Below, piece by piece: positions 1-64,000 of a stretch of 64,000 nt of DNA. Source of the stretch: an uncultured beta proteobacterium (GTDB lineage Bacteria > Pseudomonadota > Gammaproteobacteria > Burkholderiales > Rhodocyclaceae); contig CAIVQO010000075.1 in the NCBI GenBank assembly GCA_903908065.1, forward strand, positions 1-64,000. Reading direction: 5' to 3'. The notes below the pieces were generated by a model. It was not told the DNA's origin. It saw nothing but the letters and a program-made list of their open reading frames with translations, and ran no database searches. The position numbers and the translations under genes are program-made. The first letter of the stretch is position 1, and each line of letters opens with the position of its first letter.

Positions 1-39
1 GCGCCAGACTCGCTGATCGCCTTCCTGAAGACGCTGTGA
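1..39 (+). CDS. 3' end of an unidentified gene, possibly a c-type cytochrome (partial)
   Basis: The window opens inside a reading frame whose last residues, APDSLIAFLKTL, run into TGA. The ending resembles the C-terminal helix of small c-type cytochromes and di-haem peroxidases; the peroxidase at 3401-4399 has VAFLKTL near its own end. Too little is present to assign a function. Confidence 0.35.
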   Translation, partial: APDSLIAFLKTL

Positions 40-42
40 TTA

Positions 43-53
43 TGTGGACCACA
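43..53. repeat. short inverted repeat TGTGG-A-CCACA
   Basis: Five-base arms around a single A, 4 bases after the stop codon of the partial gene. The same TATGTGG word forms the arms of the larger palindrome at 133-166, so the two are probably related sites. Confidence 0.5.
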
Positions 54-105
54 GAATACGCGCCACCCCAGACGCATCACAGGTCGGCGCGTATCCGCAG
101 ATCCG

Positions 106-136
106 ATTCCTCATAATCGAGCATTCCGCATAATCG
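106..136 (+). repeat. pair of 14-base direct repeats, 17-base period
   Basis: ATTCCTCATAATCG (106-119) and ATTCCGCATAATCG (123-136) differ at one base. The second copy runs into the palindrome at 133-166. The arrangement looks like protein-binding iterons or the end of a degenerate mobile element. Confidence 0.5.
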
Positions 137-166
137 GCCTTATGTGGAGCTCCACATAAGGCCGAT
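133..166. repeat. 34-base perfect palindrome
   Basis: A perfect palindrome centred between 149 and 150 with core TTATGTGGAGCTCCACATAA, extended by ATCGGCC on the left and its complement on the right. It has no T-run on either side, so it is not an ordinary terminator. No recombinase or transposase gene is in view. It could be a recombinase or dimeric regulator site or the remnant of an element end. Confidence 0.7.
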
Positions 167-187
167 CACCGGCCAGGCCCCCTACGT

Positions 188-212
188 CACCGTCCCGTCA
201 GCACCGACTTTC
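188..212 (+). repeat. dispersed 25-base motif, copy 1
   Basis: Intergenic copy, 20 of 25 positions match the window consensus (core GCCAGCGCCGACT with a CGCCGTG arm two bases before it). See the finding on this motif. Confidence 0.45.
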
Positions 213-322
213 CTGCCCTGACGTGATCTCCAACATCGCCGCAAGCCGCCACATCACCCAAAACTCGGCGCCGACCACGCGGCACCCGTAAATAGCCAAT
301 GGCATCCCATCCATCTGACGTG

Positions 323-388
323 ATAGCCCTCGCCTATTTAATCGATTTCAACAATCAATTAGACGATGTCGATTGGCATCATTAATAT
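323..388 (+). promoter_or_regulatory. OxyR-type operator and -10 box upstream of ahpC
   Basis: Tetranucleotides ATAG (323), CTAT (334), ATTT (345) and CAAT (356) are each separated by 7 bases. This fits the OxyR pattern ATAG-N7-CTAT-N7-ATAG-N7-CTAT at 13 of 16 positions. A candidate -10 box TAATAT lies at 383-388, so the operator abuts the -35 region, as expected for an OxyR-activated promoter. The rest of the gene-free stretch 40-434 holds only the palindrome, the direct repeats and one dispersed motif copy. Confidence 0.6.
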
Positions 389-434
389 CCCCTCCATCGC
401 AGCACAACACATCAACCACCCCAAGGAGCACACC

Positions 435-1004
435 ATGAACGCCAGCCTGATCAACACCGAAATCCTTCCCTTCAAGGCGACCGCCTACCACGCCGGCAAG
501 TTCGTCGAAGTCACCGAAGCCACGCTCAAGGGCAAGTGGTCGGTGGTCTTTTTCTACCCCGCCGACTTCACCTTCGTCTGCCCGACCGAGCTGGGCGACA
601 TGGCCGACCTCTACCCCGAGTTCCAGAAGCTGGGCGTCGAAGTATATGGCGTCTCCACCGACACGCATTTCACGCACAAGGCCTGGCACGACACCTCCGA
701 GACCATCGGCAAGATCAACTACCCGATGATCGGCGACCCGACGGGAACGATTACCCGCAACTTCGGCGTGATGATCGAGTCGGCCGGCCTGGCCGAGCGC
801 GGCACCTTCGTCATGGACCCGGCCGGCAAGATCCAGATCATCGAGATCAACGCCGGCGGCATCGGCCGCGACGCCAGCGAGCTGCTGCGCAAGGTCACCG
901 CCGCGCAGTACGTCGCCAAGCACCCCGGCGAAGTCTGCCCGGCCAAGTGGAAGGAAGGCGAAGCCACCCTGGCGCCCTCGCTGGATCTCGTCGGCAAGAT
1001 CTGA
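435..1004 (+). CDS. ahpC: alkyl hydroperoxide reductase AhpC (2-Cys peroxiredoxin)
   Basis: Cytoplasmic peroxiredoxin of 189 aa that reduces hydrogen peroxide and organic hydroperoxides and is recycled by AhpF. The peroxidatic Cys49 lies in FTFVCPTE and the resolving Cys168 in EVCPAKW, as in typical AhpC (about 187 aa). I chose ATG 435 because AAGGAG stands 6-8 bases before it; an in-frame ATG at 366 would add 23 unconserved residues and overlap the promoter. ahpF follows 177 bases downstream. An OxyR-type operator at 323-359 implies peroxide induction. Confidence 0.95.
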
Positions 1005-1015
1005 ACCACAAGCCA

Positions 1016-1080
1016 GTCATTCCGGGCTAGACCCGGAATCCAGCGGTGAATTCCTGGATTCCGGCCTTCGCCGGAATGAC
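1016..1080. repeat. REP-like inverted repeat between ahpC and ahpF
   Basis: Outer arms GTCATTCCGG and CCGGAATGAC face each other, with an inner ACCCGGAATCCAG / CTGGATTCCGG element. This word family (CCGGAATGAC with CTGGATTCCGG) is a common extragenic repeat in beta- and gammaproteobacteria. It could attenuate or stabilise the ahpC transcript ahead of ahpF. Confidence 0.65.
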
Positions 1081-1089
1081 GGCGCAACA

Positions 1090-1116
1090 CCCGCCCCCAG
1101 CAACCCCGGGGGCGGG
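1090..1116. terminator. GC-rich hairpin between ahpC and ahpF
   Basis: Nine-base arms CCCGCCCCC (1090-1098) and GGGGGCGGG (1108-1116) around a 9-base loop. No U-run follows, so it may be a pause or mRNA-stabilising hairpin that sets the AhpC to AhpF ratio, not a strong terminator. Confidence 0.45.
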
Positions 1117-1181
1117 ATTGCAGCGGCAAGGCCACCCACCAGGCGGGCCTTGCCAGTGCAATCCCCACCAAGGAGAAAACC

Positions 1182-2774
1182 ATGCTCGACACCGCCATCA
1201 AGACCCAACTCGCGGCCTACCTCGAAAAACTTCAGGCCCCCATCGAACTCGTCGCCTCGCTCGACGGCAGCGATGCCGCGCGCCAAATGCGCGAACTGCT
1301 GACCGAGATCGCCGAGTTGTCGCCCAAGGTCGCCGTGCGCACCGATGGCAACGATGCGCGCAAGCCCTCGTTCTCCGTCGGCCGCCCCGGCGAGGCGGCG
1401 CGCATCCGCTTCGCCGGCATCCCGATGGGCCACGAGTTCACCTCCCTGGTGCTGGCGCTATTGCAGACCGGTGGCCACCCGCCCAAGGTGGATGCGGCCG
1501 TGATCGAACAGATCAAGGCTTTGTCTGGAAGCATGCGTTTCGAAACCTACATCTCGCTGTCCTGCCACAACTGCCCGGACGTGGTGCAGGCGCTCAACCT
1601 GATGGCCGTGTTGAACCCCGGCATCGAGAGCGTGATGATCGTCGGCGCCTTGTACCAGGAGGAAGTGAGTGCAAGCCAGATCATGGCCGTGCCGACCGTG
1701 ATGCTGAACGGGGAAGCCTTCGGCCAGGGGCGCATGACCATCGAGGAAATCCTCGCCAAGGTGGATACCGGCGCCTCGGCCCGTGACGCCGAAAAGCTAA
1801 ACGCGAAGGACGCCTACGACGTGCTGGTGGTCGGTGGCGGCCCGGCCGGCTCAGCGGCGGCGATCTACGCCGCGCGCAAGGGCATCCGCACCGGCGTGGT
1901 GGCCGAGCGCTTCGGCGGCCAGGTGCTGGATACCCTGGGCATCGAGAACTTCATCTCGGTGCAGCGCACTGAAGGCCCCAAGCTGGCCATGGCGCTGGAA
2001 CAGCACGTCAAGGAATACGAGGTCGACATCATGAACTTGCAGCGCGCGGCGGCCTTGATGCCCGCCGACAAGTCCGCTGACGGCCTGCACCAGGTCACGC
2101 TCGCCAACGGCGCCACGCTCAAGGCCAGGAGCCTGATCCTCGCCACCGGCGCGCGCTGGCGCGAGATGAACGTGCCCGGCGAGAAGGAGTACAAGGCCAA
2201 GGGCGTCTGCTTCTGCCCGCACTGCGACGGTCCCCTGTTCAAGGGCAAGCGCGTGGCGGTGATCGGCGGCGGCAACTCGGGTGTGGAGGCGGCGATCGAT
2301 CTCGCCGGCATCGTCGGCCATGTCACGCTGCTCGAATTCGACAGCACGCTGCGCGCCGACGCGGTGTTGCAGGCCAAGCTGAAGAGCCTGCCCAACGTGA
2401 CGGTGCATGTGAATGCGCAGACCACCGAGGTGATCGGCGACGGCCAGAAGGTGACCGCCATCGCGTACAAGGACCGCGTCGGCGGCGAAACCCGGCGCAT
2501 CGAGCTGGAAGGCATCTTCGTCCAGATCGGCCTGCTGCCCAACACCGACTGGCTCAAGGGCAGGGTGGCGCTTTCGCCGCGCGGCGAGATCGAGATCGAC
2601 GCGCGCGGCGAGACCTCAGTGCCGGGAATTTTTGCCGCCGGCGATGCGACGACCACGCCCTACAAGCAGATAATCATCGCCATGGGCGAAGGGGCCAAGG
2701 CCAGCCTCTCGGCCTTCGACCACCTGATCCGCCATTCGGCCCCGGCACCGTCGGCCGAACCTGCCATAGCCTGA
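1182..2774 (+). CDS. ahpF: alkyl hydroperoxide reductase subunit F (NADH:peroxiredoxin reductase)
   Basis: Flavoprotein of 530 aa that passes electrons from NADH through FAD and two disulfides to AhpC. The N-terminal tandem thioredoxin-fold domain carries SCHNCP (Cys128, Cys131). The FAD site [17 protein letters not shown] follows at about residue 213, then the redox motif CPHCDGP at about 343 and the NADH site [10 protein letters not shown] at about 358. Length matches the family (about 520 aa). AAGGAG precedes the ATG. It is probably in the same OxyR-controlled unit as ahpC, with hairpins in the intervening 177 bases. Confidence 0.95.
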
Positions 2775-2797
2775 TCAACAACCTGGGGAGAACCGCC

Positions 2798-3286
2798 ATG
2801 AAAGCCAAAGTCAACGCCAAACCCGACATCGGCATCAGCGACAAGGATCGCGCCAAAATCGCGCAGGGCCTGTCCGGCCTGCTCGCCGACAGCTATACGC
2901 TTTACCTGATGACGCACAACTTCCACTGGAACGTCACCGGGCCGATGTTCAACACCCTGCACGTAATGTTCATGACGCAATACACCGAGCAGTGGAACGC
3001 GCTCGACCTGATCGCCGAGCGCATCCGCTCGCTGGGCCACCCGGCGCCGGGCACCTACAAGGAGTTCGTCAAGCTGGCTTCGATCAAGGAGATCGACGGG
3101 CAACCCAAGGCGCTGGACATGGTGCGCCACCTGGTCGCCGCGCAGGAAGCCACGGCACGCACCGCGCGCAAGCTGTTCCCGCTGGTGGACAAGGCCAACG
3201 ACCAGCCCACCGCCGACCTGCTGACGCAGCGGATTGAAGTCCACGAGAAAACGGCGTGGATGCTGCGCAGCCTGCTTGAGGAGTGA
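2798..3286 (+). CDS. dps: Dps family ferritin-like DNA-protection protein
   Basis: Cytoplasmic mini-ferritin of 162 aa that oxidises Fe(II) with hydrogen peroxide and stores it, limiting Fenton damage; many members also coat DNA. The ferroxidase helix [10 protein letters not shown] (about residues 44-53) and the following [17 protein letters not shown] segment are diagnostic. The lysine-rich N-terminus (MKAKVNAKP) could contact DNA. It starts 23 bases after ahpF with GGGGAG before the ATG, so it probably belongs to the same peroxide-stress operon. A hairpin at 3357-3381 closes the unit. Confidence 0.92.
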
Positions 3287-3324
3287 GCCGAGCAGGCTAG
3301 GGCAAGCCGCGGCGGGCGCCGAAC

Positions 3325-3349
3325 AAAAGTCGGCGCTGATGGCACGGCG
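3325..3349 (-). repeat. dispersed 25-base motif, copy 2
   Basis: Intergenic, minus strand, 21 of 25 positions match the consensus; lies between dps and the peroxidase gene. Confidence 0.55.
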
Positions 3350-3350
3350 A

Positions 3351-3381
3351 AAAAAACGGGCGCCCTGATTCGGGGCGCCCG
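3351..3381 (-). terminator. intrinsic terminator of the peroxidase gene; may also serve dps
   Basis: Arms CGGGCGCC (3357-3364) and GGCGCCCG (3374-3381) with a 9-base loop. On the minus strand the stem is followed by six Ts (3356-3351), a good terminator for the leftward gene. The hairpin also lies in the convergent gap after dps. Confidence 0.8.
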
Positions 3382-3400
3382 CATTCTTGGTCTGCCTGTC

Positions 3401-4399
3401 TTACTTGCCGAAGGGCGTCGGACGCGGCGTCTTGTCGGAGGACGGCGGCAGGATCGGCAGCGCGAAGTTCGGCTGGTCACCCGTCAGGGTCTTGAGGAAG
3501 GCAACGACCTTGGCGTTCTCGTCGGCGCTGAACTTCTTGCCGAGTTGTACGCGGCCCATGACATCGACCGCTTCCGTCAGGGTGTTCGCCGCGCCGTCGT
3601 GGAAGTAGGGATAGGTCATCTCCACGTTGCGCAGGGTCGGCACCTTGTAGTTGAAGCGGTCGGCGTCCTTGCCGGTCACGGCGCTGCGGCCCTCAACCTT
3701 GTCGTTGGCCTTGTACGGCGTGACGAGGCCCATCTTCTGGAACGAGGCACCGCCCACGGCCGGACCGTTGTGGCAGGCCACGCAGCCGCTGTCCTTGAAC
3801 AGCTTGTAGCCGGCCTTCTCGTCGGCGGTCAGCGCGTCCGCCTTGCCCAGCAGCCACTGGTCGAAGCGGGAATTCGGCGTCACCAAAGTCTTCTCGAACT
3901 CGGCGATGGCCAGGGTAACTTCTTCGATGCTGACCTTGTCCTTGCCGAAGACCTGCTTGAATTCGCGCACGTACTGCGGGATCGATTCGAGCACATTGAT
4001 CGCCAGGGTGTGGCTGAACGCCATTTCGCCCGGATTGGCGATCGGGCCGCCGGCCTGCGCCTTGAGGTCGGCCGCGCGACCGTCCCAGAACTGGGCGACG
4101 TTCAGGCTGGAGTTGAGCACCGTCGGTGCATTGATCGGCCCTTGCTGCCACTTGTCGCCGATCGAGGTCGGGATGTTGTCGGTACCGCCCATCGACAGGT
4201 TGTGACAGCTGTTGCAGGAAATGAAGCCTGACTTCGACAGGCGCGGATCGAAATAGAGCTTCTTGCCGAGTTCGACCATGCCGAGGTTGATCTGCGCCGG
4301 CGGCTTGATCACCTGGATCGGCTCGTTTGACTGCGCGACCGCAAAGCCGGCACCAATGCCGAGCGAAGCGATGATGGCAACGATTTTGAGTTGTTTCAT
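3401..4399 (-). CDS. ccp: di-haem cytochrome c peroxidase
   Basis: Periplasmic peroxidase of 332 aa that reduces hydrogen peroxide with electrons from small cytochromes. A signal peptide (about residues 1-22, ending FAVAQS) is followed by two haem c sites, CNSCH (62-66, high-potential/catalytic domain order as in the MauG/CCP family) and CVACH (206-210). Length fits bacterial CCP. It is transcribed away from oxyR, and the OxyR operator at 4501-4537 lies about 100 bases upstream of its ATG, with a possible -10 box TAGTAT at 4464-4459. Control by OxyR is inferred. Confidence 0.93.
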   Translation of the reverse strand: MKQLKIVAIIASLGIGAGFAVAQSNEPIQVIKPPAQINLGMVELGKKLYFDPRLSKSGFISCNSCHNLSMGGTDNIPTSIGDKWQQGPINAPTVLNSSLNVAQFWDGRAADLKAQAGGPIANPGEMAFSHTLAINVLESIPQYVREFKQVFGKDKVSIEEVTLAIAEFEKTLVTPNSRFDQWLLGKADALTADEKAGYKLFKDSGCVACHNGPAVGGASFQKMGLVTPYKANDKVEGRSAVTGKDADRFNYKVPTLRNVEMTYPYFHDGAANTLTEAVDVMGRVQLGKKFSADENAKVVAFLKTLTGDQPNFALPILPPSSDKTPRPTPFGK

Positions 4400-4500
4400 G
4401 ATGTAGCACCTTTTGGATGAAGAAATTGCTCGCTTGCGCGTTAGCCAGCAAGATATCCATACTAGAATTACGGGTGTTGACCTAACTCAATGATTTTTAA

Positions 4501-4537
4501 TTAGTTTTTTGCTATAAAGCACATAGAAACGGGCTAT
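4501..4537. promoter_or_regulatory. OxyR operator between ccp and oxyR
   Basis: TTAG (4501), CTAT (4512), ATAG (4523) and CTAT (4534), each separated by exactly 7 bases, match the tetrameric OxyR site at 15 of 16 positions. It ends 10 bases before the oxyR ATG, which fits autorepression of oxyR and control of the divergent peroxidase gene. Confidence 0.8.
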
Positions 4538-4547
4538 AGGTATAGAC

Positions 4548-5456
4548 ATGAAATTTTCAGCATTGCGATATCTGGTGGCCTTCGCCGACGAAGGCTCGTT
4601 CAGTCGCGCCGCCGAGCGCTGCCACATCAGCCAGCCCACCCTGAGCGTAGCGCTGCAAAACCTGGAAGCCGAACTCGGCGTGACCCTCATCGAGCGCGGC
4701 AAGAGCCATGTCGCCCTGACCGACATTGGCTGGCAGGTGGTCGCCCAGGCGCGCAAGACGCTCGACGAGGCGCGCCGCATCGAACAGGTGGCCCAGCTGG
4801 GCAAGGACCCGCTGACCGGCGACTTCCGCCTTGGCGTGATCCACACCATCGGCCCCTACCTGCTGCCGGAACTGATTGGCGCGATGCGCAAGACCACGCC
4901 CAACACGCGCCTCTTCATCGAAGAGAGCATGACGGCGCTGCTGACCGACAACCTGAAGTACGGCACGGTCGATGCCGCCATCATCGCCCTGCCCTTCGAC
5001 ATCAAGGGCCTGAAGGTCCACCCGCTGTATGACGAACCCTTTCAGGTCATCGTGCCGAAAGGACACCCGTGGACGAAACGCAAGAAGATTTCCAGCCACG
5101 AGGTGCGGGGCGAAAACGTGTTGGTGCTGAAGGCCGGCAATTGCTTCCGCGAGCAGGTGCTCGACGCCTGCCCCGACATCAGCCACGCCGAGAGCTCGCT
5201 GCACGAAGGGCATTCGATCGAGACCGTGCGCTGCATGGTCGCCTCGGGCTACGGCGTGTCGGTGCTGCCCGGCGGCGCATTGGGCGGGATCTATCGCAAT
5301 GGCATGGTCACGGCGATTCCCTTCGAGGACCCGGCGCCTTCGCGTCGTGTCGCCCTGGCCTGGAGGGAGGGCTTTCCGCGCCCGCAGGTGATCGACGCCA
5401 TCATCGAAGCCGTGAAGCTGATCGAAAACCCCGCCTATTCCCCGATCGCCGCCTGA
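4548..5456 (+). CDS. oxyR: OxyR, hydrogen-peroxide-sensing LysR-type regulator
   Basis: Transcription factor of 302 aa. The N-terminal winged helix-turn-helix (about residues 3-60, SFSRAAERCHISQPTLS) is followed by the periplasmic-binding-like sensor domain. The redox pair is visible as GNCFREQVLDAC: Cys199 and Cys208, the same numbers as in Escherichia coli OxyR. A disulfide between them activates the protein. Shine-Dalgarno support is weak (AGG at 4538-4540) and the operator reaches to 10 bases before the start, so the leader must be very short. Likely targets in view are ahpC-ahpF-dps, ccp and oxyR itself. Confidence 0.94.
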   Translation: MKFSALRYLVAFADEGSFSRAAERCHISQPTLSVALQNLEAELGVTLIERGKSHVALTDIGWQVVAQARKTLDEARRIEQVAQLGKDPLTGDFRLGVIHTIGPYLLPELIGAMRKTTPNTRLFIEESMTALLTDNLKYGTVDAAIIALPFDIKGLKVHPLYDEPFQVIVPKGHPWTKRKKISSHEVRGENVLVLKAGNCFREQVLDACPDISHAESSLHEGHSIETVRCMVASGYGVSVLPGGALGGIYRNGMVTAIPFEDPAPSRRVALAWREGFPRPQVIDAIIEAVKLIENPAYSPIAA

Positions 5457-5469
5457 ACATTTGCGCTGG

Positions 5470-5494
5470 CGCCGTGCCGCTGGCGCCGACTGTT
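5470..5494 (+). repeat. dispersed 25-base motif, copy 3
   Basis: Intergenic, between oxyR and copZ; 20 of 25 positions match the consensus. Confidence 0.45.
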
Positions 5495-5504
5495 GTCGGC
5501 CGCT

Positions 5505-5711
5505 TCAACTGGCCTCGAAGCCGGCGTCCTCGATCACGGCCTTGAGCTGGTCGCGACTGAGCTTGCCAGTGTCGAACTCGACCACCGCCTGCTTCTGTTC
5601 CAGCGACACTTCGGCCTTGGCCACGCCATCCAGCGCCGTGAGCACGCCGGTCACGCTTTTCACGCAGCCGCCACAGGACATGCCGTCGACCTTGATCGTC
5701 GTTGTTTCCAT
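5505..5711 (-). CDS. copZ: CopZ-like copper chaperone (HMA domain)
   Basis: Small cytoplasmic protein of 68 aa, a single heavy-metal-associated domain with the Cu(I) site GMSCGGC near residue 12. It carries Cu(I) to the ATPase. I chose ATG 5711 over an in-frame TTG at 5717 because the AGGA at 5721-5718 is 6 bases from the ATG. The start lies 2 bases after the copA stop, and its ribosome site is inside the end of copA, so translation is probably coupled. Confidence 0.9.
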   Translation of the reverse strand: METTTIKVDGMSCGGCVKSVTGVLTALDGVAKAEVSLEQKQAVVEFDTGKLSRDQLKAVIEDAGFEAS

Positions 5712-5713
5712 GT

Positions 5714-8164
<2,451 letters not shown>

Positions 8165-8191
8165 GAACGTTCACTCCTCGTATGGCGAGAA

Positions 8192-8222
8192 GTCTAAACT
8201 CCGTACCTTGGTACAGAGTCAA
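8192..8222 (-). promoter_or_regulatory. copA promoter with MerR-family operator
   Basis: -35 TTGACT (8222-8217) and -10 TTAGAC (8197-8192) are separated by 19 bases, the over-long spacer typical of MerR-family targets. The spacer holds an interrupted palindrome with arms CTCYGTACC and GGTACRGAG (8 of 9 pairs) around TT. The regulator gene starts 11 bases to the right, so the site can also control its own gene. Confidence 0.85.
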
Positions 8223-8232
8223 GGGGTTTCCG

Positions 8233-8637
8233 ATGAAAAATTCCGGCGAAAGTTTCACGATCGGCAGCCTGGCCAAACAGGCCGGGGTCGGCGTCGAAAC
8301 CGTGCGCTACTACCAGCGTCGCGGCTTGCTGGCCGAACCCACCGCCGCTGGCGGCTACCGCCGCTACGACGGCCAGCACCTGGAGCGCCTGAACTTCATC
8401 AAACGTGCCCAGGGCGTCGGCTTCACCCTGGAGGAGATCGGCGAACTGATGACGCTGAACGACACGCGCGACCACCGCTTGGCGCGGCAACTGGCCGCCG
8501 AAAAGATCGGCAACATCGAGGCGCGCATCGAACAGCTGGGCAAGGTGGCCGATGCGCTGCGCCAGCTGGTACATCGCTGCGAGTGCGGCGGACAAGACAT
8601 GCCCTGCCCGATCATCCGCATGGCGCTGACGCCGTAG
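8233..8637 (+). CDS. cueR: MerR-family metal regulator, CueR-like
   Basis: Regulator of 134 aa with the MerR winged helix-turn-helix (ETVRYYQRRGLL, residues 22-33) and a C-terminal metal loop HRCECGGQDMPCPII with Cys116, Cys118 and Cys125. The dimerisation-helix Cys that mercury and zinc sensors carry is missing (DTRDHRLAR around 77-85), as in copper sensors, yet the loop has three Cys, unlike the two of typical CueR. The divergent neighbour copA makes Cu(I) or Ag(I) the likely inducer. ATG 8233 was chosen because it matches the family N-terminus and follows AAGGGG. Confidence 0.8.
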   Translation: MKNSGESFTIGSLAKQAGVGVETVRYYQRRGLLAEPTAAGGYRRYDGQHLERLNFIKRAQGVGFTLEEIGELMTLNDTRDHRLARQLAAEKIGNIEARIEQLGKVADALRQLVHRCECGGQDMPCPIIRMALTP

Positions 8638-8685
8638 TACCGGCACCGTCCCAGGGGATACCGCTGCGCATAACTTCTGAACAAC

Positions 8686-9387
8686 TCAGACCACGTCCTG
8701 CCAGAGGCGGCCCCCCAGGCTGGCGGCGTTCGCCAGACCATAGACGCCGAAGGCAAGCACCACAAGGCCCGAAGCGATGCGTAGTGCCGGCGCCTGGGCG
8801 ATATTGCGAAAGCGCACCAGCAACAGCCCGGCCAGCATCAGGTTGGGCAGGGTGCCGAGACCGAAGGCGAGCAGGGTCGCCGCGCCGCGCGTGGCGCTGC
8901 CCGTCAGCAGTGCCATCGCCAGCACGCTGTAGACCATGCCGCAGGGTAGCCAGCCCCACAGCATGCCCAGCGGGAAGGCCTGGGCCGGCCCGCGCACCGG
9001 GAGGAAGCGACGCGTCAGCGGCTGCACGCGCTGCCACAGGCGATGCCCGATGCGCTCGGTAAATGCCAGCGCACCGGTAATGCCGGTCAGGTACAGGCCG
9101 AGCGCGATCATCATCAGATTGGCGACGACATACAGCGTCATCTGCACTGGCAGCGCGTTGTTGAGCAGCAATCCCAGGCTGCCCAGCGCGCCCATCAGAG
9201 CCCCCGCCGTGGCGTAGCTGCTGATGCGGCCAAGGTTGTAGGCCAGGTGTACCGACCAGGCCGGCCCGCGCTTGTCGTGCGGGGCTTGCAGGCTCAGCGC
9301 CGACACGACGCCGCCGCACATGCCGGCGCAATGCACGCCGCCGAGAAGGCCGACGAGGAACACGGCGAGGAATCCGCTATCCGGCAT
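8686..9387 (-). CDS. TauE/SafE (UreH-like) family membrane protein
   Basis: Polytopic inner-membrane protein of 233 aa with about six hydrophobic helices. Conserved Cys/His motifs are GVHCAGMCGG near residue 17 and WGWLPCGMVYS near 146. This subfamily is typically encoded beside FNR, hemN or cbb3 oxidase genes and is often labelled a sulfite exporter without direct proof. The Cys-His motifs would suit handling of copper or another thiophilic ligand for oxidase maturation, which is inference. It lies downstream of hemN on the same strand, 57 bases away. Confidence 0.8.
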   Translation of the reverse strand: MPDSGFLAVFLVGLLGGVHCAGMCGGVVSALSLQAPHDKRGPAWSVHLAYNLGRISSYATAGALMGALGSLGLLLNNALPVQMTLYVVANLMMIALGLYLTGITGALAFTERIGHRLWQRVQPLTRRFLPVRGPAQAFPLGMLWGWLPCGMVYSVLAMALLTGSATRGAATLLAFGLGTLPNLMLAGLLLVRFRNIAQAPALRIASGLVVLAFGVYGLANAASLGGRLWQDVV

Positions 9388-9398
9388 GGGCTGGTTTC

Positions 9399-9423
9399 GA
9401 AAGTCGGCGCTGGCACCACGGCG
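9399..9423 (-). repeat. dispersed 25-base motif, copy 5
   Basis: Minus-strand copy between hemN and the TauE-like gene; 23 of 25 positions match, exact 13-base core at 9402-9414. Confidence 0.65.
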
Positions 9424-9444
9424 CCGAAGGGCACCGATCCGGGG

Positions 9445-10833
9445 TCAGATGACCTTGGAGTAACGCACCCGCTCGCGGTCGGTGCGCAGGTACTTGTCGA
9501 AGGCCATGGCGATGCCGCGCACCAGCAGGCGGCCGCGCGGCTCGACGGTGATCCACTGGTCGTCGATGGTGAGCAGGCCGCCCTTTTCCATTTCGCGCAA
9601 ATCGGCCAGTTCGGAGGCGAAGTAGGACTTGAAGTCGATCAGGTGGGCGATCTCGATCGACTCGATCGACAGCTCGAAATGGCACATCAGCGCCTGGATG
9701 ATGCTGCGCCGGAGCAGATCGTCGGCGTTCAACTCGATGCCGCGGAAGATCGGCAGCACGCCCTGGTCGAGGCTGTCGTAGTACTCGTCCAGCGTGCGCA
9801 CGTTCTGGCAGTAGCTGGGGCCGACCTTGCCGATGGCGGAAACACCAAAGGCCATCAGGTCGGCTTCGGCATGCGTTGAGTAGCCCTGGAAATTGCGGTG
9901 CAGCCGCCCCTGGCGCTGGGCGACGGCAAGCTCGTCGTTGGGCTTGGCGAAGTGGTCCATGCCGATGAAGACGTAACCGGCATCGGTCAGGCGACGGATC
10001 GCGAGTTGCAGGATCTGCAAGCGCTGGTCGGGCGTCGGCAGGTCCGCCTCGTTGATGCGCCGTTGCGGCTTGGCCAGGCTGGGCAGGTGCGCGTAGTTGT
10101 AGATCGAGAGGCGGTCGGGGTCGAGCTTGATGACCTCGTCCAAAGTATGGTTGAAACTGATCACGTTCTGTTTGGGCAGGCCGTAGATCAGGTCGACCGA
10201 AATTCCCTTGAAGCCAAACTCGCGCGCGGAATCGATCACCAGTCGGGTCTCGTCGAGGCTCTGCACGCGATTGACCGCGACCTGCACCTCGGGCGAGAAA
10301 TCCTGCACACCGACGCTCATGCGGTTGAAACCCAAGGCCGCCAGCTGCTTGACGTTGTCGCGGCCAACCTTGCGCGGATCGACTTCGATGGAGTACTCGC
10401 CACCCGGCAGCAGGCGGAAATGCTTGTTGATGATGTCCATCAGGCGCTGCATTTCCTCTTCGCTGAGGAAGGTCGGCGTGCCGCCGCCGAAGTGCAGCTG
10501 GACCACGTCGCGACCACCGTCGAGGGCCGCTTCCTGCATGGCGATTTCCTTGCCCAAGTACTTGATGTACTTGGCCGAGCGCCCGTGATCCTTGGTGATG
10601 ATCTTGTTGCAGGCGCAGTAGTAGCAGATGGTATTGCAGAAGGGTATATGGACGTATAATGATAAAGGTCGTCCTATGCCCCCCACCGTGCGTCGTCCCA
10701 GCCAGCGGATGTAGTCGTCCGGCCCGAACGCCTCAACAAATCGATCCGCGGTGGGATACGAGGTATAGCGCGGGCCGTTGACGTCGAACTTGCGGATGAC
10801 CTGCGGGTCGAAAATTATTTCCTGATATTTCAT
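9445..10833 (-). CDS. hemN: oxygen-independent coproporphyrinogen III oxidase HemN
   Basis: Radical-SAM enzyme of 462 aa that decarboxylates coproporphyrinogen III to protoporphyrinogen IX without oxygen. The [4Fe-4S] ligands lie in CNTICYYC (near residue 68), followed by the GGGTPTFL glycine motif. Length is close to E. coli HemN (457 aa). I chose ATG 10833 (MKYQEIIF), since the longer frame adds 23 basic residues with no counterpart. An FNR-type box at 10948-10961 stands upstream, matching the known anaerobic induction of hemN. Confidence 0.93.
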   Translation of the reverse strand: MKYQEIIFDPQVIRKFDVNGPRYTSYPTADRFVEAFGPDDYIRWLGRRTVGGIGRPLSLYVHIPFCNTICYYCACNKIITKDHGRSAKYIKYLGKEIAMQEAALDGGRDVVQLHFGGGTPTFLSEEEMQRLMDIINKHFRLLPGGEYSIEVDPRKVGRDNVKQLAALGFNRMSVGVQDFSPEVQVAVNRVQSLDETRLVIDSAREFGFKGISVDLIYGLPKQNVISFNHTLDEVIKLDPDRLSIYNYAHLPSLAKPQRRINEADLPTPDQRLQILQLAIRRLTDAGYVFIGMDHFAKPNDELAVAQRQGRLHRNFQGYSTHAEADLMAFGVSAIGKVGPSYCQNVRTLDEYYDSLDQGVLPIFRGIELNADDLLRRSIIQALMCHFELSIESIEIAHLIDFKSYFASELADLREMEKGGLLTIDDQWITVEPRGRLLVRGIAMAFDKYLRTDRERVRYSKVI

Positions 10834-10947
10834 TGCCTTAGGACGGGTACGCGGCAGATGCAGCGGCAAATCGTAGCGGCAGGGCCGGCGGAATGATGGC
10901 ACCTATCCTTCAAGCCTATACAATGCCGCAAATGAGAATGTGTGGCA

Positions 10948-10961
10948 TTGACGCAGATCAA
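10948..10961. promoter_or_regulatory. FNR-type box between hemN and fnr
   Basis: TTGAC-GCAG-ATCAA matches the FNR consensus TTGAT-N4-ATCAA at 9 of 10 positions. Candidate -10 elements for hemN (TTGTAT 10923-10918, TATAGG 10920-10915) lie two to five bases from the ideal class II position. No good -10 is placed for fnr, so the site mainly suits hemN and perhaps fnr autoregulation. Confidence 0.7.
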
Positions 10962-10993
10962 AGGGGTGCCGCTTAACGCGGGCGACAGACAGC

Positions 10994-11752
10994 ATGCATG
11001 CCAATGTCAAGCAAAATGTAGTGCCGTTGATCACGCCCGGATTGAAGGTTGCGTGCTCGCAGTGCAACCTGCGTGAACTGTGCCTGCCCTTCGGCCTCGA
11101 CGACCACGACATGGCGCGACTCGACAACCTGATTGGCGGCGGGCGCAAGGTCAAGCGCGGCCATCACCTGTATCGTGCCGGCGACGCCTTCGAGTCGATC
11201 TTCGCGGTCCGTTCCGGCTTCTTCAAGACCGACGTGCTGACAGAGGATGGCCGCGACCAGGTCACCGGCTTCCAGATGGCCGGCGAGATCCTCGGCATGG
11301 ACGGCATCAGCACCGAGCACCACACCTGCAACGCGGTTGCTCTTGAAGACAGCGAAGTCTGCCTGATCCCCTTCACTGAACTTGAATTGCTGTCGAGCGA
11401 AATCCATTCCCTCCAGCACCACCTGCACAAGGTGATGAGCCGCGAGATCGTGCGCGACCACGGCGTGATGATGCTGCTCGGAACCATGCGCGCCGAAGAA
11501 CGTCTGGCCGCTTTCCTCTTGAACCTGTCGCAGCGCTTTGCTGCGCGCGGTTACTCGCATTCCGAGTTCCACCTGCGCATGACCCGCGAAGAGATCGGCT
11601 CCTACCTCGGCTTGAAGCTCGAAACCGTCAGCCGCGCCTTCTCGCGCTTCCAGGAAGAAGGCTTGATCTCGGTGCAGCAGAAGCATGTCCGCATCCTCGA
11701 CCTGCCCAAGCTGAAGGGCCTGCTGGCGCCGCCCGACGGTCGCATCGCCTAG
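10994..11752 (+). CDS. fnr: FNR-type oxygen-sensing transcription factor
   Basis: Crp/Fnr regulator of 252 aa. Four Cys suited to bind an oxygen-labile [4Fe-4S] cluster are Cys21, Cys24 and Cys30 (CSQCNLRELC) and Cys112 (HHTC). A cyclic-nucleotide-type beta barrel, dimerisation helix and helix-turn-helix follow; the recognition helix has ETVSR, the FNR-type E-x2-SR that reads TTGAT half-sites. It probably drives the boxes at hemN, ccoN, uspA and the candidate small RNA. Its stop overlaps the convergent neighbour by 4 bases. Confidence 0.94.
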   Translation: MHANVKQNVVPLITPGLKVACSQCNLRELCLPFGLDDHDMARLDNLIGGGRKVKRGHHLYRAGDAFESIFAVRSGFFKTDVLTEDGRDQVTGFQMAGEILGMDGISTEHHTCNAVALEDSEVCLIPFTELELLSSEIHSLQHHLHKVMSREIVRDHGVMMLLGTMRAEERLAAFLLNLSQRFAARGYSHSEFHLRMTREEIGSYLGLKLETVSRAFSRFQEEGLISVQQKHVRILDLPKLKGLLAPPDGRIA

Positions 11753-12138
11753 ACCACGGCCCTAAGGAAGCCCCAAGGCTGGCGCATCAGCGCCACCGAC
11801 ACAATCCAGCCAAATACCGCCAGCGAGGCAAACCAGCACGCTATTCGCATGCTGCGTGTGCTGGCATCGCGCAGGGCCAGGGCACCAAGAATGATGTAGG
11901 CTATGATGCCGAATACCTTGGCCGTTACCCAATCGGCGACAAACGGGTATTGGCCCGACATCGCGGCCAGCGTCAACGCCGCAACCAGCAGCACGGTATC
12001 GTTGATATGGGGCAGCACCCGGATCCAGCGGGCGCGGAGCATCGGCGAATCGCGCATCATCAGCAGGCCGCGCAGGAAGAAACCGCTGACGCTGAGCACC
12101 ACGCTGATGACATGTACGTACTTGACGGCGATGTACAT
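11749..12138 (-). CDS. SirB-like small membrane protein
   Basis: Protein of 129 aa with four predicted membrane helices and the SirB2-like beginning MYIAVKYVHVISVVLSVSGF. Biochemical function is unknown. SirB was named in Salmonella as an invasion-gene activator, which is unlikely to be its general role. It starts 2 bases after the end of the NnrS gene (12141), so the two form one transcript. I used ATG 12138; upstream frame belongs to the NnrS region. Confidence 0.75.
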   Translation of the reverse strand: MYIAVKYVHVISVVLSVSGFFLRGLLMMRDSPMLRARWIRVLPHINDTVLLVAALTLAAMSGQYPFVADWVTAKVFGIIAYIILGALALRDASTRSMRIACWFASLAVFGWIVSVALMRQPWGFLRAVV

Positions 12139-12140
12139 GA

Positions 12141-13379
12141 TTACCCCGGCTTGCCATCCAGGCGGGCCCGCCACAGGACCGGGGCGTAGGCCAGGGCCCA
12201 GACGCCGAAGCCGAGCAGCCAGGTCATTGCCGATAGCCACAGAAGCGTCGTCCCGTATCCCTGCATCGGCAGTTCGGCGATGACCCGCAGCGCGGCGGCT
12301 AACTGCATCATGCAAAACGATGCCCACATCGAACCATCCGCCGCCACCGGCCGCCCGGAATGCCCCAGGGTAACCCGCGACACCATGCCGATCAGCATGG
12401 AGGAGAAGAAGCCGATTACCAGCGCATGCAGCGGCGCCTGCCCCAGGGCGCCGGGGGCAAGCAGTCCCGGCAGGTCCTGCAGGGCAAACAGGGCGAAGGC
12501 GATCGGCACCCAGGCAAACGCCAGATGCAGCACCAGCACCATGCGATTGCCGCCGATGGTGCGATGCCACCAGATCCGGCTCAGGTGTCCGCTTGCGACC
12601 AGGGCCGCCAGATCCACCAGCCAGAGCCAGCGCGCGAAATCGAAAAGCGACAGCAGGCCATGCCCCAGGCCTGCCGCTATCAGCACACGCAGCGCCCACG
12701 CCGGCCGATGGACGACGTAGCCTCGGATCACCGCCGAGGTGAAAAACGGCAGCATGCGGTGGGCAACCGTTGCAAACACCGGCAGCAGAAAGCCCCAGAG
12801 GGTCAGCATCGTGCCGACCCGGCCCCACGCCGGGTCACCCGCAAGCGCAAGCAACAGATAGCACGCCAGGCCGATCACGCCCAACCACGCTGCCAGCGCC
12901 ACATAGCGGATATGTTCCCGACTTAGGGCCGGAAGAAGGGCGATCCGGGTCAGGATGCGGGCCACCAGAGCCCAGCCGATGGCGGCCAGCGCCAAGCCGA
13001 ATACAAGCAGCACGGGCAGCAACAACGCCAGCCAGGCCAGCACCCAGCCGCCCGCCAGAAGCAGGAACGGGGGCAGAAACTGCTTTTGCCCGAGGTCACC
13101 GGCCCCCTGCCAGCGCGGGCCCGCAGTCAGGATGAAGCCGAACACGAACCAGGGGAAGACTCCCGAGCCCATCACCAGGGCATGCCAGGTGGTCATCGGA
13201 ATCTGGGTGAGCAAGGGCCACACCGGCAGCGACCAGAGTCCGGCATAATGGCTCCCGATTTGCAAGGACCAGAAGGCCATCGCCAAAAGCGCCTGGACGG
13301 CGCCGCCAAGAAACATCACGCGATGTGGCGCGGCGAAAAAGCTGGCCCGGAAATTCAAGGCCGCCGCACCCATGCGCAT
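12141..13379 (-). CDS. nnrS: NnrS family membrane protein
   Basis: Integral membrane protein of about 412 aa with roughly twelve hydrophobic helices. NnrS is a haem- and copper-containing membrane protein linked to nitric-oxide stress in denitrifiers. Histidines in the helices (HALVMG near residue 62, HRMLPFF near 210, HALVIGFFSSMLIGMVSR near 325) match the family pattern. It lies back to back with a Dnr-type regulator whose start is 38 bases away. Start is uncertain: ATG 13379, 13373 or 13403 are all possible and none has a clear ribosome site. Confidence 0.85.
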   Translation of the reverse strand: MRMGAAALNFRASFFAAPHRVMFLGGAVQALLAMAFWSLQIGSHYAGLWSLPVWPLLTQIPMTTWHALVMGSGVFPWFVFGFILTAGPRWQGAGDLGQKQFLPPFLLLAGGWVLAWLALLLPVLLVFGLALAAIGWALVARILTRIALLPALSREHIRYVALAAWLGVIGLACYLLLALAGDPAWGRVGTMLTLWGFLLPVFATVAHRMLPFFTSAVIRGYVVHRPAWALRVLIAAGLGHGLLSLFDFARWLWLVDLAALVASGHLSRIWWHRTIGGNRMVLVLHLAFAWVPIAFALFALQDLPGLLAPGALGQAPLHALVIGFFSSMLIGMVSRVTLGHSGRPVAADGSMWASFCMMQLAAALRVIAELPMQGYGTTLLWLSAMTWLLGFGVWALAYAPVLWRARLDGKPG

Positions 13380-13417
13380 CCGCTGGCGGCCACCGCAGAC
13401 CACTTACGAGTTTGACA

Positions 13418-14113
13418 ATGCAAGAGACCCGCCTCGACATTCCGCAGATCCTTTCGCGCCTGCCGCTGTTCCAGGAGCTGTCGCCGACCCAGTTGGCCAA
13501 GCTCGAACCGGCGTGTCGCGAGCGCCGACTTTCGAAGGGAACCATGTTGTTCCAGAAGGGCGACCCGGCCAAGGGATTCTTCGTCGTGGTGTTTGGTCAG
13601 ATCAAGCTCGCCTTCCCCTCGGCCCAGGGCAATGAAAAAGTCGTGCAGATCGTCGGCCCGCGACAAAGTTTCGGCGAGGCCGTGATGTTCCTCGACCTGC
13701 CCTGCCCCGTGTTCGCCGAGGCATTGCTCGACAGCCTGCTGCTGCACATCGGCAGCGGGCCGGTATTCGATCTGCTGGAGACGGACCCCTTGTTCGCCCG
13801 GCGCATGCTGGCCGGACTTTCGATGCGGCTGCATTCGCTGGTGCAGGACGTCGAAACCTATTCTCTGCGTTCGTCGGCACAGCGCGTGGTGGGCTACCTG
13901 CTGCAGCACTGTCCGCAAAGCGACGCAGCCTGCGAAGGCTCGTTCGACATTTCGCTGCCGACTTCCAAGCAGGTGATCGCATCGCGCCTGAACCTGACGC
14001 CGGAAACCCTGTCGCGGATTTTTCACGATTTGACGGCCAATGGCTTGATCGCGGTGAGCGGCAAGCAGATCACCATCAATGATGCAAAACGCTTGCGCGA
14101 ATTTGATCTCTGA
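13418..14113 (+). CDS. dnr: Crp/Fnr-family regulator, Dnr/Nnr type
   Basis: Regulator of 231 aa with a beta-barrel sensor domain, dimer helix and helix-turn-helix (SKQVIASRLNLTPETLSRIF). The recognition motif ETLSR predicts an FNR-like TTGAT half-site. It lacks the N-terminal Cys cluster of FNR. Together with NnrS on one side and the hemerythrin operon on the other, this points to the Dnr/Nnr group that senses nitric oxide through haem. ATG 13418 was preferred because the longer frame would run into nnrS. The name is by context; no direct evidence of NO sensing is visible. Confidence 0.8.
   Translation: MQETRLDIPQILSRLPLFQELSPTQLAKLEPACRERRLSKGTMLFQKGDPAKGFFVVVFGQIKLAFPSAQGNEKVVQIVGPRQSFGEAVMFLDLPCPVFAEALLDSLLLHIGSGPVFDLLETDPLFARRMLAGLSMRLHSLVQDVETYSLRSSAQRVVGYLLQHCPQSDAACEGSFDISLPTSKQVIASRLNLTPETLSRIFHDLTANGLIAVSGKQITINDAKRLREFDL
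13509..13533 (+). repeat. dispersed 25-base motif, copy 6
   Basis: Inside dnr, 23 of 25 positions match; it is read in a different codon frame from the copies in queG and waaF. Confidence 0.6.
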
Positions 14114-15371
14114 AGCGACGATAGTTCTGCAGGGCACGAATCACATTCACGCCTAGCCAGGCGCAGGAAACGGCAAACGCCAGGCCCGCGGGACGCGTCA
14201 GGGCCGGCAGCCATACCGCGGCAAGCAGTAGCCCCAACGCCAGCACATGCAGCCGGAACTGGCCGGTCATCGCCTCGGCCGGAATCATTTTCTTCATGTT
14301 CGGCACGGCGGCGATCGGTGCCCCCAGCCGCTGCAGGTGCAGCCAGTTGAGGAAGGGGGTGATCTTGTACGTCATCCCCGAGATGGTGGACACGAACACC
14401 CCGGGAAACGCCAGCATGCCCAGCCATACCGTCGCACGCGGATCTTCGGCCCATTGCGGCTGAACCGCCATCAATGCCGCTGACACCGCAAAAACCAGCA
14501 GAGCGATCATCGCCACGCGAAAATTGAGCGATGTGGCGTCGTCGATTTTGCGCCGCCGGGTGTATTGCAGCCACAGGGTGATGCCACCGAAGGCTGCGCA
14601 CGCGGTCGCCAGCAGCACGCCGGAAGCCTGCGCCAAGCTTGTATCTTCACGCAACCAAAGCCCGGACCAGATCAGCACCAGCAGCATCAGAAACGGACCG
14701 AAGCCCCGCGCAAACCATAACGGATAGGGATGGGTCAGCTGGAACATGGGCACCACAAAATAGGACACGGCGGCCACCAGCATCAGTGCCCAGGCGCCAA
14801 GCCCCCACGCCAGATGGATGTTGGTCAGCGGTATCAAGGGCAGCGCGAGGCCTCGTGCCAGGGCCTCGGCGAGCAGTGAGCCAAGCAACACCGTAACCAC
14901 CAGCCCGGCCAGTGCGAGGCGCATGGTCCAAATCGTCATTCCGGTAGCCGGCGTGCGCCACAGGGCAAGCAATACCACGACTGCGAACACGCCAACCCCG
15001 ACCAGGAAAAGCGGTACGGCGGCCGACAGCAGGGCCGGGGCGCCAAACAGGAAACCGGCCACCAGCAGCAAGGCGGCCACCAGCAACAGAGGCTGCACCA
15101 CATTGGCCACCAGCAGGGGTCTCGAGACATTGCCGCCAACTGCCACCGGTATGAACTGGAACATCGCGCCACTCATTGCCTGCAGCATGAAGCCAACCGC
15201 AATCAGATGGACCAGGGCCAGGGCTTCCGGTGTCCAACGCGATCCGAGCACATCGCCGCCAACCCAGGCCAGGAGAATCCCGGCAAGCACACCGAACCAG
15301 GGAGCGGCGAGCAGAAAACGGTAGGGAACGGATATCGGCGGCGCCTGCTCGAAGGAGAGATTCGGATGCAT
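14076..15371 (-). CDS. polytopic membrane protein of unknown function (nitrosative-stress cluster)
   Basis: Protein of 431 aa with about twelve membrane helices. Helix two has a conserved-looking HLIAVGFMLQAMSGAMFQF stretch whose His could bind haem or metal. I do not recognise a named family with certainty; it resembles NnrS and haem-copper oxidase subunit I only in topology. It is the last gene of a leftward unit hemerythrin - DUF2249 - this gene, under an FNR/Dnr-type box at 16101-16114. Its 3' end overlaps the convergent dnr gene by 38 bases. Confidence 0.7.
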   Translation of the reverse strand: MHPNLSFEQAPPISVPYRFLLAAPWFGVLAGILLAWVGGDVLGSRWTPEALALVHLIAVGFMLQAMSGAMFQFIPVAVGGNVSRPLLVANVVQPLLLVAALLLVAGFLFGAPALLSAAVPLFLVGVGVFAVVVLLALWRTPATGMTIWTMRLALAGLVVTVLLGSLLAEALARGLALPLIPLTNIHLAWGLGAWALMLVAAVSYFVVPMFQLTHPYPLWFARGFGPFLMLLVLIWSGLWLREDTSLAQASGVLLATACAAFGGITLWLQYTRRRKIDDATSLNFRVAMIALLVFAVSAALMAVQPQWAEDPRATVWLGMLAFPGVFVSTISGMTYKITPFLNWLHLQRLGAPIAAVPNMKKMIPAEAMTGQFRLHVLALGLLLAAVWLPALTRPAGLAFAVSCAWLGVNVIRALQNYRRFRDQIRASVLHH

Positions 15372-15386
15372 CTGGGTTCCCGCGAC

Positions 15387-15608
15387 TCAAGCCTGCGATT
15401 TGCGTATGCGAATCTCGCGCGTCCCGTCCGCAAGCAGGTTGTCTGTCCAGGTGTAACCGTTGTTACGCAGGATGTTGAAGAGTGGATGCGGCTGGCAATA
15501 GAGTTGCAGCAGGATGTCCTCACCCTCGCCGAGCTTATCCAGGGCGGCCAGGGTGCGCTCCATGGGTTCGGGAGGTTGCAGTTCCCGCCCATCGATAACA
15601 ATGGTCAT
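15387..15608 (-). CDS. DUF2249 domain protein
   Basis: Protein of 73 aa, a single DUF2249 domain: DGRELQPPEPMERTLAALD followed by a QPHPLFNIL segment, the same fold class as TusA-like proteins. It lacks a TusA-type catalytic Cys. It sits between a hemerythrin gene (overlap 4 bases, ATGA type) and a membrane protein, an arrangement frequent in denitrifiers. The role is unknown; the promoter box suggests induction under low oxygen or nitric oxide. Confidence 0.8.
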   Translation of the reverse strand: MTIVIDGRELQPPEPMERTLAALDKLGEGEDILLQLYCQPHPLFNILRNNGYTWTDNLLADGTREIRIRKSQA

Positions 15609-16042
15609 GACCCGGCCAGCCTCGACGCAATCGACGTGCCGACGTCAGACCCGCCAAGCGCGTTGTCGCACATCGGGTAGAGGATGTTTTCCTCTTTCAT
15701 GTTGTGCTGCTGCATCATGATCAACAATGTCTCCGCGTTGCCACTGAAACCGTCGTCGTCGCGATTGTCGAGGGACACTTTCATCTGCGCCAGCAGGTCG
15801 CGCATCTGACGGTGCTCTCCGCGCATGACTTCCGTCGGTCCGGAAGTCATTCCCGTGGCCGATTCGAAGGCTGGAAACAGAACCTCCTCCTCGCTCAGGA
15901 AATGGGTCTCCAGCTGGCCGGCAAATTCGGCAAAGGCTTTTTCACCGGCTGACCAATTGCCTTTGGCGCATGCCTCTTCGGCGTCGGCGAAGATTTCATC
16001 GCAGTGTTTATGGTGCTGGAACAGTGGCTGGGTGGTAGACAT
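15605..16042 (-). CDS. hemerythrin HHE domain protein
   Basis: Cytoplasmic protein of 145 aa with non-haem di-iron ligand motifs: HHKHCDEIF near residue 10, THFLSEEEVLFP near 47 (H-x3-E), EHRQMRD near 76, and QQHNMKEENILYP near 112. Single-domain hemerythrins bind oxygen or nitric oxide and can protect or repair iron-sulfur clusters. The first gene of the unit under the FNR/Dnr box, it overlaps the DUF2249 gene by 4 bases. A protective role against nitric oxide is inferred. Confidence 0.88.
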   Translation of the reverse strand: MSTTQPLFQHHKHCDEIFADAEEACAKGNWSAGEKAFAEFAGQLETHFLSEEEVLFPAFESATGMTSGPTEVMRGEHRQMRDLLAQMKVSLDNRDDDGFSGNAETLLIMMQQHNMKEENILYPMCDNALGGSDVGTSIASRLAGS

Positions 16043-16100
16043 TGGCGCATGGCTCCGGATGAACAGGTGCTGATTGTGTAGAGCCGATTAGACCAGAGCA

Positions 16101-16114
16101 TTGACAGCGGTCAA
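16101..16114 (-). promoter_or_regulatory. FNR/Dnr-type box of the hemerythrin-DUF2249 operon
   Basis: Perfect dyad TTGAC-AGCG-GTCAA, 8 of 10 to the FNR consensus. A CACAAT -10-like hexamer lies exactly at the class II distance (16078-16073). The neighbouring Dnr-type gene is the natural candidate regulator. Confidence 0.65.
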
Positions 16115-16209
16115 GCATCCTGGCGATCAGTAGCCACGGGGCTAGCGGGGTGATTCGAAGCCAACTGGCCACCGGAACCAGCACGGCTGGTCAGCATGCT
16201 GCACTGCGA

Positions 16210-17943
16210 TCAAGGCTCCAGGACATAGGTTCCAGGGGCATCCGCCAGTGCAGGATACTTTTTGGTCGCCACCGGTACTGCGGCGACCAGGGGGCCCGAT
16301 TGCGGCTTGAGCCAGGCCATCCAGTCTTCCCACCAGCTTCCCGGGCGATGCTCGGCCTGGTCGCGCCACTCGTCGGGCGTATCGTGCCGTTCCACTTGGC
16401 CGACATGGTATTCACGCTTCGGTGGATTGACCACCGGATTCACGATGCCGAGGATATGGCCCGAACTCGATAGCACATAGCGCCGCGGACCGGCGACAAA
16501 GTTGTTGATGCGGAAAGTCTGCCGCCAGGGCGCGATGTGGTCGTCTTCCGCCGACACGGCGTACAAGGGTTGCGAAATTCGCCCGAGGTCGATCTTTTCG
16601 CCGGCAAGCGTCAGCGCATCCTTCTTGATCAGGAGGTTCTCGAGGTAGAAGTTGCGCAAATACCAGCTGTGCATGGCGGCCGGCATGCGGGTGGAATCCA
16701 TGTTCCAGTACAACACGTCGAAGGCGGGAGGCGCTTCGCCAAACAGGTAGCCGCGCACGACATAATGCCAAACCAGGCTGTTCGAGCGCAGCAGGCGGAA
16801 TGCCGATGCCATTTCCTTGCCATCGAGATAGCCTTTCTCGGCCATCGACTTTTCCAGCCACTTGATGCTGTTTTCGTCGAGGAAGACTTCGATATCTCCC
16901 GGCTTGTGATAATCGACCAGGGTGGTAAGCAGCGTGACGGTGGCTACCGGAACCTCTTTTGCCGCGTAGCGCGCGTTTGCCCACGCCATCCAGGCAGTGA
17001 CCGCTGCACCGCCGATGCAATAACCGACCGCATGCACTTTTGGGGAACCCGAAATCCCTCGTGCGGTTTCGATGATCTGGCCAACGCCTTCCATCAGGTA
17101 GTCGTCGAAGGTCACCTCGCGCATCTCGGCGGTCGGATTCTTCCAGCTGGTGATGTACACGTCGAAACCCTGGTCCACCAAAAACTTCACCATGCTCTTC
17201 TTCGGGTTGAGGTCGAGCACGTAGAACTTGTTGATCCAGGGCGTCACGATCACGATCGGCGTCGAGTAAAGCTGCTCCCGGGTCGGCGTGTAGTGGATGA
17301 CCTCCAGCAAGCGGTTGCGGAAGACCACCTTGCCTGGAGTCGTGGCCAGGTCCTTGCCAACCGAGAAGTCGGTTGGACGAGCCATCTGCACGTCACCGGC
17401 CTGGAAGTCCGTAACGAAATTGTTGAAACCTTTGAGCAGGCTCTCGCCATGCGTTTCCATCGCCTTTTGCATGGCGGAGGGATTGGAGAGCAGGAAATTG
17501 GTCGGCGCCACCGCGTTCAGCCATTTCCGCCACCAGAACGCAGCGCGACGACGGTCGCGATTCGACAGGCCTGGCGTGTCATAGAGCATGTCCTGCACTT
17601 GCCGCGTGAGCATCAGGTACCACTCCTTGACAATGTCCCACGTCGCGGAATCGTTCCAGATCGGATCGGAAAAACGGGTGTCGTCGGGATTCGGCGACAC
17701 CACGTCCTTGCTTGGCATGCCAAGCGCGCGGTGCCAGGAATGCACTTGCAGGTCCCACATCCTCGAAGAGAAACCAGCCAGTGCCTCGGACATTTCCTGT
17801 GGATGGGACAACCAAGCCAACTGCGCGTGGAGCAAGGGCGTTGCCATGCCAATTGGGTCGATCCGGGCCTCCACGGCCTGATTCACCGCACGCCACGCTG
17901 CCTGTGGCGTGGCAGGGGTCTTGTTTTGTTTGTTCGAGGCCAT
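16210..17943 (-). CDS. phaC: class I poly(3-hydroxyalkanoate) synthase PhaC
   Basis: Granule-associated enzyme of 577 aa that polymerises 3-hydroxyacyl-CoA into storage polyester. The lipase-like box is GYCIGG with nucleophile Cys309; the other triad residues are in SAEDDHIAPW (Asp) and SSSGHILGIV (His). The length and N-terminal domain fit class I. I chose ATG 17943 (MASNKQNK) because AAAGGA precedes it; the frame is open back to 18018, adding 25 unlikely residues. No phaA, phaB or phasin gene is adjacent; the SDR at 27985 is of a different subgroup. Confidence 0.93.
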   Translation of the reverse strand: MASNKQNKTPATPQAAWRAVNQAVEARIDPIGMATPLLHAQLAWLSHPQEMSEALAGFSSRMWDLQVHSWHRALGMPSKDVVSPNPDDTRFSDPIWNDSATWDIVKEWYLMLTRQVQDMLYDTPGLSNRDRRRAAFWWRKWLNAVAPTNFLLSNPSAMQKAMETHGESLLKGFNNFVTDFQAGDVQMARPTDFSVGKDLATTPGKVVFRNRLLEVIHYTPTREQLYSTPIVIVTPWINKFYVLDLNPKKSMVKFLVDQGFDVYITSWKNPTAEMREVTFDDYLMEGVGQIIETARGISGSPKVHAVGYCIGGAAVTAWMAWANARYAAKEVPVATVTLLTTLVDYHKPGDIEVFLDENSIKWLEKSMAEKGYLDGKEMASAFRLLRSNSLVWHYVVRGYLFGEAPPAFDVLYWNMDSTRMPAAMHSWYLRNFYLENLLIKKDALTLAGEKIDLGRISQPLYAVSAEDDHIAPWRQTFRINNFVAGPRRYVLSSSGHILGIVNPVVNPPKREYHVGQVERHDTPDEWRDQAEHRPGSWWEDWMAWLKPQSGPLVAAVPVATKKYPALADAPGTYVLEP

Positions 17944-18036
17944 GATGCATCCTTTCCTGCTGTCGTGGCAAATTCCTGCGATCCGGCGTTTCGAGATATT
18001 CTGCTCCATGACGATCACCGGACGCCTACGTCGCCG

Positions 18037-18050
18037 TTGACCTTGATCAA
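18037..18050 (+). promoter_or_regulatory. FNR-type box upstream of the universal stress protein gene
   Basis: TTGAC-CTTG-ATCAA matches the FNR consensus at 9 of 10. A TAGGCT -10-like hexamer at 18072-18077 is one base from the ideal class II spacing for the rightward gene; nothing comparable is spaced for phaC. Confidence 0.65.
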
Positions 18051-18103
18051 TCTCCCCGTTCTTTAGTAGGCTAGGCTTAATTCCCCGACCAAAGGATCAT
18101 CCC

Positions 18104-18547
18104 ATGTTCAAACATATTCTCGTGCCCACCGACGGGTCGCAACTTTCGACCGATACGGTTAAAAGGGCTATCGCCTTTGCCAAGGAAACCCGGGCCAAGA
18201 TCAGTTTCTTCTTCGCCAAACCCGATTACCCGGTGGCGTTTTATGGCGAGGGCGCCTTGATCGACCCGACCACCCCTGACAAATTCGCCGAAATGGCCCA
18301 GCAGCAGGCCAAGGAGATCCTCGACGCAAACGAGGCGCTGGCCAAGGCCGAAGGCGTCGAATGCGGCTCCGTGAGCGCGGTCAGCGACATCCCCTATGAA
18401 GCCATCATCGCGGCAGCCGAGCAGGTGGGTGCAGATCTGATATTCATGGCGTCCCATGGCCGGCGTGGCATCAGCGGACTGTTGTTGGGTTCCGAAACGC
18501 AGAAGGTGCTAACTCACTCGAAGATTCCGGTGCTGGTGTATCGCTGA
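18104..18547 (+). CDS. universal stress protein, UspA family, ATP-binding type
   Basis: Cytoplasmic protein of 147 aa. It starts with the family signature MFKHILVPTDGS and ends with ASHGRRGISGLLLGSET, close to the nucleotide-binding pattern G-x2-G-x9-G-S except that Ala replaces the first Gly. AAAGGATC precedes the ATG. The FNR-type box 54 bases upstream suggests induction when oxygen falls, as known for several anaerobic Usp proteins in Pseudomonas. The second hemerythrin gene follows after 24 bases and is probably co-transcribed. Confidence 0.9.
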   Translation: MFKHILVPTDGSQLSTDTVKRAIAFAKETRAKISFFFAKPDYPVAFYGEGALIDPTTPDKFAEMAQQQAKEILDANEALAKAEGVECGSVSAVSDIPYEAIIAAAEQVGADLIFMASHGRRGISGLLLGSETQKVLTHSKIPVLVYR

Positions 18548-18571
18548 GATCGCCTTTTCAACAGGGGGGCC

Positions 18572-19159
18572 ATGCTCAATTCGGCGCTGAGCATCATTTG
18601 CGACGAGCATCGGTCCCTTGCCGTGGTGGTGCAGGGAATGCAGTACCTCGTCGGCGAATACGCCCGTGGACGGCTTGCACCGGATTTCGGCTTGTTGCGC
18701 GCCATCGTCACCTACCTCGACGAATTCCCGCAGAAGCGCCACCACCCCAAGGAAGAAGCCTTTTTGTTCGAAAGGCTGCGGTTGCGTACCCGGATCGCCG
18801 ATCCGATCATTGCGGAACTCATGCGCCAGCATGTCGATGATGCCCGATTGGTCACTGAGCTGCACCAGGCGCTTGAACGATTCGAGTCCGGCCAGGATGG
18901 CGGTTTTGTCGAATTCGACAAGGCTGTGGCTGCTTACGCCGAGGGGATACTGCCGCACATGGCTCTGGAAGAAGCCAGCTTGTTGCCCCTGGCCTGCCGA
19001 CATCTGAGCGGTGAAGACTGGGTGGAAATCGGCGCCGCATTTGGCACGAACGGCGATCCGCGATTCGCTGCGGATGCCGACGCCGATTTTGCAGGCCTGT
19101 TCCGTCGGATTGTCGACCTGGCTTCGCCAGTCAAATCCAGCGGTAACGGCACTTCCTAG
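18572..19159 (+). CDS. hemerythrin-domain protein
   Basis: Protein of 195 aa. Candidate di-iron ligands are DEHRSLA near residue 11, RHHPKEEAFLF near 56 (H-x3-E), RQHVDDARLV near 85 and LPHMALEEASLLP near 128. This matches the longer hemerythrin-like proteins of proteobacteria. It follows uspA by 24 bases under the FNR-type box. Start ATG 18572 follows GGGGGG. Its stop overlaps the convergent small membrane gene by 4 bases (CTAG). The substrate (oxygen, NO or iron) cannot be told from sequence. Confidence 0.85.
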   Translation: MLNSALSIICDEHRSLAVVVQGMQYLVGEYARGRLAPDFGLLRAIVTYLDEFPQKRHHPKEEAFLFERLRLRTRIADPIIAELMRQHVDDARLVTELHQALERFESGQDGGFVEFDKAVAAYAEGILPHMALEEASLLPLACRHLSGEDWVEIGAAFGTNGDPRFAADADADFAGLFRRIVDLASPVKSSGNGTS

Positions 19160-19404
19160 CTTGCGCCCTCGCGGCGGCGGTTGATTTCACTCGGCCCGAG
19201 TTGAAGGAACCACGTCATCAGGCTGGATGCAGCGCAAACCAGCCAGAACCCCAGGAAGCCAATGGAGTAGGTGGTCAGCTTGGAAAAATGGACCGGTTGG
19301 CCGAAGAAATAAAGTTCCTGTGGATCGATGACAGTGAAGAACACGCCTTCGGCGATACCTGCCACGACGAAGGATGGCCACAGCACCAATAGAACCTTCA
19401 GCAT
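19156..19404 (-). CDS. small two-helix membrane protein, unknown function
   Basis: Protein of 82 aa with two predicted membrane helices (about residues 2-25 and 44-68) separated by a short polar loop DPQELYFFGQPVHFSK, then a basic tail. I do not recognise a family name. It is the last gene of a leftward run behind ccoG, ccoH and the 46-residue protein, so an accessory role in cbb3 oxidase assembly or stability is possible but unproven. Confidence 0.65.
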   Translation of the reverse strand: MLKVLLVLWPSFVVAGIAEGVFFTVIDPQELYFFGQPVHFSKLTTYSIGFLGFWLVCAASSLMTWFLQLGPSEINRRREGAS

Positions 19405-19445
19405 TTGCGTCTCCCCGGCTAACCGAATCTGAACTGCGAGCGCGA

Positions 19446-19586
19446 CTATTGTGCCTTGCGTGCGTCTTCTTCGGCGTTCTTCTTGATGAAGCCGACAAGA
19501 TAAAACGCCATCACGATCACAAAACCGATCGTGAACAGGCTAAGCAGACCGATGTCGCTTCCGATCAAGAGCTTGATGGCTTCCAT
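19446..19586 (-). CDS. DUF3149-like 46-residue membrane protein
   Basis: A 47-codon frame with a strong ribosome site (AGGAGG 7 bases before the ATG). The protein begins MEAIKLLIGSDIGLLSLF, has one membrane helix (about residues 12-34) and a charged tail ending KKNAEEDARKAQ. This matches the pattern I know for DUF3149 proteins of betaproteobacteria. It lies between ccoH and the 82-residue protein on the same strand. Function unknown; it may be a small oxidase-associated subunit like those known for other terminal oxidases. Confidence 0.7.
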   Translation of the reverse strand: MEAIKLLIGSDIGLLSLFTIGFVIVMAFYLVGFIKKNAEEDARKAQ

Positions 19587-19613
19587 GTTGTTGCCTCCTT
19601 CAGGTTGATGAAT

Positions 19614-20165
19614 TCAGTTCCGAATGTCTGCCGGCTCCGGCTTTGCGGCAGGGGGTTGCGCCCCGATCAGTGCTTCGCCATTGGCGGGAAGAATCACGTT
19701 GCCCATCAGTCGCCACAACCTGGACTCATCCTCCACCTGTACCAGCCAGTGACCTGATGCCGGCAGGCGGACGTCACCCGAATATCCATTGGCGACTCGC
19801 GGCAGGACACGCGTCTGATCAAGCCCGGCCCGAGTGGGATGAGAAATGGTCACGGTCAGCGTCGGGGGCAAGGCGAAATCCTGCTTTGCGGCCTGCAAAC
19901 GCACATGCATCGTCTCGCCCACGATTCGCACGCCCGCCACCAGACCCAGGCTGGTTGCCAGTTCATTCCGCGCAATGGTCTGATTCGCCGCCAGGCCCTT
20001 CTTGTAGTAATCCTCAGTGACCAGGCCGTCGTTACTTTTTATTGCCAACCAGGCGGTATATACCCCGGCAATGATGACGATGAACGGACCGGCAGCCAGA
20101 ATCCAAGGCCAGGGTTCCCGGTACCAGGGGCGGGATTCCGGGGTTTTGGTGAGTTCATTTTTCAT
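19614..20165 (-). CDS. ccoH: FixH/CcoH, cbb3 oxidase assembly protein
   Basis: Protein of 183 aa with one N-terminal membrane helix (about residues 20-43) and a periplasmic domain containing the FixH hallmark LVTEDYYKKGLAANQ. CcoH binds cbb3 subunits and stabilises the assembled oxidase. Its ATG overlaps the ccoG stop by 4 bases (ATGA), so the two are translationally coupled. Confidence 0.92.
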   Translation of the reverse strand: MKNELTKTPESRPWYREPWPWILAAGPFIVIIAGVYTAWLAIKSNDGLVTEDYYKKGLAANQTIARNELATSLGLVAGVRIVGETMHVRLQAAKQDFALPPTLTVTISHPTRAGLDQTRVLPRVANGYSGDVRLPASGHWLVQVEDESRLWRLMGNVILPANGEALIGAQPPAAKPEPADIRN

Positions 20166-21589
20166 GGCCGCAGGAAGCTGGCTTTCTCATGCACCGAAAT
20201 TTTGTCGTCGGCGAGCGCCTTGACATCGAAATAGATCTGGTTGGAGCCCTTGTTGCCTGATTCCGACGGTGCCCGTACTTGCACGGAGATCGACTTGGCA
20301 CCCGCGGCCGGTACTTCGACGATCCGCTCACCCGCCAAGTCAATGCCTTGGAGGCCAGTGACGCTGATCGCATATCGGTGGGGAGTCTCCGATACGTTGA
20401 TCACGTGCAACCGGTAGACGTTCTCGATCAGTCCGTCCTCCACTTCGCGTGCCAAAGTGGCGCGGTCGCGAATGACATCGACCCGCAGTACCGGTTTGGT
20501 AGCAATGCCCCACACGAATGCAACGCAGATCGCGCCGAGAATCAGGGAATAGATCACCACCCTGGGCCGGACGATATGGCCAAGAATCTCTTTCCATCCC
20601 CAGTGCTGTTCGATCGCATGTTCTGTCGAATAGCGAATCAGGCCCTTGGGATAATTCATCTTTTCCATAACCTGGTCGCAGGCGTCAATGCATGCCGCGC
20701 AACCGATGCATTCGTACTGAAGCCCCTCCCGGATGTCGATTCCGGTTGGACAGACCTGCACGCATATGCCGCAATCGACACAGTCACCCTTGGCGATCGC
20801 CTTCGGGTCGACACCTTTCTTTCTCGCGCCACGGGGCTCCCCGCGCTCGGTATCGTAGGTGATGGTCAGCGTATCGGGGTCGAACATGACGCCCTGAAAG
20901 CGGGCATAGGGACACATGTGCTTGCAAACCTGCTCGCGCATGTGTCCGGCAAACAGGTAGGTAAATGCGCCGTAGAAGAACATCCAGAAGGTTTCCCAAG
21001 GCCCCAGCGAGAAACTCCAGGTCGAAACCCACAGGGTCTTGATCGGCGTGAAATAGCCGACGAAGGTAAATCCGGTCCACAAGGACAGAAGTGTCCACGC
21101 GCCGTACTTGGCGGTTCGCAACCAGAACTTGCGCGGGCTCATGGGGGCCGCATCGAGCTTGATTCGAGCGTTGCGTTCGCCCTCAATCTTCTGTTCGATC
21201 CAGGTAAAAATTTCCGTATAGACGGTTTGCGGGCAGGCATAACCGCACCACAGACGGCCGCCTACCGCCGTAAATAGGAACAGTGAATAGGCCGAGATGA
21301 TCAGTAGGATGGCGAGGAAGAACACATCCTGGGGCCAGAAAATCAGGCCGAAGATGTAGAACTTGCGCTCGACCAGATCGAAGAGAACCGCCTGCCGTCC
21401 ATTCCAAGGCAGCCAGCACACACCATAGAACACCAACTGTGTGATCCACACCAGGGCCCAGCGCCAGCTGGCGAATATCCCGCTGACGGCTCGCGGGTGG
21501 ACTTTCTTATGAACCTCGTAGAGGCTTTCCTCGTCGAACTGCGGCTTGATCTCGACGATCGGCGTTGGGGTGCGAGACGATGACGTCAT
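20162..21589 (-). CDS. ccoG: CcoG, cytochrome c oxidase accessory protein (FixG-like, 4Fe-4S)
   Basis: Membrane iron-sulfur protein of 475 aa with about five helices and a C-terminal periplasmic immunoglobulin-like domain. Two ferredoxin-type motifs, CVDCGICVQVCP and CIGCAACIDACD, lie near residues 272 and 293; CGYACPQ and CKHMCPYAR add further Cys pairs. CcoG is reported to reduce Cu(II) for the cbb3 copper centre. A terminator at 21626-21662 separates it from ccoP, so ccoG-ccoH and the small genes may have their own promoter. Confidence 0.93.
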   Translation of the reverse strand: MTSSSRTPTPIVEIKPQFDEESLYEVHKKVHPRAVSGIFASWRWALVWITQLVFYGVCWLPWNGRQAVLFDLVERKFYIFGLIFWPQDVFFLAILLIISAYSLFLFTAVGGRLWCGYACPQTVYTEIFTWIEQKIEGERNARIKLDAAPMSPRKFWLRTAKYGAWTLLSLWTGFTFVGYFTPIKTLWVSTWSFSLGPWETFWMFFYGAFTYLFAGHMREQVCKHMCPYARFQGVMFDPDTLTITYDTERGEPRGARKKGVDPKAIAKGDCVDCGICVQVCPTGIDIREGLQYECIGCAACIDACDQVMEKMNYPKGLIRYSTEHAIEQHWGWKEILGHIVRPRVVIYSLILGAICVAFVWGIATKPVLRVDVIRDRATLAREVEDGLIENVYRLHVINVSETPHRYAISVTGLQGIDLAGERIVEVPAAGAKSISVQVRAPSESGNKGSNQIYFDVKALADDKISVHEKASFLRP

Positions 21590-21625
21590 GATTAACGTAT
21601 TACGATATTCTTATTTACCTCGGCA

Positions 21626-21662
21626 AAAACTCCCCGGCACGGCGACATCGCCAATGCCGGGG
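21626..21662 (-). terminator. intrinsic terminator after ccoNOQP
   Basis: Outer arms CCCGGCA (21634-21640) and TGCCGGG (21656-21662) enclose a second stem GGCGA/TCGCC. On the minus strand the hairpin is followed by GAGTTTTT. Confidence 0.8.
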
Positions 21663-21675
21663 ACCCTGCGTCAGT

Positions 21676-22659
21676 TTACTTCTTTTCCGCTGGTGCAGCC
21701 GCGTCCGCCGGCGCCGCAGCAGGCGCTGCCGCCGGTGCTTCTTCCTTGACACCACCGCCAAGGCCATAAACATAGGCAGTGAGGAGGTGCACCTTGGCAT
21801 CGCCGAGGAATTCACCGAAGGCCGGCATGCGGTTCACGCGCCCCTTGGTGATAGTTTCAACAATGTCAGACTCGGAGCTACCATACAACCAGACCTTGTC
21901 CGAAAGGTTGGGAGCCACGCCAAGCATGCCCTTGCCTTCGGGGCCATGGCAAGCGCCGCAGGCCTGGGCAAAGAGATCCTTGCCGCGTTGCACGCGGATC
22001 GAATCGGCGGACAACCCGGAAAGCGAGCGGACATAGTTGGCGAGATCCTTGATCTGGTCGCCGTTCAGGTCAGGCTTGACGCCCTTGGCCGGCATCGCGG
22101 CATCACGACCCTTGTTGATCGATTCCTTGATCTGATCGGGCGTACCGCCAAACAGCCAGTCGTTGTCGGTCAGATTCGGGAAGCCCTTGGCACCCTTGGC
22201 GTCCGAGCCGTGGCACTGCGCACAGTAAGTCAGGAACAGGCGCTGCCCCATTTCCTTGGCCTCCGTGTTGGCGGCCACTGCGCGAATGTCCTGAGACTGG
22301 AACTTCTTGAAGATCGGACCGTATTGATCATCGGCCTTCTTCATTTCAGCCTCGTATTGTCCGCGCATGGTCCAGCCAAAGCTACCGGCCATGTTACCCA
22401 ATCCGGGGTACAGCGCCAGATAGACCACGGCGAAAACCACGGTGATGTAGAACATCCAGCGCCACCAGTTGGGCAGCGGATTGTTGTACTCCTCTAGGGT
22501 TTCGTCCCAGACGTGGCCGGTGGTATTCCCGGCATTGGTCTTGGCCTTGTCCTGCAGCAACAGGAAGATGCCGCATCCCAGCACGCTGACAAGCGTGATG
22601 ACGATGACGTACATGTTCCAGAAGCCGCTGACAAAATCACTGGTATTTTTGAAATCCAT
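21676..22659 (-). CDS. ccoP: cbb3 oxidase subunit CcoP (di-haem cytochrome c)
   Basis: Membrane-anchored di-haem cytochrome c of 327 aa that feeds electrons to CcoO. Two N-terminal helices (about 10-34 and 67-86) are followed by haem c sites CAQCH (146-150) and CGACH (234-238), each with a later Met ligand (AAMPAKG, NRMPAFG). The C-terminus is an alanine/proline-rich tail of about 30 residues. ccoQ lies 12 bases upstream. Confidence 0.95.
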   Translation of the reverse strand: MDFKNTSDFVSGFWNMYVIVITLVSVLGCGIFLLLQDKAKTNAGNTTGHVWDETLEEYNNPLPNWWRWMFYITVVFAVVYLALYPGLGNMAGSFGWTMRGQYEAEMKKADDQYGPIFKKFQSQDIRAVAANTEAKEMGQRLFLTYCAQCHGSDAKGAKGFPNLTDNDWLFGGTPDQIKESINKGRDAAMPAKGVKPDLNGDQIKDLANYVRSLSGLSADSIRVQRGKDLFAQACGACHGPEGKGMLGVAPNLSDKVWLYGSSESDIVETITKGRVNRMPAFGEFLGDAKVHLLTAYVYGLGGGVKEEAPAAAPAAAPADAAAPAEKK

Positions 22660-22671
22660 GTCAGTTTCCTT

Positions 22672-22851
22672 TCAGTTATCGGCTTGTCCCGCACCCTTGC
22701 CCGGCACCAGCGGCGAGTCGTCGTCGAGCGGCATGCGTGCCGCTTCGTCGTACGTCTTTTTGCGTCGGTCCGAGTAAGCCCACCAAACGATGCCCATAAA
22801 CGCGAGGAACGCGAGCACCGTTATGATGGAGCGCAGGTCATTGATGTCCAT
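22672..22851 (-). CDS. ccoQ: cbb3 oxidase subunit CcoQ (FixQ)
   Basis: Single-helix protein of 59 aa beginning MDINDLRSIITVLAFLAF, with the family features WWAYSDRRKKTYDEAARMP after the helix. CcoQ stabilises the cbb3 complex. It lies 3 bases after the ccoO stop and 12 bases before ccoP. Small size hides it from length-filtered gene calls, but position and motif are clear. Confidence 0.93.
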   Translation of the reverse strand: MDINDLRSIITVLAFLAFMGIVWWAYSDRRKKTYDEAARMPLDDDSPLVPGKGAGQADN

Positions 22852-22854
22852 TTG

Positions 22855-23466
22855 TTAGCGCGTCTGCTTGAGAGCGAGTCCCATGCCCTGCAGATAGGCG
22901 ATCAGGGCCTGAATCTCCGTCTTGCCTTCGACTGCCTTCGGTGCGTCCGCGATTTCCTTGTCGGTGTATGGAACACCGACGGCACGGAGCGCGGCCATCT
23001 TTGCGCCGATATTCGGTTCCTTCAGCGGACGATCAAGCCAGGAGTAAGCGGGCATGTTCGACTCGGGGACCACGTCACGCGGATTCATCAGGTGCGTGTA
23101 ATGCCACTGATCCGAGTAACGGCCACCAACACGATGCAGGTCCGGACCGGTACGCTTGGAACCCCACTGGAACGGGTGGTCATAGACAAATTCACCCGCC
23201 ACCGAATAGTGACCATAGCGCTCGGTCTCGGCGCGGAACGGACGAATCATCTGCGAATGGCAGTTGTAGCAGCCTTCGCGAATGTAAATGTCACGTCCGG
23301 CCAGACGCAGAGGGTCGTAGGGTTTCACCAGTTCATTTACCGGGGTCGTGGTCGACTTCTGGAAGAACAGAGGCACGATTTCGACCAGGCCGCCGAAGGC
23401 CACGGTGAAGATGGTGAGGATGATCAGCAGCGGTACGCTGCGTTCGATCTTGTCATGGTTCAACAT
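22855..23466 (-). CDS. ccoO: cbb3 oxidase subunit CcoO (mono-haem cytochrome c)
   Basis: Protein of 203 aa with one N-terminal membrane helix (about residues 10-33) and a haem c site CYNCH (66-70) within the conserved [20 protein letters not shown] region. The Met ligand is in ESNMPAYSW. It accepts electrons from CcoP and passes them to CcoN. It follows ccoN after 31 bases. Confidence 0.96.
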
Positions 23467-23497
23467 GATTCATAGCTCCTTAATCGTTGCGTTCGGC

Positions 23498-24934
23498 TTA
23501 GTGGGCGCCGGCCGGTTCCAGCACCGGGGCATCAGTCGCCTTGCCCGCCGCCATGGTGAGGAACATGTTGTAGGCCATGATGATCATGCCCGTCAGGAAG
23601 AGCAGGCCGCCGAGCAGACGGATGGTCCAGAAGGGATAGGTGGCCTTGACTGACTCAACGAAGGAATACGTCAGCGTTCCATCCACGTTCGTGGCACGCC
23701 ACATCAGGCCCTGCATCACGCCGGCAATCCACATCGAAGCGATATAGAGCACTACGCCGATGGTGGCGACCCAGAAGTGGGTCTCGATCAGCTTCTTCGA
23801 GGCCATTTCGGTCTTGCCGAATACGCGCGGGAGGATGTAGTAGGTGCAGCCGATGGCGATCATTGCAACCCAGCCCAGTGCGCCGGAGTGCACGTGGCCG
23901 ACGGTCCAGTCGGTGTAGTGCGACAGGGCGTTCACCGTCTTGATCGACATCATCGGGCCTTCGAAGGTGGACATGCCATAGAAGGACAACGAGGTGATCA
24001 TGAACTTCAGGATCGGGTCATCGCGCAGCTTGTGCCAGGCGCCAGACAGCGTCATGATGCCGTTGATCATGCCACCCCAGGAGGGCGCCAGCAGGATCAA
24101 CGAGAAGATCATGCCGATCGACTGGGTCCAGTCGGGCAACGCGGTGTAGTGCAGGTGGTGCGGGCCGGCCCACATGTAGGTGAACACCAGCGCCCAGAAG
24201 TGCACCACCGACAGGCGGTAGGAGTACACCGGACGGCCAGCCTGCTTCGGCACGAAGTAGTACATCATGCCGAGGAAGCCTGCGGTCAGGAAGAAGCCGA
24301 CCGCGTTATGGCCGTACCACCACTGGATCATTGCGTCCTGCACGCCAGCATAGGCCGAATACGACTTCGGAGTCAGCACGCCTTGGGCGAAGACCGGGAT
24401 CTCCGCACTATTGACAAGGTGCAGCAGCGCCACGGTCAGAATGAAGCCGCCGAAGAACCAGTTGGCGACGTAAATGTGGCTGACCTTGCGCTTGACCAGG
24501 GTCCCGAAGAACACGATCGCATACGACACCCACACGACGGTGATCAGCAGATCGATCGGCCACTCCAGTTCGGCGTACTCCTTGCCCGAGGTGAATCCCA
24601 ACGGTAGCGACAGCGCGGCAAGAACGATGATCAGTTGCCAGCCCCAGAAGGTGAATGCCGCCAAGCCTGGCGCAAACAGGGGAGTATGGCTGGTGCGCTG
24701 AACACAGTAGTAGGACGTTGAAAACAGCGCGCAGCCGCCAAACGCAAAAATCACCGCATTGGTATGCAAGGGGCGCAGGCGCCCATAACTCAGGAACTCG
24801 TGTACGTTCAGTTCCGGCCAGACCAACTGGGCGGCAATGATGACGCCGACCAGCATGCCGACGATGCCCCAGATAACGGTCATCACGGCGAACTGGCGCA
24901 CGACTTTGTAGTTGTAAGTCGCTTGCGATTGCAT
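23498..24934 (-). CDS. ccoN: cbb3 oxidase catalytic subunit I CcoN
   Basis: Haem-copper oxidase of 478 aa with about twelve helices; it reduces oxygen at high affinity and pumps protons. Low-spin haem ligand His is in [14 protein letters not shown], the copper site in YGHNAVGFF and [13 protein letters not shown], and haem b3/b ligands in [14 protein letters not shown]. It is the first gene of ccoNOQP under a perfect FNR box at 25041-25054, so expression should peak in micro-oxic conditions. Confidence 0.97.
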
Positions 24935-25013
24935 GATGGATTCACCTCACATTGACAAAAAAAAACGGTGTTCTGCACGCAATGATGCGGTGCAGTATCA
25001 AAAAATTTTCGGC

Positions 25014-25054
25014 AGATTACTCCTGTAACCCCTTCGCCCTTTGATGCAGATCAA
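25014..25054 (-). promoter_or_regulatory. FNR-dependent class II promoter of ccoNOQP
   Basis: A perfect FNR box TTGAT-CTGC-ATCAA (minus reading, 25054-25041) is followed by -10 TAATCT at 25019-25014. This places the box centre about 41 bases before the predicted start near 25007. Leader is about 70 bases. Confidence 0.85.
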
Positions 25055-25160
25055 AATATATCCGACTTCAAGGGTAATAACTACTTTATATGTAAGGTTT
25101 ATGCCGCCATGGCTTTTGGGCAACCCGGGGGTGATCGTTACAAGCAGTTGAATTTAGGCG

Positions 25161-25187
25161 AAAAAAAAGGGTGCGCAGCGCGCACCC
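25161..25187 (-). terminator. intrinsic terminator upstream of ccoN
   Basis: Eight-base arms with a 3-base loop, followed on the minus strand by eight Ts. It ends the candidate small RNA and would also stop read-through from ccoI-ccoS into ccoN. Confidence 0.88.
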
Positions 25188-25241
25188 CCAACCCCAACAG
25201 AGAGCCTTCGGGCGAGGGCCAAAACCCTTGCCATAAAACCC
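25161..25241 (-). ncRNA. candidate FNR-activated small RNA
   Basis: In the gene-free stretch between ccoS and ccoN, a predicted start at about 25241 and an intrinsic terminator (arms GGGTGCGC/GCGCACCC, loop of 3, then eight Ts at 25168-25161) outline an 81-base RNA. A second hairpin forms from GGCAAGGG and CCCTCGCC near the 5' end, leaving a single-stranded CTCTCTGTTGGGG region. No open frame with a ribosome site is present. The plan resembles FnrS of enterics and AniS of Neisseria, without evident sequence kinship that I can test. Confidence 0.5.
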
Positions 25242-25247
25242 AGCGCG

Positions 25248-25289
25248 ATTATGGTTAATTGTGGGCAACGCGGCTTTGATCTTTGTCAA
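25248..25289 (-). promoter_or_regulatory. FNR-type class II promoter of the candidate small RNA
   Basis: On the minus strand TTGAC-AAAG-ATCAA (25289-25276, 9 of 10 to consensus) is followed by CATAAT (25253-25248, 5 of 6 to the sigma-70 -10 box). The box centre lies exactly 41.5 bases before the predicted start at 25241. Confidence 0.65.
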
Positions 25290-25296
25290 ATCTACT

Positions 25297-25512
25297 TCAG
25301 TTTTGCGCTGCAGCGTCCTTGTTCGGCGCAGCGGGCTTTCCGTTTGGGTTGTCGGCGCCTGCCGCAGGGTTCCGATCGTCATCCATCAGGATGCGGTAGC
25401 CTGGGCCATCCAGATCGTCATACTGGTTGCTGCGAAGTGACCACCAGAAGAATATGGCGATGACGAAAACAAGCACCAGCGACAGGGGAATCAGCAGGTA
25501 CAGGATGTCCAT
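25297..25512 (-). CDS. ccoS: CcoS, cbb3 oxidase maturation protein
   Basis: Protein of 71 aa starting MDILYLLIPLSLVLVFVIAIFFWWSLRSNQYDDLDGPGYRIL; only the first helix and the QYDDLDGPG motif are needed to recognise CcoS/FixS. It is required for cofactor insertion into cbb3 oxidase. Its ATG follows the ccoI stop directly, and the ribosome site AGGAAG lies inside ccoI, so the pair is coupled. The C-terminal 30 residues are polar, Ala/Asn/Pro-rich. Confidence 0.93.
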   Translation of the reverse strand: MDILYLLIPLSLVLVFVIAIFFWWSLRSNQYDDLDGPGYRILMDDDRNPAAGADNPNGKPAAPNKDAAAQN

Positions 25513-27957
25513 TTACTTCCTTTGCAGACGCAGGGCGTTGAGAACCACGAGCAAGGAACTCAGCGACATCCCGATTCCCGCCATCCAGGGCGTTACCCAA
25601 CCCAGCATGGCCAGCGGTATCGCCAAAAAGTTGTAGGCAAAGGCCCAGGCGAGATTCTGCCTCACGATACGAAGGGTGCGCCGGGCCAGAACCACTCCCC
25701 GAGGCAAGGACTGCAGATCGTTACCGAGCAGCACCACATCGGCATTGGCCCGCGCCAAATCGGCACCGCCCCCCATTGCCACGGACACCTGGGCCTGTGC
25801 CAGCACCGGTGCATCATTGACGCCATCCCCCACCATCGCCACGGTAGCGCCCCCGGCCTGGAGTTCCAGCACCGCGGCATGCTTGTCTTCCGGCCGCAGA
25901 CCCGCGCGCACATCTTTGATTCCCAAGGCCGTGCCGACGCTACGTGCGGCCGAGGGTGCATCACCGCTGAAGATCGAGAGTTCCACGTTCATACCAGCCA
26001 ACTGCCGGGCCATTTCCGGCGCTTCCGGACGCAAGCCGTCGCTAAGGTGGAAAAACGCCTGCCATCCGCTTGCGTCGCCCAGTGCAATCACCGTAGCGCT
26101 ATCGGCGATCCCCGACAGGACGCTGGCAGGCGGCGGTTCGGAATGAACTTCTGCAACGAATTCGGGCTGGCCCAGCCTCCAGGACCTGCCGTCGATCACT
26201 CCCTCGACCCCGGCGCCGGTGACGGCCCGCATGGCATCCACTCGCAGTTCCTTGCCCCAATCCCCGGCCGCAAGCGCCCTGGCAATCGGATGCTCCGAGC
26301 CTCGCTCCAATGCGGCAGCGATATGCCGAGCCTCGTCTTCGGAGCCTCGGATCGGCAGCGTCGAAACCAGCGTCATGCGGCCGAAGGTGAGCGTGCCGGT
26401 CTTGTCGAAGATGAAGCGTTCGGCCCGCGCCAGCGCCTCGATCGCATGACCGCGCGTAACGAGAACGCCGTGTGCGGCCAGGGCGCCGGTAGCGACGGTC
26501 ATCGCCGCCGGAGTCGCCAGCGAAAGCGCACACGGGCAGCTGACCACCAGCACCGCGACAAAGACCCAAAGCGCCCGCGATGGATCAATCCACCACCATG
26601 TGGCCGCCGTCATTACGGCAAGCACGATCAGGGCGACGATGAAACGCCCGGCGACCCGATCAGCCAGTTCCACCAAACGCGGCTTTTCCGCAGCCGCCCT
26701 TTCCATCAGGCGCTGGATTGCCGCCAGGCGTGTGTCATCGCCGACACGATCCACCCGCATGACCACCGGGCTGGCGGTATTCACGCTGCCGCCAATCAAC
26801 AGGTCGCCGACTGACTTCGGCACCGGCCGACTTTCTCCCGTCAATAAGGATTCATCCGCAGCGCTTTCGCCATTGAGCACGAGCCCGTCTGCCGGTACCG
26901 TTTCGCCTGGCTTGATCAGCACGATATCACCTGCGCCCAAATCGGCGACTGCAACGCGCAAGGCACCGGCATCCCCTCGCTGCGGCCACTCCGTCAGCCT
27001 GGAAGCAAAGGCCGGAATGGCGCGCGCCAGTGCTTCGATACTGCGTGCCGCCTTCTGCCGCGCCATCATTTCCAGGTATCGCCCGGAAAGGAGGAAGAAA
27101 ACGAACATGGTGACCGAATCGAAGTAAACCTCGCCCGAGGCGGACAAGGTGGCCCAGAGACTGGCGGCAAACGCGGCCCCGATGCCCAGCGCTACGGGAA
27201 CATCCATGCCCACCCGGCGCAACCCTAGGTCACGCCACGCACTGGCAAAGAAGGGGGCCGACGAATACAGCATCACCGGCGTGGTCAGGATCAGGCTGGC
27301 CCAGCGCATGAGCTGTTCGATGTCAGACGTCATGTCGCCGTCGGCGAGGTAAACCGGGACGGCATACATCATTACCTGCATCATGCCGAAGCCGGCGACA
27401 AACAGCCGCCAGAGCGCGGCCTTGCGCTCCTTGCGTGCAAGCTCTTCGGAGCGGCTCACATCATAGGGATGGGCGCGATAGCCGATCGCCGCGATGGCCT
27501 CCAGGATCATCGAAAGGCGCGTTTCCCTGTCGTCCCAACTCACGCGCGCACGCCGCGTCGTGTAGTTGATGTCCACGGAAACCACACCGGGCTGCCGCCT
27601 CAGGTGTGATTCATTGAGCCAGACACAGGCGGCGCAGGTGATACCCTCCAGAATCAGCGCCGCTTCCCGGAGATGCTCGCTGCCGGCCGCTGCGGGGCGG
27701 ACAAAGCTCTTCTGCACATCCGGATGGTCGAACAAGCCGAGCTCAGCGATGGCCGGCGGCAACGCTTCGCGAGGCGATTCCGGAAGCGCATCCCGATGCC
27801 GGTAGTAGTCGGCCAGGCCATTGCCAACGATGGCCTGCGCCACCGCCTGGCAGCCGGCGCAGCACATCTCGCGCCGCTCGCCGCCAATTTCAACGGCGAA
27901 CTCCGTGTCTGCCGGTAGCGGCAGGCCGCAGTGGTAGCAGGCCTCGTGAGCGGCCAT
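25513..27957 (-). CDS. ccoI: CcoI/FixI, copper-translocating P-type ATPase for cbb3 assembly
   Basis: Membrane ATPase of 814 aa that exports copper for the CcoN active site (PIB-1 type, slow pump). The N-terminus carries CYHCG and CCAGC Cys pairs typical of FixI, then an HMA domain with GITCAACVW (about residue 105). Core motifs are TGES, CPC (SCPCALSLA), DKTGTL and GDGVNDAP. Unlike the copA at 5714 it has a single HMA and the FixI-type Cys-rich N-terminus, which separates assembly from efflux roles. Confidence 0.93.
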   Translation of the reverse strand: MAAHEACYHCGLPLPADTEFAVEIGGERREMCCAGCQAVAQAIVGNGLADYYRHRDALPESPREALPPAIAELGLFDHPDVQKSFVRPAAAGSEHLREAALILEGITCAACVWLNESHLRRQPGVVSVDINYTTRRARVSWDDRETRLSMILEAIAAIGYRAHPYDVSRSEELARKERKAALWRLFVAGFGMMQVMMYAVPVYLADGDMTSDIEQLMRWASLILTTPVMLYSSAPFFASAWRDLGLRRVGMDVPVALGIGAAFAASLWATLSASGEVYFDSVTMFVFFLLSGRYLEMMARQKAARSIEALARAIPAFASRLTEWPQRGDAGALRVAVADLGAGDIVLIKPGETVPADGLVLNGESAADESLLTGESRPVPKSVGDLLIGGSVNTASPVVMRVDRVGDDTRLAAIQRLMERAAAEKPRLVELADRVAGRFIVALIVLAVMTAATWWWIDPSRALWVFVAVLVVSCPCALSLATPAAMTVATGALAAHGVLVTRGHAIEALARAERFIFDKTGTLTFGRMTLVSTLPIRGSEDEARHIAAALERGSEHPIARALAAGDWGKELRVDAMRAVTGAGVEGVIDGRSWRLGQPEFVAEVHSEPPPASVLSGIADSATVIALGDASGWQAFFHLSDGLRPEAPEMARQLAGMNVELSIFSGDAPSAARSVGTALGIKDVRAGLRPEDKHAAVLELQAGGATVAMVGDGVNDAPVLAQAQVSVAMGGGADLARANADVVLLGNDLQSLPRGVVLARRTLRIVRQNLAWAFAYNFLAIPLAMLGWVTPWMAGIGMSLSSLLVVLNALRLQRK

Positions 27958-27984
27958 TCCGTGTGTCGACCAGTCGGCCGGGAA

Positions 27985-28752
27985 CTACTTCGGTGCCATG
28001 CGGATGGCACCGTCGAGACGGATCACCTCGCCATTGAGCATCTCGTTTTCGACAATGTGCTTCACCAGTGCCGCGTACTCTGCTGGCTTGCCCAAGCGCG
28101 AGGGGAATGGAACCATCTTGCCCAGGGCATCCTGGACATCCTGAGGCATGCCCAGCAGCATCGGGGTTTCGAAAATGCCGGGGGCGATGGTCATCACGCG
28201 GATGCCAAAACGTGCCAGTTCGCGGGCGATCGGCAGGGTCATGCCCACCACGCCCCCCTTCGATGCGGCATAGGCCGCCTGTCCGATCTGTCCGTCGTAG
28301 GCGGCGACCGACGCAGTGCTGACGATCACGCCGCGCTCGCCGGCGGCATTCGCTTCGCCCTTGCTCATCGCCTCGGCAGAGAGCCGGATCATGTTGAAGC
28401 TGCCGATCAGATTAACGCTCACCGTACGCGAAAAAACCTCCAGCGAGTGCGGTCCATTGCGCCCCAGCACTTTTTCGGCCGGAGCAATCCCGGCGCAATT
28501 GACCAGTCCGTGCAGGCCACCAAACGCGGTTACCGCGGCATCGACGCAAGCGCGCGCGCTGGCCTCGTCGGCAACATTGGTTGCGATGAATCGGGAGTTG
28601 GCACCCAGTTCGGCGACCAGAGCATTTCCGGCGGCTTCGTTGAGGTCGGCCAGAACTACGCGCGCGCCGTCGGCGACCAGCAGGCGCGCGGTCCCGGCAC
28701 CCAGGCCGGAAGCGCCGCCGGTAATGATGAAGACTCTATCCCTGATCTGCAT
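27985..28752 (-). CDS. SDR-family 3-hydroxyacyl-CoA dehydrogenase (type II-like)
   Basis: Cytoplasmic NAD(P)-dependent oxidoreductase of 255 aa. The cofactor motif [12 protein letters not shown] is near residue 11, NCAGI near 86, the catalytic Ser in [10 protein letters not shown], and YAASKGG gives Tyr/Lys. The end [20 protein letters not shown] resembles the 17-beta-HSD10/type II hydroxyacyl-CoA dehydrogenase group used in fatty-acid and branched-chain degradation. Substrate is not certain. It lies 27 bases upstream of ccoI on the same strand but looks functionally separate. Confidence 0.8.
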
Positions 28753-28805
28753 GAATTCCCTCGCAAGGCGGGCTTCTCGCGCGGTGCGGCGAAGCCCAAG
28801 AAACA

Positions 28806-28835
28806 GGGCCTGTCGCCCGGCGGGGAGACAGGCCC
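28806..28835 (-). terminator. hairpin terminator downstream of tRNA-Thr
   Basis: Arms GGGCCTGTC (28806-28814) and GACAGGCCC (28827-28835) with a 12-base loop, followed on the minus strand by TGTTTCTT. Confidence 0.7.
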
Positions 28836-28841
28836 TTGAAT

Positions 28842-28917
<76 letters not shown>

Positions 28918-28934
28918 ATTTTGAGCGAACCGCG

Positions 28935-28964
28935 ATTATAACCGCGGCCCTTGCCGCATGGCAA
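28935..28964 (-). promoter_or_regulatory. promoter of tRNA-Thr
   Basis: -35 TTGCCA and perfect -10 TATAAT, 18 bases apart, 17 bases before the tRNA 5' end. Confidence 0.75.
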
Positions 28965-28995
28965 CGAACGCCACCAGCGATCGTCAGTGAAGCAG

Positions 28996-29925
28996 CTATT
29001 CGAGCAGTTCCTTGGGAATCGGGAAGTTTACGTTTTCCGGAACGCCGTCCAGGGTTTGCACCTCGTTGGCACCCAGCGCCCGCAAGCGGTCTACAACCCC
29101 ATTTACCAGCACCTCGGGAGCGGAGGCGCCGGCAGTAACGCCAGCACGCGCATTCGCTGACAGCCAGGCCGGATCAATCTGCTTGGCCCCATCCACCAGG
29201 TAAGCCGGCACACCGCTGTTGGCGGCAACCTCGCGCAGGCGATTGGAATTCGAACTGTTTCTTGAGCCGACGACGATTACCAGGTCGACCTTCCCTGCCA
29301 GGGCCTTGACCGCATCCTGACGGTTCTGCGTGGCGTAACAGATGTCGTCTTTGCGCGGTCCGATGATGCTGGGAAAGCGGGCGGTCAGGGCATGTACGAT
29401 GACCCGGGCATCGTCCACCGAAAGCGTAGTCTGCGTCACGTACGCCAGAGGTGGCACATTGCCGGGTGGAATCTCAAGCCGCGCCACGTCCTCGACGTTC
29501 TCCACCAGATACATCCTGCCGGTGGCCTGTCCCATGGTGCCTTCGACTTCCGGGTGACCCTTGTGTCCGATCATGATGATCTCGTAGCCTTGCTTGTGCA
29601 GGCGCGCCACTTCCAGATGCACCTTGGTCACCAGCGGGCAGGTAGCGTCATAGACCCGCAGGCCGCGCGCATCGGCTTCCTGGCGCACCGACTGCGGCAC
29701 GCCGTGGGCGCTGAAAATCACGGTGGCGCCATCCGGCACCTCGGCCAGGTCCTCGACGAAAACAGCCCCCTTGGATTTGAGGCCGTCTACCACATAACGG
29801 TTGTGCACAACCTCGTGGCGGACATAGATCGGGGCGCCGAACTTTTCCAGGGCGCGCTCGACGATGGCGATTGCGCGCTCGACCCCGGCACAGAAGCCGC
29901 GTGGATTGGCGAGAAGTATCTGCAT
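28996..29925 (-). CDS. ispH: 4-hydroxy-3-methylbut-2-enyl diphosphate reductase IspH
   Basis: Last enzyme of the MEP isoprenoid pathway, 309 aa, reducing HMBPP to IPP and DMAPP with a [4Fe-4S] cluster. Cluster ligands are Cys12 (GFCAG), Cys96 (DATCPL) and Cys196 (DICYAT). I chose ATG 29925 ([12 protein letters not shown]), which overlaps the fkpB stop by one base (TGATG); the longer open frame is not conserved. It is the final gene of ribF-ileS-lspA-fkpB-ispH. Confidence 0.96.
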
Positions 29926-30356
29926 CACATGATTCCCAGGACTTCGACTTCGAAACGAATCGCCTTGCCCGCCAGCGGATGGTTGAAATCGACCAGCACC
30001 GCCTCGGCGTCCAGCTCGCGCACGAAGCCGGCAAACTTGTCGCCGGCGGGCGAGGAAAACTCGATCAGGCCGTGCAGTTCGGGGGTGGCGCCGGCCGGCA
30101 GATCGGTCACGGCAATGCGTTGCACCAGTTGCGGATTGTGGGCGCCAAAGGCCTGGTCCGGGTCGAGCAGGAACACATGTCGCTTGCCCGGCTCGATGCC
30201 GATGATGCACTGCTCGAGCATGGGCGCCAGTTCGCCGGTGCCGAGCTGCATGGTGGCCGGACCGCCACCAAAGGTACTGACCAGTTCGACATCGTCGCTG
30301 TTGGCGACGCGGTAGTGCAAGGCGATGTAGCTGTCAGCCTGAACGGTTTCGCTCAT
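29925..30356 (-). CDS. fkpB: FKBP-type peptidyl-prolyl isomerase SlpA/FkpB
   Basis: Protein of 143 aa of the SlyD-like FKBP group, with the active-site region [11 protein letters not shown], an inserted chaperone flap in the middle and the motif [19 protein letters not shown] at the end. It accelerates prolyl isomerisation. Start ATG 30356 overlaps the lspA stop (ATGA). Its place between lspA and ispH is the conserved proteobacterial order. Confidence 0.92.
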
Positions 30357-30838
30357 GGGTTTTCCTTGGGAAGTCGCCACTGCTGAATGAGCATCAGGGC
30401 GACGCCGACGGTGATGGCCGAATCGGCCACGTTGAAGGCCGGCCAATGATAGCCGGCCAGGTGAAAATCGAGAAAATCGACCACGGCATCAAAGCGCAGG
30501 CGGTCGATCATGTTGCCCAGCGCACCCGCCAATATCAGCGACACGGCAAGCGGCAACAGGCGCTCGCCTGCATGCTGGCGCAGCAGGCTCAGCAACCAGA
30601 TCGAAATGCCCAGCGCCAGGCTGACGAAAAACCACTTCTGCCAGCCGCCGGCGCCGGCCAGGAAGCTGAATGCGGCGCCCGAATTGAAGACCAGGACGAG
30701 GTTGAAGAAGTCGGTCACCGGACGCAGTTCATGCAAGCGGAAGCTGTCCAGCACCCATTGCTTGCTTGCCTGATCGACCACGATGACCGCGGCGGCAAGC
30801 AGCAGCCAGAGACCCAGGGGCCGCTTGGCGTCAGGCAA
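30353..30838 (-). CDS. lspA: lipoprotein signal peptidase LspA
   Basis: Inner-membrane aspartic peptidase (signal peptidase II) of 161 aa that removes the signal peptide of prolipoproteins. Four helices and the catalytic Asp motifs [18 protein letters not shown] and FNVADSAI are clear. No ATG fits; I propose TTG at 30838, preceded by GAGG at 9 bases and lying inside the end of ileS, 8 bases overlapping its stop codon region. Upstream of this point the frame has no lspA homology. Confidence 0.9.
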
Positions 30839-33629
30839 AGCGACGCGCCTCGCCGGCACCGAACAGGTTCGAGGTGCAGCGGCCGCAGAGTTCCGGATGC
30901 TCGGCGTCGTGACCGACGTCGGCACGCCAGTGCCAGCAGCGAGCACACTTGGCATGAGCCGTCGGCGTCACGGTGATCATCTCGGCCCCTTCATCATCGA
31001 CGCGGATCAGGCTTGCCTTGGAGCAGATCAGCACGAAACGCAGGTCGTCGCCCAGCGATGCCAGCGCCTCGTATTTGCCGCCGGAGGCACGAATCTCGAC
31101 TTCGGCTTGCAGCGAAGAGCCTATCTTCCCGGCCTCGCGTTGCGCTTCCATGGCCTTGGTGACATCGGCGCGCACCCCACGCAGTTGGGTCCACCGTGTC
31201 ACCAGCGCCGACTCTTCGGCCAACTCCGGCAGCGCGTGCCAGGTGGAAAGCATCACGCTTTCTCCATTCTTCGTCACCGACCATATTTCCTCGGCGGTGA
31301 AGGAAAGCACCGGCGCCATCAGGCGAGTTACTGTTTGCAGGATGTGCCACAACGCGCTTTGCGCTGCGCGGCGCGACACCGAATCCGCGGCCGTGGTGTA
31401 AAGGCGATCCTTGAGGATGTCGAGGTAAAAGGCGCCCAGGTCCTCCGAACAGAAATTCATCAGGGCCTGGATCACTTTGTGGAACTCGAAGCGCTCGTAG
31501 TCGGCGGTGCATTGGGCCTGCAGGGCTCGCGTCAGCGCCAGGGCGTAGCGATCCGCTTCCAGCCATTGTTCCACGGGCAGCATCTGCGTCGCGGAATCAA
31601 AATCCGCCGTGTTGGCGAGCAGGAAGCGCAGGGTATTGCGCAGGCGGCGATACACCTCGACGACGCGCGCCAGGATCTCCTTGGAAATCGACAACTCGCC
31701 GGAATAGTCGGTAGCCGCCACCCACAGGCGCAGGATCTCGGCACCCAGGGTATCGGAAACTTCCTGGGGCGCGACGACGTTGCCCTTGGACTTGGACATC
31801 TTCATGCCCTTGCCGTCGACCACGAAGCCGTGGGTCAGCAGGCCCTTGTAGGGTGCGCGGCCGTCGATCGCGGCGCCGGTAAGCAGGCTGGAATGGAACC
31901 AGCCGCGATGCTGGTCCGATCCTTCCAGATACAGGTCGGCCGGATAGTCGCTCGCGGCCGCGTGCGAGCCGCGCAAGACCGTACGATGCGTGGTGCCGGA
32001 ATCGAACCAAACGTCGAGCGTGTCCTTCATCTTGTCGTAGCTCGATGCTTCATCGCCAAGCAATTCCTTGGCGTCAAGGCTGAACCAGCCCTCGATGCCC
32101 TGCTGTTCCACACGCTTGGCCACGGCTTCCAGCAGCTCCAGCGTGCGCGGATGCGGCTCGCCCGTTTCCTTGTGCAGGAAAAAGGGAATCGGCACGCCCC
32201 AGTTGCGCTGGCGCGAGACGCACCAGTCGGGACGGTTGGCGATCATCGCGTGCAGCCGCGCCTGACCCCAGTCGGGGTAGAACCTGGTCGCCTCGACGGC
32301 GGCCAGCGCCGCGTCGCGCAGGCTGGGCTTCTCCGCAGCCTCGCGGCGCTCCATGCCGACGAACCATTGCGTGGTGGCGCGGTAAATGATCGGCGTCTTG
32401 TGCCGCCAACAGTGCATGTAGCTGTGCGTGATCTCGCCGCTGGCGAAGAGGCAGCCAGTCTCGGCGATCTTCTCGATGATCACCGGGTTGGCCTTCCAGA
32501 CGAACATGCCGCCAAAGAAGGGCAGGTTCGCTGCGAATACGCCATCGCCCTGCACCGGGGTCAGGATTTCCTCGTTGCGCATGCCGTGCTTCTTGCAGGA
32601 ATCGTAGTCTTCGAGGCCGTAGGCCGGCGCGCTGTGCACGACGCCGGTGCCGGCGTCGAGGGTGACGTAGTCGCCGAGGTAGACCGGCGAACTGCGGTCG
32701 TAGAAAGGATGGCGGAACTTCACCTGGGCCAGCGCGGCCCCCTTGCAGGCGCCGAGGATGCGGCCGGCGAGCCCATAGCGTTCCAGCGCCGCGGCGCGCA
32801 GCTCGGCGGCAAGGATCAGGCACCCGCGTTCGGTCTGCACCAGTTCGTAGGTGAATTCCGGATGCATGTTGAGCGCCTGGTTGCCGGGAATGGTCCAGGG
32901 CGTGGTGGTCCAGATCACCGTGAAGCAGTCGCCGGCCGGCAGCGTCGCGATGCCGAAGGCATGGGCGATGCGCTCCCGCTCCGAATCATCGAGGCGAAAA
33001 CCGACATCGATCGCCGGCGATTTCTTATCCTGGTATTCCACTTCGGCCTCGGCCAGCGCCGAGCCGCAATCGAAGCACCAGTTAACCGGCTTGAGACCCT
33101 TGAACAGGTAGCCGCGGCGGTAAAGTTCGCCCACGGCACGAATTTCGTCGGCCTCGTTGCCGAAGGCCATGGTCAGGTAGGGATCGTCCCACTCGCCAAG
33201 CACGCCGAGCCGGATGAAATCCTTCTTCTGCCGCGCCACCTGCTCGGTGGCGTAGCTGCGGCAAAGCTCGCGCGCCTTATCGCCCGGCAGGTGCTTGCCG
33301 TGGGTCTTCTCGATCTGGTGCTCGATCGGCAAGCCGTGGCAGTCCCAACCCGGTACATAGGGCGCATCGAAACCGGCCAGGGTCTTGGAGCGGACGATGA
33401 TGTCCTTGAGGATCTTGTTGACCGCATGGCCGATGTGGATGTCGCCGTTGGCATAGGGTGGGCCGTCGTGCAGAACGAAGCGCGGGCGTCCCTTGGTCGC
33501 CTCGCGGATGCGCTGGTACAGCTTGCCGTCCTGCCAGGCCTTGACCCAGGCGGGCTCCCGCTTGGCGAGGTCGCCCCGCATCGGGAAAGGCGTGTCGGGC
33601 ATGTTCAGGGTTTTGCGGTAGTCAGCCAT
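30831..33629 (-). CDS. ileS: isoleucyl-tRNA synthetase
   Basis: Class I synthetase of 932 aa. The HIGH motif is [10 protein letters not shown] (near 65), KMSKS is KMSKSKGN (near 610), and a C-terminal zinc site CARCWHWR...CGRC closes the protein. The editing domain holds [11 protein letters not shown] chose ATG 33629 ([11 protein letters not shown]), which overlaps the ribF stop by 8 bases; the frame is open for 27 more codons without homology. Confidence 0.96.
31192..31216 (+). repeat. dispersed 25-base motif, copy 7
   Basis: Inside ileS, opposite strand; 21 of 25 positions match. Confidence 0.5.
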
Positions 33630-34572
33630 GGGTCTTGCCATCGGAAGAGCGGAATTGGAAATAGGCGCGCACGTCGGCAACGTCGCGGGCGATCTGTGCC
33701 TTGAGCGCATCGAGCGATTCGAACTTCGCTTCGCTGCGCAGCTTGTGCATGAAATTCACGTCGACATGCATGCCATACATGTCGCGGTCGAAGTCGAGCA
33801 GATGGACTTCCAACACCGGCTTCAAACCTTCCGCGACCGTCGGCCGCACACCGATGTTCGCAGCGCCCGGCAGCGGCTTTGAGCCGACACCCGACACGGT
33901 GACCGCGAACACGCCGGAGAGCGGCAGGCGCTTGCGCCGCACCTGGATGTTGGCGGTAGGAAAACCGATGGTACGGCCGATCTTTTTGCCGTCCATCACG
34001 CGCCCGGCGATCACGAAGGGACGCCCGAGCAATTGTTCGGCACGCTCGATGTCGCCCGCCGCCAGCGCCTCGCGTACGGCAGAACTCGAGACGCGGAGCC
34101 CGCCGAAGTCGACAGTGCGCATGGCCTCGACGCCGAAGCCCTGCTCCCTGCCGGCTTGCTGCAACAGGGCGAAATCGCCGCCGCGCGCCTTGCCGAAGCG
34201 AAAATCGTCGCCGATGATCAGGTGCCGCACCGCAAGGCCGCGCAGCAGGATGCGCTCAATGAACTGCTCCGCTGTCAGCGAGGCCAGCTTGCGGTCGAAG
34301 CGACAAACATGGACCCGATCGACGCCAGCCTCGGCCAGCAGTTCGATCTTGTCGCGCAGGCTGGCCAAGCGCGCGGGCGCCTGGTCCGGGGCAAACAGCT
34401 CGCGCGGATGCGGCTCGAAGGTAAGCACGGTGGCCGGCAAAGCCAGTTCGCGCGCCTTGGCCTTCAATTCCTGGAGCAGCGCGCGATGGCCCAGATGCAC
34501 GCCATCGAAATTGCCGATGGTCAGCACCGTGGACGTCGTCGCCCGCTCGGGAACACCGCGAAAAACCTGCAT
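33622..34572 (-). CDS. ribF: bifunctional riboflavin kinase / FAD synthetase RibF
   Basis: Enzyme of 316 aa that makes FMN and FAD. The N-terminal nucleotidyltransferase domain has [14 protein letters not shown] (near residue 22) and the C-terminal kinase domain has [11 protein letters not shown]. First gene of the ribF-ileS-lspA-fkpB-ispH operon. Its stop overlaps the ileS start. Confidence 0.95.
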
Positions 34573-34606
34573 GGGATTGGGGCTGCGGGGAAAGCCGCGA
34601 ATTATA

Positions 34607-35902
34607 TCAATCCAGCCGCGCCAGCTTGGACTTGGCGAGCGGCGGATTCTTGGCGAAATAACGCCGGATGCCCTTGAGGATGGCCTCGGCCATGCGCTCC
34701 TGGTAGGCCTCGTCGTTGAGCCGCGCTTCCTCTTCGGGATTCGAAATGAAGGCGGTCTCGACCAGGATTGAGGGGATGTCCGGTGCCTTCAGCACAGCGA
34801 AGCCCGCCTGTTCGACTTGGGCCTTGTGCAGGGTGTTGATGCGCCCGAGTTCGCCCAGCACGTCCTTGCCCAGTTTCAAGCTGTCATTGATCGTGGCAGT
34901 TTGCGAGAGATCAAGCAGCGTGCGGGCCAAATACGGGTCCTTGACGCCGAGATTGACGCCGCCGACCAGGTCCGCGGCATTCTCCTTGTTCGCCAGCCAG
35001 CGCGCCGCGGAACTTGACGCCCCGGTCTCGGACAGCACGAATACGCTGGAACCGCGTGCCGTGGGCTTGATGAAGGCGTCGGCGTGTACCGAGACAAACA
35101 GGTCGGCCTGTACGCGGCGGGCCTTCGCCACGCGCTGGTGCAACGGGATGAAGTAGTCACCGTCGCGCGTCAGCACCGAGCGCATGTTCGGCGTCGCGTC
35201 GATCTTCTGTTTCAGGCGTCGGGCCACGGACAGCGTGACGTTCTTTTCATGGCTGCCGCCGCGACCGATGGCACCGGGGTCTTCGCCGCCATGCCCGGGA
35301 TCGAGGACGATGGTGACCAGGCGCGTGACGTCGGGCTTTGCATCGGCCTTTTCCGCCTCGGCAGGCGGCGGCTTGTCTCCGGCACGGCCCTCGCCGCCAA
35401 GTTTCGATTCCGCTTTCAGCCCCTTGGGTTCCGCGGGCGCCGACTTTTCCAGCAAGGCCATCAGCGGATCGACCGGCTCGACCGGATAAAGGTCCAGCAC
35501 CAGGCGATGGCCATATTCACCGACGGGCTTGAGGGCAAACACCTGCGGCTTGACCTCCCCCTTCAGCTCGATCACCAGACGCACCACGCCGGGCTTGTTG
35601 CGCCCCGCGCGGATCAGCTTGATGTAGGGGTCGGCGTCGATGATCTTGGTCGGCAGCGTCTGCAGCACCTGGTTGAAATCGACCCCTTCGAGATCGACCA
35701 CCAGGCGCTCCGGATCCTTGACCAGCATCTGCGTGTAGCGGATGGCCTGATCGTTTTCCAGCGTGACGCGGGTGTAGTCGCGCGCCGGCCAAACGCGCAC
35801 GGCCAGCACGCTGGCCATCGCCGTGGCGCCAGCGCCGACTCTCGTGACCAGCAGGGTCAGGCCGGCGGCGGCGTACTTGAGGACCTCACGCCGGCGAGGC
35901 AT
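34607..35902 (-). CDS. amiC: N-acetylmuramoyl-L-alanine amidase AmiC-like
   Basis: Periplasmic cell-wall hydrolase of 431 aa acting in daughter-cell separation. The N-terminus MPRRREVLKYAAAGLTLL looks like a twin-arginine signal, then an AMIN domain (about 35-135), a polar Lys/Glu/Pro linker (about 150-190) and an Amidase_3 domain with zinc ligands in DPGHGGEDPGA, GSHEKNVTL and SVHADAF. It overlaps the end of tsaE by 46 bases, as often seen for this gene pair. Confidence 0.92.
   Translation of the reverse strand: MPRRREVLKYAAAGLTLLVTRVGAGATAMASVLAVRVWPARDYTRVTLENDQAIRYTQMLVKDPERLVVDLEGVDFNQVLQTLPTKIIDADPYIKLIRAGRNKPGVVRLVIELKGEVKPQVFALKPVGEYGHRLVLDLYPVEPVDPLMALLEKSAPAEPKGLKAESKLGGEGRAGDKPPPAEAEKADAKPDVTRLVTIVLDPGHGGEDPGAIGRGGSHEKNVTLSVARRLKQKIDATPNMRSVLTRDGDYFIPLHQRVAKARRVQADLFVSVHADAFIKPTARGSSVFVLSETGASSSAARWLANKENAADLVGGVNLGVKDPYLARTLLDLSQTATINDSLKLGKDVLGELGRINTLHKAQVEQAGFAVLKAPDIPSILVETAFISNPEEEARLNDEAYQERMAEAILKGIRRYFAKNPPLAKSKLARLD
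35819..35843 (+). repeat. dispersed 25-base motif, copy 8
   Basis: Inside the signal-peptide region of amiC, opposite strand; 23 of 25 positions match, exact core at 35828-35840. Confidence 0.65.
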
Positions 35903-36357
35903 GTGCGTCCCCTGGCGCCGGCAGCGAAAATCCGCGCCACGCGTCCATCGCTTGCCGTGCCGGGCGGCACGCGCAATTCAATCTGGATATCTGCTGCAGG
36001 CAGGAAGGGGGCCGCTTTTTCCGGCCATTCGACCAGGCAGATTCCACCGGCTGAAAAATATTCGTCGAGCCCCGCATCGAGATACTCTTCCGCGTGATTG
36101 AATCTATAGAAATCAAAGTGATAGAAGTTTAATCCAGAAACGACGTGAACTTCAACCAATGTGTAGGTCGGGCTCTTTACCGGGCCGCTTTCGCCGGCCG
36201 CGCGCAACAGTCCGCGCACCAGCGTGGTCTTGCCGGCGCCCAGGTCGCCGTCCAGCCAGACCACCATGCCAGGCCTCAGATGCGCGGCCAACTGAGCGCC
36301 CAGCGCAACGGTGGCGGCTTCGTCGGCAAGCGCTAACGTAAGATGATCATCATGCAT
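35857..36357 (-). CDS. tsaE: tRNA threonylcarbamoyladenosine biosynthesis ATPase TsaE
   Basis: P-loop ATPase of 166 aa working with TsaB and TsaD in t6A modification of ANN-decoding tRNAs. Walker A is GDLGAGKTTL (near residue 37), followed by SPTYTLVE and FDFYR. The ATG lies inside the first codons of the divergent queG: the two genes overlap head-to-head by 15 bases. No clear ribosome site precedes it. About 15 C-terminal residues run past the usual length because of the overlap with amiC. Confidence 0.9.
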   Translation of the reverse strand: MHDDHLTLALADEAATVALGAQLAAHLRPGMVVWLDGDLGAGKTTLVRGLLRAAGESGPVKSPTYTLVEVHVVSGLNFYHFDFYRFNHAEEYLDAGLDEYFSAGGICLVEWPEKAAPFLPAADIQIELRVPPGTASDGRVARIFAAGARGRTCLAGVRSSSTPPPA

Positions 36358-37443
36358 GTTCAGGACAAACTCGACGCGACTGGCGCGGCCGACCTAAAGG
36401 AAGACATACGGCGCTGGGGCCGCGAACTGGGATTCGATGCCATCGGCTTTACCGGCCCGGATCTCGGCAATGCCGGCCTCGGGCTTGCCGCCTGGCTGGC
36501 GGCGGGCTGCCACGGCGACATGGATTATATGGCCGCCCATCGCAGCGAGGCCGGTTACAAGCGCGCCGAGCCCGAGCAGCTGCTGCCGGGCACGCGCTGC
36601 ATCGTCACCGCGCGCCTGAATTACCGTGTCGCCAGCGCCGACTCCTGGACAGTGCTCGACGACAGCGAGCGTGCCTTTGTTTCACGCTACGCCCTGGGAC
36701 GCGATTACCACAAGCTGTTACGCCAGCGTCTGCAGAAACTGACGGAGCGCATCGAACAGGCGACAGGCCCATATGCCGCCCGTGTGTTCACCGATTCGGC
36801 GCCGGTGATGGAAGTCGAGCTGGCGCAGAACAGCGGCCTTGGCTGGCGCGGCAAGCACACCCTGCTGCTCGACCGCGACGCGGGGTCGTATTTCTTCCTC
36901 GGCGAAATCTTTACCGACCTGCCGCTGCCGCCCGATGCACCGGTCACTGATCATTGCGGCAGCTGCACGGCCTGCCTCGACGCCTGCCCGACGGCCGCCA
37001 TCACCGAGCCCTACCGGCTCGACGCAAGACTGTGCATCTCCTACCTGACCATCGAGACCAGGGGCGCAATTCCCGAAGCGCTACGGCCACTGCTCGGCAA
37101 CCGCATCTACGGTTGCGACGATTGCCAACTGGCCTGCCCCTGGAACCGCTTTGCGCCACTCACGCGCGAGGCCGATTTCGCTCCGCGCCACGGGCTGGAT
37201 CAGGCGCGCCTCGTCGAACTGTTCGCCTGGACCGAAGCAGAGTTCGATGAACGCCTGGCCGGCTCGCCGATCCGCCGCATCGGCCACGAACGCTGGTTGC
37301 GCAACATTGCCGTGGCGCTCGGCAATTCAGCACGCACCGAGAGCGTGCTGCAGGCGCTGCGCAAGCGCGCCGACGATCCCTCGCCACTGGTGCGGGGCCA
37401 CGTCGCCTGGGCGCTGGCGCGCCACGGGGAAGTCCTGAACTAA
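36343..37443 (+). CDS. queG: epoxyqueuosine reductase QueG
   Basis: Cobalamin- and iron-sulfur-dependent enzyme of 366 aa for the last step of queuosine synthesis in tRNA. Two 4Fe-4S motifs lie in CGSCTACLDACP (near 204) and CDDCQLACPW (near 258), with a C-terminal HEAT-like segment. Start at ATG 36343 or 36352; both overlap tsaE, and no strong ribosome site favours either. The stop overlaps the convergent sulfurtransferase gene by 3 bases. Confidence 0.93.
   Translation: MIIMHVQDKLDATGAADLKEDIRRWGRELGFDAIGFTGPDLGNAGLGLAAWLAAGCHGDMDYMAAHRSEAGYKRAEPEQLLPGTRCIVTARLNYRVASADSWTVLDDSERAFVSRYALGRDYHKLLRQRLQKLTERIEQATGPYAARVFTDSAPVMEVELAQNSGLGWRGKHTLLLDRDAGSYFFLGEIFTDLPLPPDAPVTDHCGSCTACLDACPTAAITEPYRLDARLCISYLTIETRGAIPEALRPLLGNRIYGCDDCQLACPWNRFAPLTREADFAPRHGLDQARLVELFAWTEAEFDERLAGSPIRRIGHERWLRNIAVALGNSARTESVLQALRKRADDPSPLVRGHVAWALARHGEVLN
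36622..36646 (+). repeat. dispersed 25-base motif, copy 9
   Basis: Inside queG, same strand; 20 of 25 positions match, exact core at 36631-36643. Confidence 0.55.
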
Positions 37444-38282
37444 CGCGCCACCGGGCGCGCCGGATCGGCGCACCATTCGCTCCAGGAGCCGGGATACAGC
37501 TTCGATCCGGAAAGCCCGGCGACTTCCATTGCCAGCAGGTTATGACAGGCGGTGACGCCGGAACCGCATTGCTGGATCACCGCCGCAGGCGCGCGGTCCT
37601 CCAGTACGGCGGCAAATTCCGCGCGCAACTCGGCCGCCGGCTTGAAGAAGCAGCCGGCATCGTCGAGGTTCTCGAAATAAAACCGATTGACGGCGCCGGG
37701 AATGTGCCCGCCGACCGGATCGAGGGTTTCGTTTTCGCCGCGGAAGCGTTCGGGGCTGCGCGCATCGAGGATCAACATGTTCCGGCTGTCCAGGCTGGCC
37801 GCGACCTCGGCCGTGTCGACCGCCAGCGCGCGTGTGCGCGCCACGAAGTTGCGTGGCGCCACCTCGGGCACCGGCTCCTCCAGGGCCCGCTTGCTGCGCT
37901 TCCAGCCGGCCAGGCCGCCATCGAGCACGGCCACCTTGTCGTGCCCAAGCCAGCGCAGCATCCACCACAGGCGTGACGCAAAAATTCCACCTTCATTGTC
38001 ATAGGCCACCACCTGGGTCTCTGCGTCGACACCGCAGGCAGACATCCGCGCGGCGAAGGCGGCCACCTCGGGCAGGGGATGGCGGCCATTGCGGCCGGTC
38101 TTGGCGCCGGACAAATCTTCGTCGAGGTGAAGGAACACGGCGCCGGGGATGTGGCCGCGGGCATAGGCCTGGCGACCGTACTCGGTATTCTTCAGGTCAT
38201 GACGGCAATCGAAGACACGCCATTCCGGATGCGCGGCGAGCTCATCGGCGCTCACCAGCAGTCGGGAGCCGGGCGCGCTCAC
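37440..38282 (-). CDS. sseA: sulfurtransferase with two rhodanese domains (3-mercaptopyruvate type)
   Basis: Protein of 280 aa with an inactive N-terminal and an active C-terminal rhodanese domain. The catalytic loop QCGSGVTACHN has Cys239; CGSGVT is the loop of 3-mercaptopyruvate sulfurtransferases, while thiosulfate enzymes usually show CRxGxT-type loops. Start is GTG 38282, overlapping the stop of the upstream STAS-like gene (GTGA). No signal peptide is visible, so it is cytoplasmic. Confidence 0.85.
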   Translation of the reverse strand: MSAPGSRLLVSADELAAHPEWRVFDCRHDLKNTEYGRQAYARGHIPGAVFLHLDEDLSGAKTGRNGRHPLPEVAAFAARMSACGVDAETQVVAYDNEGGIFASRLWWMLRWLGHDKVAVLDGGLAGWKRSKRALEEPVPEVAPRNFVARTRALAVDTAEVAASLDSRNMLILDARSPERFRGENETLDPVGGHIPGAVNRFYFENLDDAGCFFKPAAELRAEFAAVLEDRAPAAVIQQCGSGVTACHNLLAMEVAGLSGSKLYPGSWSEWCADPARPVAR

Positions 38283-38632
38283 TCTGCGACTTCCTCAAGC
38301 CAGGTGCGGGCTTCCGCCTCGTCTTCGAACACCGTCAGGTCGGCGTTCACGAAGAGCTGAGACAGCCAGGCACTCCAAGCCACCCATTGGCTGTTGGTGA
38401 TTACGGCAATGCGCCGGAAGTCGCCCGCATGCGCCTGCGAAAAACGGATTTCTTCCCAGGCCACGTCCAGCGTGAAGTCCGCCATCTCGCGCAGGTCGAC
38501 AAGCAGATCGACGGGGCCGGCGAACTTGATTTCATACAACACGAGTTCCTCGAACTCCTTGAAATCCGCCAGGGTGAATTCGCCGAGCACGGCGAATTCG
38601 ACAAGATGCGACTGATGCTGGGTGGTGATCAT
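38279..38632 (-). CDS. SpoIIAA-like/STAS-type small protein
   Basis: Soluble protein of 117 aa. The pattern GPVDLLVDLREMADFT and RIAVITNSQWVAW resembles the SpoIIAA-like (DUF3478-type) STAS/Sec14 fold. Function unknown; such proteins are proposed to bind lipids or hydrophobic ligands. It precedes and is coupled to the sulfurtransferase gene. Confidence 0.7.
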   Translation of the reverse strand: MITTQHQSHLVEFAVLGEFTLADFKEFEELVLYEIKFAGPVDLLVDLREMADFTLDVAWEEIRFSQAHAGDFRRIAVITNSQWVAWSAWLSQLFVNADLTVFEDEAEARTWLEEVAE

Positions 38633-38720
38633 GATGGCTCTCCTTTACTTGGAGAATAATCGGCGCTGGCCCAAAAGACAATGCGCGGCCATGGCTAACG
38701 CAAGCCTTCAGGACAAACAA

Positions 38721-38743
38721 AAAGCCCGCACAAGGCGGGCTTT
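38721..38743 (-). terminator. intrinsic terminator of the HU gene
   Basis: Arms AAAGCCCGC and GCGGGCTTT with loop ACAAG; on the minus strand GCGGGC is followed by TTTTTGTTTG. Confidence 0.9.
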
Positions 38744-38771
38744 CGGAAACGGTGAGCGTGTCCGGAGGTGC

Positions 38772-39062
38772 TTACTTCTTGGCCTTCTTTCCTGCCACGG
38801 CCTGTTTGAAACCTGCACCGGCGCTGAACTTCGGTACGGTGGTCGCGGGAATCTTGATGCTGGCGCCGGTCTTCGGGTTCTTGCCGGTACGCGCAGCACG
38901 CTTGGCCGACTTGAAGCTGCCGAAACCCACCAGGGTCACGGTATCGCCCTTCGCCACGGCCTTGACCACGGCGGCAATGATTCCATCCAGCGCCTTGCCC
39001 GCGGCCGCCTTGCTGATGTCGGCTTGCTTGGCCGCGATTTCAATCAGTTCTGCTTTGTTCAT
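38772..39062 (-). CDS. hup: HU-type DNA-binding protein
   Basis: Histone-like protein of 96 aa: MNKAELIEIAAKQADISKAAA start, TLVGFGSF turn, then the arm AARTGKNPKTGASIKIPAT with the DNA-intercalating Pro, and a basic tail AGKKAKK. Ribosome site GGAGGA precedes the ATG and a strong terminator follows, so it is probably monocistronic and highly expressed. Confidence 0.95.
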   Translation of the reverse strand: MNKAELIEIAAKQADISKAAAGKALDGIIAAVVKAVAKGDTVTLVGFGSFKSAKRAARTGKNPKTGASIKIPATTVPKFSAGAGFKQAVAGKKAKK

Positions 39063-39143
39063 TCTCGATCTTCCTCCGGAGTTTTGCGGGTATCCCGCGT
39101 GGGAATCATTCTAGACCCCGCCCTTTCCGGCCCGCCAAGGAAT

Positions 39144-40244
39144 TTATGCACACCAGCCCTGAGATGTTGCGATCACGCCGCCGCCTAGGCATACCTTCGA
39201 TTCGTAGAGCACCAGCGACTGTCCGGGCGTCACCGCCCATTGCGGAGCGGCGAACATCACTTCGCATTCCGCATCGTCGATGTGTTCCACCTGGCAGGCG
39301 GCGTCGGGTTGGCGGTAGCGCGTTTTCGCGGCATACACCCAATGCGTATGCGGCGCCCGCCCGGACACCCAGGACAAGTCGCGCGCCACCAGGCTGGCCG
39401 AGAGCAAGGCTTCGTGTTCGTGCCCCTGAACGACATAAAGAACGTTCGTCGCCATGTCCTTGGCGGCAACGAACCACGGCACTTCCGGCGCGCCGCGCAC
39501 GCCGCCGATGCCCAGCCCCTCGCGCTGGCCCAGCGTGTAGTACATCAGGCCCTCGTGTTTGCCGACCACGCGTTCGCTGCCCAGCACGCGAATCTCACCC
39601 GGCTCGCGTGGCAGGTAACGGGCGAGGAACTCGCGGAATGGCCGCTCGCCGATGAAGCAGATGCCGGTTGAATCCTTGCGCGCATGGTTGGGCAAACCGG
39701 CCTCGGCGGCAATGCGACGCACATCTCGCTTGTAAAGGTGGCCGACCGGAAACAGCGTCTTCGACAACTGCGCCTGGTTCAGCCGGTGCAGGAAGTAGCT
39801 TTGGTCCTTGGTACCGTCCTCGGCCTTGAGCAACTGCCATTCGCCGAGAAATTCTCGCACCTGGGCATAGTGGCCGGTGGCGATCTTCTCCGCGCCCAAC
39901 GTCATTGCATGGTCGAGGAAGGCCTTGAACTTGATCTCGGAATTGCACAGCACATCGGGATTCGGCGTGCGCCCGGCCTGGTATTCGCGCAGAAAGTCGG
40001 CGAACACCCGGTCGCGGTATTCCGCCGAGAAATTGACCGCCTCGAAATCGATGCCGATCACGTCGGCCGCGGCGGCGGCGTCCACCAGGTCCTGGCGCGA
40101 CGAGCAATACTCTTCATTGTCGTCGTCTTCCCAGTTTTTCATGAACAGGCCGACCACCTCGTAGCCTTCGCGCTTTAGCAGGAGCGCGGCCACCGAGGAA
40201 TCGACCCCGCCCGACAGACCGACGATGATTTTTTCCTTGGACAT
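39144..40244 (-). CDS. mnmA: tRNA 2-thiouridylase MnmA
   Basis: Enzyme of 366 aa that thiolates U34 in Lys, Glu and Gln tRNAs. The PP-loop SGGVDSSV lies at residues 11-18; the catalytic Cys pair is Cys100 (DVLCNSE) and Cys196 (STGICFIG). I chose ATG 40244 ([10 protein letters not shown]); the frame is open further but runs into nudJ. It starts 5 bases after nudJ. Confidence 0.96.
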
Positions 40245-40249
40245 GCGGT

Positions 40250-40705
40250 TCAACCGTAATGGGTGATTAGTTCCAGCGGATGGCGCCGTCCGGCCAGGCA
40301 ATCCGCAACGCACTGCCAGACCAGCGGACTGCGATGACGCTGGGCGCTGGCACGAATTTCGTCCGGCGTCATCCACACCGCGCGCAGGATGCCGGCGTCC
40401 AGCGGGCGCCCCGGGTGGTGCTCGCCCAGTTCGCCGCAAAATGCGAACCGCAGGTAGGTGATGTCGCCGCTCGGCCGCGGCCACTGATAGACGCCGACCA
40501 GCGCCGTCGGGCGAAAACTCCAAGCGGTCTCCTCCAGCGCCTCGCGCGCGCAGGCGGCGACCAGCGACTCACCCTGGTCGAGGTGCCCGGCAGGCTGGTT
40601 GAAGCGCAGGCCATCGTCGGTTTCCTCCTCGACTAGCAGGAAGCGGCCGTCGCGCTCGATCAGGGCGGCGACGGTGACATTGGGTTTCCAGGGACGTTGT
40701 TCCAT
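40250..40705 (-). CDS. nudJ: Nudix hydrolase, NudJ-type phosphatase
   Basis: Protein of 151 aa. The Nudix box is [20 protein letters not shown] with Ala-Trp after it in place of the usual Gly. Similar NudJ proteins release phosphate from nucleoside di- and triphosphates and thiamine-pyrimidine diphosphate. It is coupled to mnmA, the same order as in many proteobacteria. Confidence 0.88.
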
Positions 40706-40765
40706 CCGGGCATTCTAGCGCCTGCTAAAATCCGCCTTCCACTCAACGCAATGCTGGAGATTCCC

Positions 40766-41686
40766 ATGTCCATGGCCGACCGTGACGGCTTCATTTGGTA
40801 CGACGGCAAGCTCGTGCCCTGGCGCGACGCGACCACCCACGTGTTGACCCATTCGCTGCACTACGGCCTAGCGGTATTCGAAGGCGTGCGGGCCTACAAG
40901 ACCGATTCCGGTACCGCCATCTTCCGCCTCAGGGAACACACCGACCGCCTGTTCAACTCGGCGCACATCTATCGCATGCCGATGCCCTGGGACAAGGAAA
41001 CCCTGATCGAGGCGCACAAGGAAGTCGTCCGCGCCAACAAGCTCGAATCCTGCTACCTGCGGCCGATTGCCTTCTACGGTTCGGAGAAGATGGGCGTCAG
41101 CCCGCGCGGCGCGGCAACCCATGTTTCGATCGCGGCCTGGCCCTGGGGCGCCTACCTCGGCGAAGAGGGCCTGGAGAAGGGCATCCGCGTCAAGACCTCG
41201 AGTTTCACGCGCCACCACGTGAATGTCTCGATGTGCCGCGCCAAGTACGCCGGCACCTACGCCAATTCGATCCTGGCCAACATGGAAGCCACCGACGACG
41301 GCTACGACGAAGCCCTGCTGCTCGACGTTGACGGCTTCGTCGCCGAGGGCGCCGGCGAGAACCTCTTTGTCATCAAGGACGGCCAGATCTACGAACCGGA
41401 GATCGCCTCGGCCCTGATCGGCATCACGCGCGCCACGGTGCACACGCTGGCCAAGGAACTCGGCTACAGCGTGATCTCGAAGCGACTGACGCGCGACGAC
41501 ATCTATATCGCCGACGAGGCCTTCTTCACCGGCACCGCCGCCGAAGTGACGCCGATCCGCGAACTCGACAACCGCAAGATCGGCGCCGGCAGCCGCGGCC
41601 CGATCACGGCAAAAATCCAGAGCCTGTTCTTCGACGTGGTCAATGGCCGCGTGCCGGCCCACGCCGACTGGCTCAGCTACATTTGA
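40766..41686 (+). CDS. ilvE: branched-chain amino acid aminotransferase IlvE
   Basis: PLP enzyme of 306 aa for the last step of Val, Leu and Ile synthesis. Fold-type IV motifs are THSLHYGLAVFEG near the N-terminus, RHHVNVSMCRAKYAGTYANS (PLP Lys near 159) and EVTPIRELDNR. I chose ATG 40766 because GGAG lies 6 bases before it; ATG 40751 has no such site. Confidence 0.94.
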   Translation: MSMADRDGFIWYDGKLVPWRDATTHVLTHSLHYGLAVFEGVRAYKTDSGTAIFRLREHTDRLFNSAHIYRMPMPWDKETLIEAHKEVVRANKLESCYLRPIAFYGSEKMGVSPRGAATHVSIAAWPWGAYLGEEGLEKGIRVKTSSFTRHHVNVSMCRAKYAGTYANSILANMEATDDGYDEALLLDVDGFVAEGAGENLFVIKDGQIYEPEIASALIGITRATVHTLAKELGYSVISKRLTRDDIYIADEAFFTGTAAEVTPIRELDNRKIGAGSRGPITAKIQSLFFDVVNGRVPAHADWLSYI

Positions 41687-41704
41687 TTACCGAGGGAGCT
41701 CGCC

Positions 41705-41911
41705 ATGTCCATTGTTGACGAAACCAAGCGCCAGATCGACGTAACCGCCCACGACCTGCCGCTGGCCTGTCCGCGCCCCGGCGCCCCGCTCTGGGCGCGC
41801 CATCCCAAGGTCTATATCGACCTGCTCAAGGGTGCCAACGGCGAAGCCGCCTGCCCCTACTGCGGCACGCAATACCGCTTTACCGGCGAACGTCCCAAGG
41901 GCCACCACTAG
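41705..41911 (+). CDS. small CHCC-type zinc-finger protein
   Basis: Protein of 68 aa with CPRPGAP near residue 22, HPKVYIDL, and CPYCGTQYRF near the end. The layout fits the zf-CHCC family related to the NDUFS6 complex I subunit. GGGAG precedes the ATG. It sits between ilvE and waaF, a common betaproteobacterial order. Function in bacteria is not established. Confidence 0.85.
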   Translation: MSIVDETKRQIDVTAHDLPLACPRPGAPLWARHPKVYIDLLKGANGEAACPYCGTQYRFTGERPKGHH

Positions 41912-41942
41912 GCCGCACCATCCCGTAACCGCGTCGCCGCTC

Positions 41943-42929
41943 GTGAAGATCCTGGTCGTCGCTCCCTCCTGGATCGGCGACACGATCATCGCGCAGCCCC
42001 TGCTGAGCCTGATCAAGCAACGCGATGCGGCGGCGCGAATCGAAGTCTTTGCCGCTGACTGGTCGGCGCCCCTGTTGCGGCGCATGGCCGAGGTCGACGC
42101 CGTCGTCACCAATCCCTTCGGGCACGGCAGCCTGGCCCTGGGCGAGCGACGCGAGATCGGCCGCCGTCTCGCCAGCGCCGACTTTGATGTGGCCTATGTC
42201 CTGCCGAACTCCTGGAAGTCGGCACTGGTGCCGTACTTTGCCGGGATTCCGCAGCGCATTGGCTATCACGGCGAAGCGCGCTACCTGCTGCTGAACCGAC
42301 GCCAGCAGCTGGACAGCCTACGCCACCCGAAGCTGGTGCAACGCTATGCGGCACTGGCCGGGCCACTGCCTGACGTGTTGCCGCAACCGAGGCTGGAATC
42401 GTCGGCCCAGCAACAGCTCGCGGTACGCGAGGCGCTGGGCCTGCCGCGGGACGCAGCGCCGGTGATCTTCTGCCCGGGCGCCGAGTACGGCCCTGCCAAG
42501 CGCTGGCCGGCTGCGCATTTCGCGGCCCTGGCGCGCGAACTCGCCGGCAAGGGCTTGCCGGTGTGGCTGGTCGGCTCGGCCAAGGACGTGGCAGTCGGCG
42601 AGGAGATTTCCCGCCTGTCGTCCGGCGCCGCGCTCAACCTCTGCGGAAAGACAGGTCTGGAACAGGTGATCGACCTGATTGCCGGGGCGCGCGCCGTGGT
42701 CAGCAACGACTCCGGGCTGATGCATGTCGCCGCCGCACTCGACCGGCCGTTGGTGGCGCTCTACGGCTCCTCGTCTCCGGACTACACGCCCCCTTTGTCG
42801 CCCCATGCGAAAATCCTTTCGCGCAAACTCGCCTGCAGCCCCTGCTTCAAGCGCGAGTGCCCGCTGGGGCATTTCGATTGCCTGACGAAGCTCGCTCCGC
42901 AGCAAGTTGCCGCCGCCCTGGAGATGTGA
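41943..42929 (+). CDS. waaF: ADP-heptose:LPS heptosyltransferase II WaaF
   Basis: Glycosyltransferase family 9 protein of 328 aa adding the second heptose to the lipopolysaccharide inner core at the cytoplasmic membrane. Motifs are APSWIGDTIIAQPL near the start, PNSWKSALVPYFAGI, GAEYGPAKRWP and SNDSGLMHVAAAL. Start is GTG 41943; the frame is open to 41832 but that part overlaps the zinc-finger gene. The end contains Cys-rich CSPCFKRECPLGH, usual for the family. Confidence 0.93.
   Translation: MKILVVAPSWIGDTIIAQPLLSLIKQRDAAARIEVFAADWSAPLLRRMAEVDAVVTNPFGHGSLALGERREIGRRLASADFDVAYVLPNSWKSALVPYFAGIPQRIGYHGEARYLLLNRRQQLDSLRHPKLVQRYAALAGPLPDVLPQPRLESSAQQQLAVREALGLPRDAAPVIFCPGAEYGPAKRWPAAHFAALARELAGKGLPVWLVGSAKDVAVGEEISRLSSGAALNLCGKTGLEQVIDLIAGARAVVSNDSGLMHVAAALDRPLVALYGSSSPDYTPPLSPHAKILSRKLACSPCFKRECPLGHFDCLTKLAPQQVAAALEM
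42162..42186 (+). repeat. dispersed 25-base motif, copy 10
   Basis: Inside waaF, same strand; 23 of 25 positions match, exact core at 42171-42183. Confidence 0.65.
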
Positions 42930-43091
42930 CGCCCATGACTGCGATCGAGAAAGCCGCGTAATGAAACGCACCCGCACCGCAAGCGCCAGGGCTGCAGGAT
43001 CGCCCCCCCATCCCCGCCCGGTGGCGGGGCTATCGATCGGCTCGCTGCGCTCGAAATTACCAACGTCTCTGCCAGCGGTTATACATTAGCC

Positions 43092-43517
43092 GTGCCCAGC
43101 CAGAAGATCTTCGCCACGCCGCAGGACGCGGAAGCCGCGTTCTACGAGGCGCTCGAACGCTGCGATGCCGAGGCCATGATGGCGGTCTGGGCCGAAGACG
43201 AGGAAGTCACCTGCATCCACCCCGGCGGCCCGCGACTGGTTGGCTTCGCCGCGATCCGCGAGGCCTGGCGCACGATTTTCGCCAATGGCGTGCGCTTGAA
43301 GCTGCGCCTGTCGCAGAACACGGCAGTCAGCACGCCCTTCGCCGTGGTCAGCACCGTGCTCGAACACTTTTCCACGCTCGATGACCAGGCCGTCAGCGCG
43401 CCAGTGGTGGCGACCAACGTCTATGTGCGCAGCGCGGTCGGCTGGCGCATGGTGGCTCACCATGCTTCGCCGGTACCGCCAAGCAGCCTGGGCGACGCCG
43501 CACGCATCCTGCATTGA
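43092..43517 (+). CDS. SnoaL/NTF2-like protein
   Basis: Protein of 141 aa of the cone-shaped NTF2 fold (SnoaL_3/DUF4440 pattern): AAFYEALERCDAEAMMAVWAEDE then CIHPGGPRLVGFAAIREAW and WRMVAHHASP. Function unknown. Start is GTG 43092. It is linked to the following hydrolase by a stop/start overlap (TTGA). The 162 bases before it hold no supported gene, only a possible -10 TTATAC near 43079. Confidence 0.8.
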   Translation: MPSQKIFATPQDAEAAFYEALERCDAEAMMAVWAEDEEVTCIHPGGPRLVGFAAIREAWRTIFANGVRLKLRLSQNTAVSTPFAVVSTVLEHFSTLDDQAVSAPVVATNVYVRSAVGWRMVAHHASPVPPSSLGDAARILH

Positions 43518-44491
43518 AGCCTTCAGCCGGCCTGGTCGCCCCGTATCAGGCGCCGCGCTGGCTGCCAGGTGCGCACGCGCAAACCATCTGGCCGCTACTG
43601 ATCAAGGGGCCGCTGCCCGACTATCGGCGCGAACGTTGGGAAACCCCCGACGGCGATTTCATCGACCTCGACCGCATTGACGGCAGGCCCGACGCACCCT
43701 GCCTCGTCCTGTTTCATGGGCTGGAAGGCAGTTCGCGCAGCCATTACGCACGCCGACTGATGCATGCCGTGAAGCAGCGCGGCTGGCACGGCGTGGTGGT
43801 GCACTTTCGCGGTTGCTCCGGCGAAGCCAATCGCTTGCCACGCGCCTATCACTCGGGCGACTCGGCCGAAATCGACTGGGTGCTGCGTCGCCTGTTGACC
43901 GCCGGCTATCCGGCGCTGTTCGCAGCTGGCGTGTCACTAGGCGGAAACGCGCTGCTGAAATGGGCGGCGGAACTCGGCGAAAGACCGGAAAGCCCGGTCG
44001 CCGCCATTGCGGCGGTGAGCGTACCGCTCGATCTCGCAGCAGCCAACCAGGCCCTGTCGAGCGGCTTCAACCTGATCTACGCCCGCCATTTCCTGCGTAC
44101 CCTGATACCCGCCGCATTGGAAAAGAATCGCCGCTTCCCGGGCCGCTTCGACATCCAACGCGCCCTGGCCGCCCGCAGCCTGCGCGACTTCGACGACGCA
44201 GTGACGGCGCCCCTGCATGGCTTCGCCGGCGCCGACGACTACTACGCCCGCAGCAGCGCCGGACCATTGCTGAAAAACATCCGCCTGCCGACCCTACTGT
44301 TGCATGCGGTCAACGATCCCTTCCTGCCCGTTGCCGCCCTGCCGAGCCGCGCCGGGCTGCCGCCGTGTATGCGCCTCGAACTGCACCCCGAGGGCGGCCA
44401 TGTCGGCTTCGTGCACGGACCGCTGCCCGGCGCGGTGGACTGGATGCCGGCCCGGCTGATGGCCCATTTCGCCGCGTTTTGTCCTGAATAG
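43514..44491 (+). CDS. yheT: YheT-type alpha/beta hydrolase
   Basis: Protein of 325 aa in the AB-hydrolase COG0429 group. The nucleophile elbow is GVSLGGNALLKW (near residue 139), the oxyanion loop LVLFHGLEGSS, and the catalytic Asp and His are likely in NDPFLP and GGHVGF. Start is TTG 43514, overlapping the previous stop (TTGA); the protein then begins close to the conserved PYQAPRWLPGAHAQT. Physiological substrate is unknown. Confidence 0.88.
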   Translation: MKPSAGLVAPYQAPRWLPGAHAQTIWPLLIKGPLPDYRRERWETPDGDFIDLDRIDGRPDAPCLVLFHGLEGSSRSHYARRLMHAVKQRGWHGVVVHFRGCSGEANRLPRAYHSGDSAEIDWVLRRLLTAGYPALFAAGVSLGGNALLKWAAELGERPESPVAAIAAVSVPLDLAAANQALSSGFNLIYARHFLRTLIPAALEKNRRFPGRFDIQRALAARSLRDFDDAVTAPLHGFAGADDYYARSSAGPLLKNIRLPTLLLHAVNDPFLPVAALPSRAGLPPCMRLELHPEGGHVGFVHGPLPGAVDWMPARLMAHFAAFCPE

Positions 44492-44534
44492 GACGCATGA
44501 GATAATTCCCGCTATTCCATTTGAGTCAAACGCC

Positions 44535-45917
44535 ATGATCTCTCCCGCCCCCGAAATCTTCAAGGCCTACGACATTCGCGGCATCGTGCGCAGTGCCCTC
44601 ACTGCAGACGTGGTGCGCCAGATCGGCCTGGCCCTAGGCACGGAAGCGGTGGCGCGCGGCATCGACGCGATTGTCATCGGCCGCGACGGACGGCTTTCCG
44701 GTCCGGAACTGGCGACCGCGCTGGCGTCCGGCATCACCCATACCGGAACCGATGTGATCGACATCGGTCGCGTGCCGACGCCGATGAGCTATTTTGCCGC
44801 GCACGAGCTCGGTACCGCGAGTTGCGTATCGGTAACCGGCAGCCACAATCCGCCGGAATACAACGGTCTGAAGATGGTGCTGGGCGGACAAACCTTGTAC
44901 GGCGACATGATCCAGGACCTGCGGCGCCGAATTGCCAACGCCAGCTATTGCGACGGGCGCGGCGTGGTGCGCCATGCCAGCATCCGCCAGGCCTACCTGG
45001 ACCGGATCGTGGGCGATGTCAAACTGGCACGGCCGATGAAGATCGTGGTCGACTGCGGCAACGGTGTCGCCGGCAGCGTGGCGCCGGAATTGTTCCGCCG
45101 CATGGGTTGCACGGTGACTCAGTTGTACTGCGAAGTCGACGGCAACTTCCCCAACCATCACCCCGATCCGTCCAAGCCGGAGAACCTCGAAGACCTGCGC
45201 CGCGCGCTGCGCGAAACCGACGCCGAACTTGGCCTGGCGTTTGATGGCGATGGCGACCGCCTCGGCGTGGTGACCAAGGACGGCGAGATCATCTACCCCG
45301 ACCGCCAGCTGATGCTGTTCGCCGCCGACATCCTGGCGCGCAATCCCGGCGCGCAGATCATCTACGACGTCAAGTGTTCGCGCTGGGTCGCCGAATCGGT
45401 GCGTTTCCAGGGCGGCAAGCCCCTGATGTGGAACACCGGGCATGCGCTGATCAAGACCAAGCTGAACGAAACCGGCGCTCCCTTCGCCGGCGAAATGAGC
45501 GGCCACATGTTCTTCAAGGAGCGCTGGTACGGCTTCGACGATGGACTGTATGCCGGCGCCCGCCTGCTGGAGATCGTGTCGCGCTGGGCCGATGCCGCCT
45601 GGCCCCTGAAGCACCTGCCCAACGCGATCTCCACTCCCGAGCTCAACATCAAGATGCAGGAAGGGGAGCCGCATGCACTGGTGGCAAAGCTGCGTCAGGG
45701 CGGGAAGAAACTATTGCCCGGCGCCGAGCGCCTGGTGCTGATCGACGGTGTACGCGCCGAGTATGCCGATGGCTTTGGCCTGGCGCGCGCCTCGAACACC
45801 ACGCCGGTGGTGGTGCTGCGTTTCGAGGCGGACAGTGCCGCGGCCCTGAAGCGCATCCAGGCCGAGTTCCGCCGCGCCTTGACCCAGGCCTGGCCCGGGC
45901 TCGCGGTGGATTTCTAG
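44535..45917 (+). CDS. algC: phosphomannomutase / phosphoglucomutase AlgC-type
   Basis: Enzyme of 460 aa that converts mannose-6-P and glucose-6-P to the 1-phosphates for lipopolysaccharide and exopolysaccharide precursors. The phosphoserine is Ser103 in TGSHNPPEYNG, the Mg site is DGDGDRLG near 239 and the sugar-specificity loop is GEMSGHMFF. Length equals AlgC. The stop overlaps the convergent TPR gene (CTAG). Confidence 0.94.
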   Translation: MISPAPEIFKAYDIRGIVRSALTADVVRQIGLALGTEAVARGIDAIVIGRDGRLSGPELATALASGITHTGTDVIDIGRVPTPMSYFAAHELGTASCVSVTGSHNPPEYNGLKMVLGGQTLYGDMIQDLRRRIANASYCDGRGVVRHASIRQAYLDRIVGDVKLARPMKIVVDCGNGVAGSVAPELFRRMGCTVTQLYCEVDGNFPNHHPDPSKPENLEDLRRALRETDAELGLAFDGDGDRLGVVTKDGEIIYPDRQLMLFAADILARNPGAQIIYDVKCSRWVAESVRFQGGKPLMWNTGHALIKTKLNETGAPFAGEMSGHMFFKERWYGFDDGLYAGARLLEIVSRWADAAWPLKHLPNAISTPELNIKMQEGEPHALVAKLRQGGKKLLPGAERLVLIDGVRAEYADGFGLARASNTTPVVVLRFEADSAAALKRIQAEFRRALTQAWPGLAVDF

Positions 45918-47749
45918 TCCGGCGCCAGCGTCAAGACGCCGGCACGCCCGCCGGCCTGATGGTCGCGCCAGATCAGGTGCAACAGCCTCTCGAAGTCGCG
46001 CGCGAAACCGGCCGTATCGAACAGCGGCGATTGCAACCGGTTTTCGGCAAGGCGAAGGCGCAGCGCGCCCAGGGCTTCCGGGTCCAGGGCGAGGCGAACC
46101 GCATGGTCGCGATAGTCGGCAGGTTCGTGCGTCACCAGATCGTCCAGGCCACAGGCTTTCAGCAGGCTCGCCGCCACGCGGCTGGAAAAGGTTCGACCGG
46201 CCCGGGTCAGTACCGGCACGCCGCACCAGAGTGCATCGCTGGCGGTGGTATGTGCCCCATAGGGCCAGGTATCGAGCACCAGGTCGGCGAGTGAGAGCCG
46301 CGCCAGGTGGGCTTCCTGGTCGCGCTGCGGTGCAAAGATCAGCCGCTGCGAAGCAATGCCGCGATCGAGGGCCAACCGGGTCAGGTTGGCCCTCGATTCC
46401 GTGCTGCCTTCCAGCAGCCAGAGCACCGATCCGGGCACCTGGTTCAGGATGTCGCACCAGATATCGAAGACCGTTGCCGAAATCTTGAGCGGTCGGTTGA
46501 AGCTGCAGAAGACAAATCCATCTTCGGGCAAACCCGCCGCCGCACGATCGGGCAACGGGCCAATGACACGCGTCCTGTCGTTGGGCTGGTAGGCGTGGGG
46601 CATCAGAGCCAGCGCTTCGGCGTAGCAATCGGCCTCGGCGGCGGGAGTCACCACCGGATCGCCGATCAGGTAGTCGGCGATCCGCCGGTCGCCCATGGTT
46701 GCCGGGTAGCCCAGCCAATTCACCTGCACGGTGGCTGGCCGCCAGGCCAGTGCGGCGGAACGTGTGTTGCCGGTCCAGCCATTGAGGTCGATCAGTATGT
46801 CGATCTCCTGCTGGTGGATATAGGCCGCAGTCTGCGCCGTATCCAGCGCCTGGATGTCGTGAAAGGCATCGCAGGCCTCGACCAGCCGTCTACGATGCTC
46901 GCCGTGGTCGTCGGGTCCATAGGAGAAGGCATGCACTTCGAATTGATCATGATCGTGCTGCTCGATCATTCCGGTGGCCAGACGCGCAGTGGCATGCCCG
47001 TGAAATATGTCTCCGAAATAGCCGATCCGCAGCGGCCGGCGCGGCTCGACCGGCACCGTGCGCGCAGGCAGGGCTTCCGGCGGCGTAAGCGCGGAGCAGA
47101 AGCGCTGCGAAAGGGTAAATTGATCGCGCGGACCGATCTCGTCGAGCAGCAGGAAGGTAAAGGGTTCGGCCGGGATCGCACCGGCCTCCAGCATCCGCCG
47201 GCAACGTGCAACGAGGGTTGCGGTATCGGTCCAGTCGCACTGTTCCAGCCGGCAGAACAGCAGCTGCGAAACCAGCGGCAAATCCTCGTCTCCCGCCGGA
47301 AGGCATGCCAGCGCCTGCGCGAGATGGCGCACTGCGGCTGCAGGCTGGCCTGCATCCGCCAGCGCGAATCCGGCAAAGCGATGGGCTTGGCCCTGCAAGG
47401 GACCGGATATCTTGGCGGCGCACTCGAAGGCAAGGGCAGCAGCAGAATGATCGGCGCGTTGGTAGCGCAACGATCCCAGCCGCAGCCAGGCCTCCTGGTC
47501 CGCCGGATCCAGCGCCACGGTTTTCGCGAACGCCGCCTCGGCATCCGCGCCGCGGCCCATTCCCAGCATCAGGCTGGCAAGATTGAAATGAAGCTGTGCG
47601 CTGTCCGGAAATGCAGCCAAGCCGGCCCGCAAGGTAGCTTCCGCGGCCTCCACGCGGCCCTCCGCGTGAAGGGCGGCGGCGGCTTCTGACCAAGCATCGG
47701 GATCACCAGCTTGGTCGGCACCCAATGTGCCCCGATGCTCGACCGACAC
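45914..47749 (-). CDS. TPR protein with O-GlcNAc-transferase (GT41) domain
   Basis: Protein of 611 aa: about three TPR repeats (residues 18-150, e.g. EAAFAKTVALDPADQEAWLR) followed by a SPINDLY/OGT-type glycosyltransferase domain with RIGYFGDIFHGHAT, DILIDLNGWTGNTR, QVNWLGYPATMG and LDTWPYGAHTTASDALW. Bacterial members modify proteins or glycans with sugars; acceptor unknown. It starts 5 bases after alaS, so it is co-transcribed with a translation gene, and it overlaps algC at the 3' end. Confidence 0.85.
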   Translation of the reverse strand: MSVEHRGTLGADQAGDPDAWSEAAAALHAEGRVEAAEATLRAGLAAFPDSAQLHFNLASLMLGMGRGADAEAAFAKTVALDPADQEAWLRLGSLRYQRADHSAAALAFECAAKISGPLQGQAHRFAGFALADAGQPAAAVRHLAQALACLPAGDEDLPLVSQLLFCRLEQCDWTDTATLVARCRRMLEAGAIPAEPFTFLLLDEIGPRDQFTLSQRFCSALTPPEALPARTVPVEPRRPLRIGYFGDIFHGHATARLATGMIEQHDHDQFEVHAFSYGPDDHGEHRRRLVEACDAFHDIQALDTAQTAAYIHQQEIDILIDLNGWTGNTRSAALAWRPATVQVNWLGYPATMGDRRIADYLIGDPVVTPAAEADCYAEALALMPHAYQPNDRTRVIGPLPDRAAAGLPEDGFVFCSFNRPLKISATVFDIWCDILNQVPGSVLWLLEGSTESRANLTRLALDRGIASQRLIFAPQRDQEAHLARLSLADLVLDTWPYGAHTTASDALWCGVPVLTRAGRTFSSRVAASLLKACGLDDLVTHEPADYRDHAVRLALDPEALGALRLRLAENRLQSPLFDTAGFARDFERLLHLIWRDHQAGGRAGVLTLAPD

Positions 47750-47754
47750 CCCGG

Positions 47755-50379
<2,625 letters not shown>

Positions 50380-50475
50380 GGCGGGGACACTGCCTGCAAG
50401 GTAAAGCAAAGATTTTACGCGAACCGGGCCAGGGACACAGCCCGCCATCGCCCGTCGTCATCCGCGCCGAAAATG

Positions 50476-50498
50476 AAAAAGCCCGCACTGGGCGGGCT
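50476..50498 (-). terminator. intrinsic terminator of the 126-residue exported-protein gene
   Basis: Arms AGCCCGC and GCGGGCT around ACTGG; on the minus strand the stem is followed by TTTTTCATTTTC. Confidence 0.88.
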
Positions 50499-50517
50499 AT
50501 CGAAGGCTGCGGCCAGA

Positions 50518-50898
50518 TCAGCGATTGCGTGCGGGACGATCCTTGCGGCCGTCATGATTGCGATCGTGCTGACGGTCGTGCTTCTCCTTTGCAATGTGGC
50601 GGCTTTGCGCGTTCTGCGCCTGCTCGAGGCGCGCACGCTCCTTCTTGGTCACCTTGCCATCTGCCTTCGCCTTGTCTTCCATGGCCTGCACTCGCTCCTG
50701 GCCCTTTTCCAGCCTTGCCGCTTCCTTGGCGGTCAGTTGGCCGGAGTTGACGCCTTGATCGATGCGCTTCTGCTGTTCGGCCTGACGCTTGTCGATTCCC
50801 GGCGTGGCGGAAGGATCCTTGGCGGGAGCGGTTTGGGCAAGAACCGGCAGGGCTAGCACGGCAAGAAACGACAGCAGCAGGCTGGATTTGGTCTTCAT
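50518..50898 (-). CDS. exported charged protein of unknown function
   Basis: Protein of 126 aa with a signal peptide (MKTKSSLLLSFLAVLALPVLAQ, cleavage after about residue 22 shown by ALPVLA-Q). The mature part is almost entirely charged and predicted helical: repeats of GQLTAKEAARLEKGQERV and DGKVTKKERARLEQAQNAQ, which recall degenerate EF-hand-like DxD/E loops, then a His/Arg/Asp-rich tail HDRQHDRNHDGRKDR. It may bind divalent metal, but I know no function. Own ribosome site GAGGAG and terminator make it monocistronic. Confidence 0.75.
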   Translation of the reverse strand: MKTKSSLLLSFLAVLALPVLAQTAPAKDPSATPGIDKRQAEQQKRIDQGVNSGQLTAKEAARLEKGQERVQAMEDKAKADGKVTKKERARLEQAQNAQSRHIAKEKHDRQHDRNHDGRKDRPARNR

Positions 50899-50996
50899 TC
50901 AATGCTCCTCGATTGGCTATGGGACAACCCCATGTGCAGATTAACGCTGCCGGCAACGCGAGGCTGACGGCAAAGTGTAAGTAGTCGTGTTCACGC

Positions 50997-51713
50997 TTAC
51001 ATCTCGTCTGCCAGCCAATGGTCCGGGCGATCGGTAAATACGCCGGAAACGCCAAGCGCAAACAGGCGCTCGGCCTCCTCGCGCCGATTCACCGTGTAAG
51101 CCGCCACTGGAATCTCGGCGTCAAGCAGGGGACGGATGACTTCGGCTGTCAGCAGGTGCCGCGCAACATGCAGCGCCTGGGCGCCTACCTGGCGCAGCTT
51201 GTCCAGCCAGTCGCCGGAGTTCGATTCGACCAGCAGCGCGCGTGGCAGATTTCCGGCGCCGCCCGCAGCCGCCAGCAATGCTTCCATGGAGAATGAAGAC
51301 AAGACGATATCGTCAAATTCCCTGGCAATCAGGGCCACGCCGCTACCGGTTGCCGCATCGCGGCCGACCGAGGGTTTGATCTCCACGTTGGCCCACAATC
51401 CCAGTTCGCGGCAGACGGCCAATGCTTCGGCAAGCGTCGGCAGCGATTCTCCGGCGAAGGCGGGGTGGTGCCGCGCACCGGCGTCGCAGCGCCTCAGGTC
51501 CGCCACGGGAGAGTCGGCCACCGCGCCTTGGGCGCCCGTGGTTCGCTCCAGGCGTTCATCGTGGATCAAGACCGGAATGCCGTCCCGGCTCAACATCGCA
51601 TCGAACTCGACGCCACGACAGCCGAGGCGCGCCGCAATGCGCAAGCCTGCCAGCGTGTTTTCCGGCGCCAGCGCCCCGCCGCAGCGATGGGCAATGATGC
51701 GCGGGTAGCGCAC
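50997..51713 (-). CDS. ugpQ: glycerophosphodiester phosphodiesterase UgpQ-like
   Basis: Cytoplasmic enzyme of 238 aa that splits glycerophosphodiesters to glycerol-3-phosphate and alcohol. Active-site residues sit in IAHRCGGALAPENTLAG, EFDAMLSRDGIPVLIHD and NVEIKP. Start is GTG 51713, overlapping the ugpB stop by one base (TAGTG). Confidence 0.9.
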   Translation of the reverse strand: MRYPRIIAHRCGGALAPENTLAGLRIAARLGCRGVEFDAMLSRDGIPVLIHDERLERTTGAQGAVADSPVADLRRCDAGARHHPAFAGESLPTLAEALAVCRELGLWANVEIKPSVGRDAATGSGVALIAREFDDIVLSSFSMEALLAAAGGAGNLPRALLVESNSGDWLDKLRQVGAQALHVARHLLTAEVIRPLLDAEIPVAAYTVNRREEAERLFALGVSGVFTDRPDHWLADEM

Positions 51714-52987
51714 TACTTCACCGCCGGCACGGGCTTGGCCAGGCCGCCCTTCGGAGGAGGCGCCAGCGAGGCGTTGACGCGTCGCACGGTATTGTCGAGC
51801 GCCTCCTTCGCGGCACGACCGGAATCCCAGACAAAGGACACCTCCTCGCCCAGAAATTCACGCAGCTTGTCGCGCAGCGGCCCGTGCTTGGGCCGCGTGC
51901 TGCCCTTGCGCGACACGGAAAGCCGCTTCTGAGCTGCATCCAGCAACTGCGGTGGAATATCGGAATCGCGCAATGCGGCCAGCGCGCCCGGCGTCATCGG
52001 TAGGTAGCCGGTCACCTTGACCCACTCTTTCTGTATCTCCGGACGCATCAGGAACGCGACGAACCTGGCGATCAGCTTATAGTCTTCCTTCTTGTGACCC
52101 GCCAGCACCCAGAGTCCGGCACCATCGGGAAGCACATCAGCCGGCTTTGCGGCATACACGTCGTCATAGTATGGCAGGGCCTGCACCGCGACATCGATGC
52201 CGGCGTGGCGGGCATCGGCATACAGCACCGACTCCCCGGTCAGCATCGCGCATTCTCCGCTGAGGAAACGCCGGTATCCGTCCCGTGCCGGCCCGGAATA
52301 GTGGAAATAACGGCTCTTCTGCCAGCTCGCCAGCAGGGCCAGATGCTTGACATTGACCATGCCGTTGACCAGCACCTTCTCGGTGGTGCCAAGCCGCTGC
52401 GTAAGGGCTTCGCCCGCCTGCGCGGAAACATTTTCCGAATGAATCCAGGCAAAGCGGCCGCTGGTCAGCGGACACTTGCCGCCGTGGTCATAGATTTCGC
52501 CGGCCACTTTTTGCAATTCCCACCAGGTACGGATTGGCTGCTCCGGATCAAGGCCGGCCTTGCGCAAGGCGGCACGATTGAGGAACAACACCGGCAGGGA
52601 CAGTCCAAGGGGCAGAGCCTGCGGGCGCCCGCCGGCATCATCGACGGCATCAAGCACTTGCGGGAAAAACTGGCCGGCATCGAGCTTCTGCCCTCCCTCG
52701 CGCATCACTTCGTGCAGCGGCCGGAACCGCGGGCGGGAATTGAAGAACTCCATGCTGTCATCCGGATTCAACAGGGCCAGCTCCGGCAGATCATGCTTTT
52801 TTTCAACGCCGCGCAGGTCTTGCAGAACCACCTTTGCCTTGCCTTTCTGCTCGTCGTTGAAACGCAGCACCTGGGTCGCCAGGACATCCAGCGCTCGTCC
52901 CTCCAGATCGTGCCGCAAGCCGATGTTCTGGGCCAGCACCGGAAGCGAAATGCCGCAGGCCATAGCCCAAACAAGAATCGATTTCAT
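51713..52987 (-). CDS. ugpB: UgpB-like periplasmic binding protein (sn-glycerol-3-phosphate type)
   Basis: Periplasmic solute-binding protein of 424 aa with a signal peptide ending PVLAQ. Family features include EFFNSRPRFRPLHEVM, LPLGLSLPVLFLNR, GECAMLTGESVLY and PILPDGAGLWV-like VLPDGAGLWVLAG. It would bind glycerol-3-phosphate or a diester for an ABC importer. No permease or ATPase gene is adjacent, only ugpQ. Start ATG 52987 was chosen because the signal peptide begins there. Confidence 0.85.
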   Translation of the reverse strand: MKSILVWAMACGISLPVLAQNIGLRHDLEGRALDVLATQVLRFNDEQKGKAKVVLQDLRGVEKKHDLPELALLNPDDSMEFFNSRPRFRPLHEVMREGGQKLDAGQFFPQVLDAVDDAGGRPQALPLGLSLPVLFLNRAALRKAGLDPEQPIRTWWELQKVAGEIYDHGGKCPLTSGRFAWIHSENVSAQAGEALTQRLGTTEKVLVNGMVNVKHLALLASWQKSRYFHYSGPARDGYRRFLSGECAMLTGESVLYADARHAGIDVAVQALPYYDDVYAAKPADVLPDGAGLWVLAGHKKEDYKLIARFVAFLMRPEIQKEWVKVTGYLPMTPGALAALRDSDIPPQLLDAAQKRLSVSRKGSTRPKHGPLRDKLREFLGEEVSFVWDSGRAAKEALDNTVRRVNASLAPPPKGGLAKPVPAVK

Positions 52988-53135
52988 ATCCCTGGTCGCC
53001 AATCGTGGAAACAGAAGCAGTTTATAACCCAACAATAGCGGACTTCGCGGATTGCCACTCCCCGCAATGTGGGCTAGGCTGGAAGCCCGCGCCGCATCCA
53101 ACGCCCGGCGCGCCGGACTCGTCTCACACTCGGCC

Positions 53136-53711
53136 ATGAACACCGCACAACGCTATGCACTGCTGGTCGCCGCCGCCAATCTGGTATTGGTGCTGCTGTT
53201 TCCGCCTTACGACTATGTATCGATGCTGCTCGGCAACGTGCCGACCTTCGACGGGTTCTATTTCATCCTGTCCGGCGAACCGCATCGGGTGATCAATGCC
53301 AATTTCCTGGCCCTGGAATTGTTCGTACTGCTGGCCAATGCTGGAATCGCCTGGCTCCTGCTGCGGACGACCGATCCGTCGGCATCGCTACGCGGCGCTG
53401 GCAATGCGCGGCAGCGTGCCGTGCTGGCGCTGGTGGCGATCAACCTGATAGTGGCGGTGCTGTTTCCGCCCTTCGAGAACTTCGCCGCGATCACCAAGGC
53501 CGCCCTGCCGACGTTCGAAGGTTTCCACTTCATATTCGGCGACAACCCGATGCGACAGATCGTGGCCTCGATCCTGTATATCGAAGTCGCGCTGATCCTG
53601 GTCAATGGCGCGCTCCTCTGGCTCCTGTTCCGCGACAAGACGCCCGACGAAATCGCGGCGGAGCAAGCACGCGAACTCGCCGCCAAAATGAAGGCAGCGC
53701 AGAAGAAGTAA
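53136..53711 (+). CDS. four-helix membrane protein with internal duplication
   Basis: Protein of 191 aa with four predicted helices in two similar halves. Half one (about 20-85) has LLFPPYDYVSMLLG, VPTFDGFYFILSGEPHR and FVLLANAGIAWLLLR; half two (about 105-170) has VLFPPFENFAAITK, LPTFEGFHFIFGDNPMR and ALILVNGALLWLLFR. The shared frame FPP[YF][DE]...PTF[DE]GF.FI..... indicates tandem duplication. The tail is Lys/Ala/Glu-rich. I do not recognise a family. ATG 53136 replaces the longer frame because the duplication begins just after it. Confidence 0.75.
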   Translation: MNTAQRYALLVAAANLVLVLLFPPYDYVSMLLGNVPTFDGFYFILSGEPHRVINANFLALELFVLLANAGIAWLLLRTTDPSASLRGAGNARQRAVLALVAINLIVAVLFPPFENFAAITKAALPTFEGFHFIFGDNPMRQIVASILYIEVALILVNGALLWLLFRDKTPDEIAAEQARELAAKMKAAQKK

Positions 53712-53747
53712 GGCCTCCCCGGCCAAGCCACCTCGCACGAGGGCGGT

Positions 53748-53775
53748 TTGAAATCGCCGCATTCTTGGGTATAAT
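53748..53775 (+). promoter_or_regulatory. promoter of tRNA-Arg
   Basis: Perfect -10 TATAAT at 53770-53775; a -35-like TTTGAA or TTGAAA begins at 53748-53749, 15-16 bases upstream. The -10 ends 13 bases before the tRNA. Confidence 0.75.
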
Positions 53776-53788
53776 CTCGCCCTCTCAA

Positions 53789-53865
53789 GCGCCCGTAGCT
53801 CATCTGGATAGAGTACTTGGCTACGAACCAAGGGGTAGGGAGTTCGAATCTCTCCGGGCGCGCCA
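53789..53865 (+). tRNA. tRNA-Arg (anticodon ACG)
   Basis: A 77-base cloverleaf: acceptor GCGCCCG/CGGGCGC, D-arm TAGCTCATCTGGATAGAG, anticodon arm TTGGCTACGAACCAA with ACG, T-arm GAGTTCGAATCTC, discriminator G and encoded CCA. ACG (read as ICG after deamination) decodes CGN-type Arg codons. Confidence 0.97.
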
Positions 53866-53870
53866 GAACA

Positions 53871-53905
53871 AAAAGGGCCTGCAGCAATGCAGGCCCTTTT
53901 TCTTT
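53871..53905 (+). terminator. intrinsic terminator after tRNA-Arg
   Basis: Thirteen-base arms AAAAGGGCCTGCA and TGCAGGCCCTTTT around a GCAA tetraloop, followed by TCTTT. Confidence 0.93.
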
Positions 53906-53952
53906 GCAGCCCTGCTACTCTGGACAGCTCGCCCCACGCCGGAGCCGTCCCG

Positions 53953-55062
53953 ATGAACGCACTGGATTTCCTCGTCCGCAAGGATCGACTGGCAGACACC
54001 CGCATAGCTGCGCGGCCGCCCAGCCCGCTCGCCTCAGGGCAAGCACGTCTGAAGGTCGAAAAGTTCGCGCTGACGGCCAACAACATTACCTACGCCGCCT
54101 TTGGCAAGGCCATGAGCTACTGGGACTTCTATCCCGCCGCGGAGGCCGAATGGGGCTGCATCCCGGTCTGGGGCTTCGCCACGGTGAACGAATCGCTCTG
54201 CCCGGATATCGCCGTGGGCGAACGTTTCTATGGTTACTACCCGATGTCCTCCGAGGTGGTCCTGCAGCCCGTCCGGCTGACTCCGGCGGGATTTGCCGAA
54301 GGATCCGAACACCGCGCCAAACTGCACGCGGTTTACAACAACTACTCCCGGGCCAGTGCCGATCCCTTCCATGCGCCGGCGACCGAGGATGCGGAAGCGA
54401 TCCTGCGGCCTTTGTTCATGACCTCCTGGCTGATCGACGATTTTCTCGCCGACAATGAATTTTTCGGTGCCGCCACGGCAGGCAACGCACTAACTGTCCT
54501 TTCCAGCGCATCGAGCAAGACGGCTTACGGTACTGCGTTTTGCCTGGCCAAACGTGAAGGCGTGACCGTCATTGGCCTGACCTCGGCTGCGAACCTCGAT
54601 TTCTGCCGCAGCCTGGGCTGCTACCACCTCGTTCTGACCTACGACCAACTCGATCAACTCGACCCCGACCGAGGCACCGTGTATGTCGACTTTGCCGGCA
54701 ACGCGGCCTTGCGACGCGACATTCACGCCCGGCTTCCGCTGCTCAAATACAGCTGCGCGGTCGGCGGCACCCACGTCGAGCAGCTGGGCGGCGCCCACGA
54801 CCTGCCGGGCCCGCGGCCGACCCTGTTCTTCGCTCCGGCGCAGATCAAGAAGCGCAGCGCGGAATGGGGCGGCGCACTGCTCGGACAGCGCCTGCTCAAG
54901 GCCTGGCAGGACTTCCTCGGTACCGCTTGCGATGACAGGAAGCCTTGGCTGCAGATCAGCAGGCATTGGGGCCGGGAATCGGTTGCCGAGGCCTACCAAC
55001 AGGTGCTTTCCGGCCGCGACGAACCGCGGCTGGGGCGCATTTTGTCGCTGCACGAGGAGTGA
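53953..55062 (+). CDS. DUF2855 family protein (MDR-like fold)
   Basis: Protein of 369 aa matching DUF2855: LKVEKFALTANNITYAAFGKAMSYWDFYP near the N-terminus, a central SSASSKTAYGTAF cofactor-loop-like segment, and VYVDFAGNAALRRDIH. The fold is related to zinc-independent medium-chain dehydrogenases. Function unknown; some family members lie near fatty-acid or polyester metabolism genes. ATG 53953 follows the family start; the frame upstream runs through the tRNA terminator. Confidence 0.8.
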   Translation: MNALDFLVRKDRLADTRIAARPPSPLASGQARLKVEKFALTANNITYAAFGKAMSYWDFYPAAEAEWGCIPVWGFATVNESLCPDIAVGERFYGYYPMSSEVVLQPVRLTPAGFAEGSEHRAKLHAVYNNYSRASADPFHAPATEDAEAILRPLFMTSWLIDDFLADNEFFGAATAGNALTVLSSASSKTAYGTAFCLAKREGVTVIGLTSAANLDFCRSLGCYHLVLTYDQLDQLDPDRGTVYVDFAGNAALRRDIHARLPLLKYSCAVGGTHVEQLGGAHDLPGPRPTLFFAPAQIKKRSAEWGGALLGQRLLKAWQDFLGTACDDRKPWLQISRHWGRESVAEAYQQVLSGRDEPRLGRILSLHEE

Positions 55063-55067
55063 AATAA

Positions 55068-55092
55068 AAAAGCCAGCACGGGGCTGGCTTTT
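55068..55092. terminator. bidirectional terminator between DUF2855 gene and tRNA-Ala
   Basis: Arms AAAAGCCAGC and GCTGGCTTTT around a 5-base loop; T-run on both strands, so it can end the rightward gene and the leftward tRNA. Confidence 0.9.
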
Positions 55093-55097
55093 GAATC

Positions 55098-55173
55098 TGG
55101 TGGAGGTGAGCGGGATCGAACCGCTGGCCTCGACGTTGCGAACGTCGCGCTCTCCCAACTGAGCTACACCCCC
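55098..55173 (-). tRNA. tRNA-Ala (anticodon CGC)
   Basis: A 76-base cloverleaf on the minus strand: acceptor GGGGGTG pairing CACCTCC (one G-U), D-arm TAGCTCAGTTGGGAGAGC, anticodon loop TTCGCAA, T-arm GGTTCGATCCC and encoded CCA. A TATAAT lies at 55190-55185. Confidence 0.96.
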
Positions 55174-55233
55174 GAAGGGGACGGATTATATCAACCGCCC
55201 CCGGCCAGTGGAAGTTGCGACGGCCGCCCTGCC

Positions 55234-55503
55234 TCAGACCAGCTGCAACTCGTCGGCGCTGCACTTGGTAACGCCGAGCGCGGTACGTACCACCAGCGGG
55301 TACACGTTGCCGATGAAGTTGCCGAAGCTGGCGATGTTGTAGCCAACCACGATACCCGGCACCGAGCCGACCAATACCTCACGGCCGACCACGAAGCCGC
55401 GCTGCATCGCCGCGTGTATCGCGGCGGCACATGTCATTCCGGCGGCCGGCTGCCCCGTCTGGCGTTTCCCTGGGCGTGATCCAGTTCGCTCCTTGGCGGC
55501 CAT
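55234..55503 (-). CDS. small protein of unknown function
   Basis: Protein of 89 aa. The first 20 residues are polar and basic; the remainder (AIHAAMQRGFVVGREVLVGSVPGIVVGYNIASFGNF onward, quoted here in part) alternates hydrophobic strands and ends CSADELQLV. I do not recognise a family. ATG 55503 has GGGAG 6 bases upstream; other in-frame starts (55509, 55563) lack one. The Gly/Val-rich pattern suggests a small beta barrel. Confidence 0.6.
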   Translation of the reverse strand: MAAKERTGSRPGKRQTGQPAAGMTCAAAIHAAMQRGFVVGREVLVGSVPGIVVGYNIASFGNFIGNVYPLVVRTALGVTKCSADELQLV

Positions 55504-55593
55504 GTTCATCTCCCGATGCGGAAAGCCCGCTTTCGACAGATTATCGACAGCCGGTGAAAACATTTAGGCCTGAATGACCGGAGGGTTTTGGCC

Positions 55594-56553
55594 CTATTTC
55601 ACTTCGGCGGCAGCACGCTGCAAACGATCGTTAACCCCCCGCCATGCCTCGTCGACAGGCGGGGCGGCGACCAGGATCAGGTCGCCGCCAAGGGCATCGA
55701 ACTCGCGCAGGCGGGCATAAAGCTCATGGGCATAGGCTCCTGGATCGCGACTGGCTTCGCGCCAGATCAGGTTCGACTCCCTTCGCCCGGGGGATGCCGG
55801 AGCGAAGACCACCACCCGTTGGCCCCGGCCGAGCGCCAGGTCGATGGCCGGGGCGATGGCGTCCGCGGGTAACAACCGCATGGGCGTGGTCGGCGCGTAA
55901 TGCGATTCGAGGCTGCCAGATACGCGAGGTACTGCACCTTCGGCACCGAACGCGGGCACTTCGCCGAGCACCTCGGCCAGCGCCATCGCATCGAGCATGC
56001 CCGGACGCAGGATGCGCGGCATGCCCGACGACAAATCCAGGATGGTCGATTCGATGCCGACCTGGCAGGGGCCGCCGTCGAGGACCATGCCGACGGCCGC
56101 ACCCAGTTCGTCACGCACATGCGCGGCTGTGGTCGGGCTGACATGACCGAAGCGGTTGGCGGAAGGCGCCGCCACGCCACCGGCGAATTCGCGCAGCAGT
56201 TGCAGTGCCAGCGGATGCCTGGGTACACGCAGGCCGACGGTGTCCTGACCACCGGTGATGGCATCGATCACCGCCGGATGCCGTTTGAGTATCAGCGTCA
56301 GCGGGCCGGGCCAGAAGGCAGCGGCCAATCGCCGGGCCGCTTGCGGGATTTCGATGGCCCAGCGCTCGAGATGGCCGGCATCCGGAAGATGCACGATCAA
56401 AGGGTGGTCGGCAGGGCGGCCTTTGGCGGCGAAGACCTTGCCTACCGCGGCGGCGTTGCTCGCATCGGCGCCCAGGCCATACACCGTCTCGGTCGGGAAG
56501 GCGACCAGATCTCCCGCGCGCAGCATGGCCGCGGCGCGGGAAATTTCACTCAT
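55594..56553 (-). CDS. tsaC: L-threonylcarbamoyladenylate synthase (Sua5/YwlC type)
   Basis: Protein of 319 aa with a YrdC domain (FPTETVYGLGADA, KGRPADHPLIVH, SANRFGHVSP) and a C-terminal Sua5 domain. It makes threonylcarbamoyl-AMP, the donor for t6A in tRNA. The longer Sua5 form differs from the short TsaC of E. coli. It overlaps the end of purK by 8 bases and is the last gene of the leftward purine run. TsaE is also in the window (35857). Confidence 0.92.
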   Translation of the reverse strand: MSEISRAAAMLRAGDLVAFPTETVYGLGADASNAAAVGKVFAAKGRPADHPLIVHLPDAGHLERWAIEIPQAARRLAAAFWPGPLTLILKRHPAVIDAITGGQDTVGLRVPRHPLALQLLREFAGGVAAPSANRFGHVSPTTAAHVRDELGAAVGMVLDGGPCQVGIESTILDLSSGMPRILRPGMLDAMALAEVLGEVPAFGAEGAVPRVSGSLESHYAPTTPMRLLPADAIAPAIDLALGRGQRVVVFAPASPGRRESNLIWREASRDPGAYAHELYARLREFDALGGDLILVAAPPVDEAWRGVNDRLQRAAAEVK

Positions 56554-57694
56554 CGCGGATGCCGATCAGTCGCCGTGCCGCCAGCGCCGACTCCTGAACC
56601 TTTTGCGCATCCCCGCCGATCACCGTGAAATGCCCCATCTTGCGGCCGGGACGGGCGTGGTGTTTGCCATAGAGGTGCAGCTTGAGGTTGGGCACCGCCA
56701 GCAGCTGCGCCCAATCCGGTTCCTGGCTATGCTGCGCATCCTTGAGGAACCACAGGTCGCCGAGCAGGTTAACCATGACCGCCGCGGAATGGGCATGGGC
56801 ATCCCCCAGCGGCAGGCCGGTCACGGCGCGCACCTGCTGTTCGAACTGGTTGGTGACGCAGGCGTCGATCGTGTAGTGGCCGGAATTGTGCGGCCGCGGC
56901 GCCATTTCATTGACCAGCAGCTGGCCGCGCACGACAAAGAACTCGACGGCCAGCGTCCCCACGTAATCCATCTTCTGTGCGATGCCTTCGGCGATTTCCT
57001 CGGCATTGCCGGCCAGGCAGCCGGAAGTGCGCGCCGGCACCATGGAGACATCGAGGATGCCGTGGCGATGGCTGTTCTCGACTGTCGGAAAGCACTTCAC
57101 CCGGCCGGTGGAATCGCGCGCCAGGACAACGGAAACCTCGTAGTCCAGGGGCATCATCTGCTCCAGCACGCACGGCTCGTTCTTCAACTGGCCGAAGGCA
57201 ACGCGCGCGGCATCGCGGTCGGCGACGCGAACTTGGCCTTTGCCGTCATAGCCAAAGCGGGCCACCTTGAGGATGCCGGGAAACAGCCCGGCGTTCGCCG
57301 AATCAAGGTCGGCGTCGCTGCGGATGTCGGCATAAGGTGCATGGGGAAAGCCATGCTGGCGCAGGAATCCCTTTTCGGCGCTGCGATTCTGGCTGATGCG
57401 CACCGCCTCCGCCCCCGGCCGCACCGGAACGAATTTGGAAAGGTAGGCCAGGCTGTCGGCCGGCACGTTCTCAAATTCCGTGGTTACCGCCGCACAGGAC
57501 TCGGCGATCACATTGAGCGCATCGGCGTCATCGTAAGCCGCCACCAGATGGCGGTCGGCAATGCGTCCGGCGGGGCTCTGTGCATCGGGATCGAGCACCA
57601 CCACGCGGTAGCCCAACTCGTGCGCGGCGATGACGAAGAAGCGGCCCAACTGGCCGCCGCCCAGCATGCCCAGCGTCGCCGGTGGCAAGATCAT
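56546..57694 (-). CDS. purK: N5-carboxyaminoimidazole ribonucleotide synthase PurK
   Basis: ATP-grasp enzyme of 382 aa that carboxylates AIR in purine synthesis. Motifs are LGMLGGGQLGRF near the start, EFENVP, KVARFGYDGKGQ and NEMAPRPHNSGHYT. It starts 4 bases after purD. Its partner purE, usually adjacent, is not in the window. ATG 57694 matches the family start; the longer frame overlaps purD. Confidence 0.94.
   Translation of the reverse strand: MILPPATLGMLGGGQLGRFFVIAAHELGYRVVVLDPDAQSPAGRIADRHLVAAYDDADALNVIAESCAAVTTEFENVPADSLAYLSKFVPVRPGAEAVRISQNRSAEKGFLRQHGFPHAPYADIRSDADLDSANAGLFPGILKVARFGYDGKGQVRVADRDAARVAFGQLKNEPCVLEQMMPLDYEVSVVLARDSTGRVKCFPTVENSHRHGILDVSMVPARTSGCLAGNAEEIAEGIAQKMDYVGTLAVEFFVVRGQLLVNEMAPRPHNSGHYTIDACVTNQFEQQVRAVTGLPLGDAHAHSAAVMVNLLGDLWFLKDAQHSQEPDWAQLLAVPNLKLHLYGKHHARPGRKMGHFTVIGGDAQKVQESALAARRLIGIRDE
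56571..56595 (+). repeat. dispersed 25-base motif, copy 12
   Basis: Inside the 3' end of purK, opposite strand; 21 of 25 positions match, exact core at 56580-56592. Confidence 0.6.
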
Positions 57695-57698
57695 GGCA

Positions 57699-58967
57699 CT
57701 AACGCTTGATGGCGCGATAGCCGATGTCGCGCCGGCACTGCATGCCGTCAAAGCCAATCTGGTCGAGGACTTCGTAGGCCCGCTTCTGGGCCGCCCTGAC
57801 GTTGTCGCCCAGCGCCGTGACGCACAGCACGCGGCCTCCGGCGGTGACCACTTCGCCATCCTTCTCGGCGGTACCGGCATGGAACACGTGGCTGTCTTCC
57901 GTTCGCGCAGGCAGGCCACGGATTACATCGCCCTTGCGCGGCGTATCCGGATAGTTGGCGGCGGCGATCACAACGCCAAGGGCGACGCGACGATCCCAGT
58001 CAGCCTCCACCTGGTCAAGGCGGCCATCGATGCCGGCATCGATCAGATCGACGAAATTCGACTTCAGCCGCATCATGATCGGCTGCGTTTCCGGATCGCC
58101 GAAGCGGCAGTTGAATTCGAGCACGCGCAGGCTCCCGTCGGGCTTGATCATCAGCCCGGCGTAGAGGAATCCGGTATAGACAATGCCGTCGGCGGCCATG
58201 CCGTTGATGGTCGGCATGATCACCTCGCGCATTACGCGGGCATGGATCTCCGGCGTTACCACCGGCGCCGGCGAATACGCGCCCATGCCACCGGTATTGG
58301 GGCCCTGGTCGCCGTCCTTGAGTCGCTTGTGGTCCTGGCTGGTGGCCATCGCCAGGGCGTGGCGGCCGTCGGCCATGACGATGAAGCTGGCCTCCTCGCC
58401 ATCGAGGAACTCCTCGACCACCACCCGGGCGCCGGCATCGCCGAGCTTGTTGTCGGACAGCATCATGTCGACCGCGGCGTGCGCCTCGGCCAGATCCATC
58501 GCCACCACCACGCCCTTGCCGGCAGCCAGGCCATCGGCCTTGATCACGATCGGCGCGCCCTCGGCGTCGATGTAGGCATGGGCCGCGGCAATGTCGGAGA
58601 AGGTCTGGAACTTCGCCGTCGGGATCTTGTGCCGGGTCATGAAGCGCTTGGCGAAATCCTTCGAGCTTTCAAGCTGCGCGGCCGCCTTGCTCGGGCCGAA
58701 GATGCGCAAGCCGCGGGCACGAAACACGTCGACGATGCCGGCGGCAAGGGGAGCTTCCGGCCCTACTACCGTGGCATGCACCTTCTCCTTCGCCGCCCAG
58801 TCGGCGAGCGCTTCGATGTCGGTCAGCGCCAGGTTCTCAAGCTCGTGCTCGCGCGCCGTGCCGGCGTTGCCTGGCGCGACATAGACCTTCTGCAGTCCGG
58901 GCGATTGCGCCAGCCGCCATGCCAGCGCGTGCTCGCGCCCGCCCGATCCGACGACGAGTATCTTCAT
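57699..58967 (-). CDS. purD: phosphoribosylamine-glycine ligase PurD
   Basis: ATP-grasp enzyme of 422 aa for the second step of purine synthesis. Motifs are VVGSGGREHALAW, KADGLAAGKGVVVA, DHKRLKDGDQGPNTGGMGA and EFNCRFGDPETQ. It lies 2 bases after purH, so the two are coupled. Confidence 0.96.
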   Translation of the reverse strand: MKILVVGSGGREHALAWRLAQSPGLQKVYVAPGNAGTAREHELENLALTDIEALADWAAKEKVHATVVGPEAPLAAGIVDVFRARGLRIFGPSKAAAQLESSKDFAKRFMTRHKIPTAKFQTFSDIAAAHAYIDAEGAPIVIKADGLAAGKGVVVAMDLAEAHAAVDMMLSDNKLGDAGARVVVEEFLDGEEASFIVMADGRHALAMATSQDHKRLKDGDQGPNTGGMGAYSPAPVVTPEIHARVMREVIMPTINGMAADGIVYTGFLYAGLMIKPDGSLRVLEFNCRFGDPETQPIMMRLKSNFVDLIDAGIDGRLDQVEADWDRRVALGVVIAAANYPDTPRKGDVIRGLPARTEDSHVFHAGTAEKDGEVVTAGGRVLCVTALGDNVRAAQKRAYEVLDQIGFDGMQCRRDIGYRAIKR

Positions 58968-58969
58968 GA

Positions 58970-60553
<1,584 letters not shown>

Positions 60554-60569
60554 GGAAACCTCGCAGGGA

Positions 60570-60800
60570 TTAAAGCAGTTTGTGTTCGACCAACATGCGG
60601 CGCAGGGTGCCGCGGCTGATGCCCAGCATTTCGGCGGCGACGGTTTGGTTGCCGTCGGCCTGCTTCATCACGACTTCCAGCATCGGTCGCTCGACGCACT
60701 TCAGCAGCATGTCATAGACGGCATGCGGCGCCTGGCCGTCGAGATCGCGAAAGTAGCGATTCAGGGTCCGCCGCACGCAGTCGTGGATTTCGCTGCTCAT
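60570..60800 (-). CDS. fis: Fis, nucleoid-associated DNA-binding protein
   Basis: Protein of 76 aa with a Fis helix-turn-helix at the C-terminus: [20 protein letters not shown]. It bends DNA and regulates stable RNA and recombination. The dusB-fis order is the classic one; its ATG overlaps the dusB stop (ATGA). It is shorter than E. coli Fis (98 aa), which is normal in betaproteobacteria. Confidence 0.93.
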
Positions 60801-61819
60801 GCGGCCTTCATTGCCTGGGAGTCGTCAGGATGGCGCAGGCGCTCATTGGCCGCGCCGTGCCCAAGGAAGAACTCGTCGGCGGCGGCCAGCTGTTCTTCCA
60901 CCGTTTGCAGCTGGTTCATGGCGTGGCGGAAGTTCGCCGAACCGACCAGGCCCTTGGTGTACCAGCTGATGTGCTTGCGCGCGATGCGGACGCCGGTTTC
61001 CTCGCCATAGAAGGCGTAGAGCTCGTTCAGGTGGCCGCGCAGGATGTCATGGATTTCCTGGACGTCGGGGGGCGCCATCTCTTCACCGGTGGCCAGGAAA
61101 TGCTCGATCTCGCGAAACAGCCAGGGACGTCCCTGGGCGGCACGGCCAATCATGACGCCGTCGGCGCCGGTGTAGTCGAGTACTTCGCGCGCCTTGCGCG
61201 GCGTAGTGATGTCGCCGTTGGCTATCACGGGAATCCTGACCTGCGACTTGACCAGCGCAATGGTGTCGTATTCAGCGTTGCCCTGATACTGGTCGGCGCG
61301 CGTGCGGCCATGGATGGCAATGGCACGCACGCCGGACTCCTGGGCGATGCGCGCGATGGTCGGCGCGTTGCGGTTTTCGCGATTCCAGCCGGTGCGAAAC
61401 TTGAGCGTGACCGGAACCTCCGGCACGGCGGCCACCACGGCTTCGAGAATCTTCGCCACCAGCGCTTCGTTCTGCATCAGGGCCGAACCCGCCATGACGT
61501 TGCAGACCTTCTTCGCCGGGCAGCCCATGTTGATGTCGATGATCTGCGCGCCGTGGTCCGCGTTGTAGCGCGCCGCCTGGGCCATCATGGCCGGGTCGGC
61601 ACCGGCGATCTGCACCGACACCGGATCCGCTTCACCCTCGTGGTTGGCGCGCCGACGCGTCTTGGCGCTGCCGTAAAGCAGGGAATTCGAGGTCACCATT
61701 TCCGATACGGCGAGGCCGGCGCCAAGCCGCTTGCACAGCTGGCGGAAGGGTCGATCCGTGACCCCGGCCATGGGCGCGACAAACAGCATGTTGCGCAACT
61801 GAAAGCCGAGGAATTCCAT
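60797..61819 (-). CDS. dusB: tRNA-dihydrouridine synthase DusB
   Basis: FMN enzyme of 340 aa reducing uridine in the tRNA D-loop. Motifs are VAPMAGVTDRPFR, DINMGCPAKKVC (catalytic Cys), KFRTGW and IHGRTRADQY. Coupled to fis by a 4-base overlap. The 102 bases between dusB and ubiH hold no other gene. Confidence 0.95.
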   Translation of the reverse strand: MEFLGFQLRNMLFVAPMAGVTDRPFRQLCKRLGAGLAVSEMVTSNSLLYGSAKTRRRANHEGEADPVSVQIAGADPAMMAQAARYNADHGAQIIDINMGCPAKKVCNVMAGSALMQNEALVAKILEAVVAAVPEVPVTLKFRTGWNRENRNAPTIARIAQESGVRAIAIHGRTRADQYQGNAEYDTIALVKSQVRIPVIANGDITTPRKAREVLDYTGADGVMIGRAAQGRPWLFREIEHFLATGEEMAPPDVQEIHDILRGHLNELYAFYGEETGVRIARKHISWYTKGLVGSANFRHAMNQLQTVEEQLAAADEFFLGHGAANERLRHPDDSQAMKAA

Positions 61820-61921
61820 GTCGGGAAGGAAAGGGGAAAGGGAGTGTTTCGCGGAGGGCGCGATTTTAGCGCAAAGCGCGCAGCCCGATATCGACGCTTT
61901 TTATGGCCGACAGCCGTCGGA

Positions 61922-63019
61922 TCAGGGCCAGGCGCGGGCGCCGAAGATCATTCGCCGGGCGACGAATCCGCGCAACGGGGGAAGGATGTCCATGGCCAGC
62001 AGGCCGGCGCCGCGCAAGGTCCGCAGCGGTCCGAATTCATTGCCGAAGCCATGGATCAGCAGGTCAGTGAACCCGATGGCGCCGCGCCGGTCCGCCATCC
62101 GCCCGCGGGCATAGGCAGCAAGCCGCTCTGGGGCACCGGGATCGTCGGCACCGCTCAAGCTGGTAGCAAGTTCCCAGATGTCGCGCAGGGCCAGGTTGAA
62201 TCCCTGGCCCGCGACCGGGTGTAGGGTTTGCGCGGCATTGCCCAGCCAGACCTGGCGCGCGCCCACCGGGTGTGGGCGATAGCGCAAGCCCAGCGGGTAA
62301 GCCACGCGCGGCGTCGTCGCGAGGAAACGGTGCCGGTTGCCGAAACGCCGTTGCAAGAAGACGAGGAACTCCTCGTCGTCGAGCCCGCGCACCCAGTCCA
62401 GAATTTCGTCCTGGCAGGTCAGGACCACAGAATAACTATCCCCCAGGGGCAGTAGCGCCAGCGGACCCTCGCCGGTAAATCGTTCCCAGGCCACGTTGCG
62501 ATGGGGTTCGGCCGTCCGCACATTGCACAACACGGCATGCTGCCCATAATCTCGCCGCTCGCCGGCATCGGGATCCACCGCGCCCTCAGCGTAGGCCGTC
62601 AGGGCAAAACCCGCCGTGTCGCCAGCGCCGACTTTGGTCTGTTCCCGGTAGGGAATTCCAGTCCGCGACAATGCGGCGTCCAGTGCGGAAATCACCTCAC
62701 TTGCCGCCACCACCCAACCCAGGGCCTCCACACCCTGCTCCTCGGCGCGAATCAGGGTGCGGCCAAATCCATGACGCTGCGAGACATGGATGGTACGGAT
62801 GGCAGTCGCCGAACTCGCTGGCCAGGCGCCCAGCCAGCCCAGGATCTGGCGCGCACCTTCCGATAGGGCGAGCACCCGGGCATCCTTGCGCACCGCGCTG
62901 CGGTCACGCGCCTCGAATATTTCCGCTTCCAGCCCATGCAAGCGCAGAGCCAGCGCGAGCGCCATACCCGCCGGCCCGCCGCCGACTATCGCAATTCGTC
63001 TGTCAGCCGTTTCGGGCAT
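61922..63019 (-). CDS. ubiH: UbiH/UbiF-family ubiquinone biosynthesis hydroxylase
   Basis: FAD monooxygenase of 365 aa. The dinucleotide motif is IVGGGPAGMALALAL at the start, and GNAAQTLHPVAGQGFNLALRD near residue 250 is the UbiH/COQ6 signature. The exact ring position it hydroxylates cannot be read from sequence. Its start overlaps the pepP end by 17 bases, the frequent pepP-ubiH pair. Confidence 0.9.
   Translation of the reverse strand: MPETADRRIAIVGGGPAGMALALALRLHGLEAEIFEARDRSAVRKDARVLALSEGARQILGWLGAWPASSATAIRTIHVSQRHGFGRTLIRAEEQGVEALGWVVAASEVISALDAALSRTGIPYREQTKVGAGDTAGFALTAYAEGAVDPDAGERRDYGQHAVLCNVRTAEPHRNVAWERFTGEGPLALLPLGDSYSVVLTCQDEILDWVRGLDDEEFLVFLQRRFGNRHRFLATTPRVAYPLGLRYRPHPVGARQVWLGNAAQTLHPVAGQGFNLALRDIWELATSLSGADDPGAPERLAAYARGRMADRRGAIGFTDLLIHGFGNEFGPLRTLRGAGLLAMDILPPLRGFVARRMIFGARAWP
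62612..62636 (+). repeat. dispersed 25-base motif, copy 13 (best match)
   Basis: Inside ubiH, opposite strand; 24 of 25 positions match, exact core at 62621-62633. Confidence 0.7.
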
Positions 63020-64000
63020 CGCGCATCAGGGCTTCGATGTCGGCGATTTTCTTGGGTGCATCAGCAGTGATGATTTCGCATCCGGCTGCCGTCACCACCG
63101 CATCGTCCTCGATGCGCACGCCGATGTTCCAGAAGGCCTTGGGTACGTCGTCGGCGGGACGCACATAGCAGCCGGGCTCGATGGTCAGCACCATGCCCGG
63201 AGCCAGCGGCGCCCAATGTTCGCCCTGCTTGTATTCGCCCGCATCGTGCACGTCCTTGCCCAGCCAGTGGCTGGTGCGGTGCATGTAGAAGCGCTTGTAA
63301 CTCTCGGATTCGAGCACGGCGTCGAGCGAACCCGCCAGCAGCTTCATGTCGATCATGCCCTGGGCCAGCACCTTCAACGCCGCGTCATGGGGATCGGAGA
63401 AGTTGGCGCCGGGACGTACCGCCGCGATCGCCGCGGCCTGGGCATCGAGCACCAGGTCATATACATCCGCCTGCGGACCGCTGAAGCGACCGCCGACGGG
63501 GAAGGTCCGCGTAATGTCCGAGGCATAGCCACCGAGTTCGCCGCCGGCGTCGATCAACAGCAGGTCGCCGTCGCGCAGAACCTGGTCGTTGCCAACGTAG
63601 TGCAGCACGCAGGCGTTGGCACCGCCGGCGACGATCGGCGTATAGGCGGGGAATTCACACCCATGGCGCCGGAATTCGTGCAGCAATTCGGCCTCGACTT
63701 CGTACTCAATGCGTCCCGGCCTCGTGAAGCGCATGGCACGGATGTGAGCACCCGCAGATATCCGGGATGCACGACGCATGGTCTCAAGCTCATGCGGATC
63801 CTTGACCAGGCGCATCGCATCGAGCTCGGCGCGCACGTCGCGGATCGCCGCCGGCGCGCGCTTGCCGCTACGGGCTTCGCTACGCACCTTGTTGAGCGCC
63901 GCGGCGATGCGGGCATCCCAGCCGGCATCTTGGCCGAGCGAGAACCAGAGCGCCGGCTGGTCGGCGATCGACTCTGCCAACTTGGCGTCGAGCTCGCCGA
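63003..64000 (-). CDS. pepP: Xaa-Pro aminopeptidase PepP (5' end beyond the window)
   Basis: The C-terminal 332 residues of an aminopeptidase P that removes N-terminal residues before proline. Metal ligands of the pita-bread fold are visible: LLLIDAGGELGGYASDITRTF (two Asp, quoted region), RTSHWLGKDVHD (His), TIEPGCY (Glu) and GVRIEDDAV (Glu). The reading frame stays open to the window edge, so the gene is cut by the boundary, not broken. Confidence 0.93.
   Translation of the reverse strand, partial: GELDAKLAESIADQPALWFSLGQDAGWDARIAAALNKVRSEARSGKRAPAAIRDVRAELDAMRLVKDPHELETMRRASRISAGAHIRAMRFTRPGRIEYEVEAELLHEFRRHGCEFPAYTPIVAGGANACVLHYVGNDQVLRDGDLLLIDAGGELGGYASDITRTFPVGGRFSGPQADVYDLVLDAQAAAIAAVRPGANFSDPHDAALKVLAQGMIDMKLLAGSLDAVLESESYKRFYMHRTSHWLGKDVHDAGEYKQGEHWAPLAPGMVLTIEPGCYVRPADDVPKAFWNIGVRIEDDAVVTAAGCEIITADAPKKIADIEALMRDARNG

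What the first reader, a model, noticed from the sequence alone, without database searches (positions are those of the whole stretch)
188..62636. Dispersed 25-base DNA motif, 13 copies, 11 of them on one strand
A core GCCAGCGCCGACT occurs exactly seven times (6590, 9402 minus, 35828, 36631, 42171, 56580, 62621), and six more near-copies share the same flanks: a CGCCGTG arm ending two bases before the core and TTTC after it. Copies start at 188, 3325(-), 5470, 6581, 9399(-), 13509, 31192, 35819, 36622, 42162, 48733, 56571 and 62612, matching 20-24 of 25 positions. They lie in nine genes and in four intergenic gaps. The coding copies are read in different frames (ASAD in waaF and queG, ERRL in dnr) and mostly antisense to the gene, so protein sequence does not explain them. 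A given 13-mer is expected far less than once in 64 kb. The strand bias holds regardless of gene direction, which suggests chromosome polarity. Candidate roles are an uptake-type sequence for transformation, a segregation or recombination signal, or a small insertion family.
Basis: partly seen in the sequence, partly recalled or inferred. Interest (0 to 1): 0.75.

Follow-up and report, generated by a model that had tools for sequence, protein, structure and literature searches.

The report
Uptake-like DNA motif, probably Rhodocyclaceae
A 25-letter DNA word repeated hundreds of times across the genome of an environmental bacterium, with some related species using a slightly different spelling of it, looks like a recognition tag for taking up DNA from relatives, a device so far described in only two other bacterial families.

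Summary
The strand bias is local: 294/264 genome-wide, and no bias by chromosome arm in the complete relative G002. Copies arise mostly by in-place substitution at homologous codons, on both strands and mainly in two of three frames, about five times denser between genes. High counts occur in 6 of 68 sampled genera of the family; named carriers include Sulfuritalea. Three of 31 same-genus genomes carry a one-base dialect genome-wide, 305-387 copies against 0-6 elsewhere, which needs a trans-acting DNA recogniser. Best reading: an uptake sequence for natural transformation, like DUS/USS but unrelated in sequence. ComEC is detected in 30 of 31 genus genomes and two minor-pilin operons in the own genome, but no pilin tested tracks the motif, and nothing was tested at the bench. 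A rare long form with a precise 24/27-bp insert inside the motif is unexplained.

The parts
188..212 (+). motif copy, intergenic
3325..3349 (-). motif copy, intergenic
5470..5494 (+). motif copy, intergenic
6581..6605 (+). motif copy, antisense in heavy-metal P-type ATPase gene 5714-8164 (-)
9399..9423 (-). motif copy, intergenic
13509..13533 (+). motif copy, sense in Crp/Fnr-family ORF 13325-14113 (+)
   Evidence: mis-assigned the gene
31192..31216 (+). motif copy, antisense in ileS-like gene 30831-33629 (-); same site in 16 of 21 genomes (4 of the other 5 not covered)
35819..35843 (+). motif copy, antisense in N-acetylmuramoyl-L-alanine amidase gene 34607-35902 (-); same site in 19 of 21 genomes
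36622..36646 (+). motif copy, sense in queG 36343-37443 (+); same site in 10 of 21 genomes
42162..42186 (+). motif copy, sense in heptosyltransferase (waaF-like) gene 41943-42929 (+); same site in 16 of 21 genomes
48733..48757 (+). motif copy, antisense in alaS 47755-50409 (-); same site in 17 of 21 genomes
56571..56595 (+). motif copy, antisense in purK-like gene 56546-57667 (-)
62612..62636 (+). motif copy, antisense in FAD-binding (FAD_binding_3) gene 61922-63019 (-); two relatives carry the long form at the aligned site
8630..8678 (+). split (long-form) copy: degenerate left half 8630-8648, 24-bp insert 8649-8672, right end from 8673

Best explanation
The motif (about CGCCGTgtCGCCAGCGCCGACTTTc) is an uptake-type recognition sequence of natural transformation, of independent origin from Neisseriaceae DUS and Pasteurellaceae USS. 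SHOWN: hundreds of strand-symmetric copies; mostly in-place origin at conserved codon positions in the five coding sites examined; third-position conservation there; high copy number in one genus and some relatives; a genome-wide one-base dialect in three genomes. INFERRED: a surface DNA receptor, most likely a minor type IV pilin, binds the motif and favours uptake of fragments that carry it. Biased uptake followed by homologous recombination then spreads near-perfect copies (molecular drive). When receptor specificity changes, the genome's copies shift together to the new spelling, as in G001/G016/G027, or decay, as perhaps in G017 and G025. ComEC and minor-pilin genes supply a plausible route.
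For: 558 copies against 0 in the control; 78 against 1 in 462 kb. 25 of 31 genus genomes have 124-438 cores. Dialect GCCAGCGCCAACT: 305, 338 and 387 copies in G001, G016, G027 against 0-6 in the other 28, with only 42, 56 and 51 of the standard core there. Same homologous sites in 10-19 of 21 genomes, non-carriers mostly differing by substitution. Third codon positions within the motif 0.82 identical against 0.66 in flanks, 0 of 20,000 resamples as high. 54 of 78 copies wholly in called genes (30 antisense, 24 sense), one of three frames nearly unused (2 of 54 as called), intergenic density about 4.8-fold higher. For comparison, a paper quotes that 65% of H. influenzae uptake sequences lie in ORFs although about 86% of the genome was annotated coding, and says that no general orientation bias has been observed (PMC2346458, passages). 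ComEC detected in 30 of 31 genus genomes. Two minor-pilin clusters in G000, each with a ComP_DUS-family pilin over the Pfam cut-off. DUS dialects are the nearest precedent (PMC3630211, abstract and one section).
Against: No uptake experiment exists. No receptor was identified: ComP_DUS-family pilins occur in 68 of 74 genomes searched (own plus relatives), with or without the motif, and the C22-type GspH pilin is a strong hit in only 8 of 31 genus genomes. G017 keeps ComEC in an 808-aa open frame yet has only 12 cores. ComEC is not diagnostic: it rings in 10 of 14 control genomes. At about 1 copy per 6 kb the motif is sparser than the Neisseriaceae counts in PMC3630211. PMC2346458 reports that in all its genomes one orientation is commoner in reading frames; here 30:24 is not a clear bias. 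In G002 the samples around 1.0-2.2 Mb are sparser (16 of 78 sites in 7 of 20 samples, seen after the fact), which a chromosome-organising signal could also give. The rare split form has no counterpart that I know of in DUS/USS. Of the competence machinery only ComEC and minor pilins were checked.
Confidence: 0.68

Rival explanations
1. A chromosome-organising or recombination signal: binding sites of a nucleoid, segregation or repair protein, spread over the chromosome and read in both orientations.
For: All 20 sampled 20-kb stretches of G002 have at least one copy, with fewer around 1.0-2.2 Mb, where the GC skew changes sign (16 of 78 sites in 7 of 20 samples, noticed after the fact). A concerted dialect fits any trans-acting DNA-binding protein.
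Against: No strand polarity, so not a polar Chi- or KOPS-like signal: 37/41 in G002, with 15/16 in the samples at 0.2-1.8 Mb (skew mostly positive) and 22/25 in the rest; mixed along G223 (93 sites); 37/37 adjacent pairs in G000. Chi and KOPS are much shorter (recalled).
Confidence: 0.15
2. A target or attachment site of a small mobile hairpin module (REP/MITE-like or tyrosine-recombinase-like), the short motif being mainly the empty site.
For: In 60 of 61 scored contexts the insert is 24 or 27 bp, and in 53 of 61 the left half of the motif is recognisable (at most 5 of 17 mismatches). At five aligned sites other genomes have the motif without the insert. The insert ends in GCTTCGCATAA, like the XerC arm of dif (recalled, not tested).
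Against: Only 0-20 long forms per genus genome against mostly hundreds of short ones. A target site alone does not explain hundreds of copies made by substitution or a genome-wide dialect.
Confidence: 0.06
3. A small insertion family (REP, MITE, Correia-like) that was copied into its present sites.
For: Conserved dispersed motif with a sharp edge. At one further site near the ileS end, absent from G000, the alignment has many gaps.
Against: At the five coding sites of G000 the rows without the motif are mostly gapless, for example amiC-like and queG in 21 of 21 rows. Information falls below 0.3 bit outside about 26 bp. The short form folds no better than shuffles (z 0.57). Target duplications were not looked for.
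Confidence: 0.03
4. Binding sites of a global transcription regulator.
For: Intergenic copies are about 4.8-fold denser.
Against: 54 of 78 copies lie wholly inside called genes; about 560 asymmetric 25-bp sites would be unusual for a regulon (recalled).
Confidence: 0.05
5. Chance or codon usage.
For: Genome and motif are GC-rich; copies rise with GC (Spearman 0.47).
Against: Reversed control 0 against 558; 0-10 copies in 178 of 199 family genomes; two frames and both strands.
Confidence: 0.01

Closest known systems
DNA uptake sequence (DUS) of Neisseriaceae, receptor ComP
   Same: Many near-exact copies; species dialects differing by one or few bases, each genome keeping mainly one.
   Different: Unrelated sequence, about 25 bp rather than about 10-13, sparser, receptor unknown, apparently another family.
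Uptake signal sequence (USS) of Pasteurellaceae
   Same: Long motif with a strong core and weaker parts; reduced share inside ORFs; no general orientation bias.
   Different: GC-rich consensus without AAGTGCGGT or ACAAGCGGT.
Chi and KOPS sites (recalled)
   Same: Genome-wide motifs read by DNA-processing proteins.
   Different: Those are short and polar; this is long and unpolarised.
REP/REPIN repeats (recalled)
   Same: Dispersed lineage-level repeats; the rare long form has a small hairpin-like insert.
   Different: The main motif is mostly not inserted, mostly inside genes, and folds no better than shuffles.

Membership tests
DNA uptake sequence (functional class) | Strong over-representation of one motif in the genome | tested here: met
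   558 against 0 control; 240 against 0 exact core.
DNA uptake sequence (functional class) | No general strand orientation bias | tested here: met
   294/264; G002 sample 37/41; G223 54/39 and mixed along the chromosome.
DNA uptake sequence (functional class) | Arises in place, tolerated in genes, enriched between genes | tested here: met
   in-place origin checked at the five coding sites of one 19.7-kb stretch only.
DNA uptake sequence (functional class) | Lineage-specific dialects | tested here: met
   One-base dialect in 3 of 31 genus genomes.
DNA uptake sequence (functional class) | Competence machinery present | tested here: inconclusive
   ComEC in 30 of 31 (one of these a fragment at a contig end), minor pilins in G000. 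Other genes not tested; ComEC also rings in 10 of 14 control genomes.
DNA uptake sequence (functional class) | Cognate receptor identified | tested here: inconclusive
   ComP_DUS-family pilins in 68 of 74 genomes regardless of the motif; C22-type GspH pilin strong in 8 of 31.
DNA uptake sequence (functional class) | Motif increases DNA uptake or transformation | not testable with these tools
   Needs an assay.
Neisseriaceae DUS | One of the described DUS 10-12-mers or a close variant | tested here: not met
   The consensus shows no such 10-mer; comparison by eye with dialect features, the 10-mers themselves partly recalled.
Pasteurellaceae USS | 9-base core AAGTGCGGT or ACAAGCGGT | tested here: not met
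   Consensus against the cores named. The AT tracts of USS were not tested beyond 15 bases downstream.
Chi/KOPS-type polar motif | Skewed to one strand per replichore | tested here: not met
REP/MITE insertion repeat | Presence/absence as an insertion | tested here: not met
   for the short motif at five sites; the rare long form does meet it.

The most novel reading that the evidence does not exclude
A third, independently evolved DNA-uptake language, probably in Rhodocyclaceae, with its own dialects. In addition its words serve as the precise landing site of tiny 24/27-bp DNA modules inserted at one fixed point (GCGCCG^ACTTT), possibly by a single-strand hairpin recombination acting on incoming DNA.
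Probability: 0.15. Interest if true: 0.92.

Novelty: new variant of a known kind. Interest (0 to 1): 0.8.

Why it matters
[quoted passage not shown] A third, sequence-unrelated case in environmental bacteria would show that such tags evolve repeatedly. It would offer a natural one-base dialect switch for finding the receptor and testing molecular drive, and would point to frequent gene exchange within these lineages.

Tried and rejected
Replichore polarity: rejected. An all-plus listing for G223 looked like polarity; the full listing showed it was a listing limit.

Loss of ComEC as the cause of the motif-poor G017: not supported, ComEC is present with an 808-aa open frame. A hidden dialect in G017 (312 kb) or G025 (380 kb): a contiguous 10-mer enrichment gave no motif of comparable strength; the top words I looked at came largely from a tandem GGCGCAGA-type repeat. 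Other enriched words were not followed, so a gapped or weak dialect is not excluded. At most 4 mismatches, G025 holds 25 sites against 1 in the control and G017 5 against 0.

Receptor hunt: two searches did not track the motif; the pilin harvest from 23 loci shows several unrelated clusters.

Foreign-DNA depletion: 11 five-kb windows under 60% GC had no copies, but the motif is GC-rich, and the four proteins I scanned from the 13.5-31.2 kb gap are PhaC, a FixG-like protein, COX1 and a metal ATPase, so this is not used as evidence.

Hairpin of the long form: three single-strand DNA folds gave z -0.02, 1.51 and -1.49, no support. Rfam found only the three tRNAs in the window.

Literature: no paper held the motif letters, nor 'uptake sequence' with Accumulibacter or Rhodocyclaceae. 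Titles and abstract starts listed (20 of 730; 20 of 22; 3; 5) show no such motif in this family. The library is open-licence PMC only.

Limits: the middle of the output was cut, so only sites shown there are counted. Organism names come from one search, which may leave out the window's own record, so the family and genus names are inferred.
Full report
WHAT IS THERE. The 13 copies are at the stated coordinates, and a consensus scan returns these 13 and no others in the window. The window lies in a 3.84-Mb draft genome (G000) with 240 exact 13-base cores (125/115 by strand) and none for the reversed pattern. With the longer consensus and at most 3 mismatches there are 558 copies (294/264), reversed control 0. 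In 462 kb of this genome (the window plus stretches of three contigs) 78 sites were found at no more than 4 mismatches, against 1 in reversed sequence. Information falls below 0.3 bit outside about 26 bp.

STRAND. The 11:2 bias in the window is local. Neighbouring sites agree in strand 37 times and disagree 37 times. Twenty 20-kb samples of the complete chromosome of G002 gave 37 plus and 41 minus; by my count of the rows, 15/16 in the samples at 0.2-1.8 Mb (GC skew mostly positive) and 22/25 in the rest. G223, listed in full (93 sites, 54/39), is mixed along the chromosome. The mostly-plus pattern of this part of the window recurs in most relatives because many sites are orthologous. Against my reading: the seven G002 samples between 1.0 and 2.2 Mb hold 16 of 78 sites where 27 would be expected, noticed after the fact. 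In G223, counts per half megabase are 17, 11, 14, 17, 15 and 19 (counted; the last bin is shorter).

CODING CONTEXT. Of 78 sites, 54 lie wholly in called genes (30 antisense, 24 sense), 19 between genes and 5 at edges, although only 31.6 of 462 kb is intergenic, a density ratio of about 4.8. Two of three frames are used; the third was used by 2 of 54. My gene caller is home-made and mis-assigned at least the 13509 copy, which is sense in a Crp/Fnr-family ORF and, by my reading, in the rare frame. Window hosts include ileS-like, amidase, queG, waaF-like, alaS and purK-like genes.

ORIGIN BY SUBSTITUTION. A 19.7-kb stretch of the window was aligned with 20 same-genus syntenic regions. The five coding sites there are shared at homologous positions by 16, 19, 10, 16 and 17 of 21 genomes; some rows do not cover a site (four at ileS; G017 and hardly G007 at alaS). 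Rows without the motif mostly differ by substitutions, for example 7 mismatches and no gap in the amidase gene of G017. Exceptions: three genomes have extra bases in waaF, and at one more site near the ileS end, absent from G000, the alignment has many gaps. Third codon positions inside the motif are more conserved than in flanks, 0.82 against 0.66, 38 and 470 positions, 0 of 20,000 resamples as high (G017 left out, and sites chosen because G000 carries them, which favours this result).

DISTRIBUTION. Among 31 genomes of the genus, 25 have 124-438 cores and six have 12-93. In 199 family genomes from 68 genera, counting a 15-base core, 21 genomes in 6 genera have 50-401 copies and the other 178 have 0-10, controls 0-1. 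The 48 genomes from other families of the order had 0-8.

DIALECT. The aligned sites of G001 and G027 carried CAACT for CGACT at several loci. Genome-wide, GCCAGCGCCAACT occurs 305, 338 and 387 times in G001, G016 and G027 and 0-6 times in the other 28 genus genomes, while the standard core is at 42, 56 and 51 there. G001 and G027 are sisters in a tree of the region (midpoint-rooted; G016 not in it). A concerted one-base switch at hundreds of sites implies a trans-acting DNA recogniser. G017 (12 cores) is sister to the 317-copy G007 in that tree, so the motif was probably lost there.

MECHANISM. The pattern resembles that of uptake sequences: in-place, unpolarised, intergenic-enriched, dialectal. 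ComEC is detected in 30 of 31 genus genomes, one of them only as a fragment at a contig end; the exception is a 79%-complete draft. The own genome has two minor-pilin clusters, each with a ComP_DUS-family pilin, and one with a GspH-domain pilin. But ComP_DUS-family pilins occur in 68 of 74 genomes irrespective of the motif, and the GspH pilin of C22 is a strong hit in only 8 of 31. The receptor step is inference.

LONG FORM. GGGGATACCGCTnCGCATAA (up to one mismatch) occurs 0-20 times per genome in 31 genus genomes, in 28 of them at least once, control 0. Of 62 distinct contexts 61 could be scored: the insert between GCGCCG and ACTTT is 24 bp in 41, 27 in 19 and 23 in 1; the left half has at most 5 of 17 mismatches in 53 and more in 8. 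Some contexts come from loci fetched for the motif, and some are orthologues of each other, so they are not independent. At five aligned sites other genomes have the motif without the insert (window 62612, waaF, the ileS end, and the sites of L355/L367 and L376/L384); many other pairings were too poor to judge. That it is read in different frames in different genes is my reading. It is unexplained.

KNOWN WORK. Seen: PMC12616744 (abstract, introduction), PMC3630211 (abstract, one section), PMC2346458 (passages) and PMC1939737 (one passage). Searches listed no report of such a motif in this family; the library holds open-licence papers only.

Noticed in passing
window 8630-8678; L370-L399, L400-L429: Rare long form of the motif: a 24- or 27-bp insert at one fixed point, present or absent between orthologues at five aligned sites; tail resembles the XerC arm of dif (recalled).
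   Followed up: partly
L354, L359, L351 (waaF); L355, L367, L364: A second small insert of about 12 bp (TTrAGGGGCAATG or AGAAAAATGCGG) on the left side of the motif in some genomes; with the right insert it could form a longer stem.
   Followed up: partly
L381, L383, L421: Long forms with an upstream GCGAAGCGGAaTCCC-like word, an inverted near-copy of the insert tail, like a REP pair.
   Followed up: no
L176 883-2239: A contig with lambda-like siphophage tail genes and five copies of the motif spaced 316-385 bp, downstream of the tail genes.
   Followed up: partly
G159:C1 1461274-1502266; G207:C148; G132:C50; G133:C104: Local clusters of the core in otherwise motif-poor genomes: imported DNA or MAG contamination.
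   Followed up: no
L436, L443, L369, L365: Tandem CGCAGAGGCGCAGAG repeats in G017 and G025.
   Followed up: partly
L475-L481 (G002:C1 about 1.0-2.2 Mb): Motif sites are sparser in these seven samples: 16 of 78 in 7 of 20.
   Followed up: no
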